64,000 nt of DNA. Origin: Eubacterium sp. AB3007. GTDB taxonomy: Bacteria > Bacillota > Clostridia > Peptostreptococcales > Anaerovoracaceae. The position numbers were made by a program, and so were the translations under genes. The stretch lies in assembly GCF_000688015.1 (NCBI RefSeq), contig NZ_JIAD01000001.1, forward strand, positions 1,364,001 through 1,428,000, written 5' to 3'. The notes under the pieces were generated by a model. It ran no database searches. It saw nothing but the letters and a program-made list of their open reading frames with translations, and was not told the DNA's origin. This document shows positions 1 to 64,000 of this stretch, one piece after another (the first letter of the stretch is position 1; the number at the start of each line of letters is the position of its first letter).

Positions 1-246
1 TTTACTTGAAGTCTTTCCCTTACTGGTTAATCACAAATCCTGCTACAAAACTGTTTTCTTGTCACTCTTGTGACGGAGGCAGAGCTGGTAACCGTCTGCC
101 TGGTCCCAACGTTTGAATGGAACTGCTATGCAGACAACCTTCCACCTCGTGGTTTATCGCGATTCGCATCCCCCTTCACATCTCTTTGTCTCGATCCCCT
201 CACAGTTGATCTTTCTGTCTTCCCATAGCCAGAGAACTATACTTTC

Positions 247-816
247 TTATTCGGCCCTGGCGCACCCCAGTAAAAACCTCGTCTTGTCATTGGTTCTGTA
301 ACAGATCATCAGGTCATTGTAGCCCTCGTCCCAATTCTTGAGGTTGTATTGGGTAGTTACTTTGTAGTTGTAACGTATCCCTTCGATGTCGGTAAAAGCT
401 ACAACCGCTTCTGGTTGAACCTTGGTAAGCTTCTGGAGAGTGGTTCCTTTGTCGCCCTCAAGCATCAGTTTTCCTTTTATCGGTGACCCGCTCACAAAGG
501 AGACAAACCCTTCCTTCTCTTCTCCAGCAACCGTTACCGGAGCCATGAGATCTATAGAAGGGATCTCAAGGCATCCCACTATATCGATGTTGTTTATGGA
601 CAAAGTCAACATCGGGTCTTGTCCAACTCCCGTGGAAACCCCCGTATCCACTCCGAGGTTCGGTATCTGCTTATACATGACCGCAAGTACGGCATCAGCA
701 TCTCTGTCTGCCTGCCTGACCTGCAGGACCCTGTACCCTGCATACCCTGCCACGGCCAGTATCAACAGCACGAGGATCCATCTGACCAGGGGATTTTTTC
801 TGTTTTTTGTAGTCAT
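247..816 (-). CDS. Sortase-like membrane protein lacking the catalytic His
   Basis: About 189 aa. One N-terminal membrane segment (residues 13-29) is followed by a sortase-like barrel from about residue 78. The strand VGCLEIPSIDL, the stretch GSPIKGKLMLEGDKGTTLQKL and the end MICYRTNDKTRFLLGC line up with sortase landmarks (GYIEIPKI, AGHRGT..F..L, TLVTC...RFVVRG). Cys173 and Arg181 are present, but the His of the SGHR motif reads Asp (D123 in EGDKG, numbering from an in-frame GTG one codon earlier), so normal transpeptidase chemistry is doubtful. It is the last gene of the pilus operon, 9 bp after the ancillary pilin, and could be a pilus assembly or chaperone factor (inference). I chose the ATG preceded by AGCAGGTG. 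Confidence 0.6.
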   Translation of the reverse strand: MTTKNRKNPLVRWILVLLILAVAGYAGYRVLQVRQADRDADAVLAVMYKQIPNLGVDTGVSTGVGQDPMLTLSINNIDIVGCLEIPSIDLMAPVTVAGEEKEGFVSFVSGSPIKGKLMLEGDKGTTLQKLTKVQPEAVVAFTDIEGIRYNYKVTTQYNLKNWDEGYNDLMICYRTNDKTRFLLGCARAE

Positions 817-825
817 CACCTGCTT

Positions 826-1965
826 TTATTTCTCTTTTCTCCTCCATCTGTATACGAAGATCACAATGAGCAACACTGCCGCAACTGCCAGCGCGCCTGC
901 CCACAGCCTGATATTGGTCTCGTCGCCGGTATCTGGCTTCTCAGGTGGTGTCTTCGACGGCACATAAGTGTTCTTGATTCGATGCTGTGTCACCTGCGCC
1001 TTCTGTGTGACCGGATCGTCCACCTCATAGGCCGCAACTGTGTCGGCCAGCACCTCTACGGTGAAACACTTGTTGAGCTTGGCGAGAGCCGCTGCCTCGT
1101 CCTTGCTCGGAGCCCTTCCGTACGCTTCCCGGAAGCTCTTCTCCGTAAAGATCTCGTCACAGGTCCACTTGTGGCTATTGTTTGCCGGAGTAAACCTGAC
1201 TTCTTTATCTCCGTCCTCACTGATGTACTTGTATTTATCCCCATCTTCTTCAGAACTCCAGGCATATGTCCAGTTGTTGCCGGAGTTGAGCTTGATGGTG
1301 TCGATGATCTTGCCGCCGTAACGGATGTTTACATTGATCTCCGAAGGTTTGGCGGATTTTTCCTTTCCCGAAGGAATCGACCATATCTTCGTGACTCTGT
1401 GGTTGATCGTGACCGCGGTTCTGACGATCTTGATAACGACATTGTTGTCGAGTGTGATGGTACTGTCGCCACCGAGAATCGCAATATAGACCGGACGAGG
1501 AGTCCAGTTGGTGAGTTCGCTCTTGCTGTCCCTCACTGTCTTACTCTTAACCAGATAGAGACCATCCACGAGCCCTTCTTTTGTGAATGATTCGCCCGGT
1601 TTTAGGTTATACTTGCCCAGTGACTCAAGCTCGATCCCGTTGTTGTCGATATACTCTGCGAGAGACCATGCCGAAGCGAGCCAGCCCTCTGCGTCGTCCT
1701 TCTTGTAATCGAGCTTCACATGGGCATCCTTGACCGCGTCGTCAAGCGCGAACGCGCCAGTATTGGTATAATGCCCGACTTTGAATATCTCGAACTCGAA
1801 TTCCGTACCGGCAGAAAGGCCCTTGACCTTACCAAGTGTGACCGTGGCGTTACCGCCATCAGCCATTGCCTGTTGCGGCATGGCAAAGACCATAGTGACC
1901 GCCAGCAGCAGTGACAGCAGCAGCGCACCGGCTGTCTTTGGGATTGTGTCTCTGTTCATCTTCAT
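826..1965 (-). CDS. Ancillary (minor) pilin with Cna-B-type domains
   Basis: A 379-aa secreted wall protein. It has a signal peptide (1-35, ending AMA), two beta-rich regions typical of SpaA/Cna-B pilins (about 40-180 and 185-335), a sorting signal KPDTGDE in place of canonical LPXTG, a membrane segment (about 354-372) and the basic tail RWRRKEK. The motif is non-canonical at its first position, so the adjacent class C sortase may accept it only as a minor subunit. Its start overlaps the sortase stop by ATGA, indicating translational coupling. Role inferred: tip or base subunit, possibly adhesin. The family is clear from architecture; ligand unknown. Confidence 0.75.
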   Translation of the reverse strand: MKMNRDTIPKTAGALLLSLLLAVTMVFAMPQQAMADGGNATVTLGKVKGLSAGTEFEFEIFKVGHYTNTGAFALDDAVKDAHVKLDYKKDDAEGWLASAWSLAEYIDNNGIELESLGKYNLKPGESFTKEGLVDGLYLVKSKTVRDSKSELTNWTPRPVYIAILGGDSTITLDNNVVIKIVRTAVTINHRVTKIWSIPSGKEKSAKPSEINVNIRYGGKIIDTIKLNSGNNWTYAWSSEEDGDKYKYISEDGDKEVRFTPANNSHKWTCDEIFTEKSFREAYGRAPSKDEAAALAKLNKCFTVEVLADTVAAYEVDDPVTQKAQVTQHRIKNTYVPSKTPPEKPDTGDETNIRLWAGALAVAAVLLIVIFVYRWRRKEK

Positions 1966-2843
1966 TTCTTGAGTCCCTTCTCTTCGAAGTATTTCGATAT
2001 ATATTCTTCCGGTCCCATACGCTTCGCGCGTCTAGTCGATATAAGCAATAATATCAGCAGTATCAGCAACATCGCTCCCGCCAGGAACGGCGCTATGAAT
2101 ATCGGCTCTATCTGGATGGCATCTGCTGTGACATCCGCCGAGCCATTCGCGTTGGGCACCCTGTGCCCGCGCACCAGCAATCTGTGTGTGTTTACACCGT
2201 ATGGTGTACAAGTGATCAGGGTGCACAGATCCTTGCCTTTTTCTATCTTCAGATCTGATAGATCATTCGGCAAGACAATCCGCACCTGGTCACATTCATA
2301 TGTGAGAGTCTCATTGAGTACCGTTATGGTCCACGTGTCGCCTTCTTTGATCTTGTCTATGTCTGTAAAAAGCCGTGATGACGGAAGACCACGATGTCCT
2401 GATATGACGCAGTGGCTTCCTTTGCCTCCCACCGGTAGCGATGTCTGCTCGAGATGGCCTATCGCAGTCTGCAACACCTTTTCATCAGTACCATGCATCA
2501 ACGGAAGCCTGATATGCAACTTCGGGACACTTATATAGCCTATAGCTTTTGTGCCCTTAACCTTAAGCTGTCTCTCGTAATCGCGACGCTCAGCATCGGA
2601 CATAGACCACCGAAAGCCGGTCTTTGATAGCCTTTTGTTGTATTTCCTAGCATCACGAAGGATATTCTTGTAGTCATCCTTGTCCATCGAGGAAACCACC
2701 TGGGTATATTCCATGATGGTTCTGGCCTGATGAAACCCGTTCCAGTAATTTGCTACAGATGGGTAGAGCAATAAGCTGATTCCTATTAGCATACCGGCAG
2801 TCAAGACTACCGTTAAAAGATTTCGCTTAATCCACTCTCTCAT
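1962..2843 (-). CDS. Class C (pilus-polymerising) sortase
   Basis: 293 aa. N-terminal membrane anchor (9-27), catalytic sortase domain (about 95-230) and a second C-terminal membrane segment (about 252-272), the layout of class C pilin polymerases. The triad is visible: His150 in SGHRGLP, Cys212 in TLITCTPYG, Arg221 in THRLLVRGHR. It should join pilin subunits by cleaving the LPSTG of the backbone pilin just upstream and forming an isopeptide bond to a pilin lysine. A DPF/DPW-type lid motif is not obvious in the N-terminal region; FRWSMSD sits at about the expected place. Lies between backbone and ancillary pilin genes. Confidence 0.9.
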   Translation of the reverse strand: MREWIKRNLLTVVLTAGMLIGISLLLYPSVANYWNGFHQARTIMEYTQVVSSMDKDDYKNILRDARKYNKRLSKTGFRWSMSDAERRDYERQLKVKGTKAIGYISVPKLHIRLPLMHGTDEKVLQTAIGHLEQTSLPVGGKGSHCVISGHRGLPSSRLFTDIDKIKEGDTWTITVLNETLTYECDQVRIVLPNDLSDLKIEKGKDLCTLITCTPYGVNTHRLLVRGHRVPNANGSADVTADAIQIEPIFIAPFLAGAMLLILLILLLISTRRAKRMGPEEYISKYFEEKGLKK

Positions 2844-3057
2844 CGTTTTTCTACACTACACCTTTATATCTTTCATCTGTTATCCAGCTCGGGTCTGAGC
2901 TTTCTGAATGCTCGGACTTCCGGAAAAGGATCCATCATGTGCATAACTGTCCGGTGATCGATCGGTTTCCGCAGGTCCGACAACTTTTTTAATTCAATAT
3001 CTTTAATAAAAAGAATTAAATGAGGGGATTTCATTTAGAATCGATTAATGTCTTCAT

Positions 3058-3087
3058 GCCGGGCAGGGGCAAACGCTCCCACCCGGC
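3058..3087 (-). terminator. Hairpin between pilin and sortase genes
   Basis: GCCGGG and CCCGGC arms flank an 18-base loop in the 281-bp gap after the backbone pilin. No T-run follows on the minus strand, so this is more likely a partial terminator or RNA-stabilising stem that keeps pilin mRNA above sortase mRNA than a full stop. A separate short palindrome built from GTTTAAAC lies directly at the pilin stop codon (about 3102-3125). Confidence 0.35.
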
Positions 3088-3124
3088 AATTAACCTTCGT
3101 TTAAGTTTAAACGAGATGTTTAAA

Positions 3125-4684
3125 CTATTTGTTCTTGTTCATTCTTCTTCTTGAAACAAGGACTATTCCGCATCCAACAACGAGCAGAGCGCCCAGGATG
3201 TAGAAGATCGTGGTACCCATACCACCTGTGGATGGGAGTTCTGCTCCCTTCTTGTTGTTGATCGGGAATACAGGGTTTCCATTCGCTGGAGCCTCATATG
3301 TTGTTGTACTTTCACTTGTTGTTGCTGTATATGTGGAGGTAGCTGTTCCATCGATCGTGATGGTGTAGTTCTTAAGCGTAGAATCGGCATTGTATTCTGC
3401 TTCAATCTTTACTGTGTGAGGTCCTGTAGTATCCTTTGTATATCCCGCAGGAGCTTTTGTCTCTTCAAGCTGATATGTACCGACTTCGAGGTTGTTGAAA
3501 GTTATTCTTCCATCAGCTTGAGTTGTAAATGTCTGCTCGAATCCATTTGGTGTGTTGTTAGGACCTACTCCAGTGAGCTTGAATGTAGCGCCAGCAAGAG
3601 GACTGGCACCCGTTGGCATAGACTCCTTCTCGTTATACTGTGTAATTGGATTTCCATTCTTATCAACGCCTACCTTGATAAGTTCATTTGTCTTTTGAGA
3701 GCCTTCACCAAGTCTGTTAGCATCAATAGCGAAGGTGTAGTGGTGAGTTTCAACTTCTTTTTTCTTGTGTTTACTTGAATCTGAAGGATTGTTCGAGAAC
3801 TCCAGTTTTACTTTATTCTTCTCTTCGTGAACCTGAGATGTGTCCTTAACTCCTTCGCCAACAAGAGCGGAGTATTCGATTGTAAGTGATGCAGAAGCAT
3901 TTTCCTTCAGATAGTTTTCAGTAAAGGTGATAGTGAAGCCATCCTGGCCTGCGGATCCTTTTGTCAAAGTATAGTCTGTGTCTTTGACGAGTGTTTTGGT
4001 ACCATTTTTAACAACTGGAGTATGGCCATCCGCAATTGTCAAACCGCTGGAAAGTGTATCGGATACTGCGAAATACGGCTCTGTCCAGTTCGTATTGTAC
4101 TGAGGAACAGTGACTGTTACTGTAAACGGAACGATGTCGCCAACCTGCACGTCATAGTCATCCGGAGCGTTGTTTGCTTCCTTTTCAACAGTAACATTTT
4201 GCTTCTTAATGTTTGCTGTATCCTCACTCAAATTAACCGCGGCCGAATTTGTGCCATCGAAGTCTGCAGATACTACAGCCGGGTTGTAAATGTGGGATGC
4301 ATCATTAGCAGTTACAAGAACCAGATAGGAACCTGCTGTTTCAACTGTGCCGCAAGTCTTTTCCCAAGTTGTGCCAGTAGTTGTGCCTGTAGCTGCCGTC
4401 ATCTTGTCTGTGTGGCTTGCAAGTGTTGCGAGTTCTTCCTTTGTCAGGCCGTCTGTGATCTGATCAAGAGTCAGTCCAACTCCCTCTGCAACTTTCCAAT
4501 TGTTGTTTTCTGCATCCCAAGTAATAAACTGGTAAGCAGTTACGGTGTCGCCTTCTTCAAACCCACTGACCGTTACTTTTGCGTCAACAGTCAAATCGCC
4601 ATCAGCTGCGAACGTAACACTGCTCATGGCAAGCATCATTGCTAATGCAAGAAACAGTGTTATCACTTTCTTAATATGTTTCAT
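3125..4684 (-). CDS. Major (backbone) pilin, LPSTG-anchored
   Basis: 519 aa from the ATG preceded by AAGGAAGG. Signal peptide 1-26 (cleavage after FAA), N-terminal pilin domain, central beta domains, an SpaA-like Cna-B domain containing the E-box LEETKAPAGY (about residue 410), a Thr/Ser-rich linker, LPSTG at about 483-487, membrane segment and tail RRRMNKNK. The E-box glutamate normally supports intramolecular isopeptide bonds in these pilins. Substrate of the class C sortase downstream. The gene is more AT-rich than the chromosome outside this locus and has no ACAAAGC motif, which fits acquisition by transfer. A roughly 190-nt untranslated leader with hairpins separates it from the signal peptidase gene. 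Confidence 0.92.
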   Translation of the reverse strand: MKHIKKVITLFLALAMMLAMSSVTFAADGDLTVDAKVTVSGFEEGDTVTAYQFITWDAENNNWKVAEGVGLTLDQITDGLTKEELATLASHTDKMTAATGTTTGTTWEKTCGTVETAGSYLVLVTANDASHIYNPAVVSADFDGTNSAAVNLSEDTANIKKQNVTVEKEANNAPDDYDVQVGDIVPFTVTVTVPQYNTNWTEPYFAVSDTLSSGLTIADGHTPVVKNGTKTLVKDTDYTLTKGSAGQDGFTITFTENYLKENASASLTIEYSALVGEGVKDTSQVHEEKNKVKLEFSNNPSDSSKHKKKEVETHHYTFAIDANRLGEGSQKTNELIKVGVDKNGNPITQYNEKESMPTGASPLAGATFKLTGVGPNNTPNGFEQTFTTQADGRITFNNLEVGTYQLEETKAPAGYTKDTTGPHTVKIEAEYNADSTLKNYTITIDGTATSTYTATTSESTTTYEAPANGNPVFPINNKKGAELPSTGGMGTTIFYILGALLVVGCGIVLVSRRRMNKNK

Positions 4685-4871
4685 AAATGCCTTCCTTTCT
4701 TGCCTTTCAAGGCATGATACTATGGCCAAACGGCCCATCTTGTTAGTGACCTTGCGGCCATAGTGGATGCCCCGAAGGGCAAAGTTGATTCCCCCTGCTG
4801 ATATCCGCAGCGAGTACGGTATTATGAGTCTGCGGAACCTCCCCTCAGAGTCCGCGGGCTTATAATCATAT

Positions 4872-5522
4872 TTAGTGAACCGGTCCGAGCTTTGTCAGTG
4901 GCCATATCCGGAAAACGATTTTTCCGACTATTTGCTCTGACGTTACGCATCCAACCGCCAGGTGTCGTGAATCAATAGATACGGAGCGGTTGTCTCCGAG
5001 CACGAACACCCTGCCATCCGGAACCTGGTACGGAAAGTCGATATCCGGCTCTCCAAACGCCTTATGATCGAGATAAGGCTCATCGATCCGCTGTTGGTTC
5101 ACAAAGACATTTCCATCGAGATCTATGTCTACCCAATCACCAGAGTTGGCGATCACTCTCTTCACCAGCACGTTGTTGTTATAGTAGAAGGCGATCACAT
5201 CGCCTGTTTGGAAACTGGATCCCTTCACGGCCACCACCAGTTCGCCGCTGGTTAGTGTGGCGTTCATGGACTGGCCGTAGATCCGCAGCACCGGCAGAAG
5301 CAACATGGAAATCAGCACCGCGATGGCGGCGACCACGATCAGAATGTTGGTCGTACTGACGATAGACTGCTTGAGATTGTATCGGTAGAGGACCTTCTCG
5401 TAGGCGGTCTGTATATCTGCGGTCGCCGGAAGCTCTACCTCCTTCTGAGGATCCTGTGCCTGCGCCGTGGCAGTGTTCACCAGCGTTTCCATGACCTCAC
5501 GCTCGCTACTCATCCCGCTCAT
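4872..5522 (-). CDS. Signal peptidase I (pilus-locus type)
   Basis: About 216 aa from the ATG behind AGGAGGAAGT. N-terminal cytosolic part, one membrane segment (about residues 58-80), then S26 peptidase boxes: GQSMNATL with the catalytic Ser, VLVKRVIANSGDWVDI with the catalytic Lys, and VLGDNRSVSIDSRHLAVG. It cleaves signal peptides. A dedicated copy inside a pilus locus is common in Gram-positive bacteria, where it can be needed for pilin export or polymerisation. The start overlaps the upstream small gene by 17 bp, so the two are coupled. Confidence 0.88.
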   Translation of the reverse strand: MSGMSSEREVMETLVNTATAQAQDPQKEVELPATADIQTAYEKVLYRYNLKQSIVSTTNILIVVAAIAVLISMLLLPVLRIYGQSMNATLTSGELVVAVKGSSFQTGDVIAFYYNNNVLVKRVIANSGDWVDIDLDGNVFVNQQRIDEPYLDHKAFGEPDIDFPYQVPDGRVFVLGDNRSVSIDSRHLAVGCVTSEQIVGKIVFRIWPLTKLGPVH

Positions 5523-5808
5523 ACTTCCTCCTGATATTCTCCAGGTAGGTAACGGCGGCTTCCTCTGCATCCTTGAAGATACCTGTGATCTCCAGAGATG
5601 CCTGTGCGAGCGATCCGATCTCGCTGAAATCGATTTCACGACTGGCCAACTTGGCCTCCAGTTCAGCGTTCTGCTCCCGCAGCCGGTCGATCTCTCTGCC
5701 TTGGGCCAGCATGATCTCCAGGAGTTCCTTCCGCTTCAGCTTGGACAGGGGCTTGTCAGCCTTACCCTCCGGCATCCCGGCTGTCTTTTTCTTATTGAAT
5801 ACGCTCAT
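5506..5808 (-). CDS. Small coiled-coil protein at head of pilus operon
   Basis: 100 aa, start ATG preceded by GGGAG. A Lys-rich N-terminus is followed by a predicted coiled coil (REIDRLREQNAELEAKLASR) and a helical C-terminus containing AAVTYLENIRRKYE. No signal peptide or membrane segment. I do not recognise a named family; similar small coiled-coil proteins accompany signal peptidase genes in clostridial pilus loci, so a role in pilus export or septal positioning is only an inference. First gene of the operon, about 160 nt downstream of a strong promoter. Confidence 0.65.
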   Translation of the reverse strand: MSVFNKKKTAGMPEGKADKPLSKLKRKELLEIMLAQGREIDRLREQNAELEAKLASREIDFSEIGSLAQASLEITGIFKDAEEAAVTYLENIRRKYERDE

Positions 5809-5971
5809 ACTCCCTTTACCCAACGTCTTTCTCATCTTTTAATTAGACACCAAAAGGACTCTCTTCTCTAGTATCCTTAGTCAAAGCCCTAACCCTGTTG
5901 CGTCTAATACCGAAGACAATCTGTTTATAATCGTAATTATACCGAAATGATGTCGGCTTAACTTTATGGTA

Positions 5972-6000
5972 ATTATAGCATCATATTATTTGTGAGTCAA
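5972..6000 (-). promoter_or_regulatory. Sigma-A promoter of the pilus operon
   Basis: Reads TTGACT - 17 bp - TATAAT on the minus strand, near consensus, about 165 bp upstream of the first pilus gene. The long AT-rich leader leaves room for post-transcriptional control. Confidence 0.8.
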
Positions 6001-6206
6001 GAAAAAACAGACAATTCTATCATTTCGCACTATAGTACAGTAAACCATTTTCTATTTTTGGACAAAAAGCCAATAATCATTGAAATACGAACATTTCCGA
6101 GATCTCAACATTCCGGTTATAAAGCCCCTCGGATGCCGTTCTCTCACCATGCTGCCCTTTGCTGATCCGGGAGTGCACGGTCGTCTCTGTGCACCCAACT
6201 GCCATC

Positions 6207-7754
6207 CTACTCCAATTCCCGCCGGATGCGCGCCCGCACGTCATCAAACAACAGCTCCTTGTTGTGCCGATAATACGCCTCGCACCCGAAATTCTCCACG
6301 AACCAGCTGGTATCCGCGCCGGCGGTGATCTCGGTGACAAACATAACCATCTCCTGGCCCTGTCCCAGCGCCTCCTCCAGGAAGCGGAAGGTGTTGTCAA
6401 AGCACGCCCCGGTCTGGTCAGCCAACGCCTTTCTACGGTCACTGACAGCCGCCATCGTCTCCCGCGCGACCTCCATCGCCTCCTCGCGGCACAAAGCCTT
6501 CCCGTCCTCTTCCTTCTCCCGGAGGCCGTCCATGATCTCTTCCAAAACCTGGATCTCCCTCTGGATCTGTTCCTTTCTTTCCTTACTGAGCTGGCCGGCA
6601 GCGGCGGCGCGTTTCCATTGGCGCCGCCGTTCCTCGGCGATGCCGTCCAACAAAGGCAGGGGTTCCGGCTGGTGCGTACTGGCAGCAGGTTCGCCCGTGG
6701 GAACGCCCTCCAGGCGTCCCCTGAAAGTTTTCAGGTCGGCGAACACGGCATCAGCCAGCGCTTCCTGCCGGCGGGTCTGCCCCGCCAACTCCGAAAGACG
6801 CGACACCAGAAGGCCCATAACGGATAGTTTCTCGTCAAAAGGTGCCGACCGCAGCTGGGTAAGCGCAACTTTTTCCCAGCTGCCGCTCAATACTTCCTCC
6901 ACATGATAGGTCCGCTGATACTTATAATAGAGATCCAGGTAGGCGGCAAAATCTTTTGCAATTTCCGGCATCTGGATGTACTGCTCGATCACCGTGCGGT
7001 CCACACGAAGGCCGAGTTTTTCGTAGGCCAGGATCAGCTCGCTGAGATCCTCCCAGCCTCTGGCGGTGGCAAATCGCATCCCGTCCTGGGTGTTTTCCAG
7101 CCGGTAGAAGTTTTCTTTCTTGATATCCAGATAGCTGATCACCGCGCCATGAACACCCTTTGCGCGGGCGTACTCCTTCCAGACGCCGAGATCCTCCTCC
7201 ACGTCGATGCGCTTGACCCTGTCCAGGGTGACCACGTCGAACTCCCGGGCACTGCGGTTGTACTCAGGCGGATTGCCCGCCGCCACGATAAGCCATCCCT
7301 CTGGCATGCTCCGATTCCCAAATGTCTTGCACTGGAGGAACTGGAGCATCACCGGCGCCAGCGTTTCCGATACGCAGTTGATCTCGTCCAGGAACAAAAT
7401 CCCCTCCCGAACACCAGTCTGCTCCATCAAATCGTAAACGGAAGCCAGTATCTCGCTCATGGTGTATTCGGTGATGGGCACCTCCTGCCCGTCATATGTC
7501 CGATGCTCTATATACGGTAAGCCAATGGCGCTCTGCCTGGTATGGTGGGTGATGGTGTAGGCCACCAGCCCCACCCCGGTGTCCGCCGCGATCTGCTCCA
7601 TGATCTGCGTCTTACCGATGCCCGGCGGCCCCATCAGCAGCACCGGTCGCTGCCGGATGGTGGGGATCAGATAGTTCCCCAGCTCGTCTTTCGTCAGATA
7701 GGCACGAAGCGTGTCTTCGATCTGCTGCTTCGCCTGCTTGATATTCATCGCCAT
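6207..7754 (-). CDS. MoxR-type AAA+ ATPase
   Basis: 515 aa. AAA+ core with Walker A GPPGIGKT (42-49) and Walker B ILFLDEIN (119-126), sensor stretch AAGNPPEYN, then a helical lid. The C-terminal third (about 360-515) is charged and helical and is not part of the core ATPase. MoxR ATPases usually act as chaperones with a VWA-domain partner, and the VWA gene is the next one upstream on the same strand, separated by 200 bp holding a palindromic repeat. The start ATGGCGATG follows AAGGAGATAA. Substrate unknown. Confidence 0.85.
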   Translation of the reverse strand: MAMNIKQAKQQIEDTLRAYLTKDELGNYLIPTIRQRPVLLMGPPGIGKTQIMEQIAADTGVGLVAYTITHHTRQSAIGLPYIEHRTYDGQEVPITEYTMSEILASVYDLMEQTGVREGILFLDEINCVSETLAPVMLQFLQCKTFGNRSMPEGWLIVAAGNPPEYNRSAREFDVVTLDRVKRIDVEEDLGVWKEYARAKGVHGAVISYLDIKKENFYRLENTQDGMRFATARGWEDLSELILAYEKLGLRVDRTVIEQYIQMPEIAKDFAAYLDLYYKYQRTYHVEEVLSGSWEKVALTQLRSAPFDEKLSVMGLLVSRLSELAGQTRRQEALADAVFADLKTFRGRLEGVPTGEPAASTHQPEPLPLLDGIAEERRRQWKRAAAAGQLSKERKEQIQREIQVLEEIMDGLREKEEDGKALCREEAMEVARETMAAVSDRRKALADQTGACFDNTFRFLEEALGQGQEMVMFVTEITAGADTSWFVENFGCEAYYRHNKELLFDDVRARIRRELE

Positions 7755-7822
7755 ATCTATTATCTCCTTATTATGTCGATTCTCGTCATCTGGTTATCTC
7801 TGCTCTCCGCAAGCCATATGCT

Positions 7823-7848
7823 ATTAATCGCTAATATTAGCGATTAAT
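7823..7848. repeat. AT-rich palindrome, copy A
   Basis: A 26-bp perfect palindrome, half site ATTAATCGCTAAT. It lies 69 bp 5' of the MoxR start and downstream of the VWA stop. Other copies: 10557, 25016, 32018, 37560. Confidence 0.9.
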
Positions 7849-7865
7849 GCCACACGGTTTTTCAA

Positions 7866-7955
7866 CCACACGTGCGCGCCCTCGCACAAAGCTTTGTGCA
7901 CGCGGCAGGCCGCCAGCATCGCACGATCGCTGCCCTCGCACGGTCGCCGCCATCG
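7866..7955. repeat. GC-rich degenerate array with inverted ACAAAGC pair
   Basis: Directly after the VWA stop codon, imperfect CGCAC/TCGC-type units repeat. A 16-bp perfect palindrome, GCACAAAGCTTTGTGC (7884-7899), is two copies of the window-wide ACAAAGC motif head to head. No gene here. Confidence 0.6.
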
Positions 7956-9353
7956 CTAGGTTCGCGGCAGTTCGTCCCAGTCGATGAGCTCCGGTTCTTC
8001 CTCCTCCAGTCGGTCGCGGGCGGCCCGCAGATCCGGCAGCTCCAGAACCAGTTTGATGGCCCAGGCCGGGATCTTCACCGATGCCGGCGGTTCCTCCAGA
8101 AGCACAAAAGCCACATCGTAGTTTGGCCGTTTCTTCGGGTAGATACCCATCCCGTCGGTAAAATAGATCAGTCCCCGCAGGGAGGAGAATGCTCCGCCCT
8201 TCACCAGACTGTCCACGTGGGCGAACACCGGACGAAAATCCGTGCTGCTCCCGCCCTCCAACCGAAAGTGTTCCATGTACTCTGCCAGCTGTTCCATATC
8301 ATATACCGGATCGTCCGCGCGCACCCGATCATCACACTGAATGATGCGGATGTTCACCTTTCGCGTAAAAGTTTCCGTACTCCGCAAGATCGCCCAGGTA
8401 CATGCCAGAAATTCCTTTACCAGCGCCCCCGAAGTGGACATGGACGTGTCCACGGCGATCACCAGGTCTTCGATGCGCTTTTCCTCCTTGGTTTCCGGCG
8501 GTTCCACCAGGGGCATGTTCCCGTAGAGCTGCAGCCCGTACGTATAAAAAATATAATCAAAGCTGTCCGGATCCACCTCCATGATCTCCCGAGGCGCCGC
8601 AAAACGCCGCAGGAACTTCCGGTAATCCACGTCATCCCGCATGGCCACCCTGATCTGGTCTGCCACGGTCTCTCCACCGGTGCCCCGTCCAGCCATCACC
8701 GTCTCCGCAGCCGTCCTGGAGCGCTCACCGATATCTGACCAATTCTTGTCTTGCTCCTCCCGTTTCTGCTGCTCCTGCTGCTCCTCCGGCACCCAAAGCC
8801 CGTGGTCATCCACCAGAAACGCCTGCCGCAACGTCGCTACTTCCCGGGGCGCCATCTCCATCCGCAGCAAGCGGTGGTAGACCCCCTCCGCAGTGACCAC
8901 CTTCATCTCCGAGGCGCATTCCGCGATGAACTGTTTCTTCAGTGGCACAAATTCTGACTGGATACACGGGTAATGCAGCTCGTCCATCAGGGCTTCCACC
9001 GCCGTATCGCAGGCCAGGTCCCACAGGTAGGGATCCTTTCCTCTGGCCTTCCAGATATGGCGGAGCATGCAATGAAACACCACATGCAGATACCCCCGGT
9101 TGACCAGCTGGGGCGCCCGCACGAACTGGCGCCCCAGCCACCGCCCATTATAGTACAGGGCGGCGCCGTCCGTAGCCATGGTGGGGACGGCGCCCTCCTG
9201 CGTCGCACCTTCGCCCTCCGGCGACGCGCCCCCTGCCGGGACCAGGGCCAGCGTACTGAGGGCCACATCCATGAACGGCATGGCCATATATAGTTCGTTT
9301 CTGGCGGCGGCGAGAATCTCGCCACCGATCCTATCATAGTTTTTCTCTGCCAT
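7956..9353 (-). CDS. VWA-like protein with degenerate metallopeptidase domain (DUF2201-like)
   Basis: About 465 aa. N-terminal domain resembles the putative zinc-peptidase part of DUF2201 proteins, but the HExxH-like motif reads HVVFH, with Glu replaced by Val, so peptidase activity is doubtful. The middle is rich in Glu/Gln. The C-terminal von Willebrand A-like domain has the MIDAS motif DTSMSTSG and later GGSSTDFRP and YFTDGMG. Together with MoxR and the LRR gene it forms a MoxR-VWA module. An in-frame GTG three codons earlier (9362) is better spaced from AAAGG and is an alternative start. Only 15 bp separates this ATG from the LRR stop. Confidence 0.75.
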   Translation of the reverse strand: MAEKNYDRIGGEILAAARNELYMAMPFMDVALSTLALVPAGGASPEGEGATQEGAVPTMATDGAALYYNGRWLGRQFVRAPQLVNRGYLHVVFHCMLRHIWKARGKDPYLWDLACDTAVEALMDELHYPCIQSEFVPLKKQFIAECASEMKVVTAEGVYHRLLRMEMAPREVATLRQAFLVDDHGLWVPEEQQEQQKREEQDKNWSDIGERSRTAAETVMAGRGTGGETVADQIRVAMRDDVDYRKFLRRFAAPREIMEVDPDSFDYIFYTYGLQLYGNMPLVEPPETKEEKRIEDLVIAVDTSMSTSGALVKEFLACTWAILRSTETFTRKVNIRIIQCDDRVRADDPVYDMEQLAEYMEHFRLEGGSSTDFRPVFAHVDSLVKGGAFSSLRGLIYFTDGMGIYPKKRPNYDVAFVLLEEPPASVKIPAWAIKLVLELPDLRAARDRLEEEEPELIDWDELPRT

Positions 9354-9368
9354 CGGATACACCAGCCT

Positions 9369-10508
9369 TTACAGTTCGTAGGTCTTCCGGCGCCCGGAGG
9401 GCGCCGGAGCCTGCTTGTGTTCTTCCTCCATCAGGACTGCCAGACAGTCGGTACGGCCCAGGCGGCGGGCGGTTTCGGCCGCCGCAGCAAGCAGCGAAGC
9501 GTCCGGGGCGGCGAGGCGCACCAACAGGGCCAGCTCACCGCTGCCTGCCGCGTCAATACCCGCTCCGGCCTCCATGCTCCCGCCTTCCAGAAGGTGCTCC
9601 GCCAGTTCCGAAAAATGATCTTTCACGTACTCCAGATAGGACTCTCGGTGCTCCGCCGTCAGCTCTACCGGGCGGCTAACCCGGTACCAGGCCATTCGGG
9701 CCGCCCGGGCCAGGTCTGTCTCCCGGCCCAGATAGGCCTTCCAAAGCCCGTCATAGTCGTGCCAGCTGAGACGCTTGTCCCGAAACACGTGTCTGTAGGG
9801 GTAGCCCGCCCCCTCGATGGTGTAGTCGAACTGACGGGCCTCGTTGTTTTCCGTGTAAAGCTCCAGATAGTCCGGGAAGACCAGCCGCGCTTCCTCGCGC
9901 CCGGCCCGGACCACCACCTCCATCTCTCCGGTGGTCTCCCCCACAAAAAACGCCATATTCGTACCGTCCAGTTCCATCCGCTGTCGCCGGAGCACGACCT
10001 GCTGCAAAGCCCGGCAGTTCATGAAACACGCCCTCTGCCAGCTGATCTCCCGATCCGCCAGCTCAATTCGCTGCATGCTCCTGCAGTTGAGAAAAGCATA
10101 ATCGCCCACCTCCCGGATCCCCTCCGGAAGCCGCAAGGACAGCATCTGACGGTTGCTCCACTGGTCCTCCTCCACCGGGGGAGTTCCGTCCGTGATCTCG
10201 ATCTCCTGGACCCCCGCCACATCGCTTGTATCCCATGGGTCCGCGGACAAAGCATGCCCGGCGATCTTCACCACCGGCAGCATGGGTGACATGGGGGCCC
10301 TGCCATTCTTCTGTCCAACTGATTCAGACAGGCCGACGGGCAGCGCCTCCGGCAGGACCGCGTGCCGGTCACAGGTTACGGCGCGGACGATCGTGACCTC
10401 ACTCGTGACCTCGCCTGCACGGTGACCTTCTCCGTGGCCTGCCTCCTTCCTCTCTTCCGTTATTACATACTGAAGGCGCCAGTTACCGAATCCAGTTATC
10501 TTTTTCAT
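9369..10508 (-). CDS. LRR_5 (BspA-like) leucine-rich repeat protein
   Basis: 379 aa from the ATG after AAGGAGAACGTG. The middle carries two to three BspA-type repeats (LRLPEGIREVGDYAFLNCRSMQRIELAD, given here by its parts LPEGIREVGDYAFLNC and RSMQRIEL). The rest is helical, with an Ala/Leu-rich C-terminal stretch resembling ankyrin-like helices (LALLVRLAAPDASLLAAAAE). No signal peptide, so it is probably cytosolic and may be the recognition or scaffold partner of the MoxR-VWA pair that follows it in the operon. First gene of that block; a 48-bp palindrome lies 49 bp 5' of the start. Confidence 0.7.
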   Translation of the reverse strand: MKKITGFGNWRLQYVITEERKEAGHGEGHRAGEVTSEVTIVRAVTCDRHAVLPEALPVGLSESVGQKNGRAPMSPMLPVVKIAGHALSADPWDTSDVAGVQEIEITDGTPPVEEDQWSNRQMLSLRLPEGIREVGDYAFLNCRSMQRIELADREISWQRACFMNCRALQQVVLRRQRMELDGTNMAFFVGETTGEMEVVVRAGREEARLVFPDYLELYTENNEARQFDYTIEGAGYPYRHVFRDKRLSWHDYDGLWKAYLGRETDLARAARMAWYRVSRPVELTAEHRESYLEYVKDHFSELAEHLLEGGSMEAGAGIDAAGSGELALLVRLAAPDASLLAAAAETARRLGRTDCLAVLMEEEHKQAPAPSGRRKTYEL

Positions 10509-10556
10509 CACGTTCTCCTTGCTGTTCCTAAAAGGCGCCCTCATACCTTCCTCCGT

Positions 10557-10604
10557 GCCCTTATGCTATTAATCGCTAATATTAGCGATTAATAGCATAA
10601 GGGC
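10557..10604. repeat. AT-rich palindrome, copy B (48-bp perfect)
   Basis: The core half site ATTAATCGCTAAT is extended on both sides by GCCCTTATGCT and its complement, giving a 48-bp perfect palindrome, the longest of the five copies. It lies 49 bp upstream of the LRR gene. Confidence 0.92.
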
Positions 10605-10630
10605 ATCCACACATGGTTTTCCCATCGTTT

Positions 10631-10686
10631 CAGAAACCCTACAGGATTAAGAACAAATATCTGTACTCATTCCCGTAGGGTTTCTG
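10631..10686. terminator. 12-bp inverted repeat after the DUF4234 gene
   Basis: CAGAAACCCTAC and its complement are separated by 32 bases. It sits between the DUF4234 stop (10762, minus strand) and palindrome B. It lacks a T-run, so terminator function is uncertain. Confidence 0.4.
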
Positions 10687-10761
10687 GGCAATACTATGCA
10701 AAATCCTTTTGGCTGCCTGCGGCATTCGACACGATCATTTCAACCGCATCTCTCCCGCGCC

Positions 10762-11142
10762 TTACATCCCGTAATCCACGAACATGTTCAGGTTGTTCTG
10801 CTGAATGGCAGCGGAGATGAACCCCAGGCCGAACAGGCACAGGATCACACAAAGCAGCGTGTCATCCTCCAGGGCGTTGCCGTTGCGGTCTGCCACCCGA
10901 GCGACCCGTTTGGACAGATAGTACCAGTAGTAGATCCCGTAGAGTCCACAGGTGATCAGGGTCAGGATCACCACCAGTCCCGGAGTTGTCCCCGGCCGCT
11001 GTCCCTGTGCTTCCGTGATGAGGTTCCAATCGTCCGTCAGAACAAAGATCCAGTAAAGATAATAGATCCCGCAGGTGATGATCGTGAGCAGGATGCCGAC
11101 CCATATGCTCCTCTGCTTGATTTGCTTTGTGTAAGTGTCCAT
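10762..11142 (-). CDS. DUF4234 membrane protein
   Basis: 126 aa with three membrane segments (about 13-33, 53-75 and 96-115). The repeated TIITCGIYYLYW / TLITCGLYGIYYWYYL signature is that of DUF4234. Function unknown. It follows TelA by 27 bp and is probably the last gene of the XpaC-TelA-DUF4234 operon, suggesting a shared envelope-stress job (inference). Confidence 0.75.
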   Translation of the reverse strand: MDTYTKQIKQRSIWVGILLTIITCGIYYLYWIFVLTDDWNLITEAQGQRPGTTPGLVVILTLITCGLYGIYYWYYLSKRVARVADRNGNALEDDTLLCVILCLFGLGFISAAIQQNNLNMFVDYGM

Positions 11143-11169
11143 ATCCTCTCCCCTTTCGTAAAATAATCG

Positions 11170-12360
11170 CTACTTCGAAGCCTGGGCTGCCTCCAGAAGC
11201 TTGGCCTTCAGCTGATTCTCGATAGCGGCCAGCTCTGTCTCTGCGGCAGCACGGCGATCCTTGCCTTCCTTCTGGATCCGCAGCACCTCATCCAGCGTAT
11301 CGATGAGCTTCTGGTTGGTGTGCTGCAGCGTCTCGATATCCACGATACCGCGCTCGGACTCCTTGGCGACTTCCACGGTGGCCATCTCCAGCGCGTCCGC
11401 GTTCTTCTTCAGCAGTTCGTTGGTCATATCGGAGACCGCCTTCTGGGCCTTGGCTGCCTGGGTTGAGTGCTCCACGCCCAGAGCGATGATCATCTGGTTC
11501 TTCCAGAGCGGGATGGTGTTCACGATGGTGGACTGGATCTTCTCTGCCATCTCGTTGTCCGCCGCCTGCACCATGCGGATCTGCGGTGCCGTCTGCATGG
11601 CAATGGTCCGGGTGGTGGTCAGGTCGAACAGCTTCTTCTCAAAACGCTCGCACTGCGCCGCCAGGTCCTTCGCCGCCTGGGCATCTTCCGGGGCGCCGGT
11701 CTGCCGCGCCTTCTCCTCCAGCGCCGCCAGCTGCTCTGTGCGCACCTGCTCCAGTTTCTTCTTACCGGCCACGATATACATGGTCAATTCCTTGAAATAC
11801 GTCATGTTGACCTCGTACATCTGGTCAAGCATGGCAGAGTCCTTCATGAGCTGCGTCTGGCGCGCGTCCAGTTCGTTCTCGATGGTGGTGACGTTGGTCT
11901 CGACCTTGTTGTATCTGGCCTTCAACGTCTCCAGCTTGTCTTTCTTCTTGCGGAAGAACCCAAAGAACCCGCCCTCGTCCTCCGGGTCGTCCAGGCTCTT
12001 CAGTTCCCCCATCAGCGTGGTGATCATCGCCCCCACCTCACCCATGTCCTTGGTCTTCACGTTGGCCAGGGTCTTGTTGGCAAACTCGGCGATGTTCTTC
12101 TGGGTGCCGGCGCCGTAGTTCATCACCGCGGCGGTGTCGCAAACGTCGATCTGCGGCACAAAGCTCTCCACCTGTGCCAGTTCCTTCTCAGTCAGGGAAT
12201 CTTCCAGACGGGATAACCCAGACTCGTCCGACTTCTGCTCCTCAGCGACCACCGGAAAACTCGGTGCCTGCGGAATCTCTGTCATGCCCTCGACCTGCGG
12301 CGTCTCGCCCTTATCGATCACAAGCTGTGGTGTTTTGATGTCATCAATCTTATTTTCCAT
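11170..12360 (-). CDS. telA: TelA-family toxic anion resistance protein
   Basis: 396 aa, almost entirely helical, with long coiled coils (about 95-330) and TelA landmarks GGFFGFFRKKKDKLE, YNKVETNVTTIENELD and the final QLKAKLLEAAQASK. The family is linked to tellurite, nisin and other envelope-stress tolerance in Firmicutes and occurs with XpaC homologues. Here the XpaC-like gene overlaps the start by 11 bp, so the two are coupled. No membrane segment, so it probably works at the inner face of the membrane. Mechanism not established. Confidence 0.85.
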   Translation of the reverse strand: MENKIDDIKTPQLVIDKGETPQVEGMTEIPQAPSFPVVAEEQKSDESGLSRLEDSLTEKELAQVESFVPQIDVCDTAAVMNYGAGTQKNIAEFANKTLANVKTKDMGEVGAMITTLMGELKSLDDPEDEGGFFGFFRKKKDKLETLKARYNKVETNVTTIENELDARQTQLMKDSAMLDQMYEVNMTYFKELTMYIVAGKKKLEQVRTEQLAALEEKARQTGAPEDAQAAKDLAAQCERFEKKLFDLTTTRTIAMQTAPQIRMVQAADNEMAEKIQSTIVNTIPLWKNQMIIALGVEHSTQAAKAQKAVSDMTNELLKKNADALEMATVEVAKESERGIVDIETLQHTNQKLIDTLDEVLRIQKEGKDRRAAAETELAAIENQLKAKLLEAAQASK

Positions 12361-13807
12361 TGTTAACCTCCTCGTTGCTTACGATTCCCTCGAAAGGATT
12401 TGCTTTGTGCATGCCGTCCTCCATCAGACCGTCCTGCTGGAACATGGTCTTCATGGCGGAGATGTCCGCCGATACGTCCCAGGCCACATCCTGATAAAGG
12501 CTGTCCAGAAGCACCACATAGGCGTTGTTGATGGTGTCCATCGCCCCTTCGATCTCTTGCTTGGTATCTCTGATATTCTCGCCTTCCACCGGTTGGTTCT
12601 CGATGTCGATGTAGGCGTTGATCAGCTTACGGGTGGTGGGCAGATACTGGTTCATGAACCGGCGAAGGGTACGTGCGCTGCCCGGTGCCTCCTGCACCCT
12701 GTCGAAGATCCGGGAGACCACCTGCTCCAGCTCGGTGAGTCGCCGTTTCATCTCTGGATCTTTGACCCGGGCCTGGGCATTGGCCAGATCCCCCAGGAAG
12801 ACGTCCCCCTCGGAAAGGATGCCGCGCACCTGAGCGGCCAGGGCGGGATCCATGGACTCCAGATTCTTCCCGACTTCTGCCTGTTTCCGCTTGGCGCTTT
12901 CGCTGGCCTCCTTGGCCTGGGTATACTGTTTGTAGGCCTTGGAACTGAGGATCAGCGTCTTGCCGCTGTCATCAAAAGTAGCATGGGGCAGCATTCTCCG
13001 TTTGATCATTCGTTCCAGGTTCTTGCGGACTGTCTTCTCTGACTCGCCGGCGTGTTTTGCCAGGTCCTTGATGTCGATGTACTCCTCTCGCCCGATGATG
13101 GACGCATATTTATAGAAGGTGTCGGTGATTCCCTTCCCGACGAATCCGATGCCGAACAAAATCAGAAATCCCAGCAGAAAGGCCGCGCGCACGCCCAGCC
13201 CCGCCAGGTTGTCCATGGAGATGACGCCCTCCTCTGTCAGGGAAGCAAGCATCATCAGCATGCCTACGATCCCAACACCACAAAGCCCGATGTTATTTCC
13301 CTTCCCCGGTGTCCTCAGCATGAAAGGCACGGGGCCTGCATAGGGACGACCATACCGGGGTCTGGCCTTGGACTGGTACTGGGGTTTGACCTGCTGCCCT
13401 TGCGGGCGAGCGTTGTTGAAGGCGGCGCCTGCCTGCTGTCCTTGCGGGCGAGCGTTGTTAAAGGCGGCGCCTGCCTGCTGCCCTTGCGGGCGAGACTGCG
13501 CCTGGCTTTGTGCATGCGGCTGGCTTTGTGCATGCGGCTTGGGGCGAGACTGCGCCTGCGCGTGGCTGCCGCACCCAAAATCCACCTTGGGACTGTTATT
13601 GCTGTGATCCAGATCGTTGATGTCATATCTAGGCCCCGCAGGAGTCTTGCCGAAGTTGAACCCCTGTGCCTTCAGGTCATCGGCGAACACCCGAAAATCC
13701 TCCCGGATCCCGTCTGCCAGGCCGCTGAAATCTTCCTGATCGATGGCGCTGGAGACTCTGCCCATGACTTTGTCACCGAGATCGGTCATATTATCTACGT
13801 AGCTCAT
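12350..13807 (-). CDS. XpaC-like protein (5-bromo-4-chloroindolyl phosphate hydrolysis family)
   Basis: About 485 aa from the ATG after GGAGGAGAGA. An N-terminal helical region is followed by a low-complexity Gln/Ala/Ser/Pro-rich stretch (about 85-145) with three direct copies of ARPQGQQAGAAFNN-like units, two membrane segments (about 175-220), then an XpaC-like helical domain. The name derives from an old phosphatase phenotype; true activity is unknown. XpaC-TelA pairs are typical of stress operons in Firmicutes. The repeats, 13385-13560 at DNA level, probably expand and contract; they also carry two ACAAAGC motifs. Confidence 0.78.
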   Translation of the reverse strand: MSYVDNMTDLGDKVMGRVSSAIDQEDFSGLADGIREDFRVFADDLKAQGFNFGKTPAGPRYDINDLDHSNNSPKVDFGCGSHAQAQSRPKPHAQSQPHAQSQAQSRPQGQQAGAAFNNARPQGQQAGAAFNNARPQGQQVKPQYQSKARPRYGRPYAGPVPFMLRTPGKGNNIGLCGVGIVGMLMMLASLTEEGVISMDNLAGLGVRAAFLLGFLILFGIGFVGKGITDTFYKYASIIGREEYIDIKDLAKHAGESEKTVRKNLERMIKRRMLPHATFDDSGKTLILSSKAYKQYTQAKEASESAKRKQAEVGKNLESMDPALAAQVRGILSEGDVFLGDLANAQARVKDPEMKRRLTELEQVVSRIFDRVQEAPGSARTLRRFMNQYLPTTRKLINAYIDIENQPVEGENIRDTKQEIEGAMDTINNAYVVLLDSLYQDVAWDVSADISAMKTMFQQDGLMEDGMHKANPFEGIVSNEEVNNGK

Positions 13808-13869
13808 TCTCTCCTCCAAAAGAACTGTCTATTCTTCCCCTTGCGGGTCTTGCAATTACCCGTATTCGT

Positions 13870-13878
13870 ATTATACCA
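13870..13878 (-). promoter_or_regulatory. Extended -10 promoter of the xpaC-telA operon
   Basis: TGGTATAAT on the minus strand, a full -10 with the TGN extension, 63 bp 5' of the start. No good -35 box is seen. Confidence 0.6.
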
Positions 13879-13994
13879 CAATCCAGACAGATATATACAG
13901 TTGATTTGTGGAATTGGAACGGTCTATTTCTCTGGAGAGAGAAACGCCGCTGTTTCGTTTATATCGCCTATTAACGATCTGTTTTGGAGTGGTT

Positions 13995-14141
13995 GTTCCA
14001 TGCAGATCGTCCATATCCCTGTTTTGCATGGAACTCTGGACGCAAATAGTTCCATGCAGATCGCTTTATCCCTGTTTTGCATGGAACTTCGGTCGCAAAT
14101 AGTTCCATGCAGATCGTCTATACCCTCGTTTTGCATGGAAC
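13995..14141. repeat. Three tandem hairpin repeats of about 54 bp
   Basis: Each unit starts GTTCCATGCAGATCG and ends TTTTGCATGGAAC, so the arms GTTCCATGCA / TGCATGGAAC form a 10-bp stem. The spacers CGCAAATA are also repeated. The array lies between the phosphofructokinase terminator and the xpaC promoter. No ORF runs through it. Confidence 0.9.
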
Positions 14142-14179
14142 TCCGGTCGGGAGCGGGCCTGTCATGCCGGCGCAACACA

Positions 14180-14212
14180 AAAAACCTTACGGCGCTTACA
14201 CCGTAAGGTTTG
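14180..14212 (-). terminator. Rho-independent terminator of the phosphofructokinase gene
   Basis: AAACCTTACGG and its complement form an 11-bp stem followed by a T-run on the minus strand, 18 bp after the stop codon. Confidence 0.88.
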
Positions 14213-14229
14213 CAGATCTCACAGAATAT

Positions 14230-15489
14230 TTACATCATCTCCTGGAAACCGGGGACGTAGAGGTGGCGTGGGATGCCATCTACCATGATGGGCTGGACAT
14301 CGCCCTGGATCAGCGGACGCACGTAGCTGACAAAACGATCCGTTACGTTGTTCCCCTCCTTGTTGATCCAATCACGCGGCACCAGCTTCTCGTCATTAGC
14401 GATCTTGTGGACATCCTTGACCTCGGTGCCTGCCTGGTACGGATCATCGGAAGTCCGGATGATGACAGCCATCTGGCCGCTGTAGCCCTCGTCGGCGGCT
14501 TTCATGGCAGCACCGCCTACCTCATAGGCCTCCAAAATATCGATCCTGGACACGAAATGGCTGGCTGCCCGCTGCAGGGAGCTGAACTCGATGGCGCGAG
14601 TCTTGCAGCCGATTTCCTCAGAGACACGGCGGCAGAGATACGCTGCGGTACCCGCCAGTTGCTTGTGGCCGAATGCGTCGGTGTAGACCGGGGAACCTTC
14701 TTCCTCTGTAACGTATTTGCCATCAGCGGTCTTGATTCCCTCGGAAACGCAGATAACCACGGAGGCCTTCTTCTGCAGCAGTTCTCTGGTGTGGTCCAGG
14801 AACTTCTTCATATCAAAGGGTACCTCCGGCAGGTAGATGGCGTCCGGTCCGTCGCAGTCCTCGCCCTTGGACAAAGCCGACGCCCCTGTGAGCCATCCGG
14901 CGTTTCTTCCCATGATCTCCACCACGATCACTTGGCCGTGTTCTGTCTCCAGGGACCAGCTGTCGCGGATGACCTCCTTGACGGAGGTACCGATGTACTT
15001 GGCGGCGGAGCCGTATCCCGGCGTGTGGTCGGTGAGCGCCAGATCGTTGTCGATGGTCTTGGGGCAGCCGATGAAGCGGATCTTGGAACCGAACACCAGC
15101 GCATAGTCAGACAGTTTCTTGATGGTATCCATGGAATCGTTTCCGCCAATATAGATGAAACAATCGATCTCCAGATCGTCCAGAATACGGAATATCTTCT
15201 CAAAGGTCTTCTGATCCTCGTGGATCTCCGGCAGCTTGTATCTGCAGGAACCCAGGTACGCCGCCGGGGTCCTCTTCAGCAATTCCTCGTCCAGGCCTGT
15301 CTGGATGTGCTTGGACAGGTCGATGTACCTCTCCTGCAACAGTCCCTGCACGCCGTGGATCATGCCGTATACCTTGTTATATCCTCTTTCTTTCGCGGTT
15401 CTGTACACACCCGCCAGAGACGAGTTGATGGCCGCGGTAGGACCTCCGGATTGTCCTACGATAACATTCCTCTTTTTCTGTTTCTTCAT
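14230..15489 (-). CDS. 6-phosphofructokinase, probably PPi-dependent
   Basis: 419 aa. Phosphofructokinase fold with GQSGGPTAAINSS (12-24), GGNDS (115-119), PKTIDND (143-149) and MGRNAGWL. In ATP-dependent enzymes the two diagnostic sites read GGDGS and PGTIDND; the Lys of PKTIDND and the bulkier GGNDS pattern mark pyrophosphate-dependent enzymes, as expected in an anaerobe saving ATP. It converts fructose 6-phosphate to the 1,6-bisphosphate reversibly. Monocistronic: good ribosome site (AAGGAGATT) and its own terminator. Donor preference is inferred from motifs only. Confidence 0.88.
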   Translation of the reverse strand: MKKQKKRNVIVGQSGGPTAAINSSLAGVYRTAKERGYNKVYGMIHGVQGLLQERYIDLSKHIQTGLDEELLKRTPAAYLGSCRYKLPEIHEDQKTFEKIFRILDDLEIDCFIYIGGNDSMDTIKKLSDYALVFGSKIRFIGCPKTIDNDLALTDHTPGYGSAAKYIGTSVKEVIRDSWSLETEHGQVIVVEIMGRNAGWLTGASALSKGEDCDGPDAIYLPEVPFDMKKFLDHTRELLQKKASVVICVSEGIKTADGKYVTEEEGSPVYTDAFGHKQLAGTAAYLCRRVSEEIGCKTRAIEFSSLQRAASHFVSRIDILEAYEVGGAAMKAADEGYSGQMAVIIRTSDDPYQAGTEVKDVHKIANDEKLVPRDWINKEGNNVTDRFVSYVRPLIQGDVQPIMVDGIPRHLYVPGFQEMM

Positions 15490-15571
15490 GGTTAATCTCC
15501 TTACATAAACTTTACCTTATTACTCTATAACAAATTCCCCTTGATTGCAATGTTTTTTTGAACAAAGACCA

Positions 15572-15602
15572 GAAAAGGCTGCCCGCGCGGGACAGCCTCT
15601 TC
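15572..15602 (-). terminator. Terminator after the lipoprotein gene
   Basis: AGGCTG...CAGCCT stem with a GC-rich core followed by TTTTCT on the minus strand, about 50 bp past the lipoprotein stop. Confidence 0.75.
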
Positions 15603-15649
15603 TGTGGAAATACCTTACTTAAATTATATTCCGGACTCATCGCCCGTAC

Positions 15650-16147
15650 TCACTCCTGCAATGGCTTCGGATCTGTCACCTTGACCTTGTGGTCGTACCA
15701 GTTGCCGTGGGTCCCGATCAGCGCCACATCGAACTCCTGGTCGATGGCCGGCACCGGGATATCGAACCCGTAGACGGTCTGCTTGTACCCATCGTCGTAG
15801 GTAACCTGATCCTCTGTCGGTTGGATGAGCTCCGCTCCATCCTTCTGCGCGTCTTTCTTCTTTCCGTAGAACAGATTGGTGATGCGCTTGGACTGCAGCG
15901 TCACATGGATGGTCATCTGGCCATCCTTCACGGTGAGGATTCCCTGGTCGTTCTTTGACTCGTTCACGTGGAACATACTGCTGTCCGTGGTGAACGTTGC
16001 GGTGTACTGACCATCTGTCAGGCCCGCCTTCTCCGCAGGGCTTTGTGTACCGCCGCTGCAGGCACAAAGCACGGTTCCCAGGGAGAGCAGCAGCAGGCAG
16101 ATCACCAGCAGCCGCCCCTTCAAAGCTAATTGTCTGAACATCCCCAT
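15650..16147 (-). CDS. Lipoprotein with a single NEAT-like domain, paired with secreted CbiK
   Basis: 165 aa. Lipoprotein signal with lipobox LCAC (Cys30), then one beta-sandwich domain: YTATFTTDSSMFHV, ILTVKDGQMTIHVTL, LFYGKKKDA, FDIPVPAID and NWYDHKV. The same order of motifs occurs twice in the protein at 22898-23986, so the domains are paralogous and each is linked to a cobaltochelatase gene. The pattern resembles NEAT-type or related haem-binding surface domains, but I cannot confirm that. It directly abuts the CbiK stop codon and is part of the riboswitch-controlled operon. Confidence 0.65.
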   Translation of the reverse strand: MGMFRQLALKGRLLVICLLLLSLGTVLCACSGGTQSPAEKAGLTDGQYTATFTTDSSMFHVNESKNDQGILTVKDGQMTIHVTLQSKRITNLFYGKKKDAQKDGAELIQPTEDQVTYDDGYKQTVYGFDIPVPAIDQEFDVALIGTHGNWYDHKVKVTDPKPLQE

Positions 16148-17323
16148 TTACTTGTTGATCGCATCCTTGGCGTGGTCAACGTACATCTCCTGGATGGCCT
16201 TGATCTCGCCCAGACCTGTGATCTGGCAATCCACACTGTCAAATGCCTTGGCAGCGGTGAACTGGCTTACCCAGGATTCCGGATCGTCTGCATCTGCCAT
16301 GTCGTTGTGGGCATGGTCACCGGCAACGACCATCAGCGGGCGCAGGATGACCTTCTTGTAGCCGGCCTTCTTTACCTTCTCGATGACCTTGTCACAAGCG
16401 GTATCCTCAGGCTCACCCTCAACGGTGCCGATGAAGACGTTCTTGTAGCCCAACTCGTCCATCTGCTTCTGCATCTGGTCATAGGTGATGTTGGCCTCGT
16501 GAGAGGTTCCGTGTCCCATGAATACGAAAGCGGTGCCGTCCTTCTCAGCAGCGTCCAGATCGTCATACTTGGCGTCCTTGACAGCGGCCTTGGTGACAGC
16601 CTTGGCGCATCTTTCCTTATCCTCGTTGATGACGGAGGCATCCTTGCCTACCTCACCCAGCAGAGGCTCTGCGAACTTCAGGGAATCGAACTTGTCCTTA
16701 TACTCGTTGATGGCCTCGACCACTTCGTCGTACTCCTTACCCTTCATCAGGTGAGTCGGCACGACTACCAGCTCCTTGACCTTGTTTTCCTCAGCGCGGG
16801 CCAGTGCCTGCTTGATGTTGTCGATCTTCTCGCCGTCACGGGCAAAGATGTGGTTCATGATGATCTGAGAGGTGAACGCTCTTCTGACAGCCCAGTCAGG
16901 GTTGGCTTCCTGTACAGCCTTCTCGATGGAACCGATGCAGGCCACTCTCTTATCGTTGAAGGAGGTACCAAAGCTGACCACCAGGATCTCCTTGTCACCG
17001 ATCTTGTCTCCGTTCAAAGGATCGTCCTTGGAGGCATCGCCGGTGTCGTCACCGAAGTAACCCGGATCTGCTTCCTCACCCTCGACCATTTCCTTCTGCT
17101 CATCGGTCAGTGCATCCCACTTGGCCTTGGCATCCAGGCACTGCTGCTCAGTGTCCTCAGACCACTCGCCTACGTAGATTGCATCGATGGCGTCTGCACA
17201 GGCCTGTGCCGCTTCCTTGTCAGCATCTCCGCCGCCGCTCTCTTCTGTCTGTGAGCCACCGCAACCGGTCATGAATACTACCGCCATCATGACTGACAGC
17301 ATCAAAACCAATAATTTCTTCAT
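16148..17323 (-). CDS. cbiK: Secreted lipoprotein cobaltochelatase (CbiK family)
   Basis: 391 aa from the ATG after AAAGGAG. Lipoprotein signal with lipobox MTGC (Cys21), an acidic linker and an extra helical segment of about 75 residues, then a complete CbiK domain: ILVVSFGTSF, VVPTHLMKGKEY, FMGHGTSHEAN with one catalytic His, and VVAGDHAHNDMA with the other. CbiK inserts Co(II) into sirohydrochlorin. An extracytoplasmic form is unexpected, since its substrate is made inside; a periplasmic CbiK is known in Desulfovibrio. A haem or tetrapyrrole scavenging role is possible. Preceded by a cobalamin riboswitch. Confidence 0.85.
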   Translation of the reverse strand: MKKLLVLMLSVMMAVVFMTGCGGSQTEESGGGDADKEAAQACADAIDAIYVGEWSEDTEQQCLDAKAKWDALTDEQKEMVEGEEADPGYFGDDTGDASKDDPLNGDKIGDKEILVVSFGTSFNDKRVACIGSIEKAVQEANPDWAVRRAFTSQIIMNHIFARDGEKIDNIKQALARAEENKVKELVVVPTHLMKGKEYDEVVEAINEYKDKFDSLKFAEPLLGEVGKDASVINEDKERCAKAVTKAAVKDAKYDDLDAAEKDGTAFVFMGHGTSHEANITYDQMQKQMDELGYKNVFIGTVEGEPEDTACDKVIEKVKKAGYKKVILRPLMVVAGDHAHNDMADADDPESWVSQFTAAKAFDSVDCQITGLGEIKAIQEMYVDHAKDAINK

Positions 17324-17369
17324 AACTACAACTCCTTTAGTTAATAGTGAAACAATTGCCGATGAATAC

Positions 17370-17408
17370 AAAAAGCCCTCTGTCTGTACAACACAAACAA
17401 AGGGTCTC
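17370..17408 (-). terminator. Terminator stem of the riboswitch expression platform
   Basis: CCCTTTGT...ACAGAGGG stem followed by CTTTTTG, between the riboswitch and the cbiK start. It probably forms when adenosylcobalamin is bound and stops transcription early. Confidence 0.7.
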
Positions 17409-17439
17409 TCTCGTAAAAAACCAAATACACAACCCATTG

Positions 17440-17640
17440 CTCGTGGCGGGGTCTCCCCCTCCTGATGGTCGGTCTCCTGAGTTACAGATCTACGCGCCAG
17501 CCTCCTTCCCGGTCTCCCAGTGGTATAATGGCCATTGCTCCCTGATTACAGTAACGAGAACTCTGCAGGAATCTCACCTGCTTCCCGGTGGCAGGCTCTC
17601 CCGAAGGACAAAGCCTGTTCCCCATCAGTTGTATTCATCA
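17440..17640 (-). ncRNA. Cobalamin riboswitch
   Basis: On the minus strand the conserved blocks of the B12 element are seen in order: CACCGGGAAGCAGGTGAGAT, TCCTGCAG, GTTACTGTAATC, CCACTGGGAGACCGGGAAGG and, near the 3' end, AACTCAGGAGACCGACCATC. It lies between its own promoter (17647-17675) and a terminator stem ahead of the lipoprotein cbiK. Expected to repress that gene and the following lipoprotein when B12 is plentiful. Confidence 0.92.
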
Positions 17641-17646
17641 CTTATG

Positions 17647-17675
17647 AATCTACCACAAAAATAACAGGCTGTCAA
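17647..17675 (-). promoter_or_regulatory. Promoter of the riboswitch operon
   Basis: TTGACA - 17 bp - TAGATT on the minus strand, immediately upstream of the riboswitch. It separates this unit from the hemB-DUF819 run. Confidence 0.78.
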
Positions 17676-17728
17676 TCAACGCCTCCAATAATCAACAATG
17701 CGAGGCATAAGTTGTCTCTGGGGAAACT

Positions 17729-18970
17729 CTACGCCCCCAGCAGGTTGCCAACAATGACCCCCAGATAGGTGCCGATCACATACCCAAAGGTACCGATGAG
17801 CATCACCGGCCCCACCAGTTTGCTCCACCCCTGAGAGATGGCCATGCCGGCCGCCGTGGTAGGCCCTCCGATGTTGGCATTGGAGGCCATGATGCAGTCT
17901 TCCAGATCGAACCGAAGCAGCTTGCCCCCCGCGAAACAGAACAACATGTTGCAGGCCACCATGATCCCGGTGAACAGGAACAGGGCAGGGGTCTGGGTGA
18001 TGATCACTATGATGGAGGCCGGTACACCGATGACGAAGAAGAACAGGTAGATGAAATACGTCCCGATCTCCTGGGATCCGTTGAGTTTCCCGATCTTGTC
18101 CCCCGCATAGGTGGCCATCAGCATGGACAGGGTGGCGATCCAGATATACTGCGAGCCGAAGAAGGCGTTGATCATGGAAAGCAGCATGTTGCTGGTAGGG
18201 ACCAGCTCCCCGATGAACCCGCCGATGAGTTTGGATAGCCAGACGATGATCACGGTGTAGGCCAGGTTCATGGCTACATCCTTCAGAGAAATCCCCTTCC
18301 GGCTCCAGAAGGCCGCCGCCTGGTTTTCGCCTCCGGCTGCGTGGCCCGCCGCCACCTCATCGATGTGGGGATGGCCGAAATGCCTGCGGAAGAATTTCAT
18401 TCCCGCGAACATGATCAGCACAAAGAAATATACCGCCATCAGCAGGTTGTCCGCCACGGTGGCGGCTCCCACCACCTCTCCGGTGACGCTGAATTCGTCC
18501 GACAATGCCGCCAGATTCAAGCTGCCGCCGATGTAAGTCCCGGTCATCATGGCCGCCACTCCGGCAGGTTCCGGCACCATGTTCTTCAGCAGTGTGAAAG
18601 AGATGGCTGCTCCCACCAGTGTCCCCACCGCGCCGATCAGGAAGATGATCAGGATCCGTCCCGTCTCCTTCCAGATCACCTTCAGGTTGCACTCCATCAG
18701 GAGCAGCGGGATCGCCATAGGCACCGCGTAGCCCCAGATGACATCGTCATACAGTGCTGAGTTGATGGGCAGGATCCCCAGGTTGGACAGGATCATGGCC
18801 AACACCAGACAAAGGATGCACCCTGAAGCTTTCGCTGCCCAGTCATACTTTTGCTCCAGATAGATCGCCAGCGCCACTCCTGCACAAAGCACGAACAACA
18901 GGCTCCATGTATCGTCAGCTGCCACCAGAGAATCTCTCCCCAGCCACGGCTGGAATATCGCACTTAACAC
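17729..18970 (-). CDS. DUF819 family membrane protein
   Basis: 413 aa, about ten membrane segments, with family landmarks MTGTYIGGSLNLAAL, NLLMAVYF and ASNANIGGPTTAAGMA. The protein resembles two-repeat carboxylate or cation transporters, but no substrate is known for DUF819. The start is a GTG after GTGAGG. It follows hemB by 27 bp and is probably cotranscribed, so export or import of a tetrapyrrole precursor is a possible role (inference from position only). Confidence 0.8.
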   Translation of the reverse strand: MLSAIFQPWLGRDSLVAADDTWSLLFVLCAGVALAIYLEQKYDWAAKASGCILCLVLAMILSNLGILPINSALYDDVIWGYAVPMAIPLLLMECNLKVIWKETGRILIIFLIGAVGTLVGAAISFTLLKNMVPEPAGVAAMMTGTYIGGSLNLAALSDEFSVTGEVVGAATVADNLLMAVYFFVLIMFAGMKFFRRHFGHPHIDEVAAGHAAGGENQAAAFWSRKGISLKDVAMNLAYTVIIVWLSKLIGGFIGELVPTSNMLLSMINAFFGSQYIWIATLSMLMATYAGDKIGKLNGSQEIGTYFIYLFFFVIGVPASIIVIITQTPALFLFTGIMVACNMLFCFAGGKLLRFDLEDCIMASNANIGGPTTAAGMAISQGWSKLVGPVMLIGTFGYVIGTYLGVIVGNLLGA

Positions 18971-18997
18971 TTTGTTACCTCACTCCGCCATTCCGGC

Positions 18998-19981
18998 TCA
19001 TCCAATCTTTCCTGCGTCGATCATTGCCGCGATTTCTTTCGCGAAGTAGGTGATATACATGCCAGCTCCCGCACGGAAGGCTCCCACTGCCATCTCTCCC
19101 ACGATGCGCTCTTCGTCGATCCAGCCCTGGGCCGCTGCCGCCTTCACCATACTGTACTCCCCGCTGACACTATAGGTAGCGATGGGGATATCGGTGGCAT
19201 CCGCCACCTCCCGAATCAGATCTCCGTAAGCCATCGCAGGCTTGACGATGAGGAAATCCGTCCCTTCCTCCACGTCCAGCATGGCCTCCTTCAGGGCCTC
19301 CCTGCGATTGTGGAAATCCATCTGATAACTCTTCCGATCACCGAACTGGGGCGCGCTGTCCGCCGCCACCCGGAAGGGACCGTAGAAGGCAGAGGCGAAT
19401 TTCACCGCGTAGGACATGATGGGGGTGTTGACGAACCCGGCTTTGTCCAGTTCCTGGCGAATGGCGGTGACGTGGCCGTCCATCATGTCGGAGGGCGCCA
19501 CCACATCCGCGCCGGCCTCCACCTGAGTGCGGGCGATCCTGGCCAGCATGGGCAGGGTGTCATCGTTGTCCACGTAGCAGTCGTGGAGGATGCCGCAGTG
19601 GCCGTGGTCGGTGTACTCGCACATACACACATCCGCGATGGCCACCATCTCCGGATGGCGCTTCTTGGTCTCCATCAGAGCGCGCTGGACGATGCCGTCC
19701 TCGGCGTAGGCCTGGCTGCCTACCGCGTCCTTGTGCTCCGGAATACCAAACATGAGGATGTTCTGCACCCCCGCCTCTGCCAGCTCATCCAGGATGTAGG
19801 GCAGCTGATCCACACTGTAGCGGAACTGCCCAGGCATGGCCTCGATGGGTTCCTTGATGTTTTCGCCGTCCTGGGCGAAGATGGGATAGATCAGAGATGC
19901 TTTGTCTACCCTGGTCTCCCGGACCATCTTCCGCATCTGCTCGGTGGTTCTCAGTCTTCTTGGTCTGACGATCATGTCCAT
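18998..19981 (-). CDS. hemB: Porphobilinogen synthase
   Basis: 327 aa, full length. Condenses two 5-aminolevulinates to porphobilinogen. RPRRLR near the N-terminus, Zn-site cysteines in DVCMCEYTDHGHCG, active-site Lys regions PIMSYAVKFASAFYGPFR and FLIVKPAMAYGD, and YSVSGEYSMVKAA. The Cys-rich motif marks the zinc-dependent type. It starts directly after the cobA-hemD stop codon (no gap) and belongs to the coupled tetrapyrrole operon. hemA and hemL are not in this window. Confidence 0.96.
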   Translation of the reverse strand: MDMIVRPRRLRTTEQMRKMVRETRVDKASLIYPIFAQDGENIKEPIEAMPGQFRYSVDQLPYILDELAEAGVQNILMFGIPEHKDAVGSQAYAEDGIVQRALMETKKRHPEMVAIADVCMCEYTDHGHCGILHDCYVDNDDTLPMLARIARTQVEAGADVVAPSDMMDGHVTAIRQELDKAGFVNTPIMSYAVKFASAFYGPFRVAADSAPQFGDRKSYQMDFHNRREALKEAMLDVEEGTDFLIVKPAMAYGDLIREVADATDIPIATYSVSGEYSMVKAAAAQGWIDEERIVGEMAVGAFRAGAGMYITYFAKEIAAMIDAGKIG

Positions 19982-21490
19982 TTACTTACGTTCTCCTTTC
20001 ATGCGGACCACCAGCTCAGCCAGGCTGTCCATGGTGGCCTTTTCTGCCATAAATGTCTGCATGCCCAGGGCATCGGCGGCGGCTAAGGTCTGTTTCCCGA
20101 TGCAGGCCGCCGCAACGGTGCTATAGTCCAGGCCTTCTGTCTGGGCGGCGAAGCCCCGGACGGTGGATGCGCTGGTGAAGACAGCGCAGTCGATCTTTCC
20201 TTCTTCGAACAAAGCCTTCTCGTCCAGCACCCCTGCGGGAGCATCCACGGTGTCGTAGGTGGCGATGTCGTCCACCTGGGCGCCTGCCTTTTCCAACTCC
20301 TCCACCAGGGTCTGGTTGCCCACGGCTGCCCGAGGGAGCAGTATCCGTTCTCCTCCCGCAAGCTGTGCTCCCAGCTCACGTCCCAGGGTGTCGCCGTCAT
20401 ACACCGAGGGCACAAAGTCTGCCAGGATCCCCCGTTTCTCCACTTCCTTGCGGGTACCGGCACCGATGGCGGCAATCTTCAGTCCCGCCAGACAGCGGAT
20501 ATCTTTCCTGGCCTCTTCCATGGTCTGGAAGAACACCCGGACGCCGGTGGGACTGGTGAACACGGCCCACTGGTAGTCCCCGGCGTGTTCCAGCGCCGCC
20601 AGGAGCGCGCTCTGGTCTTCCCGGGGAACGGTCTCGATGGAAGGCATCTCCAACACCTCAGCTCCCAGCTTCCGGAGCCGGGCGGACATGGTGGAGATCA
20701 GGCCGGCGGGCCTGGTCACGACCACCCGCCAGCCGGCCAGGGGCAGTTTCTCGTACCATGCGAACTGATCTGCCAGCTGGCAGACCCGGCCCACCACGAT
20801 GATGGCCGGAGTCTCGATGCCCTGCTTTGTCACTTCATCGTGAAGGGTGGACACGGTGGCCACCACCCGTTTCTGCCGGGCCGTCGTCCCCTGCTGGAGC
20901 ACCGCCGCCGGCATATCCGGGTCCATGCCGCCATCCAGAAGTCCCTGGCAGATCACCGGGAGCATGGCGATACCCATGAGGAACACCAGGGTGCCGCGGG
21001 TACGCACCAAGGCTTCAAAATCGATGTCGTAGTCGGCCCCCTTCCGCTTATGGCCGGTGATGATGTGCAGGGAAGAGGTGTAGTCCCGGTGGGTCACCGG
21101 AATGCCGTTATAGGCAGGAACCGCGATAGGGGAGGTGATCCCGGGGATCACCTCGTAGGGGATCCCGTGCTCTGCCAGAAGCTCCAGCTCCTCGCCGCCT
21201 CTGCCGAAGAGGAAGGGGTCGCCGCCCTTCAGGCGGACCACCTTCTTGCCTTTCTGTGCCTCTTCCAGGAGGACCTGGTCGATCTGCTCCTGGGGCATGG
21301 TGTGGTTGCCGGACCGCTTCCCCACACTGATGTATTCTGCGTCCTTTGGAAGCAGGGAGAAGATCCCGCTGCCGATCAGCGCATCGTAGACGATGAGATC
21401 TGCTTCCCGAATGACCTGCTCCGCCTTCCTGGTCAAAAGGCCGATGTCTCCGGGGCCGGCCCCCACCAGCCAGACTTTTCCTGTGCTCAT
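19982..21490 (-). CDS. cobA-hemD: Fused uroporphyrinogen-III C-methyltransferase / synthase
   Basis: 502 aa. Residues 1-245 are an SAM-dependent uroporphyrinogen-III methyltransferase (VGAGPGDIGLLT, LKGGDPFLFGRGGEE, GITSPIAVPAYNGIPVTHR); residues about 255-500 are uroporphyrinogen-III synthase (VVTRPAG, FTSPTGVR, AIGAGTRKEVEKRG, FTSASTVRGFA). The fusion turns hydroxymethylbilane into precorrin-2, a common arrangement in Clostridia that make cobalamin or sirohaem. It overlaps hemC by ATGA, so translation is coupled. Confidence 0.95.
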   Translation of the reverse strand: MSTGKVWLVGAGPGDIGLLTRKAEQVIREADLIVYDALIGSGIFSLLPKDAEYISVGKRSGNHTMPQEQIDQVLLEEAQKGKKVVRLKGGDPFLFGRGGEELELLAEHGIPYEVIPGITSPIAVPAYNGIPVTHRDYTSSLHIITGHKRKGADYDIDFEALVRTRGTLVFLMGIAMLPVICQGLLDGGMDPDMPAAVLQQGTTARQKRVVATVSTLHDEVTKQGIETPAIIVVGRVCQLADQFAWYEKLPLAGWRVVVTRPAGLISTMSARLRKLGAEVLEMPSIETVPREDQSALLAALEHAGDYQWAVFTSPTGVRVFFQTMEEARKDIRCLAGLKIAAIGAGTRKEVEKRGILADFVPSVYDGDTLGRELGAQLAGGERILLPRAAVGNQTLVEELEKAGAQVDDIATYDTVDAPAGVLDEKALFEEGKIDCAVFTSASTVRGFAAQTEGLDYSTVAAACIGKQTLAAADALGMQTFMAEKATMDSLAELVVRMKGERK

Positions 21491-22434
21491 CTGTAGACCT
21501 CCTTCATTTTCTTTGCCAGCTGGACCCCCAGTGCCTGGGCGGCCTCTGCCGCAGCTTCTGCCTCAGGCCCCTCTGGGAGCGAGCATTCCATGCTGTCCCT
21601 ATGCCAGCGCCCGGTGGGATCGTCGTAGTACAGTCCCTCCAGCCGGAGGATGGTTGGCTCCGCGGCGCGGTCTGCCGGGCGCTCTTCCCCCGCGCCTGCC
21701 TCCAGCACCGCGTGGGCGGCGATGGGGGAGGTGCAGCCGCCGTCCAGCCAACGTACAAAAGCCCTCTCTGCCAGTGCCGCGCAGGCTGCGGCCGGGTCCT
21801 CGTACCCTTCCAAACAGCTATAGTCTTCCCCCGCTCTCCCCTGGAGCACCAGGATCCCCTGGCCTGCTGCCGGGAGCATCTCCTGTGGACTGAAGTACCG
21901 GCTGATCCGATGCTCCAGCCCCAGCCTCTTCAGCCCCGCTGCCGCCAGCACGATGGCGCCGTACTGGCCTTCGTCCAGCTTCCTGAGTCTGGTCTGGACG
22001 TTGCCCCGGACGCTTTCCACCCGGGCTTGGGGAAACAGCTTTTCGATCTGGATCCGCCTCCGGAAACTGGAGCTTCCGATGGGCTTGCGGAAGTCGATCT
22101 CGGTCTCCCCTTCCGGGAGCACCAGTACGTCCCGGGGGTCCTCCCGCCGGGAGAAAGCCAGGATCGGAAGTTCCGCCGGCACCTCCATGGGCATGTCTTT
22201 CAGGCTGTGGACGGACAGGTCGCTGCGGCCGTCCACGAGGGCCTGGTCCAGCTCTTTGACGAACAGGCCCTTGCCGCCGATCTTGTCCAGTGTCTTGTTC
22301 AGGATCTTGTCCCCGGTGGTCTTCATGGTCACCAGCTCTGCCGGAATGCCTTTTGACGCAAGGAACTCCACCACTGTATTGCTTTGGATCATGGCCAGCC
22401 GGCTCTCCCGGCTGCCGATGCGAACTTTCTTCAT
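21487..22434 (-). CDS. hemC: Hydroxymethylbilane synthase (porphobilinogen deaminase)
   Basis: About 315 aa. Links four porphobilinogens. KVRIGSRESRLAMIQ at the N-terminus, KDMPMEVP, GSSSFRRRIQI, ESVRGNVQTRLRKLDEGQYGAIVLAAAGLKRLG, and LDGGCTSPIAAHA with the Cys that holds the dipyrromethane cofactor. The ATG shares a base with the sirC stop (TGATG); an in-frame TTG one codon earlier is less likely. Middle gene of the coupled run. Confidence 0.96.
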   Translation of the reverse strand: MKKVRIGSRESRLAMIQSNTVVEFLASKGIPAELVTMKTTGDKILNKTLDKIGGKGLFVKELDQALVDGRSDLSVHSLKDMPMEVPAELPILAFSRREDPRDVLVLPEGETEIDFRKPIGSSSFRRRIQIEKLFPQARVESVRGNVQTRLRKLDEGQYGAIVLAAAGLKRLGLEHRISRYFSPQEMLPAAGQGILVLQGRAGEDYSCLEGYEDPAAACAALAERAFVRWLDGGCTSPIAAHAVLEAGAGEERPADRAAEPTILRLEGLYYDDPTGRWHRDSMECSLPEGPEAEAAAEAAQALGVQLAKKMKEVYR

Positions 22435-22901
22435 CAAATGCCCTCCTCCGTCAGGATCTCGCCGATGCGCTCCCTCACTCTCCTTGCCTTCCCGTGGTCC
22501 TGACCGCTGGCACTGACGCCGATGACGGTCTCACCCTGCCGCACCAGTCCGGGGAAGTAGAAGTCGCACAAAGCTTTGTTGCTGGAGACATTTACCATGA
22601 TCCCCTGCGCTCTGCACAGGGCGGCGATCTCTTCGTTCAGCGCCGGATCATCGGTGGCGGCCAGCACCATGTCGCGCCCCTCCAGATCCTCTGGCACAAA
22701 GCCTCTCTCCTGAAGATCCACCCGGCCTTCTTCTGCCAGCCCTAACAGGTCCGGAGAAGCCTGTTTGGTGATCACGGACAGCCGCTCCACATATGGCAGC
22801 ATGGCCCGTATGCGCCGGGTGGCGATGTTGCCACCTCCTACGAACAGGATATCCTTCCCGCTGAGATCCACGAATAACGGGAAAAACGGTCTATCACTCA
22901 A
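22434..22901 (-). CDS. Precorrin-2 dehydrogenase / sirohydrochlorin synthase
   Basis: 155 aa, NAD-binding domain with VGGGNIATRR and the family block VLAATDDPALNEEIAALC, then NKALCDFYFPGLVRQG. It corresponds to the N-terminal half of CysG or to SirC/YlnF and oxidises precorrin-2 to sirohydrochlorin, the CbiK substrate. It is short for the family (the helical C-terminal part is reduced), so it probably lacks metal insertion and leaves this to CbiK. The start is a TTG overlapping the upstream stop by 4 bp. It carries an inverted ACAAAGC pair (22568/22573) within codons. Confidence 0.9.
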   Translation of the reverse strand: MSDRPFFPLFVDLSGKDILFVGGGNIATRRIRAMLPYVERLSVITKQASPDLLGLAEEGRVDLQERGFVPEDLEGRDMVLAATDDPALNEEIAALCRAQGIMVNVSSNKALCDFYFPGLVRQGETVIGVSASGQDHGKARRVRERIGEILTEEGI

Positions 22902-23986
22902 TTCTTTTTCCTCCTCTTTACGATCCAGTTGAGCACGCCGCCTGCCACGATGATCCCCAGGGCGATGCCGATAACCTTCTTGGCGGCTTCTTGGGGCACC
23001 TGGTTCTTGCTGGCGATGGTGCTGCGATAAAAGGTCAGCTGGTAGGTGATCTCCAGCGGGTCGCCCATAGCGGTAGTGTCTGCGATGACATTAAAAGGTT
23101 TGTCGAACACGGTGATGGGGATGGTAAAGGTAGAGTTTCCACCATCTGTCGCTTCGTTGACGTATTTCTTTCCGCCCACGATCATGTAGTCGTAATGGCT
23201 GCTGCTCCACAGCAGCCGGGCGTATGCCTTGTGGTTCTTCACGATGAGCCAGGTGGGGGAGCTGACGCTGGCTCTGCCGGAGCCACCGGTCATGTTCACC
23301 TCGATGGAATAGGTCCCGTCATCCCGGCTGACCTTGGCGGGCTCAGCGCTTCCCATCTGCTGTACGCCGCTGCTGCCTGCGCTGTCGGTGCCGTTTTTCT
23401 CGTCATAGTTTTTCACGGCCTCGTCGATGAGGTCGTAATCCGGCAGCTGGATCTTCAGCACGCCGGCCTGAAGACTGGTGGCATCGAACAGGATCTTCCG
23501 GTCGTACCACATGCTCTTTTTCTTGCTGAAGGCGGCGCAGTCGATGGCCATATCCAGGGCCTCCACCGGAATGGTGAACCAGGACTGTCCGTCCTTCACC
23601 TTGGGGTAGATGTAGTCGGACTTCGGCGCCTGAGCGGCCTGGGTGCCGGCTCCCAGATAGATGCACTCGTAGCTGGTGCTGTCGATGAGGATCACGGCAC
23701 TCATCTTGCCATCCTTCACCGTCAGCGTGGCCTTGCTGACCCGAAAGAATTTGGAGCTGCTGTCCACCTTGATGGTATGGCGTCCGTCTTTCACGTCGAT
23801 GCCCCGGATGGGCGTCATGCCGTACTTGCCCACTTCGCCTGCGGTAGAAGTGATCCCTGCCACCTTCTCGTAGCCGCTGGCGGCGTGCACTGTCGCCGCG
23901 AGCGGCGCCGCAGCCGCCATCATCACCAGGCACAAAGCCAAAGCGACGATCTTCAGTATTCGATTATCGTGTTCGAATCGTCTCAC
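22898..23986 (-). CDS. Surface protein with two NEAT-like domains, linked to cbiK
   Basis: About 362 aa from a GTG two bases after the cbiK stop and preceded by GGAG. Signal peptide (to about residue 38, ending TVHA), two copies of the domain also present in the lipoprotein at 15650-16147 (LTVKDGKMSAVILI ... YLGAGTQAA ... FTIPVEALD ... SMWYDRKI; then WLIVKNHKAYARLLWSS ... FTIPITVFD), and a C-terminal membrane segment with the tail VKRRKKN. The arrangement suits a membrane-anchored binding protein outside the cell. Haem, corrinoid or metal ligand is inferred from the pathway around it. Confidence 0.68.
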   Translation of the reverse strand: MRRFEHDNRILKIVALALCLVMMAAAAPLAATVHAASGYEKVAGITSTAGEVGKYGMTPIRGIDVKDGRHTIKVDSSSKFFRVSKATLTVKDGKMSAVILIDSTSYECIYLGAGTQAAQAPKSDYIYPKVKDGQSWFTIPVEALDMAIDCAAFSKKKSMWYDRKILFDATSLQAGVLKIQLPDYDLIDEAVKNYDEKNGTDSAGSSGVQQMGSAEPAKVSRDDGTYSIEVNMTGGSGRASVSSPTWLIVKNHKAYARLLWSSSHYDYMIVGGKKYVNEATDGGNSTFTIPITVFDKPFNVIADTTAMGDPLEITYQLTFYRSTIASKNQVPQEAAKKVIGIALGIIVAGGVLNWIVKRRKKN

Positions 23987-23987
23987 A

Positions 23988-24803
23988 TTATCTCCATTCT
24001 GCCAGCGGTGTTGCTTCCTGCGCATGGCGGACAAACTTCTGCTGGATCTGTTCGTATTCCCCCAGACCATTTAGATGGGCACAGATCCTGTATCCTTTTG
24101 CCTCCAAAAGGCTCTTCCAGGAGTCCGGTCCCTCTCCTGCCAGATCGTTGTTGGCGTGGTCGCCGGCGACGATCATCAGCGGCGCCAGCAGCAAGGTGTG
24201 GATGACCCCGGCCGCGGCTTCCGGGCCGGCCAATTCCTTTAGCCTTTCTTCCACTGGCTGCAGGCCCGGCGCGCCTTCCACGGTGCCCACCACCATGTCA
24301 GGCACCTGACGGCGCGCCATCAGCGCGTTCAGTTCATCGTAATCCGGTGTGGGCCGATCCTCTGAGCCGTGACCCATGAGCACCAGCACTTCCCCGGTCT
24401 GCCGGGGATAGACCTGGTCGAGGATGTCCACAAGTTCGGCTTTGTCCTCCGGGAAGAAAAGTAGGGGTCGTCCCAGCCGCACGCTCTCAAAAGCCTCAGC
24501 GTGCTCCTCCAGGATCCCGATGAGCCGGCGGTTCTCGTACCCGTCTGTCAGATGGGTGGGTTGAACCAGCACATCTGTGTAGCCCTCCTTCTCCAACCGT
24601 TCCAATGCCTCTTCCGGCGTCATGACCACCAGATCCTGCTCCCGGGCAACCTTCTTGATAATGAAGCGGCTGGTCCAGGCCCGAAAGCTATCTCGCTCCG
24701 GGAAAGCCTGCGCCAGATACGCCTCAATGGCTTCGATCGTTTTCTGACGAGTCTCCGGATACGATGTCCCGAAACTCACAATCAACAAAGCTTTCTTACT
24801 CAT
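23988..24803 (-). CDS. cbiK: Sirohydrochlorin cobaltochelatase, cytosolic
   Basis: 271 aa, no signal peptide. Same family as the lipoprotein at 16148-17323: LLIVSFGTSYPETR, VQPTHLTDGYE, LVLMGHGSEDRPTPDY with a catalytic His, and MIVAGDHANNDLAGEGPDSW with the second. It inserts cobalt into sirohydrochlorin to open the anaerobic (early-cobalt) route to B12. First gene of the coupled run cbiK - surface protein - sirC - hemC - cobA/hemD - hemB. Upstream are 310 bp of repeats (array and palindrome C). Confidence 0.93.
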   Translation of the reverse strand: MSKKALLIVSFGTSYPETRQKTIEAIEAYLAQAFPERDSFRAWTSRFIIKKVAREQDLVVMTPEEALERLEKEGYTDVLVQPTHLTDGYENRRLIGILEEHAEAFESVRLGRPLLFFPEDKAELVDILDQVYPRQTGEVLVLMGHGSEDRPTPDYDELNALMARRQVPDMVVGTVEGAPGLQPVEERLKELAGPEAAAGVIHTLLLAPLMIVAGDHANNDLAGEGPDSWKSLLEAKGYRICAHLNGLGEYEQIQQKFVRHAQEATPLAEWR

Positions 24804-24855
24804 GTTTCCTCACCTTCCCTATCGGCAGGGGCTCTGCCGTCAAACGCGGCGCGTT

Positions 24856-24986
24856 CTGCTCGGCGCGCACTCGTGCTCGTGGTCTTCTCGGCGCGCACCC
24901 GCTCTCGCGGTCTTCTCGGCGCGCACCCGCTCTCGCGGTCTTCTCGGCGCGCACCCGCTCTCGCGGTCTTCTCGGCGCGCACTCGT
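24856..24986. repeat. 28-bp GC-rich tandem array
   Basis: About four and a half copies of a unit built from TCGGCGCGCACCCGCTC and TCGCGGTCTTC. It lies between the cbiK start and palindrome C. Open frames through it (Arg/Ala-rich) are artefacts of repeat composition. Confidence 0.88.
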
Positions 24987-25015
24987 ACTCTAATGTATGT
25001 TCCAAAACCGTCACG

Positions 25016-25041
25016 ATTAATCGCTAATATTAGCGATTAAT
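25016..25041. repeat. AT-rich palindrome, copy C
   Basis: Perfect 26-bp copy with half site ATTAATCGCTAAT, followed by GCCATAAGGG, which resembles the flank of copy B. It lies 75 bp after the permease stop and 213 bp 5' of cbiK. Confidence 0.9.
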
Positions 25042-25116
25042 GCCATAAGGGTTCCATTGCATATCTGCGCGAACAGACTCACGCATCTTTGGGTGCGTTG
25101 GACGCCTGTGCCGCCG

Positions 25117-25848
25117 CTACAGGTTTTTCTTCTTATAGATGAACACCACGGATATGATGGAAAAGACCACCAGATACCCCAGGAGCACCAGGAAACCGAC
25201 GACTCCTGGTTCGCCGCCGCCGGCGATGCTGCGGATCATTTCGCAGGCCTGCGACAGGGGCAACGCCGCGATCACCTGACGGATTCCCGGGGGCATAGAC
25301 TCCGTGGAGAAAAAAGTATTGCACAGAAACGACATGGGCGTGATGATGTAGGCCGTGAAGCGAGGGGCGTCCGTGTAACTTTTGGCCAGGAAGGACAGCA
25401 CCAGCGCGATGGTGGCGAACACCGTACCGTTCAGAAACATGATCAGGAAGGACCAGCCGTTAAAGACCAGTGAGCCAGCGATGGGCAGTGTAATCAACAG
25501 GATCACTCCCGCCGCGTACATGCCCCGCAGGGCGCCGCCGATGACCTGTCCCAGGATGAACTGCCAGAGGGGCGTGGGCGAGATCATCACCTGATCCAGC
25601 GCCTTCTCGTAGAGCCGCTGCACGCTCATGTTTTGTGCCACCGCGCTGAAACTCCCCGTCATGGTGGACATCGCCACGATGCCAGGAATCAAAAAATTCA
25701 AGTACGGCTCACCGTGGGACGTGGTCTGAATGCCCAGTCCGAACACGATAAGATACATCAGTGGCGAGATAGTGGCCGCCAGTGTGATCTTGTAGAAGTC
25801 CCTGCGGAACTCCCGCCATTTTTCCCAAAGTACTGCGATAATTCCCAT
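25117..25848 (-). CDS. ABC-2 type transporter permease
   Basis: About 243 aa from the ATG after GGGAG. Six membrane segments and an ABC-2 membrane domain, with FLIPGIVAMSTMTGSFSAVAQNM, SPTPLWQFILGQVIGGA and the C-terminal IYKKKNL. Works with the ATPase encoded 40 bp upstream as a DrrAB-type exporter. Its place between cbiL and cbiK suggests tetrapyrrole or cobalt-related export, but nothing in the sequence fixes the substrate. Confidence 0.86.
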   Translation of the reverse strand: MGIIAVLWEKWREFRRDFYKITLAATISPLMYLIVFGLGIQTTSHGEPYLNFLIPGIVAMSTMTGSFSAVAQNMSVQRLYEKALDQVMISPTPLWQFILGQVIGGALRGMYAAGVILLITLPIAGSLVFNGWSFLIMFLNGTVFATIALVLSFLAKSYTDAPRFTAYIITPMSFLCNTFFSTESMPPGIRQVIAALPLSQACEMIRSIAGGGEPGVVGFLVLLGYLVVFSIISVVFIYKKKNL

Positions 25849-25888
25849 ATAACTCCCGCCGCGCGGCGGCTCCGGGTGCTGCCGCGCG

Positions 25889-26728
25889 TTATTTTCCAAG
25901 TCCGCGGCCGATCCGGGCCACGAACACATCCTCAAGCGTCGTATTGCGGAGTGCTGCATCCTTCTCCGACCGGGAGAGATAGGCGATGGCCTCCTCCCTG
26001 GCAGCAAAGTAATGGCTCTCCAGCGTCTCCTCGCTGGTCTCATCCACCGCAAACGCCCCCAGTTCATCGATCAGCGCCTGGGGGGCGGCAATGGTGTCCA
26101 GCTTGCCTTTGTTGATCAGGGCCACCCGGTCACAGAGGGACTGAGCCTCATCGATATAATGGGTGGTCAGCAGGATGGTGATCCCCGCCCCGTGGAGCTG
26201 CCGCAGCAGGTTCCACATCTGCCGGCGGGCAATAGCGTCCATGCCCGCCGTGGGCTCGTCCAGAAGCAGGATCTCCGGCTCAGTCATCAGGGCCCGGCAG
26301 ATCATCAGCTTGCGTTTCATGCCGCCGGACAGGTAACGCACCACCCGGTGACGGTATTCCGCCAGGCCTACGAACTCCAGAAGCTCATCCGACTTCTGGC
26401 GAATCACCTTCTTCGGCAGATAATACAGCCGTCCCTGGTATTCCATCACCTCATCCATGGTCATGTCCTGACGCATGGAAAACTCCTGGGTAATCACCGA
26501 GAGCTTGCTCTTCTCCGCCGAAGCTTTCCGGTCCAGTTTCCGGCCATCGATGAAGATCTCCCCCTCCGACGGTAAAAGCACCGTAGAGAGCATGCTGATG
26601 GTGGTGGTCTTCCCGGCCCCGTTGGGTCCCAGGAATCCAAAGAACTCCCCGGTGTCGATGGTCATGCTGATGTGATCCACCGCGGTGAAATCTCCGAATT
26701 TCTTTGTCAGATCGCGAATCTCGATCAT
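25889..26728 (-). CDS. ABC transporter ATP-binding protein (DrrA type)
   Basis: 279 aa. Walker A GPNGAGKTTT (about 35-44), Q-loop around VITQEFSMRQDM, signature LSGGMKRK, Walker B ILLLDEPTAGMD, H-loop LTTHYIDEA, and a short C-terminal extension. ATP-binding half of an exporter with the downstream permease. An 18-bp palindrome made of two ACAAAGC motifs sits directly upstream, in the gap to cbiL. Confidence 0.92.
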   Translation of the reverse strand: MIEIRDLTKKFGDFTAVDHISMTIDTGEFFGFLGPNGAGKTTTISMLSTVLLPSEGEIFIDGRKLDRKASAEKSKLSVITQEFSMRQDMTMDEVMEYQGRLYYLPKKVIRQKSDELLEFVGLAEYRHRVVRYLSGGMKRKLMICRALMTEPEILLLDEPTAGMDAIARRQMWNLLRQLHGAGITILLTTHYIDEAQSLCDRVALINKGKLDTIAAPQALIDELGAFAVDETSEETLESHYFAAREEAIAYLSRSEKDAALRNTTLEDVFVARIGRGLGK

Positions 26729-26740
26729 AATTTCCTCCGC

Positions 26741-26758
26741 TGCACAAAGCTTTGTGCA
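26741..26758. repeat. Inverted ACAAAGC pair
   Basis: TGCACAAAGCTTTGTGCA, an 18-bp perfect palindrome in the gap between cbiL and the ABC ATPase gene, the same layout as at 7884-7899. Confidence 0.85.
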
Positions 26759-26770
26759 CGCCGCCGCGCG

Positions 26771-27469
26771 CTACAGGTCTCTGTTATGCTCCTTGGCGAT
26801 GATCAGGGAGAAATAGCCCGCCTCGTCGGGGATCTCCTCCACATCGTGGTACACCTTCTCATCCGGCATGCCGCAGTTCTCCACTACGTTCACGTCCCGG
26901 CCGCTGGCCCGCAGGATCTCCTTTACCTCGGCCATATGGCTGCCGGATTTCATGAGCACGTAGTTGCCGGGCAGGTCCAGCTTGTCCCCCAGCTTGTGCA
27001 TGGCCGGCATGACGTGCAGGGGCTCGTTCCATTCGCAGAGCGGGATGTTCACCCGGGCCGCCGCCGCACAGAAGGAGGTGATGCCCGGCACCAGCTCCGT
27101 CTCGTAGCCGTCCTCCTCCAGCAAAGCCTGCAGGTACGTGAAGGTGCAGTAGACCGTGGAATCACCCAGGGTCAGGTAGACCGCGTCCTTGCCTTTGTCC
27201 AGGTACTCCTCCATGAGGTCGGCGCCCTTGCGATGCTGCCGCAGAATCTCCTCCTTGTCCATCCGCATGGGCATGTACACCGGCACCAGCTCCTTCTCCG
27301 CCAGGGCAGGCACTGCCGCCGCGGCGATCTTGTAGGCCACCGTCTCCTTCGGCTCCTTTCCGGGCACAAAGAACACATCGTTCTCCTCGATAAGCCGCAC
27401 TGCCTTCAGGGTCATCAACTCCGGATCCCCCGGGCCCACACCGACGCCGTATACTTTTCCTTTTTTCAT
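26771..27469 (-). CDS. cbiL: Cobalt-precorrin-2 (precorrin-2) C20-methyltransferase
   Basis: 232 aa, SAM-dependent tetrapyrrole methylase. VYGVGVGPGDPELMTLKAVR at the N-terminus, YLTLGDSTVYCTFTYL, ELVPGITSFCAAAARVNIPL and VLMKSGSHMAEV are typical of CbiL/CobI. It methylates C20 of the corrin precursor produced by the downstream genes. No other late cbi genes are in the window, so the rest of the pathway lies elsewhere or is missing. Confidence 0.92.
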   Translation of the reverse strand: MKKGKVYGVGVGPGDPELMTLKAVRLIEENDVFFVPGKEPKETVAYKIAAAAVPALAEKELVPVYMPMRMDKEEILRQHRKGADLMEEYLDKGKDAVYLTLGDSTVYCTFTYLQALLEEDGYETELVPGITSFCAAAARVNIPLCEWNEPLHVMPAMHKLGDKLDLPGNYVLMKSGSHMAEVKEILRASGRDVNVVENCGMPDEKVYHDVEEIPDEAGYFSLIIAKEHNRDL

Positions 27470-27481
27470 CCTTTGCTCCTC

Positions 27482-27934
27482 TCAAGATACGAAAACTGCA
27501 GGGGACCTGCCAGCCCTCTGTAAGGTATTTCCGACTATAAGTATACAAAATGCGGCCGGGAATGTAAAGTCCCCGGCCGTTTCCTGTCTTATTCGTTTTG
27601 GCGCCGGATGTTTCCCGGGTGGGTCTGGCATCGGGGCCGTGATTGACGATGCGCATATTGTATGGCAACATAAACGAACATCGTGTTCAATTATCACTTA
27701 ATGTGCAACCGCCCTCCAGATTTCTTCTGGTTTCTTCAAGAGCAGGACTACACTTTTCTGGCTTGAGCGGGATTTTGAAGTAATTTTTTGAGCGACCTGC
27801 TACAAAAACAACCCCTCGGTCAATTGATTTCTTTACTGCACGGGATTTCGTGCAGTTACAACTTCGACTCTATCTAAACCGCGAAGGTGCACTTACAACC
27901 TCTCGCGGTTTTTTCTATGTGCTATGATATATAT
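27482..27934. other. Gene-free stretch upstream of IS30, with repeats
   Basis: No supported gene. It turns AT-rich from about 27690. It contains the hairpin CTGCACGGGATTTCGTGCAG (about 27836-27856), two copies of a motif close to GTGCANTTACAACTTC (27851 and 27888) that also recurs on the far side of the IS30, and CTGCTACAAAA (about 27789), related to the ACTACAAAA cluster at 29.6 kb. Confidence 0.6.
27877..27914 (+). terminator. Terminator-like hairpin before IS30
   Basis: AACCGCGA / TCGCGGTT arms followed by TTTTTT on the plus strand. The loop contains GTGCACTTACAACC. It ends about 20 bp before the IS30 left end; IS30 elements often insert beside such stems. Confidence 0.7.
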
Positions 27935-29281
27935 GGTCCTGTCTTCTTCCCGAAAAGGAGGTTAATACAATGAAGAAGACATCCAAACACCTGACACTGG
28001 AAGACCGTATCGTCATAGAGCGACTCCTGGCTCACGGATTTAGATTCAGTGAGATAGCCACCCGACTCAGCAAAAGCCGAACGACCATTAGCCGTGAAGT
28101 CAAAAAGAATCGTACGTTCAAGGCACGAAACGGTAACCACTGCATCCACAGGAAGTCCTGCGATCTGCCCACAACCTGCTCTCAGGAATGCCACAAACGT
28201 ACGCGTTCCTGCCGTGTTCGATGCGGAGACTGTAACATCCATTGCGAACGATTCCAGGAAGATATCTGCCCTGGCATTACGAAAGCCCCCTATGTTTGCA
28301 ATGCCTGCGAATCCATGTCGCGCTGTTGGCTCCACGGATACATCTACAATGCCCGCAAAGCACAGGATGCGTATGAGACGACGCTGAAAGAATCAAGAAC
28401 TGGCATCTCTTTGTCGGAAGAGCAGCTACAGGCCATGGATGAGCTCGTCACACCGCTGATCCAGCAGGGACAATCGGTCAATGTCGTGTTTCAAAACCAT
28501 CGCGATGAACTCCCCATCACGGCACGGACAGCCTATGATTACATTGAAAACGGCCTTCTTGGTGCAAAGAATCTGGATCTCGCCCGTAAGGTACGTAGAT
28601 CATACCGCCGGAAAAGCGGTCCGGTGCTCCGCGTGGACAAAGCCTGCCATCAGGGGCGCTCTTATGATGACTATCTTTCATTTATGGCGCAGCATCCGGA
28701 TATGAATGTGGTTGAAGGCGATTCTGTCATCGGCAGAAAGGGCGGCAAGGTTCTTCTCACCCTCATGTTTACCAACTGCGATCTGCAGATGGCCTTCCTG
28801 CGGGAACAGAACAATGCGGCCACTGTTTCCTCTGTGTTTGCTTCACTCAGAGAGATTCTGGGAAAAGAACTCTTCAAGGAACTGTTTCAGGTTATTCTGG
28901 TCGATCGAGGCAGCGAATTCACCGATCCCACGAAAATCGAACTTGATCCTGAAACCGGAGAACAACTCTGCCATGTGTTTTATTGTGATCCGCAAAACAG
29001 CAATCAGAAGGCGCACTGTGAACGGAATCACCAGTTTATTCGGTATATCATCCCAAAGGGCAAGTCGATGGATGATTTATCGCAGGAAAAGGTCATCCTG
29101 ATGATGAACCATATCAACTCATATCCGCGCAAAAAATGGAACGGGCGGTCACCGCTTGAGGTATTCACCTCAATCTATGGAAAGAGTGTTCCCAGCATTC
29201 TATCCATGAAGCAGATCGCCGCCGATTCCATAAACCTTAAGCCCGAACTCATTAAGTAGTCCGGAAAATGAAGACAGGACC
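27935..29281 (+). mobile_element. IS30-family insertion sequence
   Basis: A 1347-bp element bounded by a 12-bp perfect inverted repeat, GGTCCTGTCTTC at the left and its complement at 29270-29281, with weaker similarity inward. One transposase gene fills it. Flanks do not show a clear short direct duplication (AT against AC), so exact ends could be off by a few bases. Confidence 0.88.
27970..29259 (+). CDS. IS30-family transposase
   Basis: 429 aa. N-terminal helix-turn-helix (EDRIVIERLLAHGFRFSEIA ... SRTTISREVKKN), a Cys-rich zinc-like region (about 55-125) and a DDE catalytic domain: Asp in VVEGDSVIGRKGG, Asp in VILVDRGSEFTDP, Glu in AHCERNHQFIRYIIPKG. All catalytic residues are present and the frame is intact, so it may be active. 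Ribosome site AAAGGAGG. It contains one ACAAAGC (28637). Confidence 0.94.
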   Translation: MKKTSKHLTLEDRIVIERLLAHGFRFSEIATRLSKSRTTISREVKKNRTFKARNGNHCIHRKSCDLPTTCSQECHKRTRSCRVRCGDCNIHCERFQEDICPGITKAPYVCNACESMSRCWLHGYIYNARKAQDAYETTLKESRTGISLSEEQLQAMDELVTPLIQQGQSVNVVFQNHRDELPITARTAYDYIENGLLGAKNLDLARKVRRSYRRKSGPVLRVDKACHQGRSYDDYLSFMAQHPDMNVVEGDSVIGRKGGKVLLTLMFTNCDLQMAFLREQNNAATVSSVFASLREILGKELFKELFQVILVDRGSEFTDPTKIELDPETGEQLCHVFYCDPQNSNQKAHCERNHQFIRYIIPKGKSMDDLSQEKVILMMNHINSYPRKKWNGRSPLEVFTSIYGKSVPSILSMKQIAADSINLKPELIK

Positions 29282-29510
29282 ACACCTTTTCGCAAGGTGC
29301 AATTTCAACTTCTGAAAACGGGCATTCTTCATACCCGGGTTTTAGTGTGCCTTCATACTTGAATTTTACATGATTTCCAGCGCGATTACAACTTCATACG
29401 TCAACTTACTTCTTCAATCTGCCACAATTCGTTGGAGAAGTGCATTCACAACTTCCTGATTTATACTAGTGAGAAATTAGTTGCGTTTACAATCGTCAAA
29501 CGTGCACTTA
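29282..29510. repeat. Degenerate GTGCA-TTACAACTTC motif series
   Basis: Copies near 29297 (GTGCAATTTCAACTTC), 29388 (GCGATTACAACTTC), 29440 (GTGCATTCACAACTTC) and 29483 (GCGTTTACAATC) continue the series seen left of the IS30. Short stems such as ACGGG...CCCGG lie between them. No gene recognised. Confidence 0.55.
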
Positions 29511-29545
29511 CTGTATCAAACAACCAAAACAACCCCTCTGATGAA

Positions 29546-29765
29546 ACTTGTAGTAGGATTTTGTCCAATTTTGTGCAATGTACTACAAAATCATCGAATC
29601 TGGCGGATCTTGTAGTCGGTTCCGGCAGGAAAATTCCAATATATGGAAGTTCTCAGCTGTTATCAGGGGGAAAACGACTACAAAAACGCCGGTATCCCGT
29701 GAAAGTGTAGTCGTCTCACCGAAAACCTACTACAAAATACCATCCCTGAACTTATTTTGTAGTCC
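29546..29765. repeat. Seven alternating inverted ACTACAAAA motifs
   Basis: Read left to right: TTGTAGT, ACTACAAAA, TTGTAGTC, GACTACAAAA, GTGTAGTC, ACTACAAAAT, ATTTTGTAGT. Orientation flips at every step, so neighbours can pair into a chain of stems; the last pair forms a 10-bp perfect stem. No ORF. Confidence 0.75.
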
Positions 29766-29789
29766 GCAGTTCGGCGGACAAAGTCTAGC

Positions 29790-30054
29790 CGCATATATTA
29801 AAACCAAACATCGAGGTACACTATGAAAAAGAAAATACCAACGATCCAGACTATCAGGCAAACAAGTCCGTCGAATCTCATATTGACAAGGCGGGCGGGC
29901 GACTGTACATCGTCACTTATGCGGACGAAACGGATGTAAGGTATCATTACAATTATTCCTACGGGGCTGGCATAACTCTCGATTATATTGCAATCAAAAA
30001 TCAGTTTCCACTAAAACTCTGTTCGATTACACCCCTGAGAACCCTCCCTCACTG
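29790..30054 (+). pseudogene. Gene fragment without start codon
   Basis: An open frame begins after a stop near 29788 and encodes, without any usable start, ...NIEVHYEKENTNDPDYQ..., then AGGRLYIVTYADETDVRYHY and a stop near 30054. In another frame the same DNA continues as LFDYTPENPPSLKHISDK into the XRE fragment, so a frameshift may separate two parts of one decayed gene. No family recognised. AT-rich compared with the flanks. Confidence 0.4.
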
Positions 30055-30195
30055 AAACACATTTCTGACAAAACATTACAGCAATGGTTCAAGGAGAATG
30101 AAGGGCTTTCCCAAGAGAACTTAGCAGAAATGATCGATGTATCGAGGCAGGCAATATCAAAGTGGGAACAATATTTGCGGGATATAGATTTTAGG
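30052..30195 (+). pseudogene. XRE helix-turn-helix regulator fragment
   Basis: Encodes LQQWFKENEGLSQENLAEMI followed by DVSRQAISKWEQ, the first half of a Cro/CI-type DNA-binding domain, then runs into unrelated sequence. No start codon or C-terminal part is seen. It is probably a remnant of a regulator damaged when the island formed. Confidence 0.7.
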
Positions 30196-30315
30196 AAACG
30201 GAGGGGGATCCGGGAAACTGCAGGGGCTATCACAAAAGCGTGCGGCGCGCCATTTCTGGCACGCCGCTTTGACACGCCGCCTTTTGAGACAGCCCTTTCT
30301 CTCACAAAGATTCTA

Positions 30316-31938
30316 TCAGTCCACGACCTCGTCCACGTCGTAGTCCACGATCTGGTCCTTTGCGACCACGGAGTTCTCCGGGTGATCCACGGTGTCGTAC
30401 CGGTCGTACTGGACCAGCATCTTGATGCCGCTGACGACCATGAGGATCATGACGATGAGCAGCGGGAAGGCCACGGAGATGGCCAGCTGCTTGGTGGCGT
30501 CGATGCCGCTGACGGCGCCCACGTCGCTGGCGGTGGCCAGGTTCACAAAGCAGACAAGGGACAGCGTGATGCCCCAGAAGATCTTGATGGGCGCCGGCGG
30601 TTCCACGGTGGCCGCGTTCTTCGCTTTGATGGACAAAGACGAGATGGTGGTGGTCATGGAGTCCGCCAGTGTAACGATGGAGATGAAGATGGTAAACAGG
30701 AAGACGCATCTCATCAGGAACGTCAGCGGCAGGTTGTCGAAGAAAGCGAATACCGCCGACTCGGTCCCTTTGTCGCTCATCACCTGCCAGATGGTGTGAG
30801 ACTTGTTCTCGTAGAAGATGGAGGCGGATCCGAAGATGCCGAACCACAGCATACCGAAACCTCCCGGCAGCAGGAAGTTATACACGGTGAACTCCTTCAG
30901 GGTCCTGCCCCGGGCGATTTTGGCGTAGAAGATACCCATCAGCGGGGCGTAAGCGATCATCCAGCTCCAGTAGTTGACAGTCCACCAGGTAGGCCACATG
31001 TCGTTTTCGTTCCAGGCACCGGTGTAGGTGACCTGCTCCAGCACGTTGTTGAAGTGGAAGCCCAGGGCCTCCGTCGCCAGGTTCAGGATGTAAGCCGTCG
31101 GTCCAAAGAACAGGACAAAAGCCAGCAGCGCCATATAGATCTTGGCATTCAGGTCGGAGAAGAACCGTACGCCTCTTGCGATTCCGGTGTAACTGGACAG
31201 AAGGAAGGTGATGACTACGGCGATGAGGATGCTGATCCAGGTCAGCTTGCCTGGATCAAAGGTGGCCACGATACCCAGGCCTGCTCCGATCTGCAGCGCG
31301 CCCTCGCACAGGGAAGCGGAAACGCCGCCTGCCAGGCCGAACACGCAGATGATATCGATGACGGTACCGATCCAGCCCATGGCCCGCTCTCCCAGCAGGG
31401 GGTACAGGCAGGAACTGATCCGATACGGAAGCTTCAGGTTGTAGACGGCCACGCCGATGACGATGCCGGCTACACAGTAGTAGCAGTATTCCGCCAGGCC
31501 CCAGTGCAGGTAGGTGGTGGACAAAGCCATCTTAGCCGCCAGCGGCGACTGCGCCTTGATGCTCTCAAAAAGAGGGATCCCGTCCATGTAGTGGGTCACC
31601 GGCTCGGCGATGCCCCAGAAGACGATGCCCGTAGCGATGCCGCCGCACAAAGAAATGACGAACCATGCCCACCGGGACATGACTGGCTGCGCCTTCTCGC
31701 CACCCAGCCGAATGCTGCCTACTCTCTTGGAAAACAGCACCCAGAAACAGAAGCCCAGCAACACCACAGTCAGTAGCTGATAGGCCCAGCCAAATTTCAG
31801 GCAGGCGAACTCCACGATGGCCGTCTCCGCCGCGGCAAACTTCGCCGGGGCCACCAGCCCCAACACAATAATAAATATGTAGATCACGCCCATGGATATG
31901 AACACGGGCTTACGTATCTGAACTTTCTTTTTTCCCAT
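30316..31938 (-). CDS. BCCT-family betaine/carnitine/choline-type transporter
   Basis: 540 aa with twelve membrane segments. BCCT signatures include ATGIVFWGIAEPVTHY, LHWGLAEYCYYC, NYWSWMIAYAPLMGIFYAKI and FFDNLPLTFLMRC; the aromatic residues in WSWMIAYAP line the trimethylammonium site of the family. It imports quaternary ammonium zwitterions. It lies downstream of the MIO-less lyase, so a trimethylammonium amino acid such as ergothioneine is a sensible substrate (inference). Confidence 0.93.
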   Translation of the reverse strand: MGKKKVQIRKPVFISMGVIYIFIIVLGLVAPAKFAAAETAIVEFACLKFGWAYQLLTVVLLGFCFWVLFSKRVGSIRLGGEKAQPVMSRWAWFVISLCGGIATGIVFWGIAEPVTHYMDGIPLFESIKAQSPLAAKMALSTTYLHWGLAEYCYYCVAGIVIGVAVYNLKLPYRISSCLYPLLGERAMGWIGTVIDIICVFGLAGGVSASLCEGALQIGAGLGIVATFDPGKLTWISILIAVVITFLLSSYTGIARGVRFFSDLNAKIYMALLAFVLFFGPTAYILNLATEALGFHFNNVLEQVTYTGAWNENDMWPTWWTVNYWSWMIAYAPLMGIFYAKIARGRTLKEFTVYNFLLPGGFGMLWFGIFGSASIFYENKSHTIWQVMSDKGTESAVFAFFDNLPLTFLMRCVFLFTIFISIVTLADSMTTTISSLSIKAKNAATVEPPAPIKIFWGITLSLVCFVNLATASDVGAVSGIDATKQLAISVAFPLLIVMILMVVSGIKMLVQYDRYDTVDHPENSVVAKDQIVDYDVDEVVD

Positions 31939-32017
31939 AACTAACCTCCGAAAATTTTAATGATAACGATTGTTCTTCCCAATTGTTTTCCTCCAAAGGG
32001 TCTCCGAGCACCCGTCG

Positions 32018-32043
32018 ATTAATCGCTAATATTTGCGATTAAT
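32018..32043. repeat. AT-rich palindrome, copy D
   Basis: Same 26-bp element as copies A-C with a single centre mismatch (ATATTT for ATATTA). Located 80 bp 5' of the BCCT start. Confidence 0.88.
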
Positions 32044-32069
32044 CGATGAAGGGTCTGGCACCACACAAA

Positions 32070-32205
32070 GCACACGCAGTGGCGGCGCTTCATCAGCACA
32101 CGCAGTGGCGGCGCTTCATCAGCACACGCAGCGACGGCGCTACGCCAGCGCGCACAACGGCGGCGCTACATCAGCACACGCAGCGGCGGCGCTACGCCAG
32201 CGCGC
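32070..32205. repeat. 26-bp GC-rich tandem array
   Basis: About five copies of a unit like CAGTGGCGGCGCTTCATCAG followed by CACACG. The array runs into the last codons of the lyase gene (GALA-stop), so it may have grown from or into the gene end. Confidence 0.85.
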
Positions 32206-33733
32206 CTACGATGGCCTCCGCCTTTTCGCGCAGCAGTCCGTTATGGATCAGGCTGTGCAGAAACTCGATGTGATCGTAGAGGAAGGTATCGTGCTCGATC
32301 AGCGGCAGATGCGCACCGATCTCCTGGTAAATCGCCTGGCTCACGCTCCCCCGCGGCTCCCAGCCCCCGGTAAAATACTGCGCCTGATAGTCCCCCAGCA
32401 GTTCGATAGCCAGAATGTACTCCAGTTTTTCGCTGATGGACAAAGCCTTTTTGGCGGCGTTGTAGCCCATGGCTACGTAATCCTCCTGCCCGGCGCAGGT
32501 GGGGGTGTTGTCCACCGTGGCCGGATGGGACAGAATCCTCATTTCATTCAGCAGCCCGGCCTGGGTGTACTGCGGAATCATCAGCCCAGAGTTGAGTCCC
32601 GGATTGGCCACCATACACGCAGGATAGAAGGGCTGGCTGGTTCCGTCGATGAGCCGGTTGTTTCTCCTCTCACTTATCTTGGCCAGGTTGGTGGCGGCGA
32701 TGGCGGCCGAGTCCATCTCGATTCCCACGTAGGCAGAATCGCAGTTGCATGCGGAGATCACATCCTCCTCCCCCTCCTCCGTCCAGATGATGGGGTTATC
32801 GCAACAGGAATTCATCTCCGTTTCAATGGTTTTGCGGGCATCGTACAGGGTCTTCTTGGCTGCCCCGTGAAGCTGAGGAATGCATCGCAGGGAAAGCGCA
32901 TCCTGCAACCGTTCTCCCACACAGTTTTGGATCACCTCAGAATCCCCAAGGATCCTGCGCACATTGTCAGCCGTGCCTGCCTGCTCGCTGTGGGGCCGCA
33001 CCTTGCAGACCCGTTCATCAAACGCCCGGATGGTGCCTCGCACGTTCTCCAGAGTCAGCGCCCCGATGATGTCCGCACACTTGGCTGCGTTGATCATGTC
33101 ATAGAGGACGATGGCCGCCATTGCTGTAGGTGAGGTGGTGCCCGAGGTGAGGGTCAGCCCTTCCTTACTGGCCAGCGGCATGGGATCGATCCCCGCCTTG
33201 GCCAGCACCCAGGACGCCTCCATCAGTTCCCCCTGGTAGTACGCCTTGCCGTTCCCCTCGATGACCCTGGCCATGTGCGCCTCCGGGCTGAGATAGCCCA
33301 CCGAGCCGTCCCCCGGCGCCCAGGGTGTGATGCCCCGGTTCAGGAAGTCCCGGTAGCGTTCCAGCACCTCGATCCGGACGCCGCTGTTGCCCTGCCCCAG
33401 GTTCTGCAGCACCATCAGCATCGTGCCTCGCACCGCTTCGATGCTCAGCGGCCGCCCCACCGAGGTGGAATGGCTGGCCACGATGTTGTGCTGCAGCTGC
33501 GCCGCCTCCTCGCTGGTGATCACCTTGGTACAAAGCACACCGAACCCGGTGGTCACCCCATACATAACGTGTTCTTCCCGGGTCCACTTCTCCACCAATG
33601 CCCGCGCCTTGTTGACACGGTTCACATACTCCTCAGAGAACTCCACGGTTGCGCCGCCGCGCACCACCGCCATAAACTCTTCCAGATCCAGCCGGTCCCC
33701 GAGAATGATCGTCATCGTTTTCTTATTATCCAT
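32192..33733 (-). CDS. Histidine-ammonia-lyase homologue lacking the MIO tripeptide; candidate ergothionase
   Basis: 513 aa, full-length aromatic amino-acid lyase fold. Conserved: YGVTTGFG with catalytic Tyr58, QDALSLRCIPQLHGA, NSCCDNPII, QYTQAGL and CAGQEDYVAMG. The loop that normally reads GSVGASGDLAPLAHMA is GSVGYLSPEAHMA (143-155): the Ala-Ser-Gly that cyclises to MIO is missing with a net loss of three residues. As I recall, ergothionases are HAL relatives without MIO that eliminate trimethylamine, already a good leaving group. With a BCCT transporter next door, release of trimethylamine from ergothioneine or a similar betaine is the best guess. Preceded by a sigma-54 promoter. Confidence 0.75.
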   Translation of the reverse strand: MDNKKTMTIILGDRLDLEEFMAVVRGGATVEFSEEYVNRVNKARALVEKWTREEHVMYGVTTGFGVLCTKVITSEEAAQLQHNIVASHSTSVGRPLSIEAVRGTMLMVLQNLGQGNSGVRIEVLERYRDFLNRGITPWAPGDGSVGYLSPEAHMARVIEGNGKAYYQGELMEASWVLAKAGIDPMPLASKEGLTLTSGTTSPTAMAAIVLYDMINAAKCADIIGALTLENVRGTIRAFDERVCKVRPHSEQAGTADNVRRILGDSEVIQNCVGERLQDALSLRCIPQLHGAAKKTLYDARKTIETEMNSCCDNPIIWTEEGEEDVISACNCDSAYVGIEMDSAAIAATNLAKISERRNNRLIDGTSQPFYPACMVANPGLNSGLMIPQYTQAGLLNEMRILSHPATVDNTPTCAGQEDYVAMGYNAAKKALSISEKLEYILAIELLGDYQAQYFTGGWEPRGSVSQAIYQEIGAHLPLIEHDTFLYDHIEFLHSLIHNGLLREKAEAIVGALA

Positions 33734-33767
33734 GGTCCCCTCCTTTACTTCGCTAAATCATTAGAGC

Positions 33768-33782
33768 GCAAAATCCATGCCA
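33768..33782 (-). promoter_or_regulatory. Sigma-54 promoter of the lyase-BCCT unit
   Basis: TGGCATGGATTTTGC on the minus strand: GG and GC exactly 10 bases apart as in -24/-12 promoters, 35 bp before the start. The divergent gene encodes a sigma-54 activator. Confidence 0.85.
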
Positions 33783-33823
33783 AACGCAAACGCCCGTAAA
33801 ACGGCTTTGTGCACTGCGCAACA

Positions 33824-33840
33824 TGCAAACTCACTTTGCA
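33824..33840. promoter_or_regulatory. Candidate activator binding palindrome
   Basis: TGCAAA - 5 bp - TTTGCA, a 17-bp inverted repeat between the divergent genes, about 45 bp upstream of the sigma-54 promoter; a TTTGCAAA core recurs at 33855-33862. Likely site of the adjacent enhancer-binding protein. Confidence 0.6.
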
Positions 33841-33854
33841 GCCCGCAATATCTC

Positions 33855-33883
33855 TTTGCAAATATCGCAGAATAGTGTATAAT
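33855..33883 (+). promoter_or_regulatory. Promoter of the sigma-54 activator gene
   Basis: TTTGCA - 17 bp - TATAAT, 20 bp before the start codon. The -35 lies inside a TTTGCAAA repeat, which would allow autoregulation. Confidence 0.6.
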
Positions 33884-33903
33884 CATACGAAAGGAGAACA
33901 CCC

Positions 33904-35592
33904 ATGCATTTTGTACATGTGACAATAGAATTGGATCCGGAGGGGCGCATTGATTCGATCCGCTGGTACAGCGAAGATCTGCAGCGACAGTTTGCAGAGA
34001 GCTGGGACGGGTTTTTGGGGCAGCCGGCTTCCTCGATCTTCCCTCATCTTCCCGCAAGCGGACATACCGCCGTGGTGACCTGGAAGGAGAACAGCTTTCT
34101 GTGCGGGCGAATGCTTTGTGCGGAGAAGGAGGTCCTGCTGCTGAGGCAAGGCACCGATCGGGAGTACCTGCTGGAGCGCGCATTGGACCAGCTGCCGGAG
34201 GGGGTCCAGATCTACGACCGAAACGCCTACGCGGTGTATTTCAACGCGCGAAGCCGGCAGATCTCCGACATTCCCGAAGATCTGGACGTGGAGGGGATGC
34301 ACCTGCTGGATATGTACCGGCTGGACGAAAACATCAGCACTACCCTTACCGCACTGCGCACTGGACAACCCGTCATCAACCGTGTGGACAGTTTCTCCAC
34401 CCGCGACGGCACCAGGCTGGCTACCGCCAACACCGCCTTCCCCATCCGCAGGGACGGGGATGTGCTGGGCGCCGCTGTGTTCGAGCAGACCAGGGAGGTG
34501 GTCAGCGACTATCTGAAGCGGATGAACGATATCCACCGCGCGCTGGACGCCTACGAGGAGGACACACCTACCCTGCATTTTGCCGGCTATACCTTCCGAA
34601 ATATCCTGGGAGAAGGGCCTGCGCTGCAGGAGGCGGTCTCCATCGCCAGGAAAGTGGCCGGGCAGGATTCCGACGTGCTCATCGTGGGTGAGACCGGCAC
34701 CGGGAAGGAGCTTTTTGCTCAGGCGATCCACAACGCCAGCTCCCGGCACAAAGCCAGGTTCCTCCCGATCAACTGCGCGGCGATCCCGGAATCTCTCATG
34801 GAGGGGCTGCTGTTCGGCACCGCAAGAGGAAGCTTTACGGGGAGCGTGGACCGGACTGGCTACCTGGAGGAGGCCAGTGGCGGCACCCTGTTCCTGGACG
34901 AGTTGAACTCCATGAGTCTGACGATGCAGTCCAAGCTGCTCCGGGCCGTTCAGGAGCGGACCATCCGCCGGGTGGGAGGGACCCGGGACATCCGCATCGA
35001 CGTACGGTTCATCTCCTCCTGCAACGAGGATCCCTTCACGGCGATCCGGGAAAACCGGCTGCGCCGGGATATCTTCTACCGGCTTTCCACAGTGATGATC
35101 AACCTCCCCTCTCTGCGGGAGCATCCCCAGGATACGGAGGCGCTTCTCCGGGCGCGGATCCGGAACAACAACCCGCACTTTGTCAACAAGGTGGAGCATG
35201 TGACGCCGGAAGTGCTCCAGTTCTTCCAAAGCTACGACTGGCCGGGCAATGTCAGGGAGCTGTTCCACGTGGTAGACTACGCCATGAACATCACCGATTC
35301 GGACACCATCGGCATGGATCATCTGCCAAAATATCTGCTGGAAGGCGAAGCGGTATCCGCGGCCCTCGGACTCGGCGCCGGCCAAGGCTTTGGGCCCGGC
35401 GCCGCACCAGCGCCCGCCGAGCCGGACTGGCACCGGGAGACGCTGCAGACGGTCATGGATCGATACGAGGAAGAGATCCTGCGCCGGGCGCTGGACCGGT
35501 ACGGCGGCAACATCTCACAGACTGCCGCCGCCCTGGGCATCAAGCGCCAGAGCCTCCAGTACCGGATCCGAAAATACGGGATCATTCTATAG
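33904..35592 (+). CDS. Sigma-54-dependent transcriptional activator with PAS domain
   Basis: 562 aa. PAS-like sensor (about 75-200), AAA+ sigma-54 interaction domain (about 230-460) with Walker A GETGTGKE, GSFTGS in place of the usual GAFTGA loop, Walker B GGTLFLDELNSM and WPGNVREL, then a Fis-type helix-turn-helix at the end (GGNISQTAAALGIKRQSLQY). It resembles RocR-type activators of amino-acid catabolism. Divergent from the lyase gene, whose promoter is of the -24/-12 type, so it should switch on lyase and transporter when the substrate is present. Ribosome site AAAGGAG. Confidence 0.93.
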   Translation: MHFVHVTIELDPEGRIDSIRWYSEDLQRQFAESWDGFLGQPASSIFPHLPASGHTAVVTWKENSFLCGRMLCAEKEVLLLRQGTDREYLLERALDQLPEGVQIYDRNAYAVYFNARSRQISDIPEDLDVEGMHLLDMYRLDENISTTLTALRTGQPVINRVDSFSTRDGTRLATANTAFPIRRDGDVLGAAVFEQTREVVSDYLKRMNDIHRALDAYEEDTPTLHFAGYTFRNILGEGPALQEAVSIARKVAGQDSDVLIVGETGTGKELFAQAIHNASSRHKARFLPINCAAIPESLMEGLLFGTARGSFTGSVDRTGYLEEASGGTLFLDELNSMSLTMQSKLLRAVQERTIRRVGGTRDIRIDVRFISSCNEDPFTAIRENRLRRDIFYRLSTVMINLPSLREHPQDTEALLRARIRNNNPHFVNKVEHVTPEVLQFFQSYDWPGNVRELFHVVDYAMNITDSDTIGMDHLPKYLLEGEAVSAALGLGAGQGFGPGAAPAPAEPDWHRETLQTVMDRYEEEILRRALDRYGGNISQTAAALGIKRQSLQYRIRKYGIIL

Positions 35593-35605
35593 AAAGAGAG
35601 TTCTT

Positions 35606-36424
35606 ATGCCTACGACCTATGCACACTATCGATTTGGCTGTGATGTATATAACCTTCTGGACCCAGCGCTGCAGCGGGCCGTGGACCGACATCGCCCCCT
35701 GTACGATCTGGGGGTCCACGGCCCGGACGTGCTGTTCTACTACCGGCCTCTGAAACACAATCACGTAAAAAACCTGGGCAGGGCCTGCCACCGCACCCGC
35801 GGGGATCTGTTTTTTGCACACTGTGCGGAGGTGGTGAATCGTCTCGATGACCGGGCAGCCACCTCGCCCGTGCTCCGGAAGGGAGATGCACCCAGGGCCT
35901 ATATGTCCTATCTGCTGGGAGTGCTTTGTCATTATATGCTGGATCGGTCATGCCACCCGTATGTCTACTGCAAGCAGGAGGAAGGGGTGAGCCACAGCGC
36001 CATCGAGGCATCCTTCGACCGGCATCTGATGGTGCTGGACAGGCTGGATCCTCTGAAATACAGCCCCACACACCACCTGAAGCCTTCACATAAGGCGGCC
36101 CTGGTGATGCGGGATTTCTATCCGCTGCTGACGGAGAGGGAGATTTACGGCGCCCAGGTGTCCATGCTGTGGATCCTGCGGGCGCTGGCAGCCCCAAGGC
36201 CACTGCGCCCGGTGTTCATGGAACTGGCCACTCTAGGCCATGGCAGGGATCTCTTTATCACTACACGCCCCAACCACGACTGCGTAGACAGCGATCTTCG
36301 ACTGAAGGAACTGTACGACAAAGCGCTCATCCTCGCGCCTGACATGCTCGCCCAGCTGCTGGCCCACCTGCAGGACGGCACCCCCTTCGGCCCGGAATTC
36401 AACCACACGTTTGGAAAGGACTGA
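35606..36424 (+). CDS. Zinc-dependent phospholipase C-like protein
   Basis: 272 aa from the ATG 14 bp after the activator stop. An all-helical protein rich in metal-type His/Asp: MPTTYAHYRFG, YDLGVHGPDVLFYY, LGVLCHYMLDRSCHPYV and THHLKPSHKAA match the zinc-dependent phospholipase C family. No signal peptide is seen, unlike secreted PLCs, so a cytosolic role or another phosphoester substrate is possible. Probably cotranscribed with the activator and the next gene. Confidence 0.78.
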   Translation: MPTTYAHYRFGCDVYNLLDPALQRAVDRHRPLYDLGVHGPDVLFYYRPLKHNHVKNLGRACHRTRGDLFFAHCAEVVNRLDDRAATSPVLRKGDAPRAYMSYLLGVLCHYMLDRSCHPYVYCKQEEGVSHSAIEASFDRHLMVLDRLDPLKYSPTHHLKPSHKAALVMRDFYPLLTEREIYGAQVSMLWILRALAAPRPLRPVFMELATLGHGRDLFITTRPNHDCVDSDLRLKELYDKALILAPDMLAQLLAHLQDGTPFGPEFNHTFGKD

Positions 36425-36427
36425 CTT

Positions 36428-37414
36428 ATGGAAGAACGAAAACCAAAATTCAAGATGCGCCACCAGATCATCATTCTGGTGCTCCTGTGCCTTCTGCTGG
36501 CTGGACTCACCTACGCCATCACAGAACTCTACAAGTATTCTGTTAAGATCGAGTACCTGACCGTGGAGGGCACCAAAACCCAGCGCCACATCACCCGTGC
36601 TCCCGATGTGGGCACTTTTGTGGCGGAGCATCCTGAGGACTTTCGAAAGACGGACGTGGTGCTGACCTCCGGCGAAGAGCCCCTGGGAAGCGGCCACAAG
36701 ATCAGTGTGGAGCGTCCAGTGGAGCGGGAAGCGGAGATCGCCGGCCAGAAGCAGACTCTGCTGCTCTACCCCGGCACGGTGAAGGAGAACCTGAGGCGCA
36801 ATCAGGTCGCGGTCACCGAGGATGACATCATCAAGCCCGCCTTGGACAAAACAGTGGCTGCCGATACCCGGATCGTGGTGAAGAAGGTCACCTACAAGGT
36901 GAAGACGAAGGACGAGGTCATCCCCGCCAAAGACATCCTCACCCTGGATTCTTCCCTTCCCTCCGGCCAGCTCCAAAGCACCGACGGCCACGATGGCAAG
37001 GCGCAATACACCTATACCACCACCTATGTCAACGGCAAGAAGAAAAAGACCAAGAAGGAGCTCTCTAAGTGGCTGCGGAAGACGAAGGACAACAAGGTCC
37101 GCCTGGGCACCAGTGCCACCGGCGAGGACGGCGAGGTGACCTATGATCGTATCTTCACTGCCAACGCCACAGCCTACTACGCCGGCAAGAACGCCCATGG
37201 CGCCACCGGCCAGGCCTGCCACTACGGCACCTGCGCGGTGGATCCCAAGGTCATTCCCTATGGCACAAAGCTCTGGGTAGAGGGATACGGAACCGCCGTA
37301 GCCAACGATTGCGGTGGCGCAGTTAAGGGCAACATCATCGACCTCTACATGCACAGCACCAAGGAATGCTACAGTTGGGGACGCCGCAACGTCAAGACCT
37401 ATGTGCTGAACTAG
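36428..37414 (+). CDS. G5 / 3D-domain wall-lytic protein (YabE-like)
   Basis: 328 aa. One N-terminal membrane segment (12-31), a ubiquitin-like DUF348 domain (about 38-95), a G5 domain (about 130-190), a Lys-rich linker and a C-terminal 3D domain: FTANATAYYAGKNAHGATG, AVDPKVIPYGTKLWVEGYG and DCGGAVKGNIIDLY, whose aspartates are the predicted catalytic residues of the lytic transglycosylase-type 3D fold. It resembles YabE/Sps resuscitation-type muralytic enzymes acting on peptidoglycan. Start 3 bp after the previous stop. Confidence 0.88.
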   Translation: MEERKPKFKMRHQIIILVLLCLLLAGLTYAITELYKYSVKIEYLTVEGTKTQRHITRAPDVGTFVAEHPEDFRKTDVVLTSGEEPLGSGHKISVERPVEREAEIAGQKQTLLLYPGTVKENLRRNQVAVTEDDIIKPALDKTVAADTRIVVKKVTYKVKTKDEVIPAKDILTLDSSLPSGQLQSTDGHDGKAQYTYTTTYVNGKKKKTKKELSKWLRKTKDNKVRLGTSATGEDGEVTYDRIFTANATAYYAGKNAHGATGQACHYGTCAVDPKVIPYGTKLWVEGYGTAVANDCGGAVKGNIIDLYMHSTKECYSWGRRNVKTYVLN

Positions 37415-37445
37415 CCCGGCCGCATACCGTCCAGCCCCCCACAGA

Positions 37446-37515
37446 TGCGCGCGCCTGTGCATCCGTGAATCCGCGCGCCTGTGCATCCGTGAATCCTCGC
37501 GCCTGTGCATCCGCG
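37446..37515. repeat. 24-bp GC-rich tandem array
   Basis: About three copies of GCGCGCCTGTGCATCCGTGA followed by ATCC, in the gap between the 3D gene and palindrome E. Same gene-end position as the array at 32070. Confidence 0.85.
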
Positions 37516-37559
37516 CATCTGCACATATAAGTACGTCATGCATGCAGGAAAAACCGTAT

Positions 37560-37589
37560 GGAATAATCGCTAATATTTGCGATTATTCC
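37560..37589. repeat. AT-rich palindrome, copy E
   Basis: A variant with outer arms GGAATAATCGC instead of ATTAATCGC and the centre mismatch of copy D. About 85 bp 5' of the MBL gene. Confidence 0.8.
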
Positions 37590-37674
37590 CCTACGCATTC
37601 CAGGCATGCCTGTGAAAATTCTTGCAGACTCTGAAAACATTCGACCAATCTTTGGAAAGGAAAAACCGCGCACA

Positions 37675-38511
37675 ATGGCGCGGTCCAAAAAAATCATGAT
37701 AATCACGTTCATTCACCACAGTTCTTTTCTGGTGGAGACAGATAGCCTTTATCTGCTCTTCGACTACTTCCGCGGCACATTACCGGAACTGGATCCGGCC
37801 AAGCCGCTCTACGTGCTGACCAGCCACAGCCACAGTGACCATTACAGCCGGAAGATCTACAGCCTGGCTGACCGACGCGCGGCGACGGGCACGGCGGGGG
37901 ACGCTGCGCTGGTCACCTTCCTGCTTGGGCACGACATCGACCCGCGGGATATCCCGCCAGCCAACTGCAAACAGACCCATATCCTGCAGCCGCACGAGAC
38001 CTACCAGGACTCCCTTCTGAAGGTTGAGACCCTCCACTCTACCGATGAAGGCATCGCCTTCTGGTGTACGGCGGCGGATGGCGCTGCAAGACAGCAGATC
38101 TACCATGCCGGTGATCACAGCAACTGGATCTGGGAAGGGACAGCGCATAACATAGGCTTTGTGCATATGTACCACGAGGAGCTGGCGCGCATCGCCGGGC
38201 GCACCGCTGACGTGGCCATGCTTTCGATGGATCCCAGGCTGGACAAAGAATTCGCGGCTGACTGGTACTACAAAGAATTCCCGCTGCACCGGCGGGCGGA
38301 CGGGTGGATGCAGCCACGGCCGGAGAAGGCCCGTGGGTGGGCGCTGACCATTCAGGAATACATGCAGTACGCAGACGCCCGGGTCATCTTCCCCATGCAC
38401 CAGTGGGGACAGTTCGACCTCACCGATCGCTTCTGCGCACTGAAAGAAAACGCGGCCTATGCAGACCGGGTGGTCCATATAAAACGCGACGGAGAAAGCT
38501 GGGAAATATAG
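37675..38511 (+). CDS. MBL-fold metal-dependent hydrolase
   Basis: About 278 aa. Metallo-beta-lactamase fold of the UlaG/YtnP-like type: FIHHSSFLVETDSLYLLFDY, TSHSHSDHYSRKIY (HxHxDH), YHAGDHSNW and FPMHQWGQFD. It probably hydrolyses a phosphodiester or lactone; substrate not predictable. The start is uncertain: I took the ATG 14 bp after GGAAAGG; a later ATG at 37696 fits the domain edge equally well. Confidence 0.8.
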   Translation: MARSKKIMIITFIHHSSFLVETDSLYLLFDYFRGTLPELDPAKPLYVLTSHSHSDHYSRKIYSLADRRAATGTAGDAALVTFLLGHDIDPRDIPPANCKQTHILQPHETYQDSLLKVETLHSTDEGIAFWCTAADGAARQQIYHAGDHSNWIWEGTAHNIGFVHMYHEELARIAGRTADVAMLSMDPRLDKEFAADWYYKEFPLHRRADGWMQPRPEKARGWALTIQEYMQYADARVIFPMHQWGQFDLTDRFCALKENAAYADRVVHIKRDGESWEI

Positions 38512-38514
38512 AAA

Positions 38515-38551
38515 ACGGGCGGCGCACACAGTATGTGTTGCGCCGCCCGCT
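38515..38551 (-). terminator. Terminator of the DUF308 - DJ-1 - clostripain operon
   Basis: GCGGGCGGCGC stem with the loop ACACATACTGTGT and TTTTC on the minus strand, 8 bp after the protease stop. It may also slow plus-strand transcripts from the MBL gene. Confidence 0.75.
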
Positions 38552-38558
38552 GGCGTTC

Positions 38559-40940
38559 TTAGTTGATCTCTGGCGTCCAGTATGTCTTGCCGTACATGTC
38601 GGTGAATTTGTACAAGATGTGGGCTTTGTTGTCGGGGAGAGACACGTTGCTCACCACGATCGCAGACGGGTCACTGACCTTCTGGGTCTTGCCCAGCTGG
38701 AACTCGTCCTTCTCCCTGCCATTTCTGTTGTAATATCTGGCGCGGAACTTCAGCTGATCCCCCTTGGCCAGACCGCGGATGGTCTTGGCCTGGGTCTGGG
38801 TCACGCTCTCGTCATAGTCCAGATCCACACCGATGATCTCCCCGTATTCAGAAGCCTCGGTGAACCGAATCAGCAGGTTGGCCGCCAGGCCGTTGTACCA
38901 CACCGGCACCCGGCCGGTGACGATGTACTTGCCCTCGCCCTTCTCGACGGTGTCCATATGATAGTAAGGCACCGGCTGTCCGTCGATGGCCAGCCAGTCG
39001 ATATCCGTATCCGGCAACAGATTGCCATCTTCGTCAAAATCATAAAGATTATCTGCTCCCATCTCGATGTATCCGCTTCCATCCTCTATGTACAGGGCTT
39101 TGTCCACCATGCTCACCGCAGACCATTGTTCCTCGGTGAGTTGGATCACCGACTTGCCGTCCCCGTTCTTCTGCCATTTCAGGTCCGCCGCTGTGATACG
39201 GTTCTCACCGATGTAGTCCGCTACTTCCTCCGCTGACATGGGGTCCTCCGTGAGGAAGCGAGTGTTGCTGCGGCCCAGACCTTCCAGCCCGTAGTTGGCA
39301 TAGTTGCCCAACTGCCCCGAGAACAAAGTCTGCAGCAGCTGCGCCATATCCTGACCGCTGACGGCCTGTCCGCCGCCGCTCCCGCTGCCCCCGAACAAAG
39401 ATGGCATCTGGTTGCCCCCTGCCACCTGTCCGCTGGCCTGCATCTGGGCAAATCGTTTGATGGCCTTGGCATAGTCCGTGTCCATGTCGATCTTCCGGTA
39501 GGTGTCCGTCATGGAATCCACGTTCCGGAGCTGACGGTACGGGAAGTAGATGGAGAGGCCATAGGCGTTGGTCATGTTGCCGCTGGTCCGGTTGTACTTG
39601 ACAGACTGCAGCAGGCTTTTGGTCAGGACCTTGCCTTCCCCGCTTCCAATCAACGCCGCAAAATCCACCAGGTCGATCTGGTCGATGCCGGCGCTCTTTC
39701 CGAACTCTCGACATCCACTCCGGGCACTGGCCACATCCTGATATTCTCCGCTTTCGATGGCACGCACCGCCGCGCCGGAGAAGCCTTTCATGTCTGCCGG
39801 CAGCGTCTGGGAGAACTCCGCCAGATCCACCACAGACAGCGTGGTCGCCTGGCCACGGCACTGCTGGTTACATGCCTTGGTGAAATCGTCCGCAATGATC
39901 TTCCCCGCTTCCAGAGTGGGAAGCGAAGGATCCTTCGCCAGGGCGGACAGCCAGCCGGTGTAGTACCAGCCGATGCCCGGTTCCACCTCTTCACTGGCAA
40001 TCATGTAATCGGCGTAGTCGCTGAGAGCCAGCGCCGTCTCATAGGTAGCCATCAGACAGGCATCGAATCCGATGAAATCGAATTTGGTCCCGGCGTCCTT
40101 CAGCGCCTGACGGATCTCGTTGATCTTCATGGAGTCGCCGTTGCCGTAGTTCTCGTCGTAACCGTAGCCCGCCACGGAGCCGCTTCCGTGATCCCAAAGG
40201 ATCAGATCCTGGCGGTTTGCCGGGAAGTTCTTGGCACAAAACCGGATGAACTCAGTCAACGTCTGTGGATCCGTCATGGCACCCGTACCTGCGTTCTTCA
40301 CCAGACACTGGAACTGGCCGTTCTTCACCTGATAGATCTGGTTGCAGCGGCTGCTGACCACATTGTTCTTCCACTTCCGGCAGCCGCCGGTATAGACCAG
40401 CACGTTCACGTTGTCGGAAGGCGTTGCCTTCAGCATCTCGTTGAGGTCGCTGGTGCCCATGGCCGCCCGGGACTCCAGGTCCGTGCCGCACATGAAGACC
40501 ATGAGGGTGACCTTGTCCCTGCCATTCCCCTTGATGGTCGTGAATTTCTCCCTCGCCTGGCTGGACACCTGGGTGTTCAGCTTCCCGGAGTTGGACTCCT
40601 GATGCCATCCGCTGCTGACACCGTTGCCGCTACTGATCACATCCGTGTAGTCACCGCCGCCCCCCAGATCCCAGAGGTTGCCTCCGGAGAACAGGAACAC
40701 GAGCACCAGCAATACAACGGTGCCAAGGCCCATGCCGCCGGCAGCCCTGGTGGGGAACCCTCCTCCGTGACCACTGCCGCCGTAGTTGCCACCCCCGAAG
40801 CTGCCGCCGCCGTGTCCGCCAGAGCTTCCGCCATGTCCGCCGTGGTGACCTCCGAATCCGCTGCCGGATCCTCCGCTTGGCCGGCTGACATGACCGGAGC
40901 CTGTGACTGTCTTCCTTCGTGCGCTGGGTCTGTTTTTCAT
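38559..40940 (-). CDS. Clostripain-family (C11) cysteine protease, membrane anchored
   Basis: 793 aa. A Gly/His-rich low-complexity N-terminus (about 18-65: repeated GGHGG and GGSFGGG), one membrane segment (about 70-88), then a C11 peptidase domain: VFMCGTDLESR, ILWDHGSGSVAGYGYDENYG with catalytic His, and FIGFDACLMATYETAL with catalytic Cys. The C-terminal 250 residues form a separate beta-rich domain ending in PEIN. The type II topology places the protease outside the cell. Last gene of a three-gene operon. Confidence 0.87.
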   Translation of the reverse strand: MKNRPSARRKTVTGSGHVSRPSGGSGSGFGGHHGGHGGSSGGHGGGSFGGGNYGGSGHGGGFPTRAAGGMGLGTVVLLVLVFLFSGGNLWDLGGGGDYTDVISSGNGVSSGWHQESNSGKLNTQVSSQAREKFTTIKGNGRDKVTLMVFMCGTDLESRAAMGTSDLNEMLKATPSDNVNVLVYTGGCRKWKNNVVSSRCNQIYQVKNGQFQCLVKNAGTGAMTDPQTLTEFIRFCAKNFPANRQDLILWDHGSGSVAGYGYDENYGNGDSMKINEIRQALKDAGTKFDFIGFDACLMATYETALALSDYADYMIASEEVEPGIGWYYTGWLSALAKDPSLPTLEAGKIIADDFTKACNQQCRGQATTLSVVDLAEFSQTLPADMKGFSGAAVRAIESGEYQDVASARSGCREFGKSAGIDQIDLVDFAALIGSGEGKVLTKSLLQSVKYNRTSGNMTNAYGLSIYFPYRQLRNVDSMTDTYRKIDMDTDYAKAIKRFAQMQASGQVAGGNQMPSLFGGSGSGGGQAVSGQDMAQLLQTLFSGQLGNYANYGLEGLGRSNTRFLTEDPMSAEEVADYIGENRITAADLKWQKNGDGKSVIQLTEEQWSAVSMVDKALYIEDGSGYIEMGADNLYDFDEDGNLLPDTDIDWLAIDGQPVPYYHMDTVEKGEGKYIVTGRVPVWYNGLAANLLIRFTEASEYGEIIGVDLDYDESVTQTQAKTIRGLAKGDQLKFRARYYNRNGREKDEFQLGKTQKVSDPSAIVVSNVSLPDNKAHILYKFTDMYGKTYWTPEIN

Positions 40941-40949
40941 GCCATCCTC

Positions 40950-41495
40950 CTATTTTTCAAACAACAAGCCTGCTGCCACTTCGTCGCGAACGCCTCTGCC
41001 CTTCAGGTGTTCCACCAGTGCCAGCGCAAAAGCCATGGCCTTGGCCGGCCCCTGACCGGTGATGATGTTCCCGTCCACCGTGACGGCTTCGCCCGTGGCA
41101 GTGCCTCCCACCAGTTTCTCTTCCATGCCCGGATAGATGGTGGCGCGGCGCCCTGCAATGACCCCGTGGGCCCCCAGCATCATGGGCGCCGCGCAGATCG
41201 CCGCGATATTCCGGTTCTCTCTTGCGAACCTCTGGATCTGTTCCTTCAGCCCTGTGTGGTTCTGCAGATACTCCGCTCCCGGGAGTCCACCGGGCATCAC
41301 CAGCATCTCACAGTTCTCATGGTCCGCGTTCACGAACAGAATGTCTGCCTCTACCGTAATGCCGTGAGAACCACGGACGGCTTTGTTCCCGGTGATGGAT
41401 ACCGTCTGCACCTCGACCCCCGCACGCCGGAGCACGTCCACGGTGGTCAGCGCCTCCACTTCCTCAAAGCCCTCTGCCAGATATACGTAAACCAT
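40950..41495 (-). CDS. DJ-1/PfpI family protein
   Basis: 181 aa. VYVYLAEGFEEVEALTTVDVLRRAG, PGGLPGAEYL, AAICAAPMMLGAHGV with the nucleophile Cys, and DGNIITGQGPAKAMAFALALVE: a bacterial DJ-1 (YajL/ThiJ-like) member. These act as glyoxalase or deglycase-type stress proteins; the exact reaction is debated. Starts 2 bp after the DUF308 stop. Confidence 0.9.
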   Translation of the reverse strand: MVYVYLAEGFEEVEALTTVDVLRRAGVEVQTVSITGNKAVRGSHGITVEADILFVNADHENCEMLVMPGGLPGAEYLQNHTGLKEQIQRFARENRNIAAICAAPMMLGAHGVIAGRRATIYPGMEEKLVGGTATGEAVTVDGNIITGQGPAKAMAFALALVEHLKGRGVRDEVAAGLLFEK

Positions 41496-41496
41496 A

Positions 41497-42054
41497 CTAT
41501 TCCTCCATTTCCTTGTTGAACTTCTTCAGTTCTCTGCCCATCAGGATGTTCGCCACGATGTCCATGACACCACCGAACACTAACCCAACCCCCATGGCAA
41601 TGAAGAACGCGTTCGCCATCTCAAAGGGGAAGAGCATGATCACCAGACCAAACACGGTCACCAGGGCAGCGATGATCAGGTTGACCTTGAAATCGCCGTA
41701 CCCAAACCTCCTGAGGTTGACGGCATACTGGATCATCATCACTCCCCGGATGGTGATCATCAGCCCCAGAATGAAGGGGATCAACGAGATCACCAGCTCC
41801 TGCTGCAGCATGATGAACACCGCCAGCACGATGAGGATAATGCCGTATGCCAGCCCGTTATTGCCCTCTGCCACCCGGTGTTCTACCTTCGTCAGGATGT
41901 AACTGGCGATGCTGGCTCCACCTATGATGGCCAGCGTCACCGCCAGGATGATGCAGAACGACTTGCCGATGATGGTCGGCTGCGCGATGATGATCGCACC
42001 CAGCACAACATAAATCAGCGAAACGATGTATTTCGACCAACGAACCTGTTCCAT
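41497..42054 (-). CDS. DUF308 (HdeD-like) membrane protein
   Basis: 185 aa, six membrane segments, two DUF308 repeats (IVSLIYVVLGAIIIAQP and later VTVFGLVIMLFPFEMANAFF). Related to HdeD of acid-stress tolerance in enterobacteria; role here unknown. Ribosome site AAGGAGGG. First gene of the operon with DJ-1 and the C11 protease. Confidence 0.85.
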   Translation of the reverse strand: MEQVRWSKYIVSLIYVVLGAIIIAQPTIIGKSFCIILAVTLAIIGGASIASYILTKVEHRVAEGNNGLAYGIILIVLAVFIMLQQELVISLIPFILGLMITIRGVMMIQYAVNLRRFGYGDFKVNLIIAALVTVFGLVIMLFPFEMANAFFIAMGVGLVFGGVMDIVANILMGRELKKFNKEMEE

Positions 42055-42102
42055 GGGTTCCCTCCTTACACGTCCTATTTCCGATAGATTCTCTTGTGTT
42101 TT

Positions 42103-42111
42103 ATTATACCA
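42103..42111 (-). promoter_or_regulatory. Extended -10 promoter of the DUF308 operon
   Basis: TGGTATAAT on the minus strand, identical to the xpaC promoter core, about 50 bp 5' of the start. No clear -35. Confidence 0.6.
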
Positions 42112-42120
42112 CGGTTTCCC

Positions 42121-42929
42121 TCTGTTTAGAAGACAAAGCCTTGTTATGTGATGGCTTTGTGATGCTTTTGCGCAGAAACCTCCACAAACCGTTCATGGAA
42201 TTCGCAAGAGACAATGCTCTGTCCATCACATATCTCCGCTATACTTAAACCATCGAAAGGAGATGATGCCATAGACGAACACCCAGGCGAATAGAATTAC
42301 ACTCACATAAACTATAGAAAACTTTCTTAACATAACAACTTTCTCATAACAACAACTTTCTCATAATACTATACAAAAACCCATAATAAGACAAATCAAA
42401 GAACTGAGGTTCCATGCGCAGTGCAAGCGTGAGGAGCCTCAGTTTTTCTTTCTGCCCTGTGTTAATAGTGGCGGGTGTTGCGCCCGGGCCTTTTGCCTGT
42501 GGGGATTGCCCTGAGGATATTGGCGCAGTGATCTTGCCGTGGATATTTGGCGCGATATGATGATGTAATATCCATTCATACGCCATTGGTCACACTGGGA
42601 TTCCGTTACTTTGTGCATCCGACTCCATATGACGGAAATCGAGGGGGCCAAAAAGGGTAGTCACAGGAGATAATGAGGTCTATAGTGGGCGAATTGGCAC
42701 AATTCCTCCCAAAAACCACGTTCAGTTTTCCAGAATTGTAAATACATCCTATTTGTTGCATTTCCACACGAGCCGTAAGACCAAAACCAGTCTTTTTTTT
42801 CCGTCAATACTATCTGCATAATCATCTGACGGAAAAAGGGAGCGCCGTGTGGGCACGGAATCGTGTGGACGGAATATCGAGAGGAGGCTGAACCAGCCAG
42901 TCGGTCGGATTGTACCCGATGTACCTGGT
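42121..42929. other. 800-bp gene-free region with a free-standing terminator
   Basis: No supported protein gene. It holds two ACAAAGC motifs in opposite orientation (42133, 42154), a -10-like TATACT at 42240, a ribosome site followed at once by ATGATGCCATAG, direct repeats of AACTTTCTCATAA (about 42331-42366), and a terminator at 42402-42447 without an upstream gene. A small RNA of roughly 150-200 nt between 42250 and 42447 is possible. The rest, to 42929, shows nothing I can name. Confidence 0.5.
42402..42447 (+). terminator. Orphan rho-independent terminator
   Basis: AACTGAGG / CCTCAGTT arms, with a further TTCC/GGA pairing inside, followed by TTTTT on the plus strand. No plus-strand ORF precedes it. 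Confidence 0.8.
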
Positions 42930-42958
42930 TTGACATCCCATTCCCGCAAGACTATAAT
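42930..42958 (+). promoter_or_regulatory. Consensus promoter of the glycosylase-MATE unit
   Basis: TTGACA - 17 bp - TATAAT, a perfect sigma-A match, about 100 bp before the start. Confidence 0.85.
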
Positions 42959-43061
42959 ACTGTTCGGAGAAACCGCGGCGGCGGGCGACACACACCATGC
43001 CCGCCGCCGCAACAGCATACACCGCGGTTGCCACCGCAACCGCCCCCAAAAGGAGGCCCCC

Positions 43062-43700
43062 ATGCGCCAGCACCAGACCCACGGTTTCGGACCCGTCTTT
43101 AACGAGAACAGCAGGATCCTGATCCTGGGCAGCTTTCCGTCTGTGAAATCCCGGGAACAAAACTTCTACTACGGGCACCCCCAGAACCGGTTCTGGAAGG
43201 TCATCGCTGCCCTGACTGGCGAGCCGGTGCCGGTCGCAGTCAACGGCCCGCGTGGAAGTGCCGGCGAAGCGATACCGACCAACGCCGGGACCCCAGTCGG
43301 CTCGCCGACATCCGGCAACGCGGCATCCGGCAACGCGGCAACCGGCGGCGCGGCGACCGAGCCTCCCGGGGAAGACCCACTGGTCGCCGCCCGCCGCGCG
43401 CTGGTGCTCCGCCACGGCATTGCCCTATGGGACAGCATCGAAAGCTGTGAGATCGAGGGCTCCAGCGATGCCAGCATCCGCGGCATCGTCCCGGTGGACA
43501 TCGCCCGGATCACGGAACACTGTGCCATTCAGGTGATCGTCGCCAACGGTGCTGCCGCACAGAAATATTACGACCGCTATCTGCGCCCCGTCACAGGGAT
43601 GGAGGCGATTCGCCTGCCCTCCACCAGCCCGGCCAACGCCGCCTGGTCACTGGAACGGCTGATCGACGCCTGGCAGGAGGCGCTGGGCGACTATCTCTGA
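43062..43700 (+). CDS. DNA-deoxyinosine / mismatch uracil glycosylase (Mug-like) with insert
   Basis: 212 aa from the ATG after AGGAGG. UDG-superfamily fold: GFGPVFNENSRILILGSFPSV, YYGHPQNRFWKV, LWDSIESCEIEGSSDASI and LPSTSPANAAWSLERL. It removes hypoxanthine or uracil from DNA. An insert at about 58-105 is a Gly/Ala/Thr-rich low-complexity stretch encoded by GC-rich repeats (GGCAACGCGGC units), unlike the compact family form; it is probably a surface loop that does not block the active site. Confidence 0.85.
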   Translation: MRQHQTHGFGPVFNENSRILILGSFPSVKSREQNFYYGHPQNRFWKVIAALTGEPVPVAVNGPRGSAGEAIPTNAGTPVGSPTSGNAASGNAATGGAATEPPGEDPLVAARRALVLRHGIALWDSIESCEIEGSSDASIRGIVPVDIARITEHCAIQVIVANGAAAQKYYDRYLRPVTGMEAIRLPSTSPANAAWSLERLIDAWQEALGDYL

Positions 43701-43763
43701 TCGCTGCCCGGTGGCGGGCGTTGGGCGATGGGGCGGCGAAGGCTTTGTGCGAAAGGAACTGAC

Positions 43764-45104
43764 ATGGAAAAAGAAGACAAGCGAATCATCACCATGCGTG
43801 ACGAAGTCCCCCACAAGGCGGTCCTGAAGATGGGCCTGCCGCTGGTAGCGGGCATGTTCATCATGGTGCTTTACAATTTGGTAGATACCTTCTATATCGG
43901 CATGCTGCCGGGGGATTACCAGATGGCTGCCGTCAATCTGGGCTACCCGGTGATGATGATCATGATTGCCTTTGGCAACATGGTGGGCACCGGCGCCTCC
44001 TCCCTCATCGCCCGCAGCCTGGGCGCGGGTAACACAGACAAAGCCGAGCACACCCTGCTGGCCGGCTACCAGGTCACCCTGGTCCTCAGCCTTCTCATTG
44101 CCGCCACAGGACTGGGGCTGCTGGATTCCATCGTCCGCATGCTGGGGGCCGCCGCCGAAACGACAGCCTACACCAAGGCTTACGTACAGGCACTGTTTCT
44201 GGGAGATTTCTTCCTGATCGGCAACTACTCCTTCGGCCAGCTCCTGCGCGCAGAAGGATCCGTGAAATACTCCGTCATCGGCATGGTACTGGGCACCGTG
44301 GCCAACGTGGTGCTGGACCCGCTTTTCATCTTTGGACTGCATATGGGTGTACGGGGCGCTGCCATCGCCACCGTGCTGGGAAACGCGCTGGGCGTCGCCC
44401 TCTTCCTTGTCTACTATGCCAGAAGAAAGACCCTCCTGACTTTCCATCGCTACCACCTGCGACCAGACCCTGCCATCATCGGTGAGATCTTCCGGGTGGG
44501 TCTGCCCGCCTCTCTGGAGACGCTGCTGACCAGCGCCACCTTCGTGGTACTGAACAATCTGGCGGTAGGCTACGGCGAACTGACAGTAGCCGCCATGGGC
44601 ATCTCCCAAAAAATCATGTCTCTGGGCAGCTACGTTTATCAAGGGTTCGCTGCCGGCCTGCAGCCTCTGATGGGATACAACTACGGTGCTCGCAACTACC
44701 CCCGCATGCTCCGGCTGCTAAAGGCCAACATTCTGGTCATCGGGGGCATAGAGCTTTGTGTCATGGGGATCTTTGGGCTCGGCGCACCGCTGCTCATCGG
44801 GCTGTTCACCCAGAGTACGGAGGTCATCGCCATTGGAAGCAAGGTGCTCCGCATCAACATGTGGATCCTGCCCTTTGTGGGGGCGATCTCCAGCTGCCGC
44901 GCCACCTTCCAGTCCATAGGGAAGCCGCTGTACGCCCTGGGGATCACCATTTGCCGCCAGCTTGTGCTGTTCATTCCCCTGCTTCTGCTGTTCAACCGGT
45001 TGTGGGGGTTTCTCGGACTGCTTTGTGCACAGCCTGTCACGGAGTGCGTGATGATGCTGGCCGCGACCTGGCTTCTTCGCCGCTACATCCGGGCGCTCTA
45101 TTGA
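43764..45104 (+). CDS. MATE-family efflux transporter
   Basis: 446 aa, twelve membrane segments in two repeats (LPLVAGMFIMVLYNLVDTFYIG; LPASLETLLTSATFVVLNNLAV, each given in part). Typical MATE features include MVGTGASSLIARSLGAG. A Na+ or H+ driven multidrug exporter. ATG after AAAGGAAC; 63 bp after the glycosylase. Its stop codon overlaps the promoter of the next gene. Confidence 0.92.
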   Translation: MEKEDKRIITMRDEVPHKAVLKMGLPLVAGMFIMVLYNLVDTFYIGMLPGDYQMAAVNLGYPVMMIMIAFGNMVGTGASSLIARSLGAGNTDKAEHTLLAGYQVTLVLSLLIAATGLGLLDSIVRMLGAAAETTAYTKAYVQALFLGDFFLIGNYSFGQLLRAEGSVKYSVIGMVLGTVANVVLDPLFIFGLHMGVRGAAIATVLGNALGVALFLVYYARRKTLLTFHRYHLRPDPAIIGEIFRVGLPASLETLLTSATFVVLNNLAVGYGELTVAAMGISQKIMSLGSYVYQGFAAGLQPLMGYNYGARNYPRMLRLLKANILVIGGIELCVMGIFGLGAPLLIGLFTQSTEVIAIGSKVLRINMWILPFVGAISSCRATFQSIGKPLYALGITICRQLVLFIPLLLLFNRLWGFLGLLCAQPVTECVMMLAATWLLRRYIRALY

Positions 45105-45129
45105 CAAAGCCTTCGTCCTGTGCGATACT
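45101..45129 (+). promoter_or_regulatory. Promoter of the secreted-protein gene
   Basis: TTGACA - 17 bp - GATACT; the -35 box contains the MATE stop codon TGA and an ACAAAGC motif. Confidence 0.7.
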
Positions 45130-45172
45130 TTGGCCAGAAGAAGTTATACGACAGTTACAGAGGAGGACGCCT

Positions 45173-45847
45173 ATGGTAAACACAGGAAAGAGATTATTCT
45201 TCGTCACAGTACTGACCTTTGCTCTGCTGGTCACCATGTCGCTGCCGGCGTTCACACAGACCGCATCGGCTGCGTCCCGTCCAATGGACAAGAAATTGAC
45301 TGTTTTCTATTACAAGACCGGAGACAAAGAAGCCAATCGCATCTGGCTGAACCCGGAGTTCAAATTCACCAAGAGCAAGTCCAGCAAAAAGAAGGTAGCT
45401 GTGATCAAACACGACAAGATGCAGGGCTATTATCTGCAGATCAAGAAACCTGGCAAAACCAAACTCACCCTCTACGCCAAGAAATGGAATGGAAAGAAAT
45501 GGTCCAAGAAAGCCAAGAAATACAAGACAAAACTTACGGTGATCACCTACACCAACGGCTTTTCCAGTTTCAAGGTAGGAAGCACCCAATACGCAGGATT
45601 CTTCAACGCAAGCTCTGATTATTCTAATGATGCGCACAAGGGACTCCACGGTACGATCAACATCATCCCTTCCAAGGACTGGAAACTGATCTACATCGGT
45701 GGCTGGGACAGCAAGACCTCGAAAGAACTCAAACTGCATAACGGCAGCTCCGTGGACATCGACGAAGGTCAAATCTTTGCCATTATGAAGCACAAGAAGA
45801 GTGGTGTCGAATTAGAGTTTTTCAATATGGCGAACCTGGATGGTTAG
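45173..45847 (+). CDS. Secreted Lys-rich protein with Ig-like fold, unknown function
   Basis: 224 aa from the ATG after AGGAGGA. Signal peptide 1-35 (ending ASAA). The middle (KKVAVIKHDKMQGYYLQIKK, KPGKTKLTLYAKK) resembles bacterial Ig-like (Big_2) strands, very rich in Lys. The C-terminal 90 residues (FSSFKVGSTQYAGFF ... LIYIGGWDS ... VELEFFNMANLDG) are not recognised. No anchor signal, so it is probably released or held by charge. Single gene with its own promoter and terminator. Confidence 0.65.
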   Translation: MVNTGKRLFFVTVLTFALLVTMSLPAFTQTASAASRPMDKKLTVFYYKTGDKEANRIWLNPEFKFTKSKSSKKKVAVIKHDKMQGYYLQIKKPGKTKLTLYAKKWNGKKWSKKAKKYKTKLTVITYTNGFSSFKVGSTQYAGFFNASSDYSNDAHKGLHGTINIIPSKDWKLIYIGGWDSKTSKELKLHNGSSVDIDEGQIFAIMKHKKSGVELEFFNMANLDG

Positions 45848-45864
45848 GATAGATAGTCATCAGT

Positions 45865-45913
45865 GGGGATGTCCCAAAATACGGAATCATACCGTTTGGG
45901 ACATCCCCTTTTT
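45865..45913 (+). terminator. Terminator of the secreted-protein gene
   Basis: GGGGATGTCCCAAA and its complement form a 14-bp stem followed by TTTTT on the plus strand, in the gap to the convergent aminotransferase gene. Confidence 0.88.
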
Positions 45914-45915
45914 CG

Positions 45916-47079
45916 TTACTGCAATTCCGGCACAGCGGCGATCCGGTCGAAGGCCTCCCCCAGCCGTTCTACGCTGACGGTACATGCGATCCGCAGGAAC
46001 CCTTCGCCGCAGTCTCCAAAGGCGTTGCCCGGCAGGGTCAGCACGTGGGCCTTCTCCAGGAGCAGAGCGCTGGCATCCTCGCTGGAAAGGCCGGCGGCCT
46101 TGCAATTGATGAACAGGTAGAATGATCCCTTGGGCGGGTACAGCACACTGAGCTTTGGGATCTGGTTGACCCGCTCCGCGGCATAGAACATCCTTTTCCG
46201 ATACTCCTCTACCATGGGCGGCTGGATCTCCTTACGGTTCCGCAGGGCGAACAGTGCTGCCCGCTGGGACACTGACGGCGCGGTGAACACAACGTTCTCG
46301 TTGATCTGCTGGACCACCCGGATGATCTCTGCCGGTGCGATGATGTTGCCTACGCGCCAGCCTGTCATGGTGAAGTTCTTGGAGAAGGAGTTCAGGACGA
46401 TGGTGCGCTTACGCATCCCCGGCAGGGACGCGAAGGGCACGAACTCCGTCTGATAGCTGAATGCCGTATAGATATCGTCGGCAATGACCAGCAGGTCGTA
46501 CTTCTCCGCAATTGCCGCAATCTTCTCCATGGTCTCTGTGGTCAAACAGTTACCTGTTGGGTTGCTTGGGGAGTTGATGATAAGCGCCTTGGTGCGCTCG
46601 GTGATCAGCCCCTCCAGGCGCTCCACACTGATCTGGAAATCTTCTTCCTCATAGGTGGGAAGTTCCACCGGGATGCCTCGGGCCAACTCCACCTGCTGTG
46701 GATACGGTGTGAAAAACGGTGCCTGCAGGATCACCTCGTCGCCATCGTCCAGGATGGCTTCCAGCACCAGATACATTCCTTCGCAGGCGGAGGTGGACAC
46801 AAAGATCTCCTCATCTGCGACCTCCATACCGAACTCTTCTCTATAGTAATCTGAGATGGCTGCCCGCAGCTCCGGATCTCCCCGGAAATCGGTGTACTTG
46901 GTGTGTCCCTCCCTGGCGTCCCGGAACGCCGCCTCGATGATCCGGCTGTCGGTGATCAGATCCGGATCTCCCAGGGACAGGTCGATCACATCGCTGAATT
47001 TCTTTGCCATCTCATCCGACTGGCCCATAGCAGTGGACTTGTCCTTCCAATACCGCTTGGCGATGTACTTATTCTTCAT
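45916..47079 (-). CDS. PLP-dependent aminotransferase, class I
   Basis: 387 aa, fold type I. STSACEGMYLVLEAILDDGD, NSPSNPTGNCL, VIADDIYTAF and NSFSKNFTMTGWRVG with the PLP Lys, and FLRIACTVSVERLGEAFDRI near the end. Aspartate/aromatic-type subgroup; the amino acid used cannot be told from sequence. It starts directly after the stop of the other aminotransferase, so the two were one operon before IS605 entered. Confidence 0.88.
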   Translation of the reverse strand: MKNKYIAKRYWKDKSTAMGQSDEMAKKFSDVIDLSLGDPDLITDSRIIEAAFRDAREGHTKYTDFRGDPELRAAISDYYREEFGMEVADEEIFVSTSACEGMYLVLEAILDDGDEVILQAPFFTPYPQQVELARGIPVELPTYEEEDFQISVERLEGLITERTKALIINSPSNPTGNCLTTETMEKIAAIAEKYDLLVIADDIYTAFSYQTEFVPFASLPGMRKRTIVLNSFSKNFTMTGWRVGNIIAPAEIIRVVQQINENVVFTAPSVSQRAALFALRNRKEIQPPMVEEYRKRMFYAAERVNQIPKLSVLYPPKGSFYLFINCKAAGLSSEDASALLLEKAHVLTLPGNAFGDCGEGFLRIACTVSVERLGEAFDRIAAVPELQ

Positions 47080-48084
47080 TTAAATCTCCTTCAGGAACTC
47101 TGCGAACAGGTCCAGACCGGTCTTCAACTCCTTGGAATCAAAGGCATAACCGATGCGTACGGCCCCTTCCATCTCAAAGCACTCGCCTGGGGTGAATAGC
47201 ACGCCTTTCTCAGCAAGCAGCCTCTCACAAAGCTCTCTGGACCCCATTTCCTTACCGTAGTAAACCAATGCGGTGGTACCTGCTTCTGGTTTCTGGTAGT
47301 AGACTCCTGGAGTGGCATTCACCCAGTCGTCCAGGATCTGCCGATTGGTGAGCACGATCTTGCTGTTGCGGGCCAGCAGAGCGTCCTTGTTCTTCAGGGC
47401 CAGCGCAGCCAGACGATCATCGATCACCGGGCAGCTGATGGTGTCATAGTCCCGGCGCTCGTGGCAGCGGGCGATGAGCGATCCGTCCTTGCAAACGAAC
47501 CACCCCAATCGAACGCCTGCCATGGCAAAGGTCTTGGACATGCTCCCGACGGAAATGCCCTTCTCGTAGATATCCACGATGGATGGCATATAGCTGCCGT
47601 CCTCGGTGATACCCCGGTATACCTCGTCGCAGAGAACGTAGGCATCCACGCTGCGGGCCACCTCGACGATGGCTTTCATTTGCTCCAGGGGCATCACGGA
47701 ACCGGAGGGATTGTTAGGACTGTTGAGGGTGATCATTCTGGTATTATCATCTACCAGGCTCTTCAGCAGGTCGATGTCCGGCAGAAAGTGGTTCTCCAGA
47801 TTCAGAGGCACGATGCGCACCTCTGCTCCCAGGGACTCGGGGATCGAGTAGTGCTGCTGATAGGTGGGCATGACGGAGATCATGTTGTCGCCCGGCTCGA
47901 TCAGGGTATTGATCACGTGATAGTTGGCTCCGATGGCACCGTGCATAGGCACGATGTCCTCCGCCTTCACGTCCTGGTACAGGCTGGCGATGCCAGCCAG
48001 CAGCTCCGGCGAGCCTTTGATGTGGCTATAGCTGAGCCTCATGTCTGCCAGATTGTACCTGCACTTCGTCTCGTGATCATCCAT
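47080..48084 (-). CDS. PLP-dependent aminotransferase, 5' end split off by IS605
   Basis: 334 aa from the first in-frame ATG; the frame reads on as VERWMDDHETKCRYNLAD to the IS605 boundary at 48096. PLP Lys in SMSKTFAMAGVRLGWF, NSPNNPSGSV, CDEVYRG. The missing start lies beyond the element: the stretch at 49902-49922 encodes MNIKTFN preceded by GGGAGG. Joining the two gives MNIKTFN-VERWMDDHETK, a normal N-terminus for this family. Only about 11 codons are lost, but the ribosome site and promoter are gone, so expression now depends on the element or an internal start. Confidence 0.85.
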   Translation of the reverse strand: MDDHETKCRYNLADMRLSYSHIKGSPELLAGIASLYQDVKAEDIVPMHGAIGANYHVINTLIEPGDNMISVMPTYQQHYSIPESLGAEVRIVPLNLENHFLPDIDLLKSLVDDNTRMITLNSPNNPSGSVMPLEQMKAIVEVARSVDAYVLCDEVYRGITEDGSYMPSIVDIYEKGISVGSMSKTFAMAGVRLGWFVCKDGSLIARCHERRDYDTISCPVIDDRLAALALKNKDALLARNSKIVLTNRQILDDWVNATPGVYYQKPEAGTTALVYYGKEMGSRELCERLLAEKGVLFTPGECFEMEGAVRIGYAFDSKELKTGLDLFAEFLKEI

Positions 48085-48096
48085 CCAACGTTCAAC

Positions 48097-48240
48097 TGTG
48101 ACATGCTCCCACCACTTTCGCTATGCCTAGAAGTGGGGGCTTCTCGCTCAAGACAGATACTTCTGTCAGTATCAACGAGCTATCCCCGTGTGCCCCACGG
48201 TTCTGTTTTCTTCGTATTACTTTTGTATTTATGATGCCAA
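48097..48240 (-). ncRNA. Predicted omega RNA (right-end RNA) of tnpB
   Basis: The 3' region after the tnpB stop up to the element end contains the stem CCCCCACTTC...AGTGGTGGG. In this family the right end yields the TnpB guide scaffold, with the guide taken from flanking DNA; here that would begin GTTGAACGTTGG inside the aminotransferase gene. Position inferred, 5' end unknown. Confidence 0.55.
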
Positions 48241-49326
48241 AACTCTTATCGCTTCCTCCCGGATATTGATCGCTGCATTGACATCACGATCCATAGTATT
48301 TCCGCAGCTGCATCGATAGACCCGGTCTCTCAGACGCAGGTCCTTCCGGATCCTCCCACAGCAGCTGCATCGCTTGCTCGACGGGAAGAAACGGTCTACC
48401 TTCACAAGGTTTCCCCCTCGGTCCTCCAACTTATACTCCAGCATGTCCCGGAACATCCCATATCCGTTGCCCATCACGCTCTTCCCAAAATGCATGCTCC
48501 GACTCATCGCTTTCATATTGATGTCTTCCACTCCGATCACATCATAGCGGTCCGCCAGATCTCTACTCAGCTTATGCAGATAGTCCTTCCTTTGGTTCCG
48601 CACTTTCTCATGACAGACTGCCACTTTCCGCTTTTGCCTGACGTAGTTGTGGCTCCCTTTCTCACAATGGCTGAGCTTCCGCTGCTCCCTCGCAAGCCGC
48701 TCCTCTGCCTTCCGATAGAATCCCGGATACGCTGCTCTGCTTCCGTCAGAGAACACCGCCAGTCCATCCATCGCATAATCGATCCCCAAACATCTCTTCT
48801 CTTCTATCGTTCCTTCCGCTTGGCTTTCACATTCCGGAACTTCAAACAGCAGCGATGCAAAGTATTTCCCACTCGCCTCTTTGCTTACCGTAACGGACTT
48901 CAGCTTCCATTCGCCCGGGATCTCCCGATGCACCTTGATTCTCACCATTCCGATCTTCGGCAGCCGGAGCTTCTTCCCCTCGACACGAATGTTCCCATTC
49001 ACTACATTCGTCGTATAGCTGCGTTTGCTGTGATGCTTCGACTTGTATCTCGGATATCCGATCCCTCTTCGGTCTCTGTGATTTCGGAAGGCTGCTTCCA
49101 GATCTATCTGCACATTGCATAAAGCGAGAGAATCGACTTCTGACAGCCACGGATACTCTTTCTTGTACATCGCGGGCCGCGGTCTTACCGGCTCCCCCAG
49201 GACATCTCCCGTCATTCGGTCGGAGAGCATCCGGTTATACAGAAAACGGCAGCATCCGAAGGTCTTCTCCATCATTACTTCCTGGTTCCTGGTCGGTCGG
49301 ATCCGACACTTTACCGCGCGATTCAT
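48229..49326 (-). CDS. tnpB: TnpB RNA-guided nuclease
   Basis: 365 aa from the ATG overlapping tnpA (ATGA). N-terminal wedge/REC region (MNRAVKCRIRPTRNQ), RuvC residues Asp in CLGIDYAMDG, Glu in VIGVEDINMKAM and Asp in MDRDVNAAINI, plus zinc-finger cysteines in CSCCGRIRK ... YRCSCG. All three catalytic acids are present, so it should be an active guided nuclease that helps retain the element. Family behaviour is known; activity here is inferred. Confidence 0.92.
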   Translation of the reverse strand: MNRAVKCRIRPTRNQEVMMEKTFGCCRFLYNRMLSDRMTGDVLGEPVRPRPAMYKKEYPWLSEVDSLALCNVQIDLEAAFRNHRDRRGIGYPRYKSKHHSKRSYTTNVVNGNIRVEGKKLRLPKIGMVRIKVHREIPGEWKLKSVTVSKEASGKYFASLLFEVPECESQAEGTIEEKRCLGIDYAMDGLAVFSDGSRAAYPGFYRKAEERLAREQRKLSHCEKGSHNYVRQKRKVAVCHEKVRNQRKDYLHKLSRDLADRYDVIGVEDINMKAMSRSMHFGKSVMGNGYGMFRDMLEYKLEDRGGNLVKVDRFFPSSKRCSCCGRIRKDLRLRDRVYRCSCGNTMDRDVNAAINIREEAIRVLAS

Positions 49327-49727
49327 CTCTTCTCCCCCTGACTCTCGATATACTGCCGAATCACTTCGATGGGGGCACCGCCTGCTGTCATCAGGCAGAA
49401 ACTCTGGCTCCAGAACGCTTCCTTCCACAGTTTATTCCGAATCTCCGGAAACTCTTTCTTCAGCAGTCTGCTGCTTGCGCTTTTATACGCATTGATGAAC
49501 TTGCTGATCTCTGTGGCGGGGATCGCCCGGAACATGACATGGACATGGTCCCGATCATGGTTCCATTCCTCCAACGTGATCCCGTAGCCCAATGCGATCC
49601 GTTCGAAGATCTCTCTTCCTCTCATCGATATATCATGATCGATGACTTTCCGCCGATATTTGGTGACCATGATCAAATGGTAATAAAGTGAATATACTGA
49701 ATGCTGATTATGATCCAATTCTCTCAT
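49323..49727 (-). CDS. tnpA: IS200-type Y1 transposase
   Basis: 134 aa, HUH single-strand transposase: HVH at residues 61-63 (HDRDHVHVMF), catalytic Tyr126 in VIRQYIESQ, and the usual start YSLYYHLIMVTKYRR. Intact. It excises and inserts single-stranded DNA 3' of TTTAAC-like targets. Coupled to tnpB by a 4-bp overlap. Confidence 0.94.
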   Translation of the reverse strand: MRELDHNQHSVYSLYYHLIMVTKYRRKVIDHDISMRGREIFERIALGYGITLEEWNHDRDHVHVMFRAIPATEISKFINAYKSASSRLLKKEFPEIRNKLWKEAFWSQSFCLMTAGGAPIEVIRQYIESQGEKR

Positions 49728-49901
49728 TGTCCCGCCTGTTCTCTTTCATTCGACTGAATTGATTTCTTTCCTACATTATAACACAATCGAGAGATGGGAA
49801 CAAGTGTTCTTTTTTATTTTTGATGATTTTTCATTTTCTGCCGCTCAAGGCAATTCATCCCGCCACCTATAGAGGATGGGGGATTTCTTGCTGAGATTTT
49901 T

Positions 49902-49922
49902 GTTAAAGGTCTTGATATTCAT
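49902..49922 (-). pseudogene. Orphan 5' end of the split aminotransferase
   Basis: ATG plus six codons (MNIKTFN), preceded by GGGAGG, then cut by IS605 within TTTAAC. The frame is continued at 48096. The original ribosome site remains here and would now translate a short peptide running into the element. Confidence 0.85.
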
Positions 49923-50036
49923 TCCGTACCTCCCTGGAAATGGTGTTCCGTTTACTTAACTGAGTTCAGTATAGCACGGATCAACTCTACGTCGTTTGTA
50001 AGTTACACAATAATATACCGCATTTTTTGGTTTTTT

Positions 50037-50930
50037 CACAAAGCCGGAGTCGCCGGCCTTGCCTGCAAACAGGTGATATACAACGTGCTCCCAGAGGAGG
50101 TGCTCCGTTACGGCGAGGAGCACAGCTTTCCGATTTTCCTCATCGAGGAAGGCTCCTGGTTTGAGAATATTATCTTCGAGATCATGACCGCTGTGGAGCA
50201 GGATGACGCCAGATATCTGTCCGAAGACCTGCTCCGGAACATGGTCCACGGGACGGCCGCGGCGGGCGACATCGACACTGCCCGCCACGGGATCTCCCTG
50301 CTTTTGCGCCGGTCGGTGTCCGCTCTCTACCTGAAGAGCCCAGAGCTTGACATCGCCCGTATTTACCGTGCCTACTATATGAGCAAACACCTGAAGAAAA
50401 AGGCTCTGGTAATCAGGTATGATGGCGGACTGTTTCTGCTGATCACCTCGGACCAAAGCACCGAGGAAGCCCACCGGGTGGTTCTCCAGGAGGCGCTTGA
50501 GCAGCTCCGGATCCCGTCCGAAGCGTCACACACCCTCCTCAGCCAGGTCCACCCGGCTGGGAATCTGGATGTCGCCATCCGCCAGGCGTGGTACGGGCGG
50601 ATGGCAGGCTTTGTGCGGGGGGAAGGACTCAGCCGCTACGAAGAACTGGGCGCCTACGCGGCGCTGATGCCCCTGGCCGGCACCACAGAATTACGGGAAT
50701 ACGCGGCACGCTGCCGGGAGCAGCTGGATGGCTACCAGGAAACCATCTCCGCATACGTAAAAGGCGGCGGCGACATCCTCACTGCCGCCGCCGCTCTGCA
50801 CTGTCACGCCAACACCGTCCGCTACCGACTGGCCCGGATGAAGGAACTGCTGGGCTCCCCGGACCGGACCGACCACGAGCTGTTCCGGGATCTGGCTGTG
50901 GCGTACATGGTGTGGATGATGGAGGAGTAG
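50037..50930 (+). pseudogene. PucR-type regulator, 5'-truncated
   Basis: The reading frame encodes HKAGVAGLACKQVIYNVLPE, matching the middle of the PucR N-terminal domain, followed by EEVLRYGEEHSFPIFLIEEG, a GGDEF-like middle part and a complete C-terminal PucR HTH (TAAAALHCHANTVRYRLARM). Roughly the first 80-90 residues normal for the family are missing, and the DNA 5' of 50030 is unrelated. A GTG at 50073 could restart translation. Truncation next to the IS605-hit operon suggests local rearrangement. Confidence 0.7.
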
Positions 50931-50932
50931 AC

Positions 50933-52342
50933 CTACATGGCCAGGAGCATCCGTACCCGCTCCTGAATGATCTCCTCGATGGCCTGCATCCTCCAAGAGG
51001 GCAGGTTGCACAGGTCGCTCTCCCGGAACCGGAAGCCGATGAGCCTGCGGAGCTGTGCCTTCTGCCTGGGGCCCATGACCATCCTGCAGAGATCCATGAA
51101 CTGCCGGTCCCCCCCGTAGGGGTTGGTGCGGGTCTCCACATAATCCTCGATACCGTTTTCAAAATCGATCTTCTTAGCATAGCACAACAAGGATAGCCCA
51201 TTGTCAAAGATCGGCGCCGGCCCGATGAACTTCCCGGTATGGTTGTCCCGCAACAGACCGAAATTCCCGTAATGTCGATCCTCGTTGATGATGACCGCAT
51301 CGAACACCAGCATACTGGCCAGCTCCTGGTAGCAGTCCTCTCCAAGCTCCTTGTAGAAGTCGATCACCGCATCAATGCCCCCTGTACGGACGATTCGGCC
51401 GATGGGAATGTAGGCGGTATCGATGTCCGTGAAGAGCCTGCACTTGGAAGCCAGTATGCCGTGCCAGTTCTCCAGCTCGTAAGGTACCGCATGAAGCCCC
51501 ATCCTCTCTGCGATCTGCGCCGCATAGTACTCACAGTAGGGCTCATTCCCCGCATTGGCAAAACCCTCGGTGCCGCTCTTGTAGAGCCAGATGCTCTCCT
51601 TCTCCTTGTAACGCCAGGCCTTCCGGAGCATGCCCCCGGTGGTCAGCTCCGGGGTAGTCTGGAAATTTCGATGGGCTTTTCCATATCCAGCATATGCGAT
51701 CAACGATAGTGCCTTACTGAATTGATTCTCATAAAGGTTGTACTGGCCGAAACTGCCGTCAAACCCGACGGGAACCACCCAATAGCTATCATTCAGGGAC
51801 AAACCAAAACACACATCGATGATCCCCTTCAGATCGTTGATCTCCAACCCCAACGCTACCAGAATCTTCCCAACAAATTCCCGGTTCGACGGGACCACCC
51901 GATTCCTCAGCCACTCGATGATCCCCTCCGGACTTACCTCCAGATCCAGGGGGAAAAGATCTCGTTTCTCCTCGTTGACCTCCAGCACGGAGATCTCCAG
52001 CTTATATTCCTCCCGCACCATCCGAAACCGCACCAGTTCCTCGTCGTAGAGACGGAGGCAGTAGATCTCCGAGTCCCCATACCCCGGATGGACATCCCGG
52101 AGCACCAGTTCCACCTCCCGGCCCATGGCGCTCGCCAGTGCCTCCACATAGTCCACCGTGATGTTCTGCCTGCCACTTTCCATCCTGGAGATATTGGGCA
52201 CCTGGGTGCCCACCTGCTCCGCCAGATCCTTCTGACTCATCTGGCACATGAGACGCTGGGCATACAGCTGCCTGGCGGTACGATAGCGCAGGGAGTTCCT
52301 GTCGACTTCAGCCTTGCCTTTCTTCCGATCCTTCTCACTCAT
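50933..52342 (-). CDS. HipB-HipA fusion: XRE domain plus HipA-like kinase
   Basis: 469 aa from the ATG after GAAGGAGAAGCGTT. Residues about 18-75 form a Cro/CI helix-turn-helix (QMSQKDLAEQVGTQVPNISR); 80-200 a linker; about 210-440 a HipA-like kinase with FANAGNEPYCEYYAAQIAERMG, FDAVIINEDRHYGNFGLLRD (catalytic Asp and Asn) and PIFDNGLSLL. HipA toxins phosphorylate a tRNA synthetase in known cases and are normally repressed by a separate HipB. Here antitoxin-like and toxin-like parts are one chain. Two TTATC-N6-GATAA operators overlap its promoter. Confidence 0.82.
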   Translation of the reverse strand: MSEKDRKKGKAEVDRNSLRYRTARQLYAQRLMCQMSQKDLAEQVGTQVPNISRMESGRQNITVDYVEALASAMGREVELVLRDVHPGYGDSEIYCLRLYDEELVRFRMVREEYKLEISVLEVNEEKRDLFPLDLEVSPEGIIEWLRNRVVPSNREFVGKILVALGLEINDLKGIIDVCFGLSLNDSYWVVPVGFDGSFGQYNLYENQFSKALSLIAYAGYGKAHRNFQTTPELTTGGMLRKAWRYKEKESIWLYKSGTEGFANAGNEPYCEYYAAQIAERMGLHAVPYELENWHGILASKCRLFTDIDTAYIPIGRIVRTGGIDAVIDFYKELGEDCYQELASMLVFDAVIINEDRHYGNFGLLRDNHTGKFIGPAPIFDNGLSLLCYAKKIDFENGIEDYVETRTNPYGGDRQFMDLCRMVMGPRQKAQLRRLIGFRFRESDLCNLPSWRMQAIEEIIQERVRMLLAM

Positions 52343-52372
52343 AACGCTTCTCCTTCCGGTTCTCCCCAGCAC

Positions 52373-52388
52373 TTATCACATACGATAA
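52373..52388. promoter_or_regulatory. HipB-like operator 1
   Basis: TTATC - 6 bp - GATAA, an inverted repeat between the -10 box and the start codon of the HipB-HipA fusion. E. coli HipB binds the similar TATCC-N8-GGATA. Confidence 0.7.
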
Positions 52389-52402
52389 TCCCCTGCAACG
52401 AA

Positions 52403-52431
52403 ATATTATCATATCCGATAACTAAAGTCAA
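52403..52431 (-). promoter_or_regulatory. Promoter of the HipB-HipA fusion with embedded operator 2
   Basis: TTGACT - 17 bp - TAATAT on the minus strand. A second TTATC-N6-GATAA site (52406-52421) overlaps the spacer and the -10, so binding would block polymerase: autorepression. Confidence 0.75.
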
Positions 52432-52481
52432 CCGCTTTTCCGGAGCACAAAGCCTGAAGCGCATGCCTCTTCACGCTTTGG

Positions 52482-52775
52482 TCAGGCTTCCCAGATGTCC
52501 TTTTCGTCTTTAGACATGGCGTATTTCCTGTGTTTTCGGAGCCACAGAACAAAGAAGATCATTCCAGAAATCATCAAGCCAACATCGACAGCGACGACGA
52601 ACCAAAAGGGTACGCTCCGTTCCTGTATAGAATGCAGAGTCTGTACCAACAGGTAGAGCCCCAACAGAAACTGGGAGATCCCGGTCTGCTCCAGGAAATC
52701 AAAGTACGCCTGCTCGTTCAACCAATCTTCTTCCTTTTGGATATCCAGAAAGACCTTTTTAGCGGTCATCTTCAT
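52482..52775 (-). CDS. Small two-helix membrane protein cotranscribed with padR
   Basis: 97 aa: an acidic N-terminus (KEEDWLNEQAYFDFLEQTG), two membrane segments (about 33-50 and 58-80) and a charged tail (KDEKDIWEA). Overlaps padR by 17 bp. Small membrane proteins are frequent PadR partners; function unknown. Confidence 0.65.
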   Translation of the reverse strand: MKMTAKKVFLDIQKEEDWLNEQAYFDFLEQTGISQFLLGLYLLVQTLHSIQERSVPFWFVVAVDVGLMISGMIFFVLWLRKHRKYAMSKDEKDIWEA

Positions 52776-53097
52776 AGGGTACCTCCTTTATTTTCTCTGC
52801 GTTTTGCAGGAGTTCCTGCAGACGGAGAAGTTCTTTTTCAAAAAACTTCTTCCCTGTGTCTGTGATGATGTACTCTATCCGTCTGTCCTGCGGATGCTCG
52901 TCAAGCGCTCTGATCCACCCCTTCTTCTGTAAGGTGTCCAATGCTCCGTAGAGGGAACCTGCACCAAGCTTCACCCGTCCGTCTGTCATCTGCGCGATGT
53001 CCTTCATCAGGGCATAGCCGTGCGCCGGTCGATGCAGTCGCAATAGAATATATGTAACCGTTTCCGTAAGCGCTCCGCTATTTGCTGTTCTTCCCAT
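52759..53097 (-). CDS. PadR-family transcriptional regulator
   Basis: 112 aa. Winged helix with LTETVTYILLRLHRPAHGYALMKDI, GAGSLYGALDTLQKKGWI and RRIEYIITDTGKKFFEKEL, typical short PadR (subfamily 2). Probably represses its own operon; the region upstream has inverted AGTAC/GTACT elements around the promoter. Ribosome site AGGAGGAG. Confidence 0.9.
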   Translation of the reverse strand: MGRTANSGALTETVTYILLRLHRPAHGYALMKDIAQMTDGRVKLGAGSLYGALDTLQKKGWIRALDEHPQDRRIEYIITDTGKKFFEKELLRLQELLQNAEKIKEVPYEDDR

Positions 53098-53140
53098 GAT
53101 CGTCTCCTCCTAGTACGGATTATGATATATCTTTATTTGT

Positions 53141-53168
53141 AATATACACAATCTGTACTATCTGTCAA
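53141..53168 (-). promoter_or_regulatory. Promoter of the padR operon
   Basis: TTGACA - 16 bp - TATATT, with AGTAC in the spacer and GTACT downstream (about 53112-53116) as candidate operator halves. The -35 abuts the lysS terminator. Confidence 0.65.
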
Positions 53169-53196
53169 CAAAAAAACCACCGGCTGAGCCGGTGGT
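53169..53196 (-). terminator. Terminator of the acyl-CoA synthetase - greA - lysS operon
   Basis: ACCACCGGCT / AGCCGGTGGT stem followed by TTTTTTTG on the minus strand, 20 bp after the lysS stop. Confidence 0.9.
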
Positions 53197-53216
53197 CCTG
53201 ACTTGGTCTTTTACTC

Positions 53217-55154
53217 TTAATATAGTTTTGCGCCTGCCGGGATGTCTTTGTCCAGCATGATGAAGTCAAGTTCTTCCTTGCCCTCGTAGTCGTAGAGCAT
53301 GGAGCAGAGCATGCCGTTGGACTCGACGCCCATCATCTTCCGCGGCGGCAGGTTGGTGATCGCCAGGGCGGTCTTTCCTACCAGCTCCTCTGGCTCATAC
53401 CAGGGGTGGATGCCGCTGAGGATGATGCGGTCGGTGCCGGAGCCGTCGTTGCAGACGAACTTCAGCAGCTTGTCGCTCTTGGGAACTGCCTCACAGGCCT
53501 TGATCTTCACGGCGCGGAAGTCGGACTTGCTGAAGGTCTCGAAGTCCACCACTTCCTCGAACAGAGGCTCTACCTTCACCTTGGACAGGTCGATCTCCTT
53601 CTTCTCGTGGATAATCTTGCCTTCTGGTTTCATGGTCGGGAACAGGATGATGTCGCGGATGCTCTGGGAGTTGGTGATCAGCATGATCACTCTGTCCACA
53701 CCTACGCCCAGTCCGCCTGTCGGAGGCAGACCCACCTCGATGGCATTGACAAAGTCCAGATCCATCGGGTGGGCTTCATCATCGATGCCGGCGTTCAGCT
53801 CTGCCTGCTGCTCGGCGAAACGCTCGTACTGGTCGATGGGGTCATTCAGCTCGGAGAAGGCATTGGCGATCTCCCAACCGTTGATGTATGCCTCAAAACG
53901 TCTGGTGATGCGAGGATCCTTAGGATCTCTCTTGGCCAGCGGGGAAACCTCCACCGGATGCCCTACCACGAACACAGGCCCATCCAGGTAGCCCGGAACG
54001 TCCTCGCAGTATTCCTCAAAGAACTCCGCGATCAGCTTGCCACGGTTACCCAGAGCCTTTGCTTCTTCCTCATCCATACCGTACTCGATGGCGGCGGCGA
54101 CAGCATCCTCGTCGTTATCGATCTTGTTGAAGTCCACGCCGGTGATCTCCTTGACGGCATCGGTCATGTTCAGGCGTCTCCAGGGCGGAGTCACGTCGAA
54201 TTCCTTGCCCTGGTAGTTCAGGATCGGAGTCCCGTTGACTGCCATCTGTGCTTTGTAGACCAGCTGCTCGGTGACATCCATGGTACTCTCCATGTTGCCG
54301 TAGGCCATGTAGCACTCCATGGAGGTGAACTCAGGATTGTGGTTCCGGTCCATGCCTTCGTTACGGAACATCTTGCCCATCTCGTAGACTCTGTCCAGAC
54401 CGCCGACGATCAGTCTCTTCAGGTAGAGCTCGTTGGCGATTCTCATATGAAGGGTCATGTTCAGGGTGTTGTGGTGGGTGGAGAACGGTCTGGCGTTGGC
54501 ACCACCTGCGATCGGAGTCAGGATCGGGGTGTCCACTTCCATGTATCCATAATCCTCCTCCAGGACCCTCTTCATCTCGTGGATAATCTTGGTTCTCTTC
54601 ATGAAGGTCTCACGAACATCCTGGTTCATGATCAGATCCACGTAGCGCTGTCTATAGCGGATATCCTGGTCCTTCAGGCCGTTCCACTTGTCTGGCAGCA
54701 CCTGCAGAGACTTGGACAGAAGCACCAGTTTCTGCACGTGGATGGAGATCTCATCGGTCTTGGTCTTGAATACCAGACCCTCGATGCCTACGATATCACC
54801 GATGTCGTAGGTCTTGAACCACTTGTATTCCTCAGCGCCGATGTCGTCTCTCTTGATGTAGCACTGGATGCGGCCCTGCTTATCCTGAATGTCAAAGAAG
54901 GCAGCCTTACCCATGACGCGCTTGCTCATGATTCGACCGGCACAGGAGACCTCCTGGTCTTCGAGCGCCTCAAAATTATCCTTGATGTCCTGACTGTGCG
55001 CCGTCACGTCCCAGGTCTCATTCAGGTACGGATTGCGTCCTGCTTCCTGCAGATCCTTCAGTTTCTGCCTTCTGATCTTCCTCTGTTCGCTAAGATCCTG
55101 CTCGTACATGCCCTCCTCAGCGGGCGCTTGGTTCAGTCTGTCGTCTGTACTCAT
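53217..55154 (-). CDS. lysS: Lysyl-tRNA synthetase with C-terminal tRNA-binding domain
   Basis: 645 aa. Class II LysRS: OB-fold domain (about 60-160), catalytic core with RYRQRYVDLI, FRNEGMDRNHNPEFT and GLPPTGGLGVGVDRVIM. An added C-terminal domain (about 540-645: FSKSDFRAVKIKACEAVPKS, ITNLPPRKMMGVESNGM) is the Trbp111/EMAP-type tRNA-binding fold also found at the end of MetRS. This appended domain should raise tRNA affinity. It is uncommon on bacterial LysRS but found in some anaerobes. Confidence 0.95.
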   Translation of the reverse strand: MSTDDRLNQAPAEEGMYEQDLSEQRKIRRQKLKDLQEAGRNPYLNETWDVTAHSQDIKDNFEALEDQEVSCAGRIMSKRVMGKAAFFDIQDKQGRIQCYIKRDDIGAEEYKWFKTYDIGDIVGIEGLVFKTKTDEISIHVQKLVLLSKSLQVLPDKWNGLKDQDIRYRQRYVDLIMNQDVRETFMKRTKIIHEMKRVLEEDYGYMEVDTPILTPIAGGANARPFSTHHNTLNMTLHMRIANELYLKRLIVGGLDRVYEMGKMFRNEGMDRNHNPEFTSMECYMAYGNMESTMDVTEQLVYKAQMAVNGTPILNYQGKEFDVTPPWRRLNMTDAVKEITGVDFNKIDNDEDAVAAAIEYGMDEEEAKALGNRGKLIAEFFEEYCEDVPGYLDGPVFVVGHPVEVSPLAKRDPKDPRITRRFEAYINGWEIANAFSELNDPIDQYERFAEQQAELNAGIDDEAHPMDLDFVNAIEVGLPPTGGLGVGVDRVIMLITNSQSIRDIILFPTMKPEGKIIHEKKEIDLSKVKVEPLFEEVVDFETFSKSDFRAVKIKACEAVPKSDKLLKFVCNDGSGTDRIILSGIHPWYEPEELVGKTALAITNLPPRKMMGVESNGMLCSMLYDYEGKEELDFIMLDKDIPAGAKLY

Positions 55155-55164
55155 TCTTCTCTCC

Positions 55165-55659
55165 TTATTTCTTTTCTACGTACTTGGAAATGCCGGTGAC
55201 TTTATAATGCAGCTTGCCGTCAGGAATAGGGATCTCGACGACCTCGCCCTTCTTCTTATCGATGAGTCCACGTCCGATGGGGGCGTCGTTGGCCACTTTC
55301 GGAGGATTGGCAAAAGGATCACTGGTGGAACCGACGATGACGAACTGCAGCTTCTCTCCGGATTCCATATCCTCCACCTCTACCAGATGACCTACATTGA
55401 CCCGGTCATTGCGGATCTCACTTTCCTTGACCACCTTGGCTCGACGCAGCTGATCCTCCAGTTTCAGGATCTCAGCCTCCAGTTCTGCCTGCTCGTTTTT
55501 CGCTGCATCGTACTCTGCGTTCTCAGACAGGTCTCCAAAGGATCTGGCTTCCTTCAGTTTCTCAGAGACCCGTTTCTGTCCGGCTCCCTTCATTTCGTTG
55601 AGTTCCGCTTCTTTTCGGTCGTACTCCTCTTGCGTCATCAGAATAACTTCTTCGTTCAT
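55165..55659 (-). CDS. greA: Transcription elongation factor GreA
   Basis: 164 aa from the ATG after AAGGAGGG. Coiled-coil N-terminal domain (SFGDLSENAEYDAAKNEQAE with the acidic tip) and FKBP-like C-terminal domain (IVGSTSDPFANPPKVANDAP). It stimulates RNA cleavage by stalled polymerase. Middle gene of the operon, 10 bp before lysS. Confidence 0.96.
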   Translation of the reverse strand: MNEEVILMTQEEYDRKEAELNEMKGAGQKRVSEKLKEARSFGDLSENAEYDAAKNEQAELEAEILKLEDQLRRAKVVKESEIRNDRVNVGHLVEVEDMESGEKLQFVIVGSTSDPFANPPKVANDAPIGRGLIDKKKGEVVEIPIPDGKLHYKVTGISKYVEKK

Positions 55660-55675
55660 GGTCGATAATCCCTCC

Positions 55676-58600
55676 TTATTCTCTGTTCGCATCCACGAAT
55701 CTCTTGATCTTATGTCCAGTCGTCTTTTCAAAATCCTCATCTCGGACGATTACGTGCTTGATTTTCTTGAAGAGCGGCAGGTCCTCGTTGATCTCATCTA
55801 CCGCCGCCTGCACAAGCGCCTCTGCCTCTTCCTTCTTGAAGCTCTCTCCCAGCGCCTCCTGGAGCTCCTCGGCGTCCAGCGTCACCGTAGCATTGATGGT
55901 CGTCTCATTGGATCCATCCTTGTCACCGCCCCAGACCATGCTCTCTGCGATGTACGGCACCTGGGCCAGGTAGTTCTCCAACTCCTCCGGGAACACGTTC
56001 TTCCCGTTAGCAGTGATGATGACGTTTTTCTTTCGGCCGGTGATATAGATGAATTTCTCCTCATCCACGTACCCAAGGTCACCGGTGTAGAACCAGCCGT
56101 CCCGGAGCACCTTGGCGGTCTCTTCCGGCTGGTTATAGTAACCAAGCATCACGTTGCGTCCCTTCAGGCAGATCTCTCCGATCCCCTGCTCGTCCTTGTC
56201 CACTACCTTCACATCCATGCCCGGCAGCAGGTGTCCCACCGATGCGTTGCGCATGTACTTGTGGCGATCCGGGTTCAGCGCTGCCATGGGGCTGCACTCC
56301 GTCAACCCGTATCCCTGCACGGACACAAAGCCTACCTGGTTGAAGAACTCCAGGATCTCCGGATCGATGGCCGCACCACCGGAAATGATAACGCGCATCC
56401 TGCCACCGAAAGTGTCGTGGATCTCCTTGACGAAGGGCTTCAGGATATTCAGACCGACCTTGCCGGTAAGCCGGTTCATGGCCAATAGCCTCCGGAAAGT
56501 GTCTTCTTTGCCTTTCTTTCGGATTTCCTTCCAGATACGCTTGTAGAGTGCCTCGATAATCAGAGGCACCGCCAGCAACATGGTCGGATGCAGCTCCTGC
56601 ATGTCGCTCTGAATGTACTTCAGGCCCTGGCAGTATCCGATGGATGCGCCCTTGTAGAGCGGCATCAGAAAGTCGCAGGTGCACTCGTAGGTGTGATGGA
56701 TCGGGAGCACGGAGAAGAACATATCCTCCGGCCCCACATCCAGGATCGTCGGCGCGGACATCAGGTCGTCGCAAAGGTTGGTGTGGGACAGCATGACGCC
56801 CTTGGAGACACCGGTGGTCCCCGATGTATAAAGGATCACGGTCATCTCGTCCGGATCGATCTCCGCATCCAGGAACTGGCGATCTCCCTTGGCCAGCTGG
56901 GCGTTTCCGTCCTTAATGAGGTCTGCCCAGGCCAGGACACCCTCCTCCTGATCAGCCTCTGTGAAGCAGATCAGGGTCTCCAGGGAGGTGGCTTTGTCCT
57001 TCCGCATGCGGAGGAACATGTCCTTGTATTTCTTCTCGAATACCACCGCTGAGACCTCAGCATCGATCACCAGTTGTTTCAGCTCGCTTTCGGAAAGTTC
57101 CTTGTCCAGAGGAACCACGACGCCGGTACCGCAGATGGTGGCCAGATAACTGGTGCCCCACTCATAGCAGTTCTTGCCGATGACAGCGATCCGCTTGCGG
57201 CGCAGGCCCAGATTGTGGAAGGCTGTGCCCAGCGCATTGATGTCGCTATACATCTCGTTGTAGGTGATCTCCCGGAAGGCCTCCTTCCGGTCGAATTTCT
57301 GGTAGACTGCCGGCCGCTTACCGTAGAGATCCACGCTTGTGGACAGCATGTGCCGGATATCCATGATGGCACGGCTTTTCTTGTGGACCACATATGGATC
57401 GGTGCTTGTGAGCAGTTCCTGTTCTCTTTCCTTGGCCCGGTGCATGGCCTTGCGCACGATCTCGCTGTTGCGGACCCTGCCTTCGCCCTGCTTCTGTCCG
57501 GTCACGGTGGTCATCTTGTTTCCAAAGCGCTTGATCTTACCGGTGGTGGTCTTCTCAAACTCCTTCTCCCGGATGTTGATGCGCTTGATCCGCTTGTACT
57601 GCGGCAGCTTATTGTTGATGTGATCGATAAGTTCCTTGAAGAAATAGTAGACTTCGCTGGAATTCATCTCACCTTTTGCTTTCTTGAGGGCTTTGTAGTC
57701 GGGATAGATATCCGCGGTGATCATCACATTGCCGGCACGTTCGTCATCCACGCCGTAGACCAGTGTCTCCGCGATGTATGGTTCTTCCAGCAGTACAGTT
57801 TCCACCTCTTCCGGGAAGATGTTCTTCCCGCCCTTGGTGACGATCACGGTCTTCTTGCGGCCGGTGAGATAGATGAATCCGTCCTTGTCCATGTATCCCA
57901 GGTCACCGGTGTGGAGCCATTCCCCATGGATCGCCTCCCGGGTGGCTTCTTCGTTCTCGTAGTAGCCCATCATGACCGAAGGCCCTCTGGCGATGACCTC
58001 GCCAATGCCGTCCTCGTCCTGGTCGATGATTCGGACATCGGTACCCGGCATAGCCCTGCCCACGGATGCTGCCTTGCTATAGCGATCCTGGTTCACGGCC
58101 ACGATCGGGGAACACTCCGTCATGCCGTATCCCTGGATCATGTTGAATCCCATGGCCTCAAAGTCTTCGATGACTTTCGGGTCGATGGCAGCACCGCCCG
58201 CCACAAACTTCTCCATATGGCCGCCGAAGGAATTGTGGACAGCCTTGAACATGCGTTTCATGAGGGCACGGTTGTTGTACAGCCCCATTCGCCGGGAAAG
58301 GTCGATGGCTCTGCGCAGCTTCTCTTCCTCGCCACGGCTGGCTGCCTGCTTGAACATGCCCTTGTGCATCTTCTCAAATACCAGAGGTACGCCCAGCATA
58401 ACGTTGGCCTTAGTCTCGGCCATGTTCTTCTGAATGTATTTCAGGCCCTCACAGATGGCGATGGTCTGTCCCTGATAAAAGGTGGTCCAGATGGAACACA
58501 CCATCTCGTAGGCGTGATGTACCGGCAGAATCGACAGTACGATGCCTGGGTCAGGGATGCGGAACATCTTGGACATGTTCATGACATTGGCCGCGATGTT

Positions 58601-59230
58601 TCTGTGGGAGAGCATGACCCCCTTGGACAGACCGGTGGTCCCGGAGGTAAACAGCAGTACCGCCAGCTGCTCCGGATCGATGTCCACACTGGTGTAGCGG
58701 TCATCCCCCTCTGCCAACAGTTCCTTTCCGGCATCGATGAGCTTCTGCATGGAGTATACCTGACTATCGTCTTCCTCTGCTTCCATGGAGATGAAAAACT
58801 CGATGTCATAGGGATTCCTAAACAGCGGCTCGATGCGCTTGCGGCTCTTGTTGGCATATACGATGGCGCTGGCGCCTGAACGCTCAATAAGCCCCAGGAG
58901 CTCCTCCTGTGGCAGATTCTTGTCGAGAGGGACGATCACGCCCACACCCGCCACCACCGTAAAGTAGGTCAGGATCCAGCGGTAACTGGTGTCGCCGATA
59001 ACAGCGATCTTCTTCCCGGCCAGTCCCATATCTACAAGCTTGGTCCCGAAAGCGTCCAGATCCTCCTTCACCTTGCGGTATGTGATCGGAAGAAACTTCT
59101 TCGCCTTGCGGTCCTTCTCCAAATACGCTGCCTTCTCCGGTACGCGGCTGGTACTCTTCTCGATGATTTCCTTCAGGTCCTCGACTGGGTCGACACCATA
59201 TAGAAAACCGTCATATTTCTTGTTATTCAT
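55676..59230 (-). CDS. Tandem fusion of two long-chain acyl-CoA synthetase modules
   Basis: 1184 aa in one open frame: two complete AMP-forming modules (about 1-600 and 610-1184). Module 1: LLFTSGTTGLSKGVMLSHRN, GYGMTECSPIVAVN, LTGRKKTVIVTKGGKNIFPE, FEKTTTGKIKRFG. Module 2: ILYTSGTTGVSKGVMLSHTN, GYGLTECSPMAALN, ITGRKKNVIITANGKNVFPE, FEKTTGHKIKRFV. Both keep P-loops, the adenylate motif and the C-terminal catalytic Lys, so both look active. No membrane or carrier domain. They activate fatty acids to acyl-AMP/CoA; why they are fused is unknown. First gene before greA and lysS. Confidence 0.92.
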   Translation of the reverse strand: MNNKKYDGFLYGVDPVEDLKEIIEKSTSRVPEKAAYLEKDRKAKKFLPITYRKVKEDLDAFGTKLVDMGLAGKKIAVIGDTSYRWILTYFTVVAGVGVIVPLDKNLPQEELLGLIERSGASAIVYANKSRKRIEPLFRNPYDIEFFISMEAEEDDSQVYSMQKLIDAGKELLAEGDDRYTSVDIDPEQLAVLLFTSGTTGLSKGVMLSHRNIAANVMNMSKMFRIPDPGIVLSILPVHHAYEMVCSIWTTFYQGQTIAICEGLKYIQKNMAETKANVMLGVPLVFEKMHKGMFKQAASRGEEEKLRRAIDLSRRMGLYNNRALMKRMFKAVHNSFGGHMEKFVAGGAAIDPKVIEDFEAMGFNMIQGYGMTECSPIVAVNQDRYSKAASVGRAMPGTDVRIIDQDEDGIGEVIARGPSVMMGYYENEEATREAIHGEWLHTGDLGYMDKDGFIYLTGRKKTVIVTKGGKNIFPEEVETVLLEEPYIAETLVYGVDDERAGNVMITADIYPDYKALKKAKGEMNSSEVYYFFKELIDHINNKLPQYKRIKRINIREKEFEKTTTGKIKRFGNKMTTVTGQKQGEGRVRNSEIVRKAMHRAKEREQELLTSTDPYVVHKKSRAIMDIRHMLSTSVDLYGKRPAVYQKFDRKEAFREITYNEMYSDINALGTAFHNLGLRRKRIAVIGKNCYEWGTSYLATICGTGVVVPLDKELSESELKQLVIDAEVSAVVFEKKYKDMFLRMRKDKATSLETLICFTEADQEEGVLAWADLIKDGNAQLAKGDRQFLDAEIDPDEMTVILYTSGTTGVSKGVMLSHTNLCDDLMSAPTILDVGPEDMFFSVLPIHHTYECTCDFLMPLYKGASIGYCQGLKYIQSDMQELHPTMLLAVPLIIEALYKRIWKEIRKKGKEDTFRRLLAMNRLTGKVGLNILKPFVKEIHDTFGGRMRVIISGGAAIDPEILEFFNQVGFVSVQGYGLTECSPMAALNPDRHKYMRNASVGHLLPGMDVKVVDKDEQGIGEICLKGRNVMLGYYNQPEETAKVLRDGWFYTGDLGYVDEEKFIYITGRKKNVIITANGKNVFPEELENYLAQVPYIAESMVWGGDKDGSNETTINATVTLDAEELQEALGESFKKEEAEALVQAAVDEINEDLPLFKKIKHVIVRDEDFEKTTGHKIKRFVDANRE

Positions 59231-59263
59231 AGTTCCTCGCTTCTTTAGAGTATATTCGGATAT

Positions 59264-59292
59264 ATTGTAGCATTATTCAGCAGGGAATTCAA
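59264..59292 (-). promoter_or_regulatory. Promoter of the acyl-CoA synthetase operon
   Basis: TTGAAT - 17 bp - TACAAT on the minus strand, 34 bp before the start. Confidence 0.75.
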
Positions 59293-59496
59293 CCGGAAAT
59301 CAGCGACCGGACAGGGATCGGAGCAAGATCCGGAAAATGCGTGTAGTGGCCAAAACATAAAAATAAGGAAGCCTGCCCATATCACCCGCGATTCTGGAGG
59401 GCATGAGATCCGGAGATATCCGACAAAGCTTCACTGCCACTGTCAACCATCTCGGCCAGGCGAGACATCTGATCGACCTGAAATCGGAGTTTCATG

Positions 59497-59531
59497 CAAA
59501 AAAATAAGAGCAGCCTTCTGCGAGGGCTGCC
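59497..59531 (-). terminator. Terminator of the niaR gene
   Basis: GGCAGCC / GGCTGC stem and a T-rich tail (TTATTTTTTT) on the minus strand, 9 bp after the stop. Confidence 0.82.
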
Positions 59532-59539
59532 TCCGTGCA

Positions 59540-60052
59540 CTATTCCTTCTCTTCCACCAGGTACCCCTTCTCCGCCAGGGCCTGCTCCACCAGATCAAGC
59601 GTAGCCTCATCAGCGGCGCGGACAGTGTGGTAGTGATAGCCAGAAGTGATGTTCATCAGCGGGCTGGACTTGCCGCTTCGGATCCCTTCCATGAACTGCT
59701 CGACACGGCGGCGGGAATCGATCCCCAGGTCTCCCTGCACCTTTCCATAGACTTTGTGCCAGACGAACACATCCACCACCGTCCCGCCGATATCCACGAT
59801 GGTGGTCAACTCATCTTCCATCTGCGCATCGGTGTGGTTCACTTTGAAGACACGCTCGCTGGCACTGTGCACCAGCGTATAACCGCGGTTAGTGGAGACG
59901 ATCCCCTCGCCTGCCGCCCGCAGCAACGCAATGTCCTGCACCACTACCTGCCGACTTACATCGAGTTCCTTCGCCAGTGCCGTACCGGACACAGGCTTGC
60001 TCGCCTCTTTGATAATTCCCAGTATCCTCTGTCTGCGTTCCTCGCCGTTCAT
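59540..60052 (-). CDS. niaR: NiaR-type repressor (HTH + 3H domain)
   Basis: 170 aa from an internal ATG after GGAGGGT. Winged HTH (RRQRILGIIKEASKPVSGTA, LAKELDVSRQVVVQDIALLR) followed by a 3H domain with the metal-type histidines in VFKVNHTDAQ and SGYHYHTVRA. It represses NAD synthesis or niacin uptake genes when nicotinic acid is present. No NAD gene is adjacent, so its targets lie elsewhere; autorepression is possible through the site at 60069. Confidence 0.88.
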   Translation of the reverse strand: MNGEERRQRILGIIKEASKPVSGTALAKELDVSRQVVVQDIALLRAAGEGIVSTNRGYTLVHSASERVFKVNHTDAQMEDELTTIVDIGGTVVDVFVWHKVYGKVQGDLGIDSRRRVEQFMEGIRSGKSSPLMNITSGYHYHTVRAADEATLDLVEQALAEKGYLVEEKE

Positions 60053-60068
60053 ACACCCTCCACGGTCT

Positions 60069-60085
60069 TTACAACTGTCGTTACA
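60069..60085. promoter_or_regulatory. Candidate NiaR operator
   Basis: TGTAAC - GACA - GTTGTA, an imperfect inverted repeat between the niaR -10 box and start codon. Assigned by position; not matched to a tested site. Confidence 0.4.
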
Positions 60086-60091
60086 TCTATT

Positions 60092-60121
60092 ATTATACAC
60101 AAAACCTTCCCCCGTGGGCAA
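60092..60121 (-). promoter_or_regulatory. niaR promoter
   Basis: TTGCCC - 18 bp - TATAAT on the minus strand, 40 bp before the niaR start and divergent from nrdD. Confidence 0.65.
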
Positions 60122-60150
60122 ATTATTTTCCAAAAGCTTCTCTCACACCA

Positions 60151-60179
60151 TTGACCATGGGTGGGAGTTGTAGTATAAT
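60151..60179 (+). promoter_or_regulatory. nrdDG promoter
   Basis: TTGACC - 17 bp - TATAAT, 65 bp before nrdD. Confidence 0.8.
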
Positions 60180-60202
60180 TTCTCTTAGCGTTAATCAAAA
60201 AA

Positions 60203-60218
60203 GCACAATATCTAGTGT
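60203..60218. promoter_or_regulatory. NrdR box
   Basis: GCACAATATCTAGTGT matches the NrdR consensus (ACACWATATATWGTGT) at 14 of 16 positions. It lies just downstream of the -10. A second box, usually about 31 bp away, is not clear. Confidence 0.75.
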
Positions 60219-60243
60219 ATGGAATATAAGGAGAACATGTATT

Positions 60244-62589
60244 ATGGAAACCATCGAACGCATTGTTAAGCGCGACGGAAGAGTCGTCGACTTTGACATC
60301 GACAAGATCACCGATGCCATTTTCAAGGCGGCCCAGGTGCTGGGCGGAAAGGACAAGGCCATGTCCGCCTACCTGGCCAAGCAGGTAGAACTCTATCTGT
60401 TGGAGGTATGTCACAACGACACCCCGACCGTGGAACAGATCCAGGATGCCGTCGAGAAGATCCTGATCGAGAACGGTCACGCCAGAACTGCCAAGGAATA
60501 CATCCTCTACCGTGCAGAACGTACACGCATCCGTGACATGGACACCAAGCTGATGCACATCTATGAGGATCTGACCTTCAAGGAAGCACAGGAGATCGAC
60601 GTCAAGCGTGAGAACGCCAACATCGACGGGAACACCGCCATGGGCACCATGCTGAAGTACGGATCCGAGGGCGCCAAGGAATTCTACAAGATGTACGTCA
60701 TCGATCCCAAGTACGGCAAGGCCCACGAGAACGGAGACATCCACATCCACGACATGGACTTCTATACGCTGACCATGACCTGCTGCCAGATCGATCTGGT
60801 CGACCTCCTGAAGGACGGCTTCTCCACCGGACACGGTCACCTGAGAGAGCCCAACGACATCGAGAGTTACGCAGCACTGGCCTGCATCGCCATCCAGTCC
60901 AACCAGAACGACCAGCATGGCGGGCAGTCCATCCCCAACTTTGACTACAGCATGGCACCGGGCGTCCGGAAGGCCTACAAGCGCCTCTACTGGACCAACC
61001 TGGGCAAGATGCTGGAGCTCCTCTACAACATCGAGAACGGCGCGGACAAGCTGAAAAAGTTCGGTGCCGAGGTGGAGGAGAAGACCGGCGATGTGCCGTG
61101 CATGGCCTGGGACAACAATTACAAGGCGATCGAGCTGAAGATGCTGGAGACCATCGGCGACAAAGCCACCATGGAGCGCCTCCAGGACAAGGCCAAGCTC
61201 TTCGCCGATAGAGAGATCGTCCGGAAGACCTACCAGGCGATGGAGGCCCTGATCCACAACCTGAACACTATGCACTCCAGAGCCGGTGCCCAGGTGCCCT
61301 TCAGTTCCATCAACTACGGGACCGACACCTCCATGGAAGGCCGTTTGGTCATGAAGTGCATCATGGAAGCCACCGAGGCCGGTCTGGGCTTTGGCGAGAC
61401 TCCTATTTTCCCGATCCAGATATTCAAGGTCAAGGAAGGCGTCAGTTACAACCCGGAGGACCCCAACTACGATCTGTTCAAGCTGGCCTGCAGAACCAGC
61501 GCCAAGCGGCTGTTCCCGAACTTCTCGTTCCTGGACGCACCATTCAACCTGCAGTACTACAAGCCAGGTCACCCGGAGACCGAGTGCGCTTACATGGGAT
61601 GCCGCACCAGAGTCATCGCCAACGTGCATGACCCCTCCAGAGAGATCGTTTACGGAAGAGGCAATCTGTCCTTCACGTCCATCAACCTGCCCCGCCTGGC
61701 CATCAAGGCCAGAGGCGATCAGGAGATCTTCTTTGAGAGCCTGGACCACATGATCGACCTGTGCATCGGACAGCTGAAGGAACGCTTCCACATCCAGTCC
61801 CAGAAGAAAGTCAAGAACTTCCCCTTCCTCATGGGTCAGGGTGTCTGGATCGACTCCAAGAAACTGGGACCGGAGGACACCATCGAGGAGGTCATCAAGC
61901 ACGGAACGCTGACCGTTGGCTTCATCGGTCTGGCAGAATGCCTGAAGTCCCTGATCGGCGTCCACCACGGCGAGTCCGAGGAAGCACAGAAACTCGGAAT
62001 TGAGATCGTCGCTTACATGAGAAAGCGTATGGACGAGGAGGCCCGGAAGACAGGCCTGAACTTCTCCCTGATCGGAACCCCGGCAGAGGGGCTGTCCGGC
62101 CGTTTCGTGAAGATCGACCGGGAGCGCTACGGCGTGATCGAGGGGGTCACCGACAGAGACTACTACACCAACAGCTTCCATGTTCCTGTTTACTACAACA
62201 TCAACGCCTTCGACAAGATCCGCCGCGAGGCACCTTACCACGAATTGACCAACGGCGGCCACATCTCCTATATCGAGCTGGACGGAGATCCACTGAAGAA
62301 CCTGGATGCCTACGAGGCTGTGGTCCGCTGCATGAAAGAGAGCGGCATCGGCTACGGCTCCATCAACCACCCGGTGGACAGAGATCCCTGTTGCGGCTAT
62401 ACCGGCATCATCGACAACGAGTGCCCCCAGTGCGGGCGCAGAGAAGATGACGGCGAGCCCAAGTTCGAGCGCATCCGTCGCATCACCGGTTACCTGGTAG
62501 GTACCATGGATAACTGGAACGACGCCAAGACTGCCGAGGAGGCTGACCGCGTCAAACACAGTGTTGACAGCGGTATGGAGCAGCTGTAA
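60244..62589 (+). CDS. nrdD: Anaerobic ribonucleoside-triphosphate reductase
   Basis: 781 aa from the ATG preceded by AAGGAGAAC. ATP-cone (about 1-95: RIVKRDGRVVDFDIDKITDA), a ten-strand glycyl-radical barrel, zinc cysteines in CCGYTGIIDNECPQCGRRE, and the glycyl-radical loop RRITGYLVGTMDNW near the C-terminus. Makes dNTPs without oxygen after activation by NrdG. Full length. The only ribonucleotide reductase in the window; controlled by an NrdR box. Confidence 0.97.
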   Translation: METIERIVKRDGRVVDFDIDKITDAIFKAAQVLGGKDKAMSAYLAKQVELYLLEVCHNDTPTVEQIQDAVEKILIENGHARTAKEYILYRAERTRIRDMDTKLMHIYEDLTFKEAQEIDVKRENANIDGNTAMGTMLKYGSEGAKEFYKMYVIDPKYGKAHENGDIHIHDMDFYTLTMTCCQIDLVDLLKDGFSTGHGHLREPNDIESYAALACIAIQSNQNDQHGGQSIPNFDYSMAPGVRKAYKRLYWTNLGKMLELLYNIENGADKLKKFGAEVEEKTGDVPCMAWDNNYKAIELKMLETIGDKATMERLQDKAKLFADREIVRKTYQAMEALIHNLNTMHSRAGAQVPFSSINYGTDTSMEGRLVMKCIMEATEAGLGFGETPIFPIQIFKVKEGVSYNPEDPNYDLFKLACRTSAKRLFPNFSFLDAPFNLQYYKPGHPETECAYMGCRTRVIANVHDPSREIVYGRGNLSFTSINLPRLAIKARGDQEIFFESLDHMIDLCIGQLKERFHIQSQKKVKNFPFLMGQGVWIDSKKLGPEDTIEEVIKHGTLTVGFIGLAECLKSLIGVHHGESEEAQKLGIEIVAYMRKRMDEEARKTGLNFSLIGTPAEGLSGRFVKIDRERYGVIEGVTDRDYYTNSFHVPVYYNINAFDKIRREAPYHELTNGGHISYIELDGDPLKNLDAYEAVVRCMKESGIGYGSINHPVDRDPCCGYTGIIDNECPQCGRREDDGEPKFERIRRITGYLVGTMDNWNDAKTAEEADRVKHSVDSGMEQL

Positions 62590-62602
62590 GGCAAAAGCAT
62601 TC

Positions 62603-62633
62603 AAGGGGTTGTTGCACTGCAACAGCCCCTTTT
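62603..62633 (+). terminator. Intergenic hairpin between nrdD and nrdG
   Basis: AAGGGGTTGTTGC stem with a matching arm and TTTT after it. Placed within the operon, it probably reduces nrdG expression relative to nrdD. Confidence 0.65.
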
Positions 62634-62650
62634 GATGGGAGGATATACTA

Positions 62651-63217
62651 ATGAACGAAACCATTCGACTCGCCGGCGTGGCCCGGGAATCCATCGTAGA
62701 CGGTCCTGGCCTTAGGTTCGCCGTATTCTGTCAGGGCTGCCCTCACAACTGCCCTGACTGCCACAATCCAGAGACCCACGATTTCGGTGGTGGGCAGGAT
62801 GTTTCCATCGAGAAGATCCTGGCGGCCATCGACGAGAACCCTCTGCTTTCCGGCGTCACCTTCAGCGGCGGGGAACCCTCCTGCCAGCCAGAAGGATTTC
62901 TGGCTCTGGCCAGAGAGATCCGCAAGAGAGGGCTGAACATCTGGATGTACAGCGGATATACGCTGGAGGAACTTTTTCGGTTCGCCGATCCGAACGGAAG
63001 CGGATATGCCTCCCGGGATGCCCGCTGGGAAGACCCCGCCATGCGGGAAGCCCTTCGGCAGCTTTTGATGACCATCGATGTGCTGATCGATGGGCGCTTC
63101 CAGAAGCCCCATCGGGATCTGACCCTGCTCTACCGAGGCAGCACCAACCAGCGCGTCATCGATATGAAGAAGACGCTGTCGACAGGACATCTGACGTTGG
63201 TAGATTTGGGCCAGTAA
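62651..63217 (+). CDS. nrdG: Anaerobic ribonucleotide reductase activating protein
   Basis: 188 aa radical-SAM enzyme. The CX3CX2C cluster is Cys30, Cys34, Cys37 (CQGCPHNCPDC), followed by FSGGEPSCQPEGFLALAREI and WMYSGYTLEELF. It installs the glycyl radical in NrdD. ATG after GGGAGGATA. Confidence 0.95.
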   Translation: MNETIRLAGVARESIVDGPGLRFAVFCQGCPHNCPDCHNPETHDFGGGQDVSIEKILAAIDENPLLSGVTFSGGEPSCQPEGFLALAREIRKRGLNIWMYSGYTLEELFRFADPNGSGYASRDARWEDPAMREALRQLLMTIDVLIDGRFQKPHRDLTLLYRGSTNQRVIDMKKTLSTGHLTLVDLGQ

Positions 63218-63241
63218 GCATCAAAATCACATATATCCCAG

Positions 63242-63269
63242 AAAAGACCGCCTGACGGCGGTCTTTTCT
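63242..63269 (+). terminator. nrdDG terminator
   Basis: AAAAGACCGCC and its complement with loop TGAC, ending in TTTTCT, 24 bp after the nrdG stop. Confidence 0.9.
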
Positions 63270-63322
63270 GGGGTAATTTTATTCATTATTGTATTGTAAG
63301 CGAACTATGTTCAGCGCACTTC

Positions 63323-63351
63323 TTGACTTATGATACTTTAGACCGTATAAT
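63323..63351 (+). promoter_or_regulatory. Promoter of the lysR-type gene
   Basis: TTGACT - 17 bp - TATAAT, 48 bp before the start. Confidence 0.78.
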
Positions 63352-63369
63352 AAGTAAAACGGTTTTTTC

Positions 63370-63384
63370 TTATACTTGATATAA
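63370..63384. promoter_or_regulatory. Candidate LysR operator
   Basis: TTATACTTGATATAA, a 15-bp inverted repeat of the T-N11-A type, between the promoter and the start codon; likely autoregulatory. Confidence 0.5.
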
Positions 63385-63398
63385 GGGCATATTATAGC

Positions 63399-64000
63399 AT
63401 GGATAACAGGAAATATGAGGCTTTGTTGCTGGTCGCAGAGCACGGCAGCATCACACGAGCCTCCGAGATCATGGGATATACGCAATCCGGGATCACGCAG
63501 ATGATCAACAGTCTGGAGAAGGATCTGGGGATCAAGCTGCTCACCCGTACCAACAAGGGCGCCGTACTGACCAACGCCGGCAAACGGCTCCTGCCCTATA
63601 TGCGGCAGGAGAACAAGTGGGAGAACCACATCCGCCAGGAGTGCGCCAACATGCGCGGACTGGAGACAGGCTCCGTCACCGTCGGCTGCCTGTCCAGCAT
63701 CAGTGCCGCCTGGATGCCAGATATCCTTAAGCACTTCGCCGAGAAGCACCCCGGCATCAAGGTCTACATGCGTGAGGCAGAATCCGAGGCCATCGAGGAA
63801 CTACTGCTCGGCGGCCGGATCGACGTGGCCATTACTGAACTCAAGAAAAAGAAAGCCTACGAGGCGAAGACCCTTCGCCAGGATGAGATTTTTGCTATCC
63901 TTCCCCATGGCCACGAGCTAGCGAACCGTGAGACACTGACCCTGAAGGAACTGACCAGTTATCCCTTCATTTCATACAGTACGGGAGATGCGGGAGCAGA
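63399..64000 (+). CDS. LysR-family regulator, cut by window end
   Basis: The first 200 residues are present. N-terminal winged HTH (ALLLVAEHGSITRASEIMGY, TQSGITQMINSLEKDLGIKL) and most of subdomain 1 of the effector domain (VTVGCLSSISAAWMPDILKH). The ribosome site is weak (AAGGG, 13 nt upstream). Target genes not visible; it is not divergent from a neighbour as many LysR genes are. Confidence 0.9.
   Translation, partial: MDNRKYEALLLVAEHGSITRASEIMGYTQSGITQMINSLEKDLGIKLLTRTNKGAVLTNAGKRLLPYMRQENKWENHIRQECANMRGLETGSVTVGCLSSISAAWMPDILKHFAEKHPGIKVYMREAESEAIEELLLGGRIDVAITELKKKKAYEAKTLRQDEIFAILPHGHELANRETLTLKELTSYPFISYSTGDAGA

Follow-up and report, generated by a model that had tools for sequence, protein, structure and literature searches.

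Throughout the window (the whole stretch of 64,000 nt analyzed here), the heptamer ACAAAGC occurs in 63 exact copies, 34 on the plus strand and 29 on the minus strand, in a region that also carries a sortase-type pilus cluster and an IS605/TnpB element. This recount agreed in number, strand and position with the earlier note, which had proposed that the word is a DNA uptake sequence. The host is a gut bacterium of Clostridia, whose nearest named genus is Hornefia (Anaerovoracaceae). The copies, each an exact match, are as follows (window coordinates, strand, copy number).

4889..4895, minus, copy 1, within the signal-peptidase ORF of the sortase-type pilus cluster
6491..6497, plus, copy 2
7886..7892, plus, copy 3, half of the palindrome ACAAAGCTTTGT
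7891..7897, minus, copy 4, second half of the palindrome with copy 3
10247..10253, plus, copy 5
10849..10855, plus, copy 6
11124..11130, minus, copy 7
12158..12164, plus, copy 8
12402..12408, minus, copy 9
13280..13286, plus, copy 10
13505..13511, minus, copy 11, part of a tandem repeat of 18 bp
13523..13529, minus, copy 12, part of a tandem repeat of 18 bp
14871..14877, plus, copy 13
16040..16046, minus, copy 14
16064..16070, plus, copy 15
17608..17614, plus, copy 16
18884..18890, plus, copy 17
19440..19446, minus, copy 18
19899..19905, minus, copy 19
20209..20215, plus, copy 20
20824..20830, minus, copy 21
22568..22574, plus, copy 22, half of a palindrome
22573..22579, minus, copy 23, second half of the palindrome with copy 22
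22696..22702, plus, copy 24
23932..23938, plus, copy 25
24439..24445, minus, copy 26
24785..24791, plus, copy 27
26744..26750, plus, copy 28, half of a palindrome
26749..26755, minus, copy 29, second half of the palindrome with copy 28
28637..28643, plus, copy 30
30545..30551, plus, copy 31
31521..31527, plus, copy 32
32065..32071, plus, copy 33
32440..32446, plus, copy 34
33530..33536, plus, copy 35
33804..33810, minus, copy 36
34113..34119, minus, copy 37
34748..34754, plus, copy 38
35923..35929, minus, copy 39
36318..36324, plus, copy 40
37265..37271, plus, copy 41
38156..38162, minus, copy 42
38623..38629, minus, copy 43
39097..39103, minus, copy 44
41380..41386, minus, copy 45
42133..42139, plus, copy 46, paired head-to-head with copy 47 and outside genes according to crude ORF calls
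42154..42160, minus, copy 47, the inverted partner of copy 46
43742..43748, minus, copy 48
44038..44044, plus, copy 49
44753..44759, minus, copy 50
45020..45026, minus, copy 51
45104..45110, plus, copy 52
47227..47233, plus, copy 53
50038..50044, plus, copy 54
50608..50614, minus, copy 55
52447..52453, plus, copy 56
54250..54256, minus, copy 57
56325..56331, plus, copy 58
56991..56997, minus, copy 59
57690..57696, minus, copy 60
59423..59429, plus, copy 61
61160..61166, plus, copy 62
63420..63426, minus, copy 63

One hundred dinucleotide shuffles of the window gave 6.38 ± 2.18 copies (largest 12), in line with the about six previously estimated by hand, and ACAAAGC was the most over-represented 7-mer of the window in an order-2 Markov ranking (63 vs 7.25). 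In the whole 2.30-Mb genome it occurred 1467 times (744 forward, 723 reverse; 0.64 per kb, about one per 1.6 kb), approximately 8-fold above the reversed word used as a control (174 copies, 79 and 95 by strand). It was again the top over-represented 7-mer in a 524-kb genome sample (340 vs 57 by the Markov model); this sample includes a 5-kb overlap, after removal of which (519 kb) the order-2 Markov comparison was 337 vs 56.4, about 6-fold. The 21 one-mismatch neighbours stood at 0.39–2.25 times the order-2 Markov expectation in the same 519 kb. The preferred context G(C/G)ACAAAGC(C) suggested earlier was confirmed in the genome sample, with a weaker T at +8/+9. Of the first 20 stretches sampled, 19 had 0.5–1.0 copies per kb; the spacing was near-random (mean 1.34 kb, CV 0.97) and the deciles along genes were flat. 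A short word present about once per kb and far over expectation is also the hallmark of the uptake sequences of Neisseriaceae (DUS) and Pasteurellaceae (USS), and the copy number of USS for genome size is similar to that of ACAAAGC.

The enrichment acts at the DNA level and is strand-neutral. Compared with synonymous-codon shuffles, all six frames were enriched 2.5–15-fold (282 vs 65 in total), which bears out the earlier claim of a DNA-level signal, and the density was 0.75 per kb outside ORFs vs 0.62 per kb inside. If mutation bias, or the usage of codons, codon pairs or amino acids, had produced the word, its commonest frame, xAC-AAA-GCx (82 of 282), and the 1.5–3-fold excess of ACAAAGC over the reversed word in many family genomes would be natural; however, the rarest frame was enriched up to 15-fold, ACAAAGC is somewhat denser outside ORFs, and a prophage stretch of the same cell carries none (see below). 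Such bias is thus refuted for the strong genomes, where we regard it as very improbable indeed; the weak background seen across the family may be due to it. The three head-to-head pairs described in the earlier note are present, as the 12-bp palindrome ACAAAGCTTTGT, but crude ORF calls place just one of them outside genes. DUS and USS are known for inverted pairs at terminators; in 519 kb there were eight ACAAAGC palindromes, two of them between ORFs by such crude calls. HIP1-type repeats are palindromic, and ACAAAGC, which is not, was ruled out as one of them.

Like Chi, ACAAAGC is short, non-palindromic and over-represented across the chromosome, and it is absent from the prophage stretch, so a Chi-like site read by AddAB or a KOPS-like guide, enriched for protecting or directing the processing of broken forks, was weighed. 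A site of this kind has to keep a single orientation towards the fork, whereas ACAAAGC showed no orientation bias (156 leading vs 181 lagging in the genome sample, 144:177 after two stretches near the skew switch were dropped, and 24:24 for the full GCACAAAGCC), consistent with the 744:723 strand balance of the whole genome. As a positive control, 100 kb of E. coli put through the same test gave a Chi ratio of 19:5, and GGGAGCA stood at 116:51 in the present genome. The word also differs between relatives, and we consider a role of this kind quite improbable.

In a 20-kb prophage stretch no ACAAAGC copy was found (P about 1.4e-6 at the genome's rate; one element and a small sample), so that the scarcity in recent mobile DNA known from DUS and USS is seen here in a single prophage. 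The IS605 element had also been described as copy-free; its gap is real (47.2–50.0 kb of the window) but too short to mean much. The gap reported at the pilus locus likewise exists, but the cluster is of sortase type (SpaH), not type IV, and copy 1 (4889) lies in its signal-peptidase ORF.

High density of ACAAAGC is not common to the family: in 147 other family genomes it reached at most about 0.28 per kb, with one exception outside this set, the MAG G156 (83% complete, 6% contaminated), which had 1305 copies (about 0.77 per kb). None of the three outcomes that the earlier note had named as fatal to its reading (a Markov-level count, strand polarity, equal density in relatives) was observed. 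Other words on a CAAA core were found in some relatives. The word of G004 is AGCAAAGC; in this genome GCAAAGC was 4 times denser between ORFs, and TTTGCAAA stood at 24 vs 0.5. GCAAARGCA was present in 545–1020 copies vs 39–74 of the reversed word (12–19-fold) in 9 of 50 named genomes, which form one clade with 100/100 support in a LysRS tree; the remaining 41, with 23–303 copies, lack it. When 7-mers were ranked against synonymous shuffles in 22 sets (including an E. coli control and one subset of another set), eight sets had a top 7-mer with z >7.5, a cut chosen after inspection of the table (E. coli top 7-mer, z 6.8), and all eight words contained CAAA, which is found in 3.1% of all 7-mers; in G004, CCCTTAA was level with AGCAAAG (both z 9.9). 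Dialects that follow clades around a common core are thus seen, with a less clean 8-mer ranking (non-CAAA words with z 9.7 in G158, 8.4 in E. coli and 8.3 in G093), and they resemble, as judged from the sequences, those of Neisseriaceae. If a nucleoid protein or one for chromosome segregation bound the word all over the chromosome, the even density, the strand neutrality and the empty prophage stretch would be accounted for; clade-wise changes of the word would not readily be expected, nor would so sharp a 7-bp core, with its one-mismatch neighbours close to expectation, and we judge this reading quite improbable. Positional conservation of aligned copies was low (1 of 43 over ten relatives), and in the nearest relative, L042, 0 of 6 copies were kept vs 15 of 96 for anagram control words. 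We counted the non-conserved positions, the few inverted pairs, the single prophage stretch and the unclean 8-mer ranking against the uptake-sequence reading.

The competence and pilus genes that such a reading calls for were found in part. Open frames for ComEC (678 aa with DUF4131, Competence and Lactamase_B domains), ComEA (within a 228-aa frame) and DprA (within a 334-aa frame) are present in the genome together with a Tad operon, whereas no match to PilB, PilT or ComGA was obtained, the sole pilus ATPase over the cut-off being of TadA type. No motor of the type IV pilus that serves as uptake machine in DUS and USS systems was thus found, which we counted against the uptake-sequence reading, and the genome has the layout of Tad-dependent transformation, i.e. 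a Tad cluster, ComEA and ComEC without comG. In the genus, three genomes bear PilB, and the motifs are weaker there. The com genes are near universal among relatives and motif presence does not appear to follow them: ComEC and ComEA also occur in motif-free relatives (E. minutum G158, G160, G150), the motif-rich but 83% complete G156 gave no ComEC, no DprA and no ComEA over the cut-off, G154 (motif 469 vs 52) gave none for ComEC, and the motif-bearing G004 and G153 gave only short DprA matches. This apparent lack of tracking, including the motif-rich G156, was also counted against the uptake-sequence reading.

Next to comEC lies a type IIG-like N6-methylase gene (L121:6080-8695). This gene, and the resemblance of the non-palindromic, adenine-containing ACAAAGC to type I/III/IIG targets, would suit a mark by which a methylation-based or defence system knows its own DNA, or an uptake mark that depends on methylation, such as that of Campylobacter. 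Restriction targets are, however, normally avoided in their own genome, whereas ACAAAGC is enriched, and no test ties the gene to the word; we hold a methylation mark to be improbable.

The six-frame enrichment, the empty prophage stretch, the dialects and the competence genes together support the interpretation of the earlier note, and we consider it probable that ACAAAGC, in its longer form G(C/G)ACAAAGC(C), serves as a DNA uptake sequence favouring the DNA of its own species. What we infer from this genomic evidence is that tagged DNA is taken up preferentially, that the Tad pilus reads it and that there is a receptor. In the proposed mechanism, a sequence-reading pilin would grip double-stranded DNA bearing the tag and the pilus would then retract; ComEA would hold the captured DNA, ComEC would let one strand in, and DprA and RecA would recombine it. 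The candidate uptake pilus of this genome is the Tad/Flp pilus, because PilB, PilT and ComGA were not found. Since an allele with the tag would enter and recombine more often than one without it, tag-creating point mutations would build up at all sites that tolerate them, on either strand and both inside genes and in the gaps, and a shift of receptor preference in a lineage would shift the genomic word, giving rise to dialects.

The DUS of Neisseriaceae is described as occurring about once per kb or more densely, in and between genes, with clade-wise dialects that keep a short invariant core and differ also by single-base insertion (PMC3630211), and ACAAAGC is similar in density, location and dialects. 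It differs in its unrelated word, its Gram-positive Clostridia host and the lack of a detected type IV pilus motor. The USS of Pasteurellaceae likewise varies inside one family (PMC1626085; PMC5031613), but its word is unrelated and is reported to be enriched at gene ends (PMC2346458), where ACAAAGC is not. No kinship with the known words GCCGTCTGAA and AAGTGCGGT, as printed in PMC6370729 and PMC5031613, was recognized by eye. For the pilus, closer parallels are Micrococcus luteus, transformed by means of Tad, ComEA and ComEC without comG (reviewed in PMC6370729), and Liberibacter crescens, with Tad-dependent DNA uptake (PMC8513845) and, like the present genome, ComEC and a Tad pilus; the passages on these two organisms mention no sequence preference, whereas the present genome carries a genomic tag.

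According to PMC7811141 and PMC5031613, sequence-specific uptake is known in two families of proteobacteria; Riemerella columbina is reported to prefer its own DNA without an established word (PMC7965970), and a Veillonella genome screen to have given no clear candidate (PMC5397411). Our literature search found no uptake sequence established in Clostridia and none for Gram-positive bacteria. If the reading is true, uptake specificity would have arisen a third time, independently, among Gram-positive bacteria of the gut, with dialects and at least one lineage without a type IV pilus. This would offer a comparative test of the evolution of such specificity and of the pilus parts that recognize DNA. 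Clostridia of gut and rumen, which have been little studied, would swap genes by transformation, with species barriers, which suggests a route to their genetic tractability. More tentatively, and with somewhat more doubt than belief, we propose a third, independently evolved system with CAAA-core dialects in Anaerovoracaceae and kin, read by a Tad-type pilus or, in the GCAAARGCA clade, perhaps by type IV/ComG-like pili, possibly via a TadE-like minor pilin. This protein, which has two zinc-ribbon modules (YHxxxC...CxxC) at its end, occurs in 16 of the genus's 17 genomes.

The over-representation of ACAAAGC is real and is supported by genome-wide data. In the window the motif occurred 63 times, against 6.4 in dinucleotide shuffles (0 of 100 shuffles exceeded 12), in agreement with the 63 copies versus about six expected in the earlier note. 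The genome of the window (G000; one contig, 2,301,752 bases) carried 744 forward and 723 reverse copies, and its reversed word, of the same base composition, 79 and 95. The 7-mer count against a Markov model proposed in that note was made on a 519-kb non-overlapping sample of the genome and gave 337 copies versus 56.4 expected (order-2 Markov). All 21 one-mismatch neighbours stood at 0.39–2.25 times expectation in this sample, indicating a signal confined to a sharp core of seven bases, and a search of the sample for a degenerate 'cloud' of near-matches found none. The left flank was informative mainly over two bases (G 54%, then C 50%/G 30%) and the right flank had few informative bases (C 58%, then weak T), as the preferred context first described (G, then C or G, on the left and C on the right) would have it. 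Since the flank information is this short, the copies resemble independent sites rather than a dispersed longer repeat. Spacing was approximately Poisson (mean 1.34 kb, CV 0.97). Head-to-head pairs were found as claimed; by crude ORF calls, 2 of 8 inverted pairs in the 519-kb sample lay between ORFs.

For coding copies, ORFs were taken greedily by length without a gene caller, and the expectation was obtained by shuffling synonymous codons gene by gene, so that the protein and its codon usage stay unchanged. Coding copies numbered 282 versus 65.3 expected, with enrichment in all six frames (2.5 to 15-fold, strongest in the rarest frames), so that codon bias was ruled out as the cause of the excess. 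The six-frame enrichment, together with a density of 0.75 per kb outside ORFs versus 0.62 per kb inside, bears out the claim that the signal lies at the DNA level. Enrichment at gene ends was sought and not seen, the copies being even along genes, whereas the accessible text of PMC2346458 reports a gene-end bias of uptake sequences for Pasteurellaceae.

Strand balance per replichore was checked with the leading strand assigned from GC skew. In the own-genome sample, 156 copies were leading and 181 lagging (p = 0.19), or 144:177 (p = 0.07) once two stretches near the skew switch were dropped, and full GCACAAAGCC was 24:24; in 100 kb of E. coli as positive control, Chi scored 19:5 (p = 0.007). 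A Chi- or KOPS-like site was therefore rejected for ACAAAGC, which has no orientation bias. Separately, GGGAGCA was over-represented (174 versus 73 by synonymous shuffle in the sampled stretches of G000; also in G152) and strand-polar in G000 by the same test (116 leading versus 51 lagging, G-richness contributing to the skew), making it a candidate for a Chi- or KOPS-like site in the genus.

Depletion in mobile islands was found in one prophage. Among the first 20 sampled stretches, one (L006, 575–595 kb) had zero copies, an outcome with a probability of about 1.4e-6 for any one 20-kb stretch at the genome-wide density, and this stretch carries portal, capsid and tape-measure genes. The following features of the window concern the two other regions said to lack the motif.

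826–5639: sortase-type pilus cluster
826–1965: Cna_B protein of the cluster
1962–2843: sortase of the cluster
3125–4738: SpaH/EbpB-like LPXTG pilin of the cluster
4872–5639: S26 signal peptidase of the cluster
48229–49428, minus strand: IS605-family OrfB/TnpB-like protein with Cas12f1-like TNB domain

ACAAAGC was indeed missing from the leftmost part of the window, with the pilus cluster, as far as position 4888. The gap around IS605/TnpB is also motif-free and the longest interior one in the window, yet unremarkable in length. Because the 4.9-kb pilus locus encodes a sortase pilus, it was rejected as a part of the uptake machine.

A search with the LysRS of the window found L042, the MAG of an uncultured Eubacterium, at 93%, Hornefia butyriciproducens at 86% and Eubacterium minutum at 83%; NCBI taxonomy places Hornefia in Anaerovoracaceae, Peptostreptococcales, Clostridia. 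In a LysRS tree of 50 of 80 named loci plus the window, the window paired with L042 (100/99), H. butyriciproducens being next, and G004 (the same genome as G208, locus L086, and counted once) sat apart despite its assignment to the same genus. L042 carries ACAAAGC too (7 versus 1.2, in an 18-kb sample only). Relatives are about 70–76% identical where aligned, so positional conservation of copies is uninformative. Across 148 family genomes, density outside the own genome was at most about 0.28 per kb versus 0.64, and the ratio to the reversed word was 0.4 to 4.6 versus 8.4. Within the genus (n = 17), G156 had 1305 copies versus 231 reversed, and the remaining 15 genomes 33–705. The comparison with relatives showed that, G156 aside, the density is not shared, and that some of them carry related words.

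These related words emerged from an unbiased k-mer ranking (order-2 Markov) of sampled stretches of each genome, which placed among the top words AGCAAAGC(C) in G004, ACAAAGGA in G153 and G149, GAACAAAG in G152, GACAAAGG in G148, GAACAAAA in G142, GACAAAAA in G093 and ATCAAAGC in G155. Unrelated 7-mers or 8-mers equalled or outranked them in G142, G152, G155 and others, and no related word was among the top k-mers in sampled stretches of E. minutum (G158), G150, G151 and G160. By a stricter synonymous-shuffle ranking of 22 sets, the best 7-mer exceeded z 7.5, a cut chosen after the table was seen, in eight (G000, G142, G004, G155, G153, G205, pooled GCAAAAGC loci, and G191 with G192), and all eight words contain CAAA. 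Below the cut were the E. coli control (6.8) and GGGAGCA of G152 (7.2). The 8-mers were less clean, words without CAAA reaching 9.7 in G158, 8.4 in E. coli and 8.3 in G093; by the same stricter ranking an unrelated 7-mer tied with the dialect word in G004, and G149, G152, G148, G093 and, in a small sample of 33 kb, G156 were not outstanding.

GCAAARGCA is a clear-cut second strong dialect: 9 of 50 named genomes had 545–1020 copies versus 39–74 reversed, the remaining 41 had 23–303, and the nine form one clade (100/100, LysRS tree), whose density was not approached in any of the 148 family genomes. In G205, a member of this clade, the word was strand-neutral (135:137; 142 leading versus 112 lagging, p = 0.07), and CAAAGGCA was above expectation in every frame (44 versus 5.6 overall, some frames with few counts). 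A different kind of over-represented word was the palindromic top 8-mer of other relatives, TAGTACTA in L073 (10 versus 0.3) and TGATATCA in L065 (12 versus 1.1) and L052 (8 versus 0.9).

As to machinery, the proposed search for comEA/comEC was positive, both being open frames in the own genome, and that for a type IV pilus negative, with only a TadA-type ATPase over the cut-off. ComEC (678 aa) carries DUF4131, Competence and Lactamase_B domains; ComEA and DprA lie within open frames of 228 and 334 aa. The TadA-type protein (410 aa) was the one T2SSE-family ATPase above the cut-off; three further matches, all in long and unrelated frames, stayed below it. Matches of PilB grade (E below 1e-100) occurred in 3 of the 17 genus genomes (G093, G142, G155).

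C1:391755–392987, own genome: TadA gene

This gene is adjoined by two T2SSF genes and by genes for a 51-aa Flp-like pilin, two pilins of TadE type and a DUF5702 protein. Of 14 other genus loci used for comparison, 12 carried the DUF5702 protein. The final pilin of the tad operon (258 aa, pI 9.6) combines a pilin helix with two YHxxxC...CxxC modules at the C-terminus, which may resemble the Ada zinc domain. Judged solely from its anatomy, this zinc-ribbon pilin is a candidate receptor for the motif. It had only sub-threshold matches in Pfam and only a geopilin (E 0.55) among PDB sequences, and it was detected in 16 of the 17 genus genomes whether their motif is strong or not, and so does not distinguish the two kinds. 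According to the accessible text of PMC6370729, Micrococcus luteus has comEA and comEC without comG and requires Flp pili, a layout that matches that of the own genome; Tad-dependent uptake with comEC is reported for Liberibacter crescens in that of PMC8513845. The neighbourhood of comEC (L121:4120–8695) encodes a 581-aa restriction protein of the GmrSD type and an 871-aa type IIG-like protein with N6-methylase, HSDR_N and specificity domains.

In the GCAAARGCA clade, no ComEC, ComEA or Tad genes were found in a sampled third of one genome or in the clade loci searched, and the sole match was a PilT-like ATPase.

L183:1200–4914, GCAAARGCA-clade genome: pilus-like cluster

The small cluster comprises this 350-aa ATPase (42% to its PilT-like counterpart in G142), a neighbour that is GspF-like by eye (353 aa) and small membrane-anchored ORFs.

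ComEC was present in 133 of 148 family genomes and in 14 of 17 genus genomes (13 of 13 good assemblies); being near universal, it fails to discriminate motif-rich from motif-poor genomes as a correlate. ComEC had no match in G154 (89% complete) or G151 (88% complete). Motif-rich G156, a MAG of 300 contigs (83% complete, 6% contaminated), had no ComEC, DprA or ComEA over the cut-off, and these three non-detections count uncomfortably against the uptake reading. In the near-complete assemblies of G004 and G153, only a C-terminal stretch of DprA was matched, the gene being truncated, split or diverged.

G004:C27:6137–6265: partial DprA match, frame of 131 aa
G153:C1:522904–523023: partial DprA match, frame of 156 aa

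Since com genes were not detected above the cut-off in G156 and are retained in motif-poor species, the putative motif-to-competence link does not come from correlation; its basis is the own genome's gene content and analogy.

Of the readings tested, that of an uptake sequence is the best, and we consider it probable; given that reading, the chances that the Tad pilus reads the motif seem about evenly balanced. By likeness to the Neisseriaceae and Pasteurellaceae systems, ACAAAGC would work like a DUS. Strong uptake sequence preference is shown by species of these two families (accessible text of PMC7811141 and PMC5031613), from which ACAAAGC differs in its unrelated word and in that no type IV pilus was found, so it is not placed in either. 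Within the accessible texts, Riemerella columbina favours its own DNA, candidate words being given but untried there (PMC7965970), and Veillonella parvula, a member of the Firmicutes, has a bias that depends on where the DNA comes from and that the authors doubt is due to a DUS, a genome screen leaving only words of up to 9 bp possible (PMC5397411). In the open-access journal literature searched, no paper came up on an uptake sequence established for Clostridia or for any other Firmicutes, in line with the initial statement that none was known in Clostridia.

Other repeats and genes were seen in passing.

7823–7848, 10568–10593, 25016–25041 and 32018–32043 of the window: 26-bp palindrome ATTAATCGCTAATATTAGCGATTAAT
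13995–14146 of the window, 2518–2827 of L013 and 15107–15466 of L017: tandem hairpin arrays
17450–17639 of the window, minus strand: cobalamin riboswitch (Rfam RF00174, 70.6 bits)
55676–59230 of the window, minus strand: 1184-aa ORF, long-chain acyl-CoA ligase matches in both halves

The palindrome, with three perfect copies and one with a mismatch, is possibly an operator or small mobile repeat; its 22-bp core was in 0 of 23 other sampled stretches of the own genome. The arrays are REP-like hairpin arrays with a period of 53–54 bp, the unit containing a 40-bp hairpin GTTCCATGCA...TGCATGGAAC with 53 half-sites in a 524-kb sample. The gene downstream of the riboswitch (16148–17437) had a sub-cut-off match to sirohydrochlorin cobaltochelatase, and the 1184-aa acyl-CoA ligase ORF is apparently a fused tandem.
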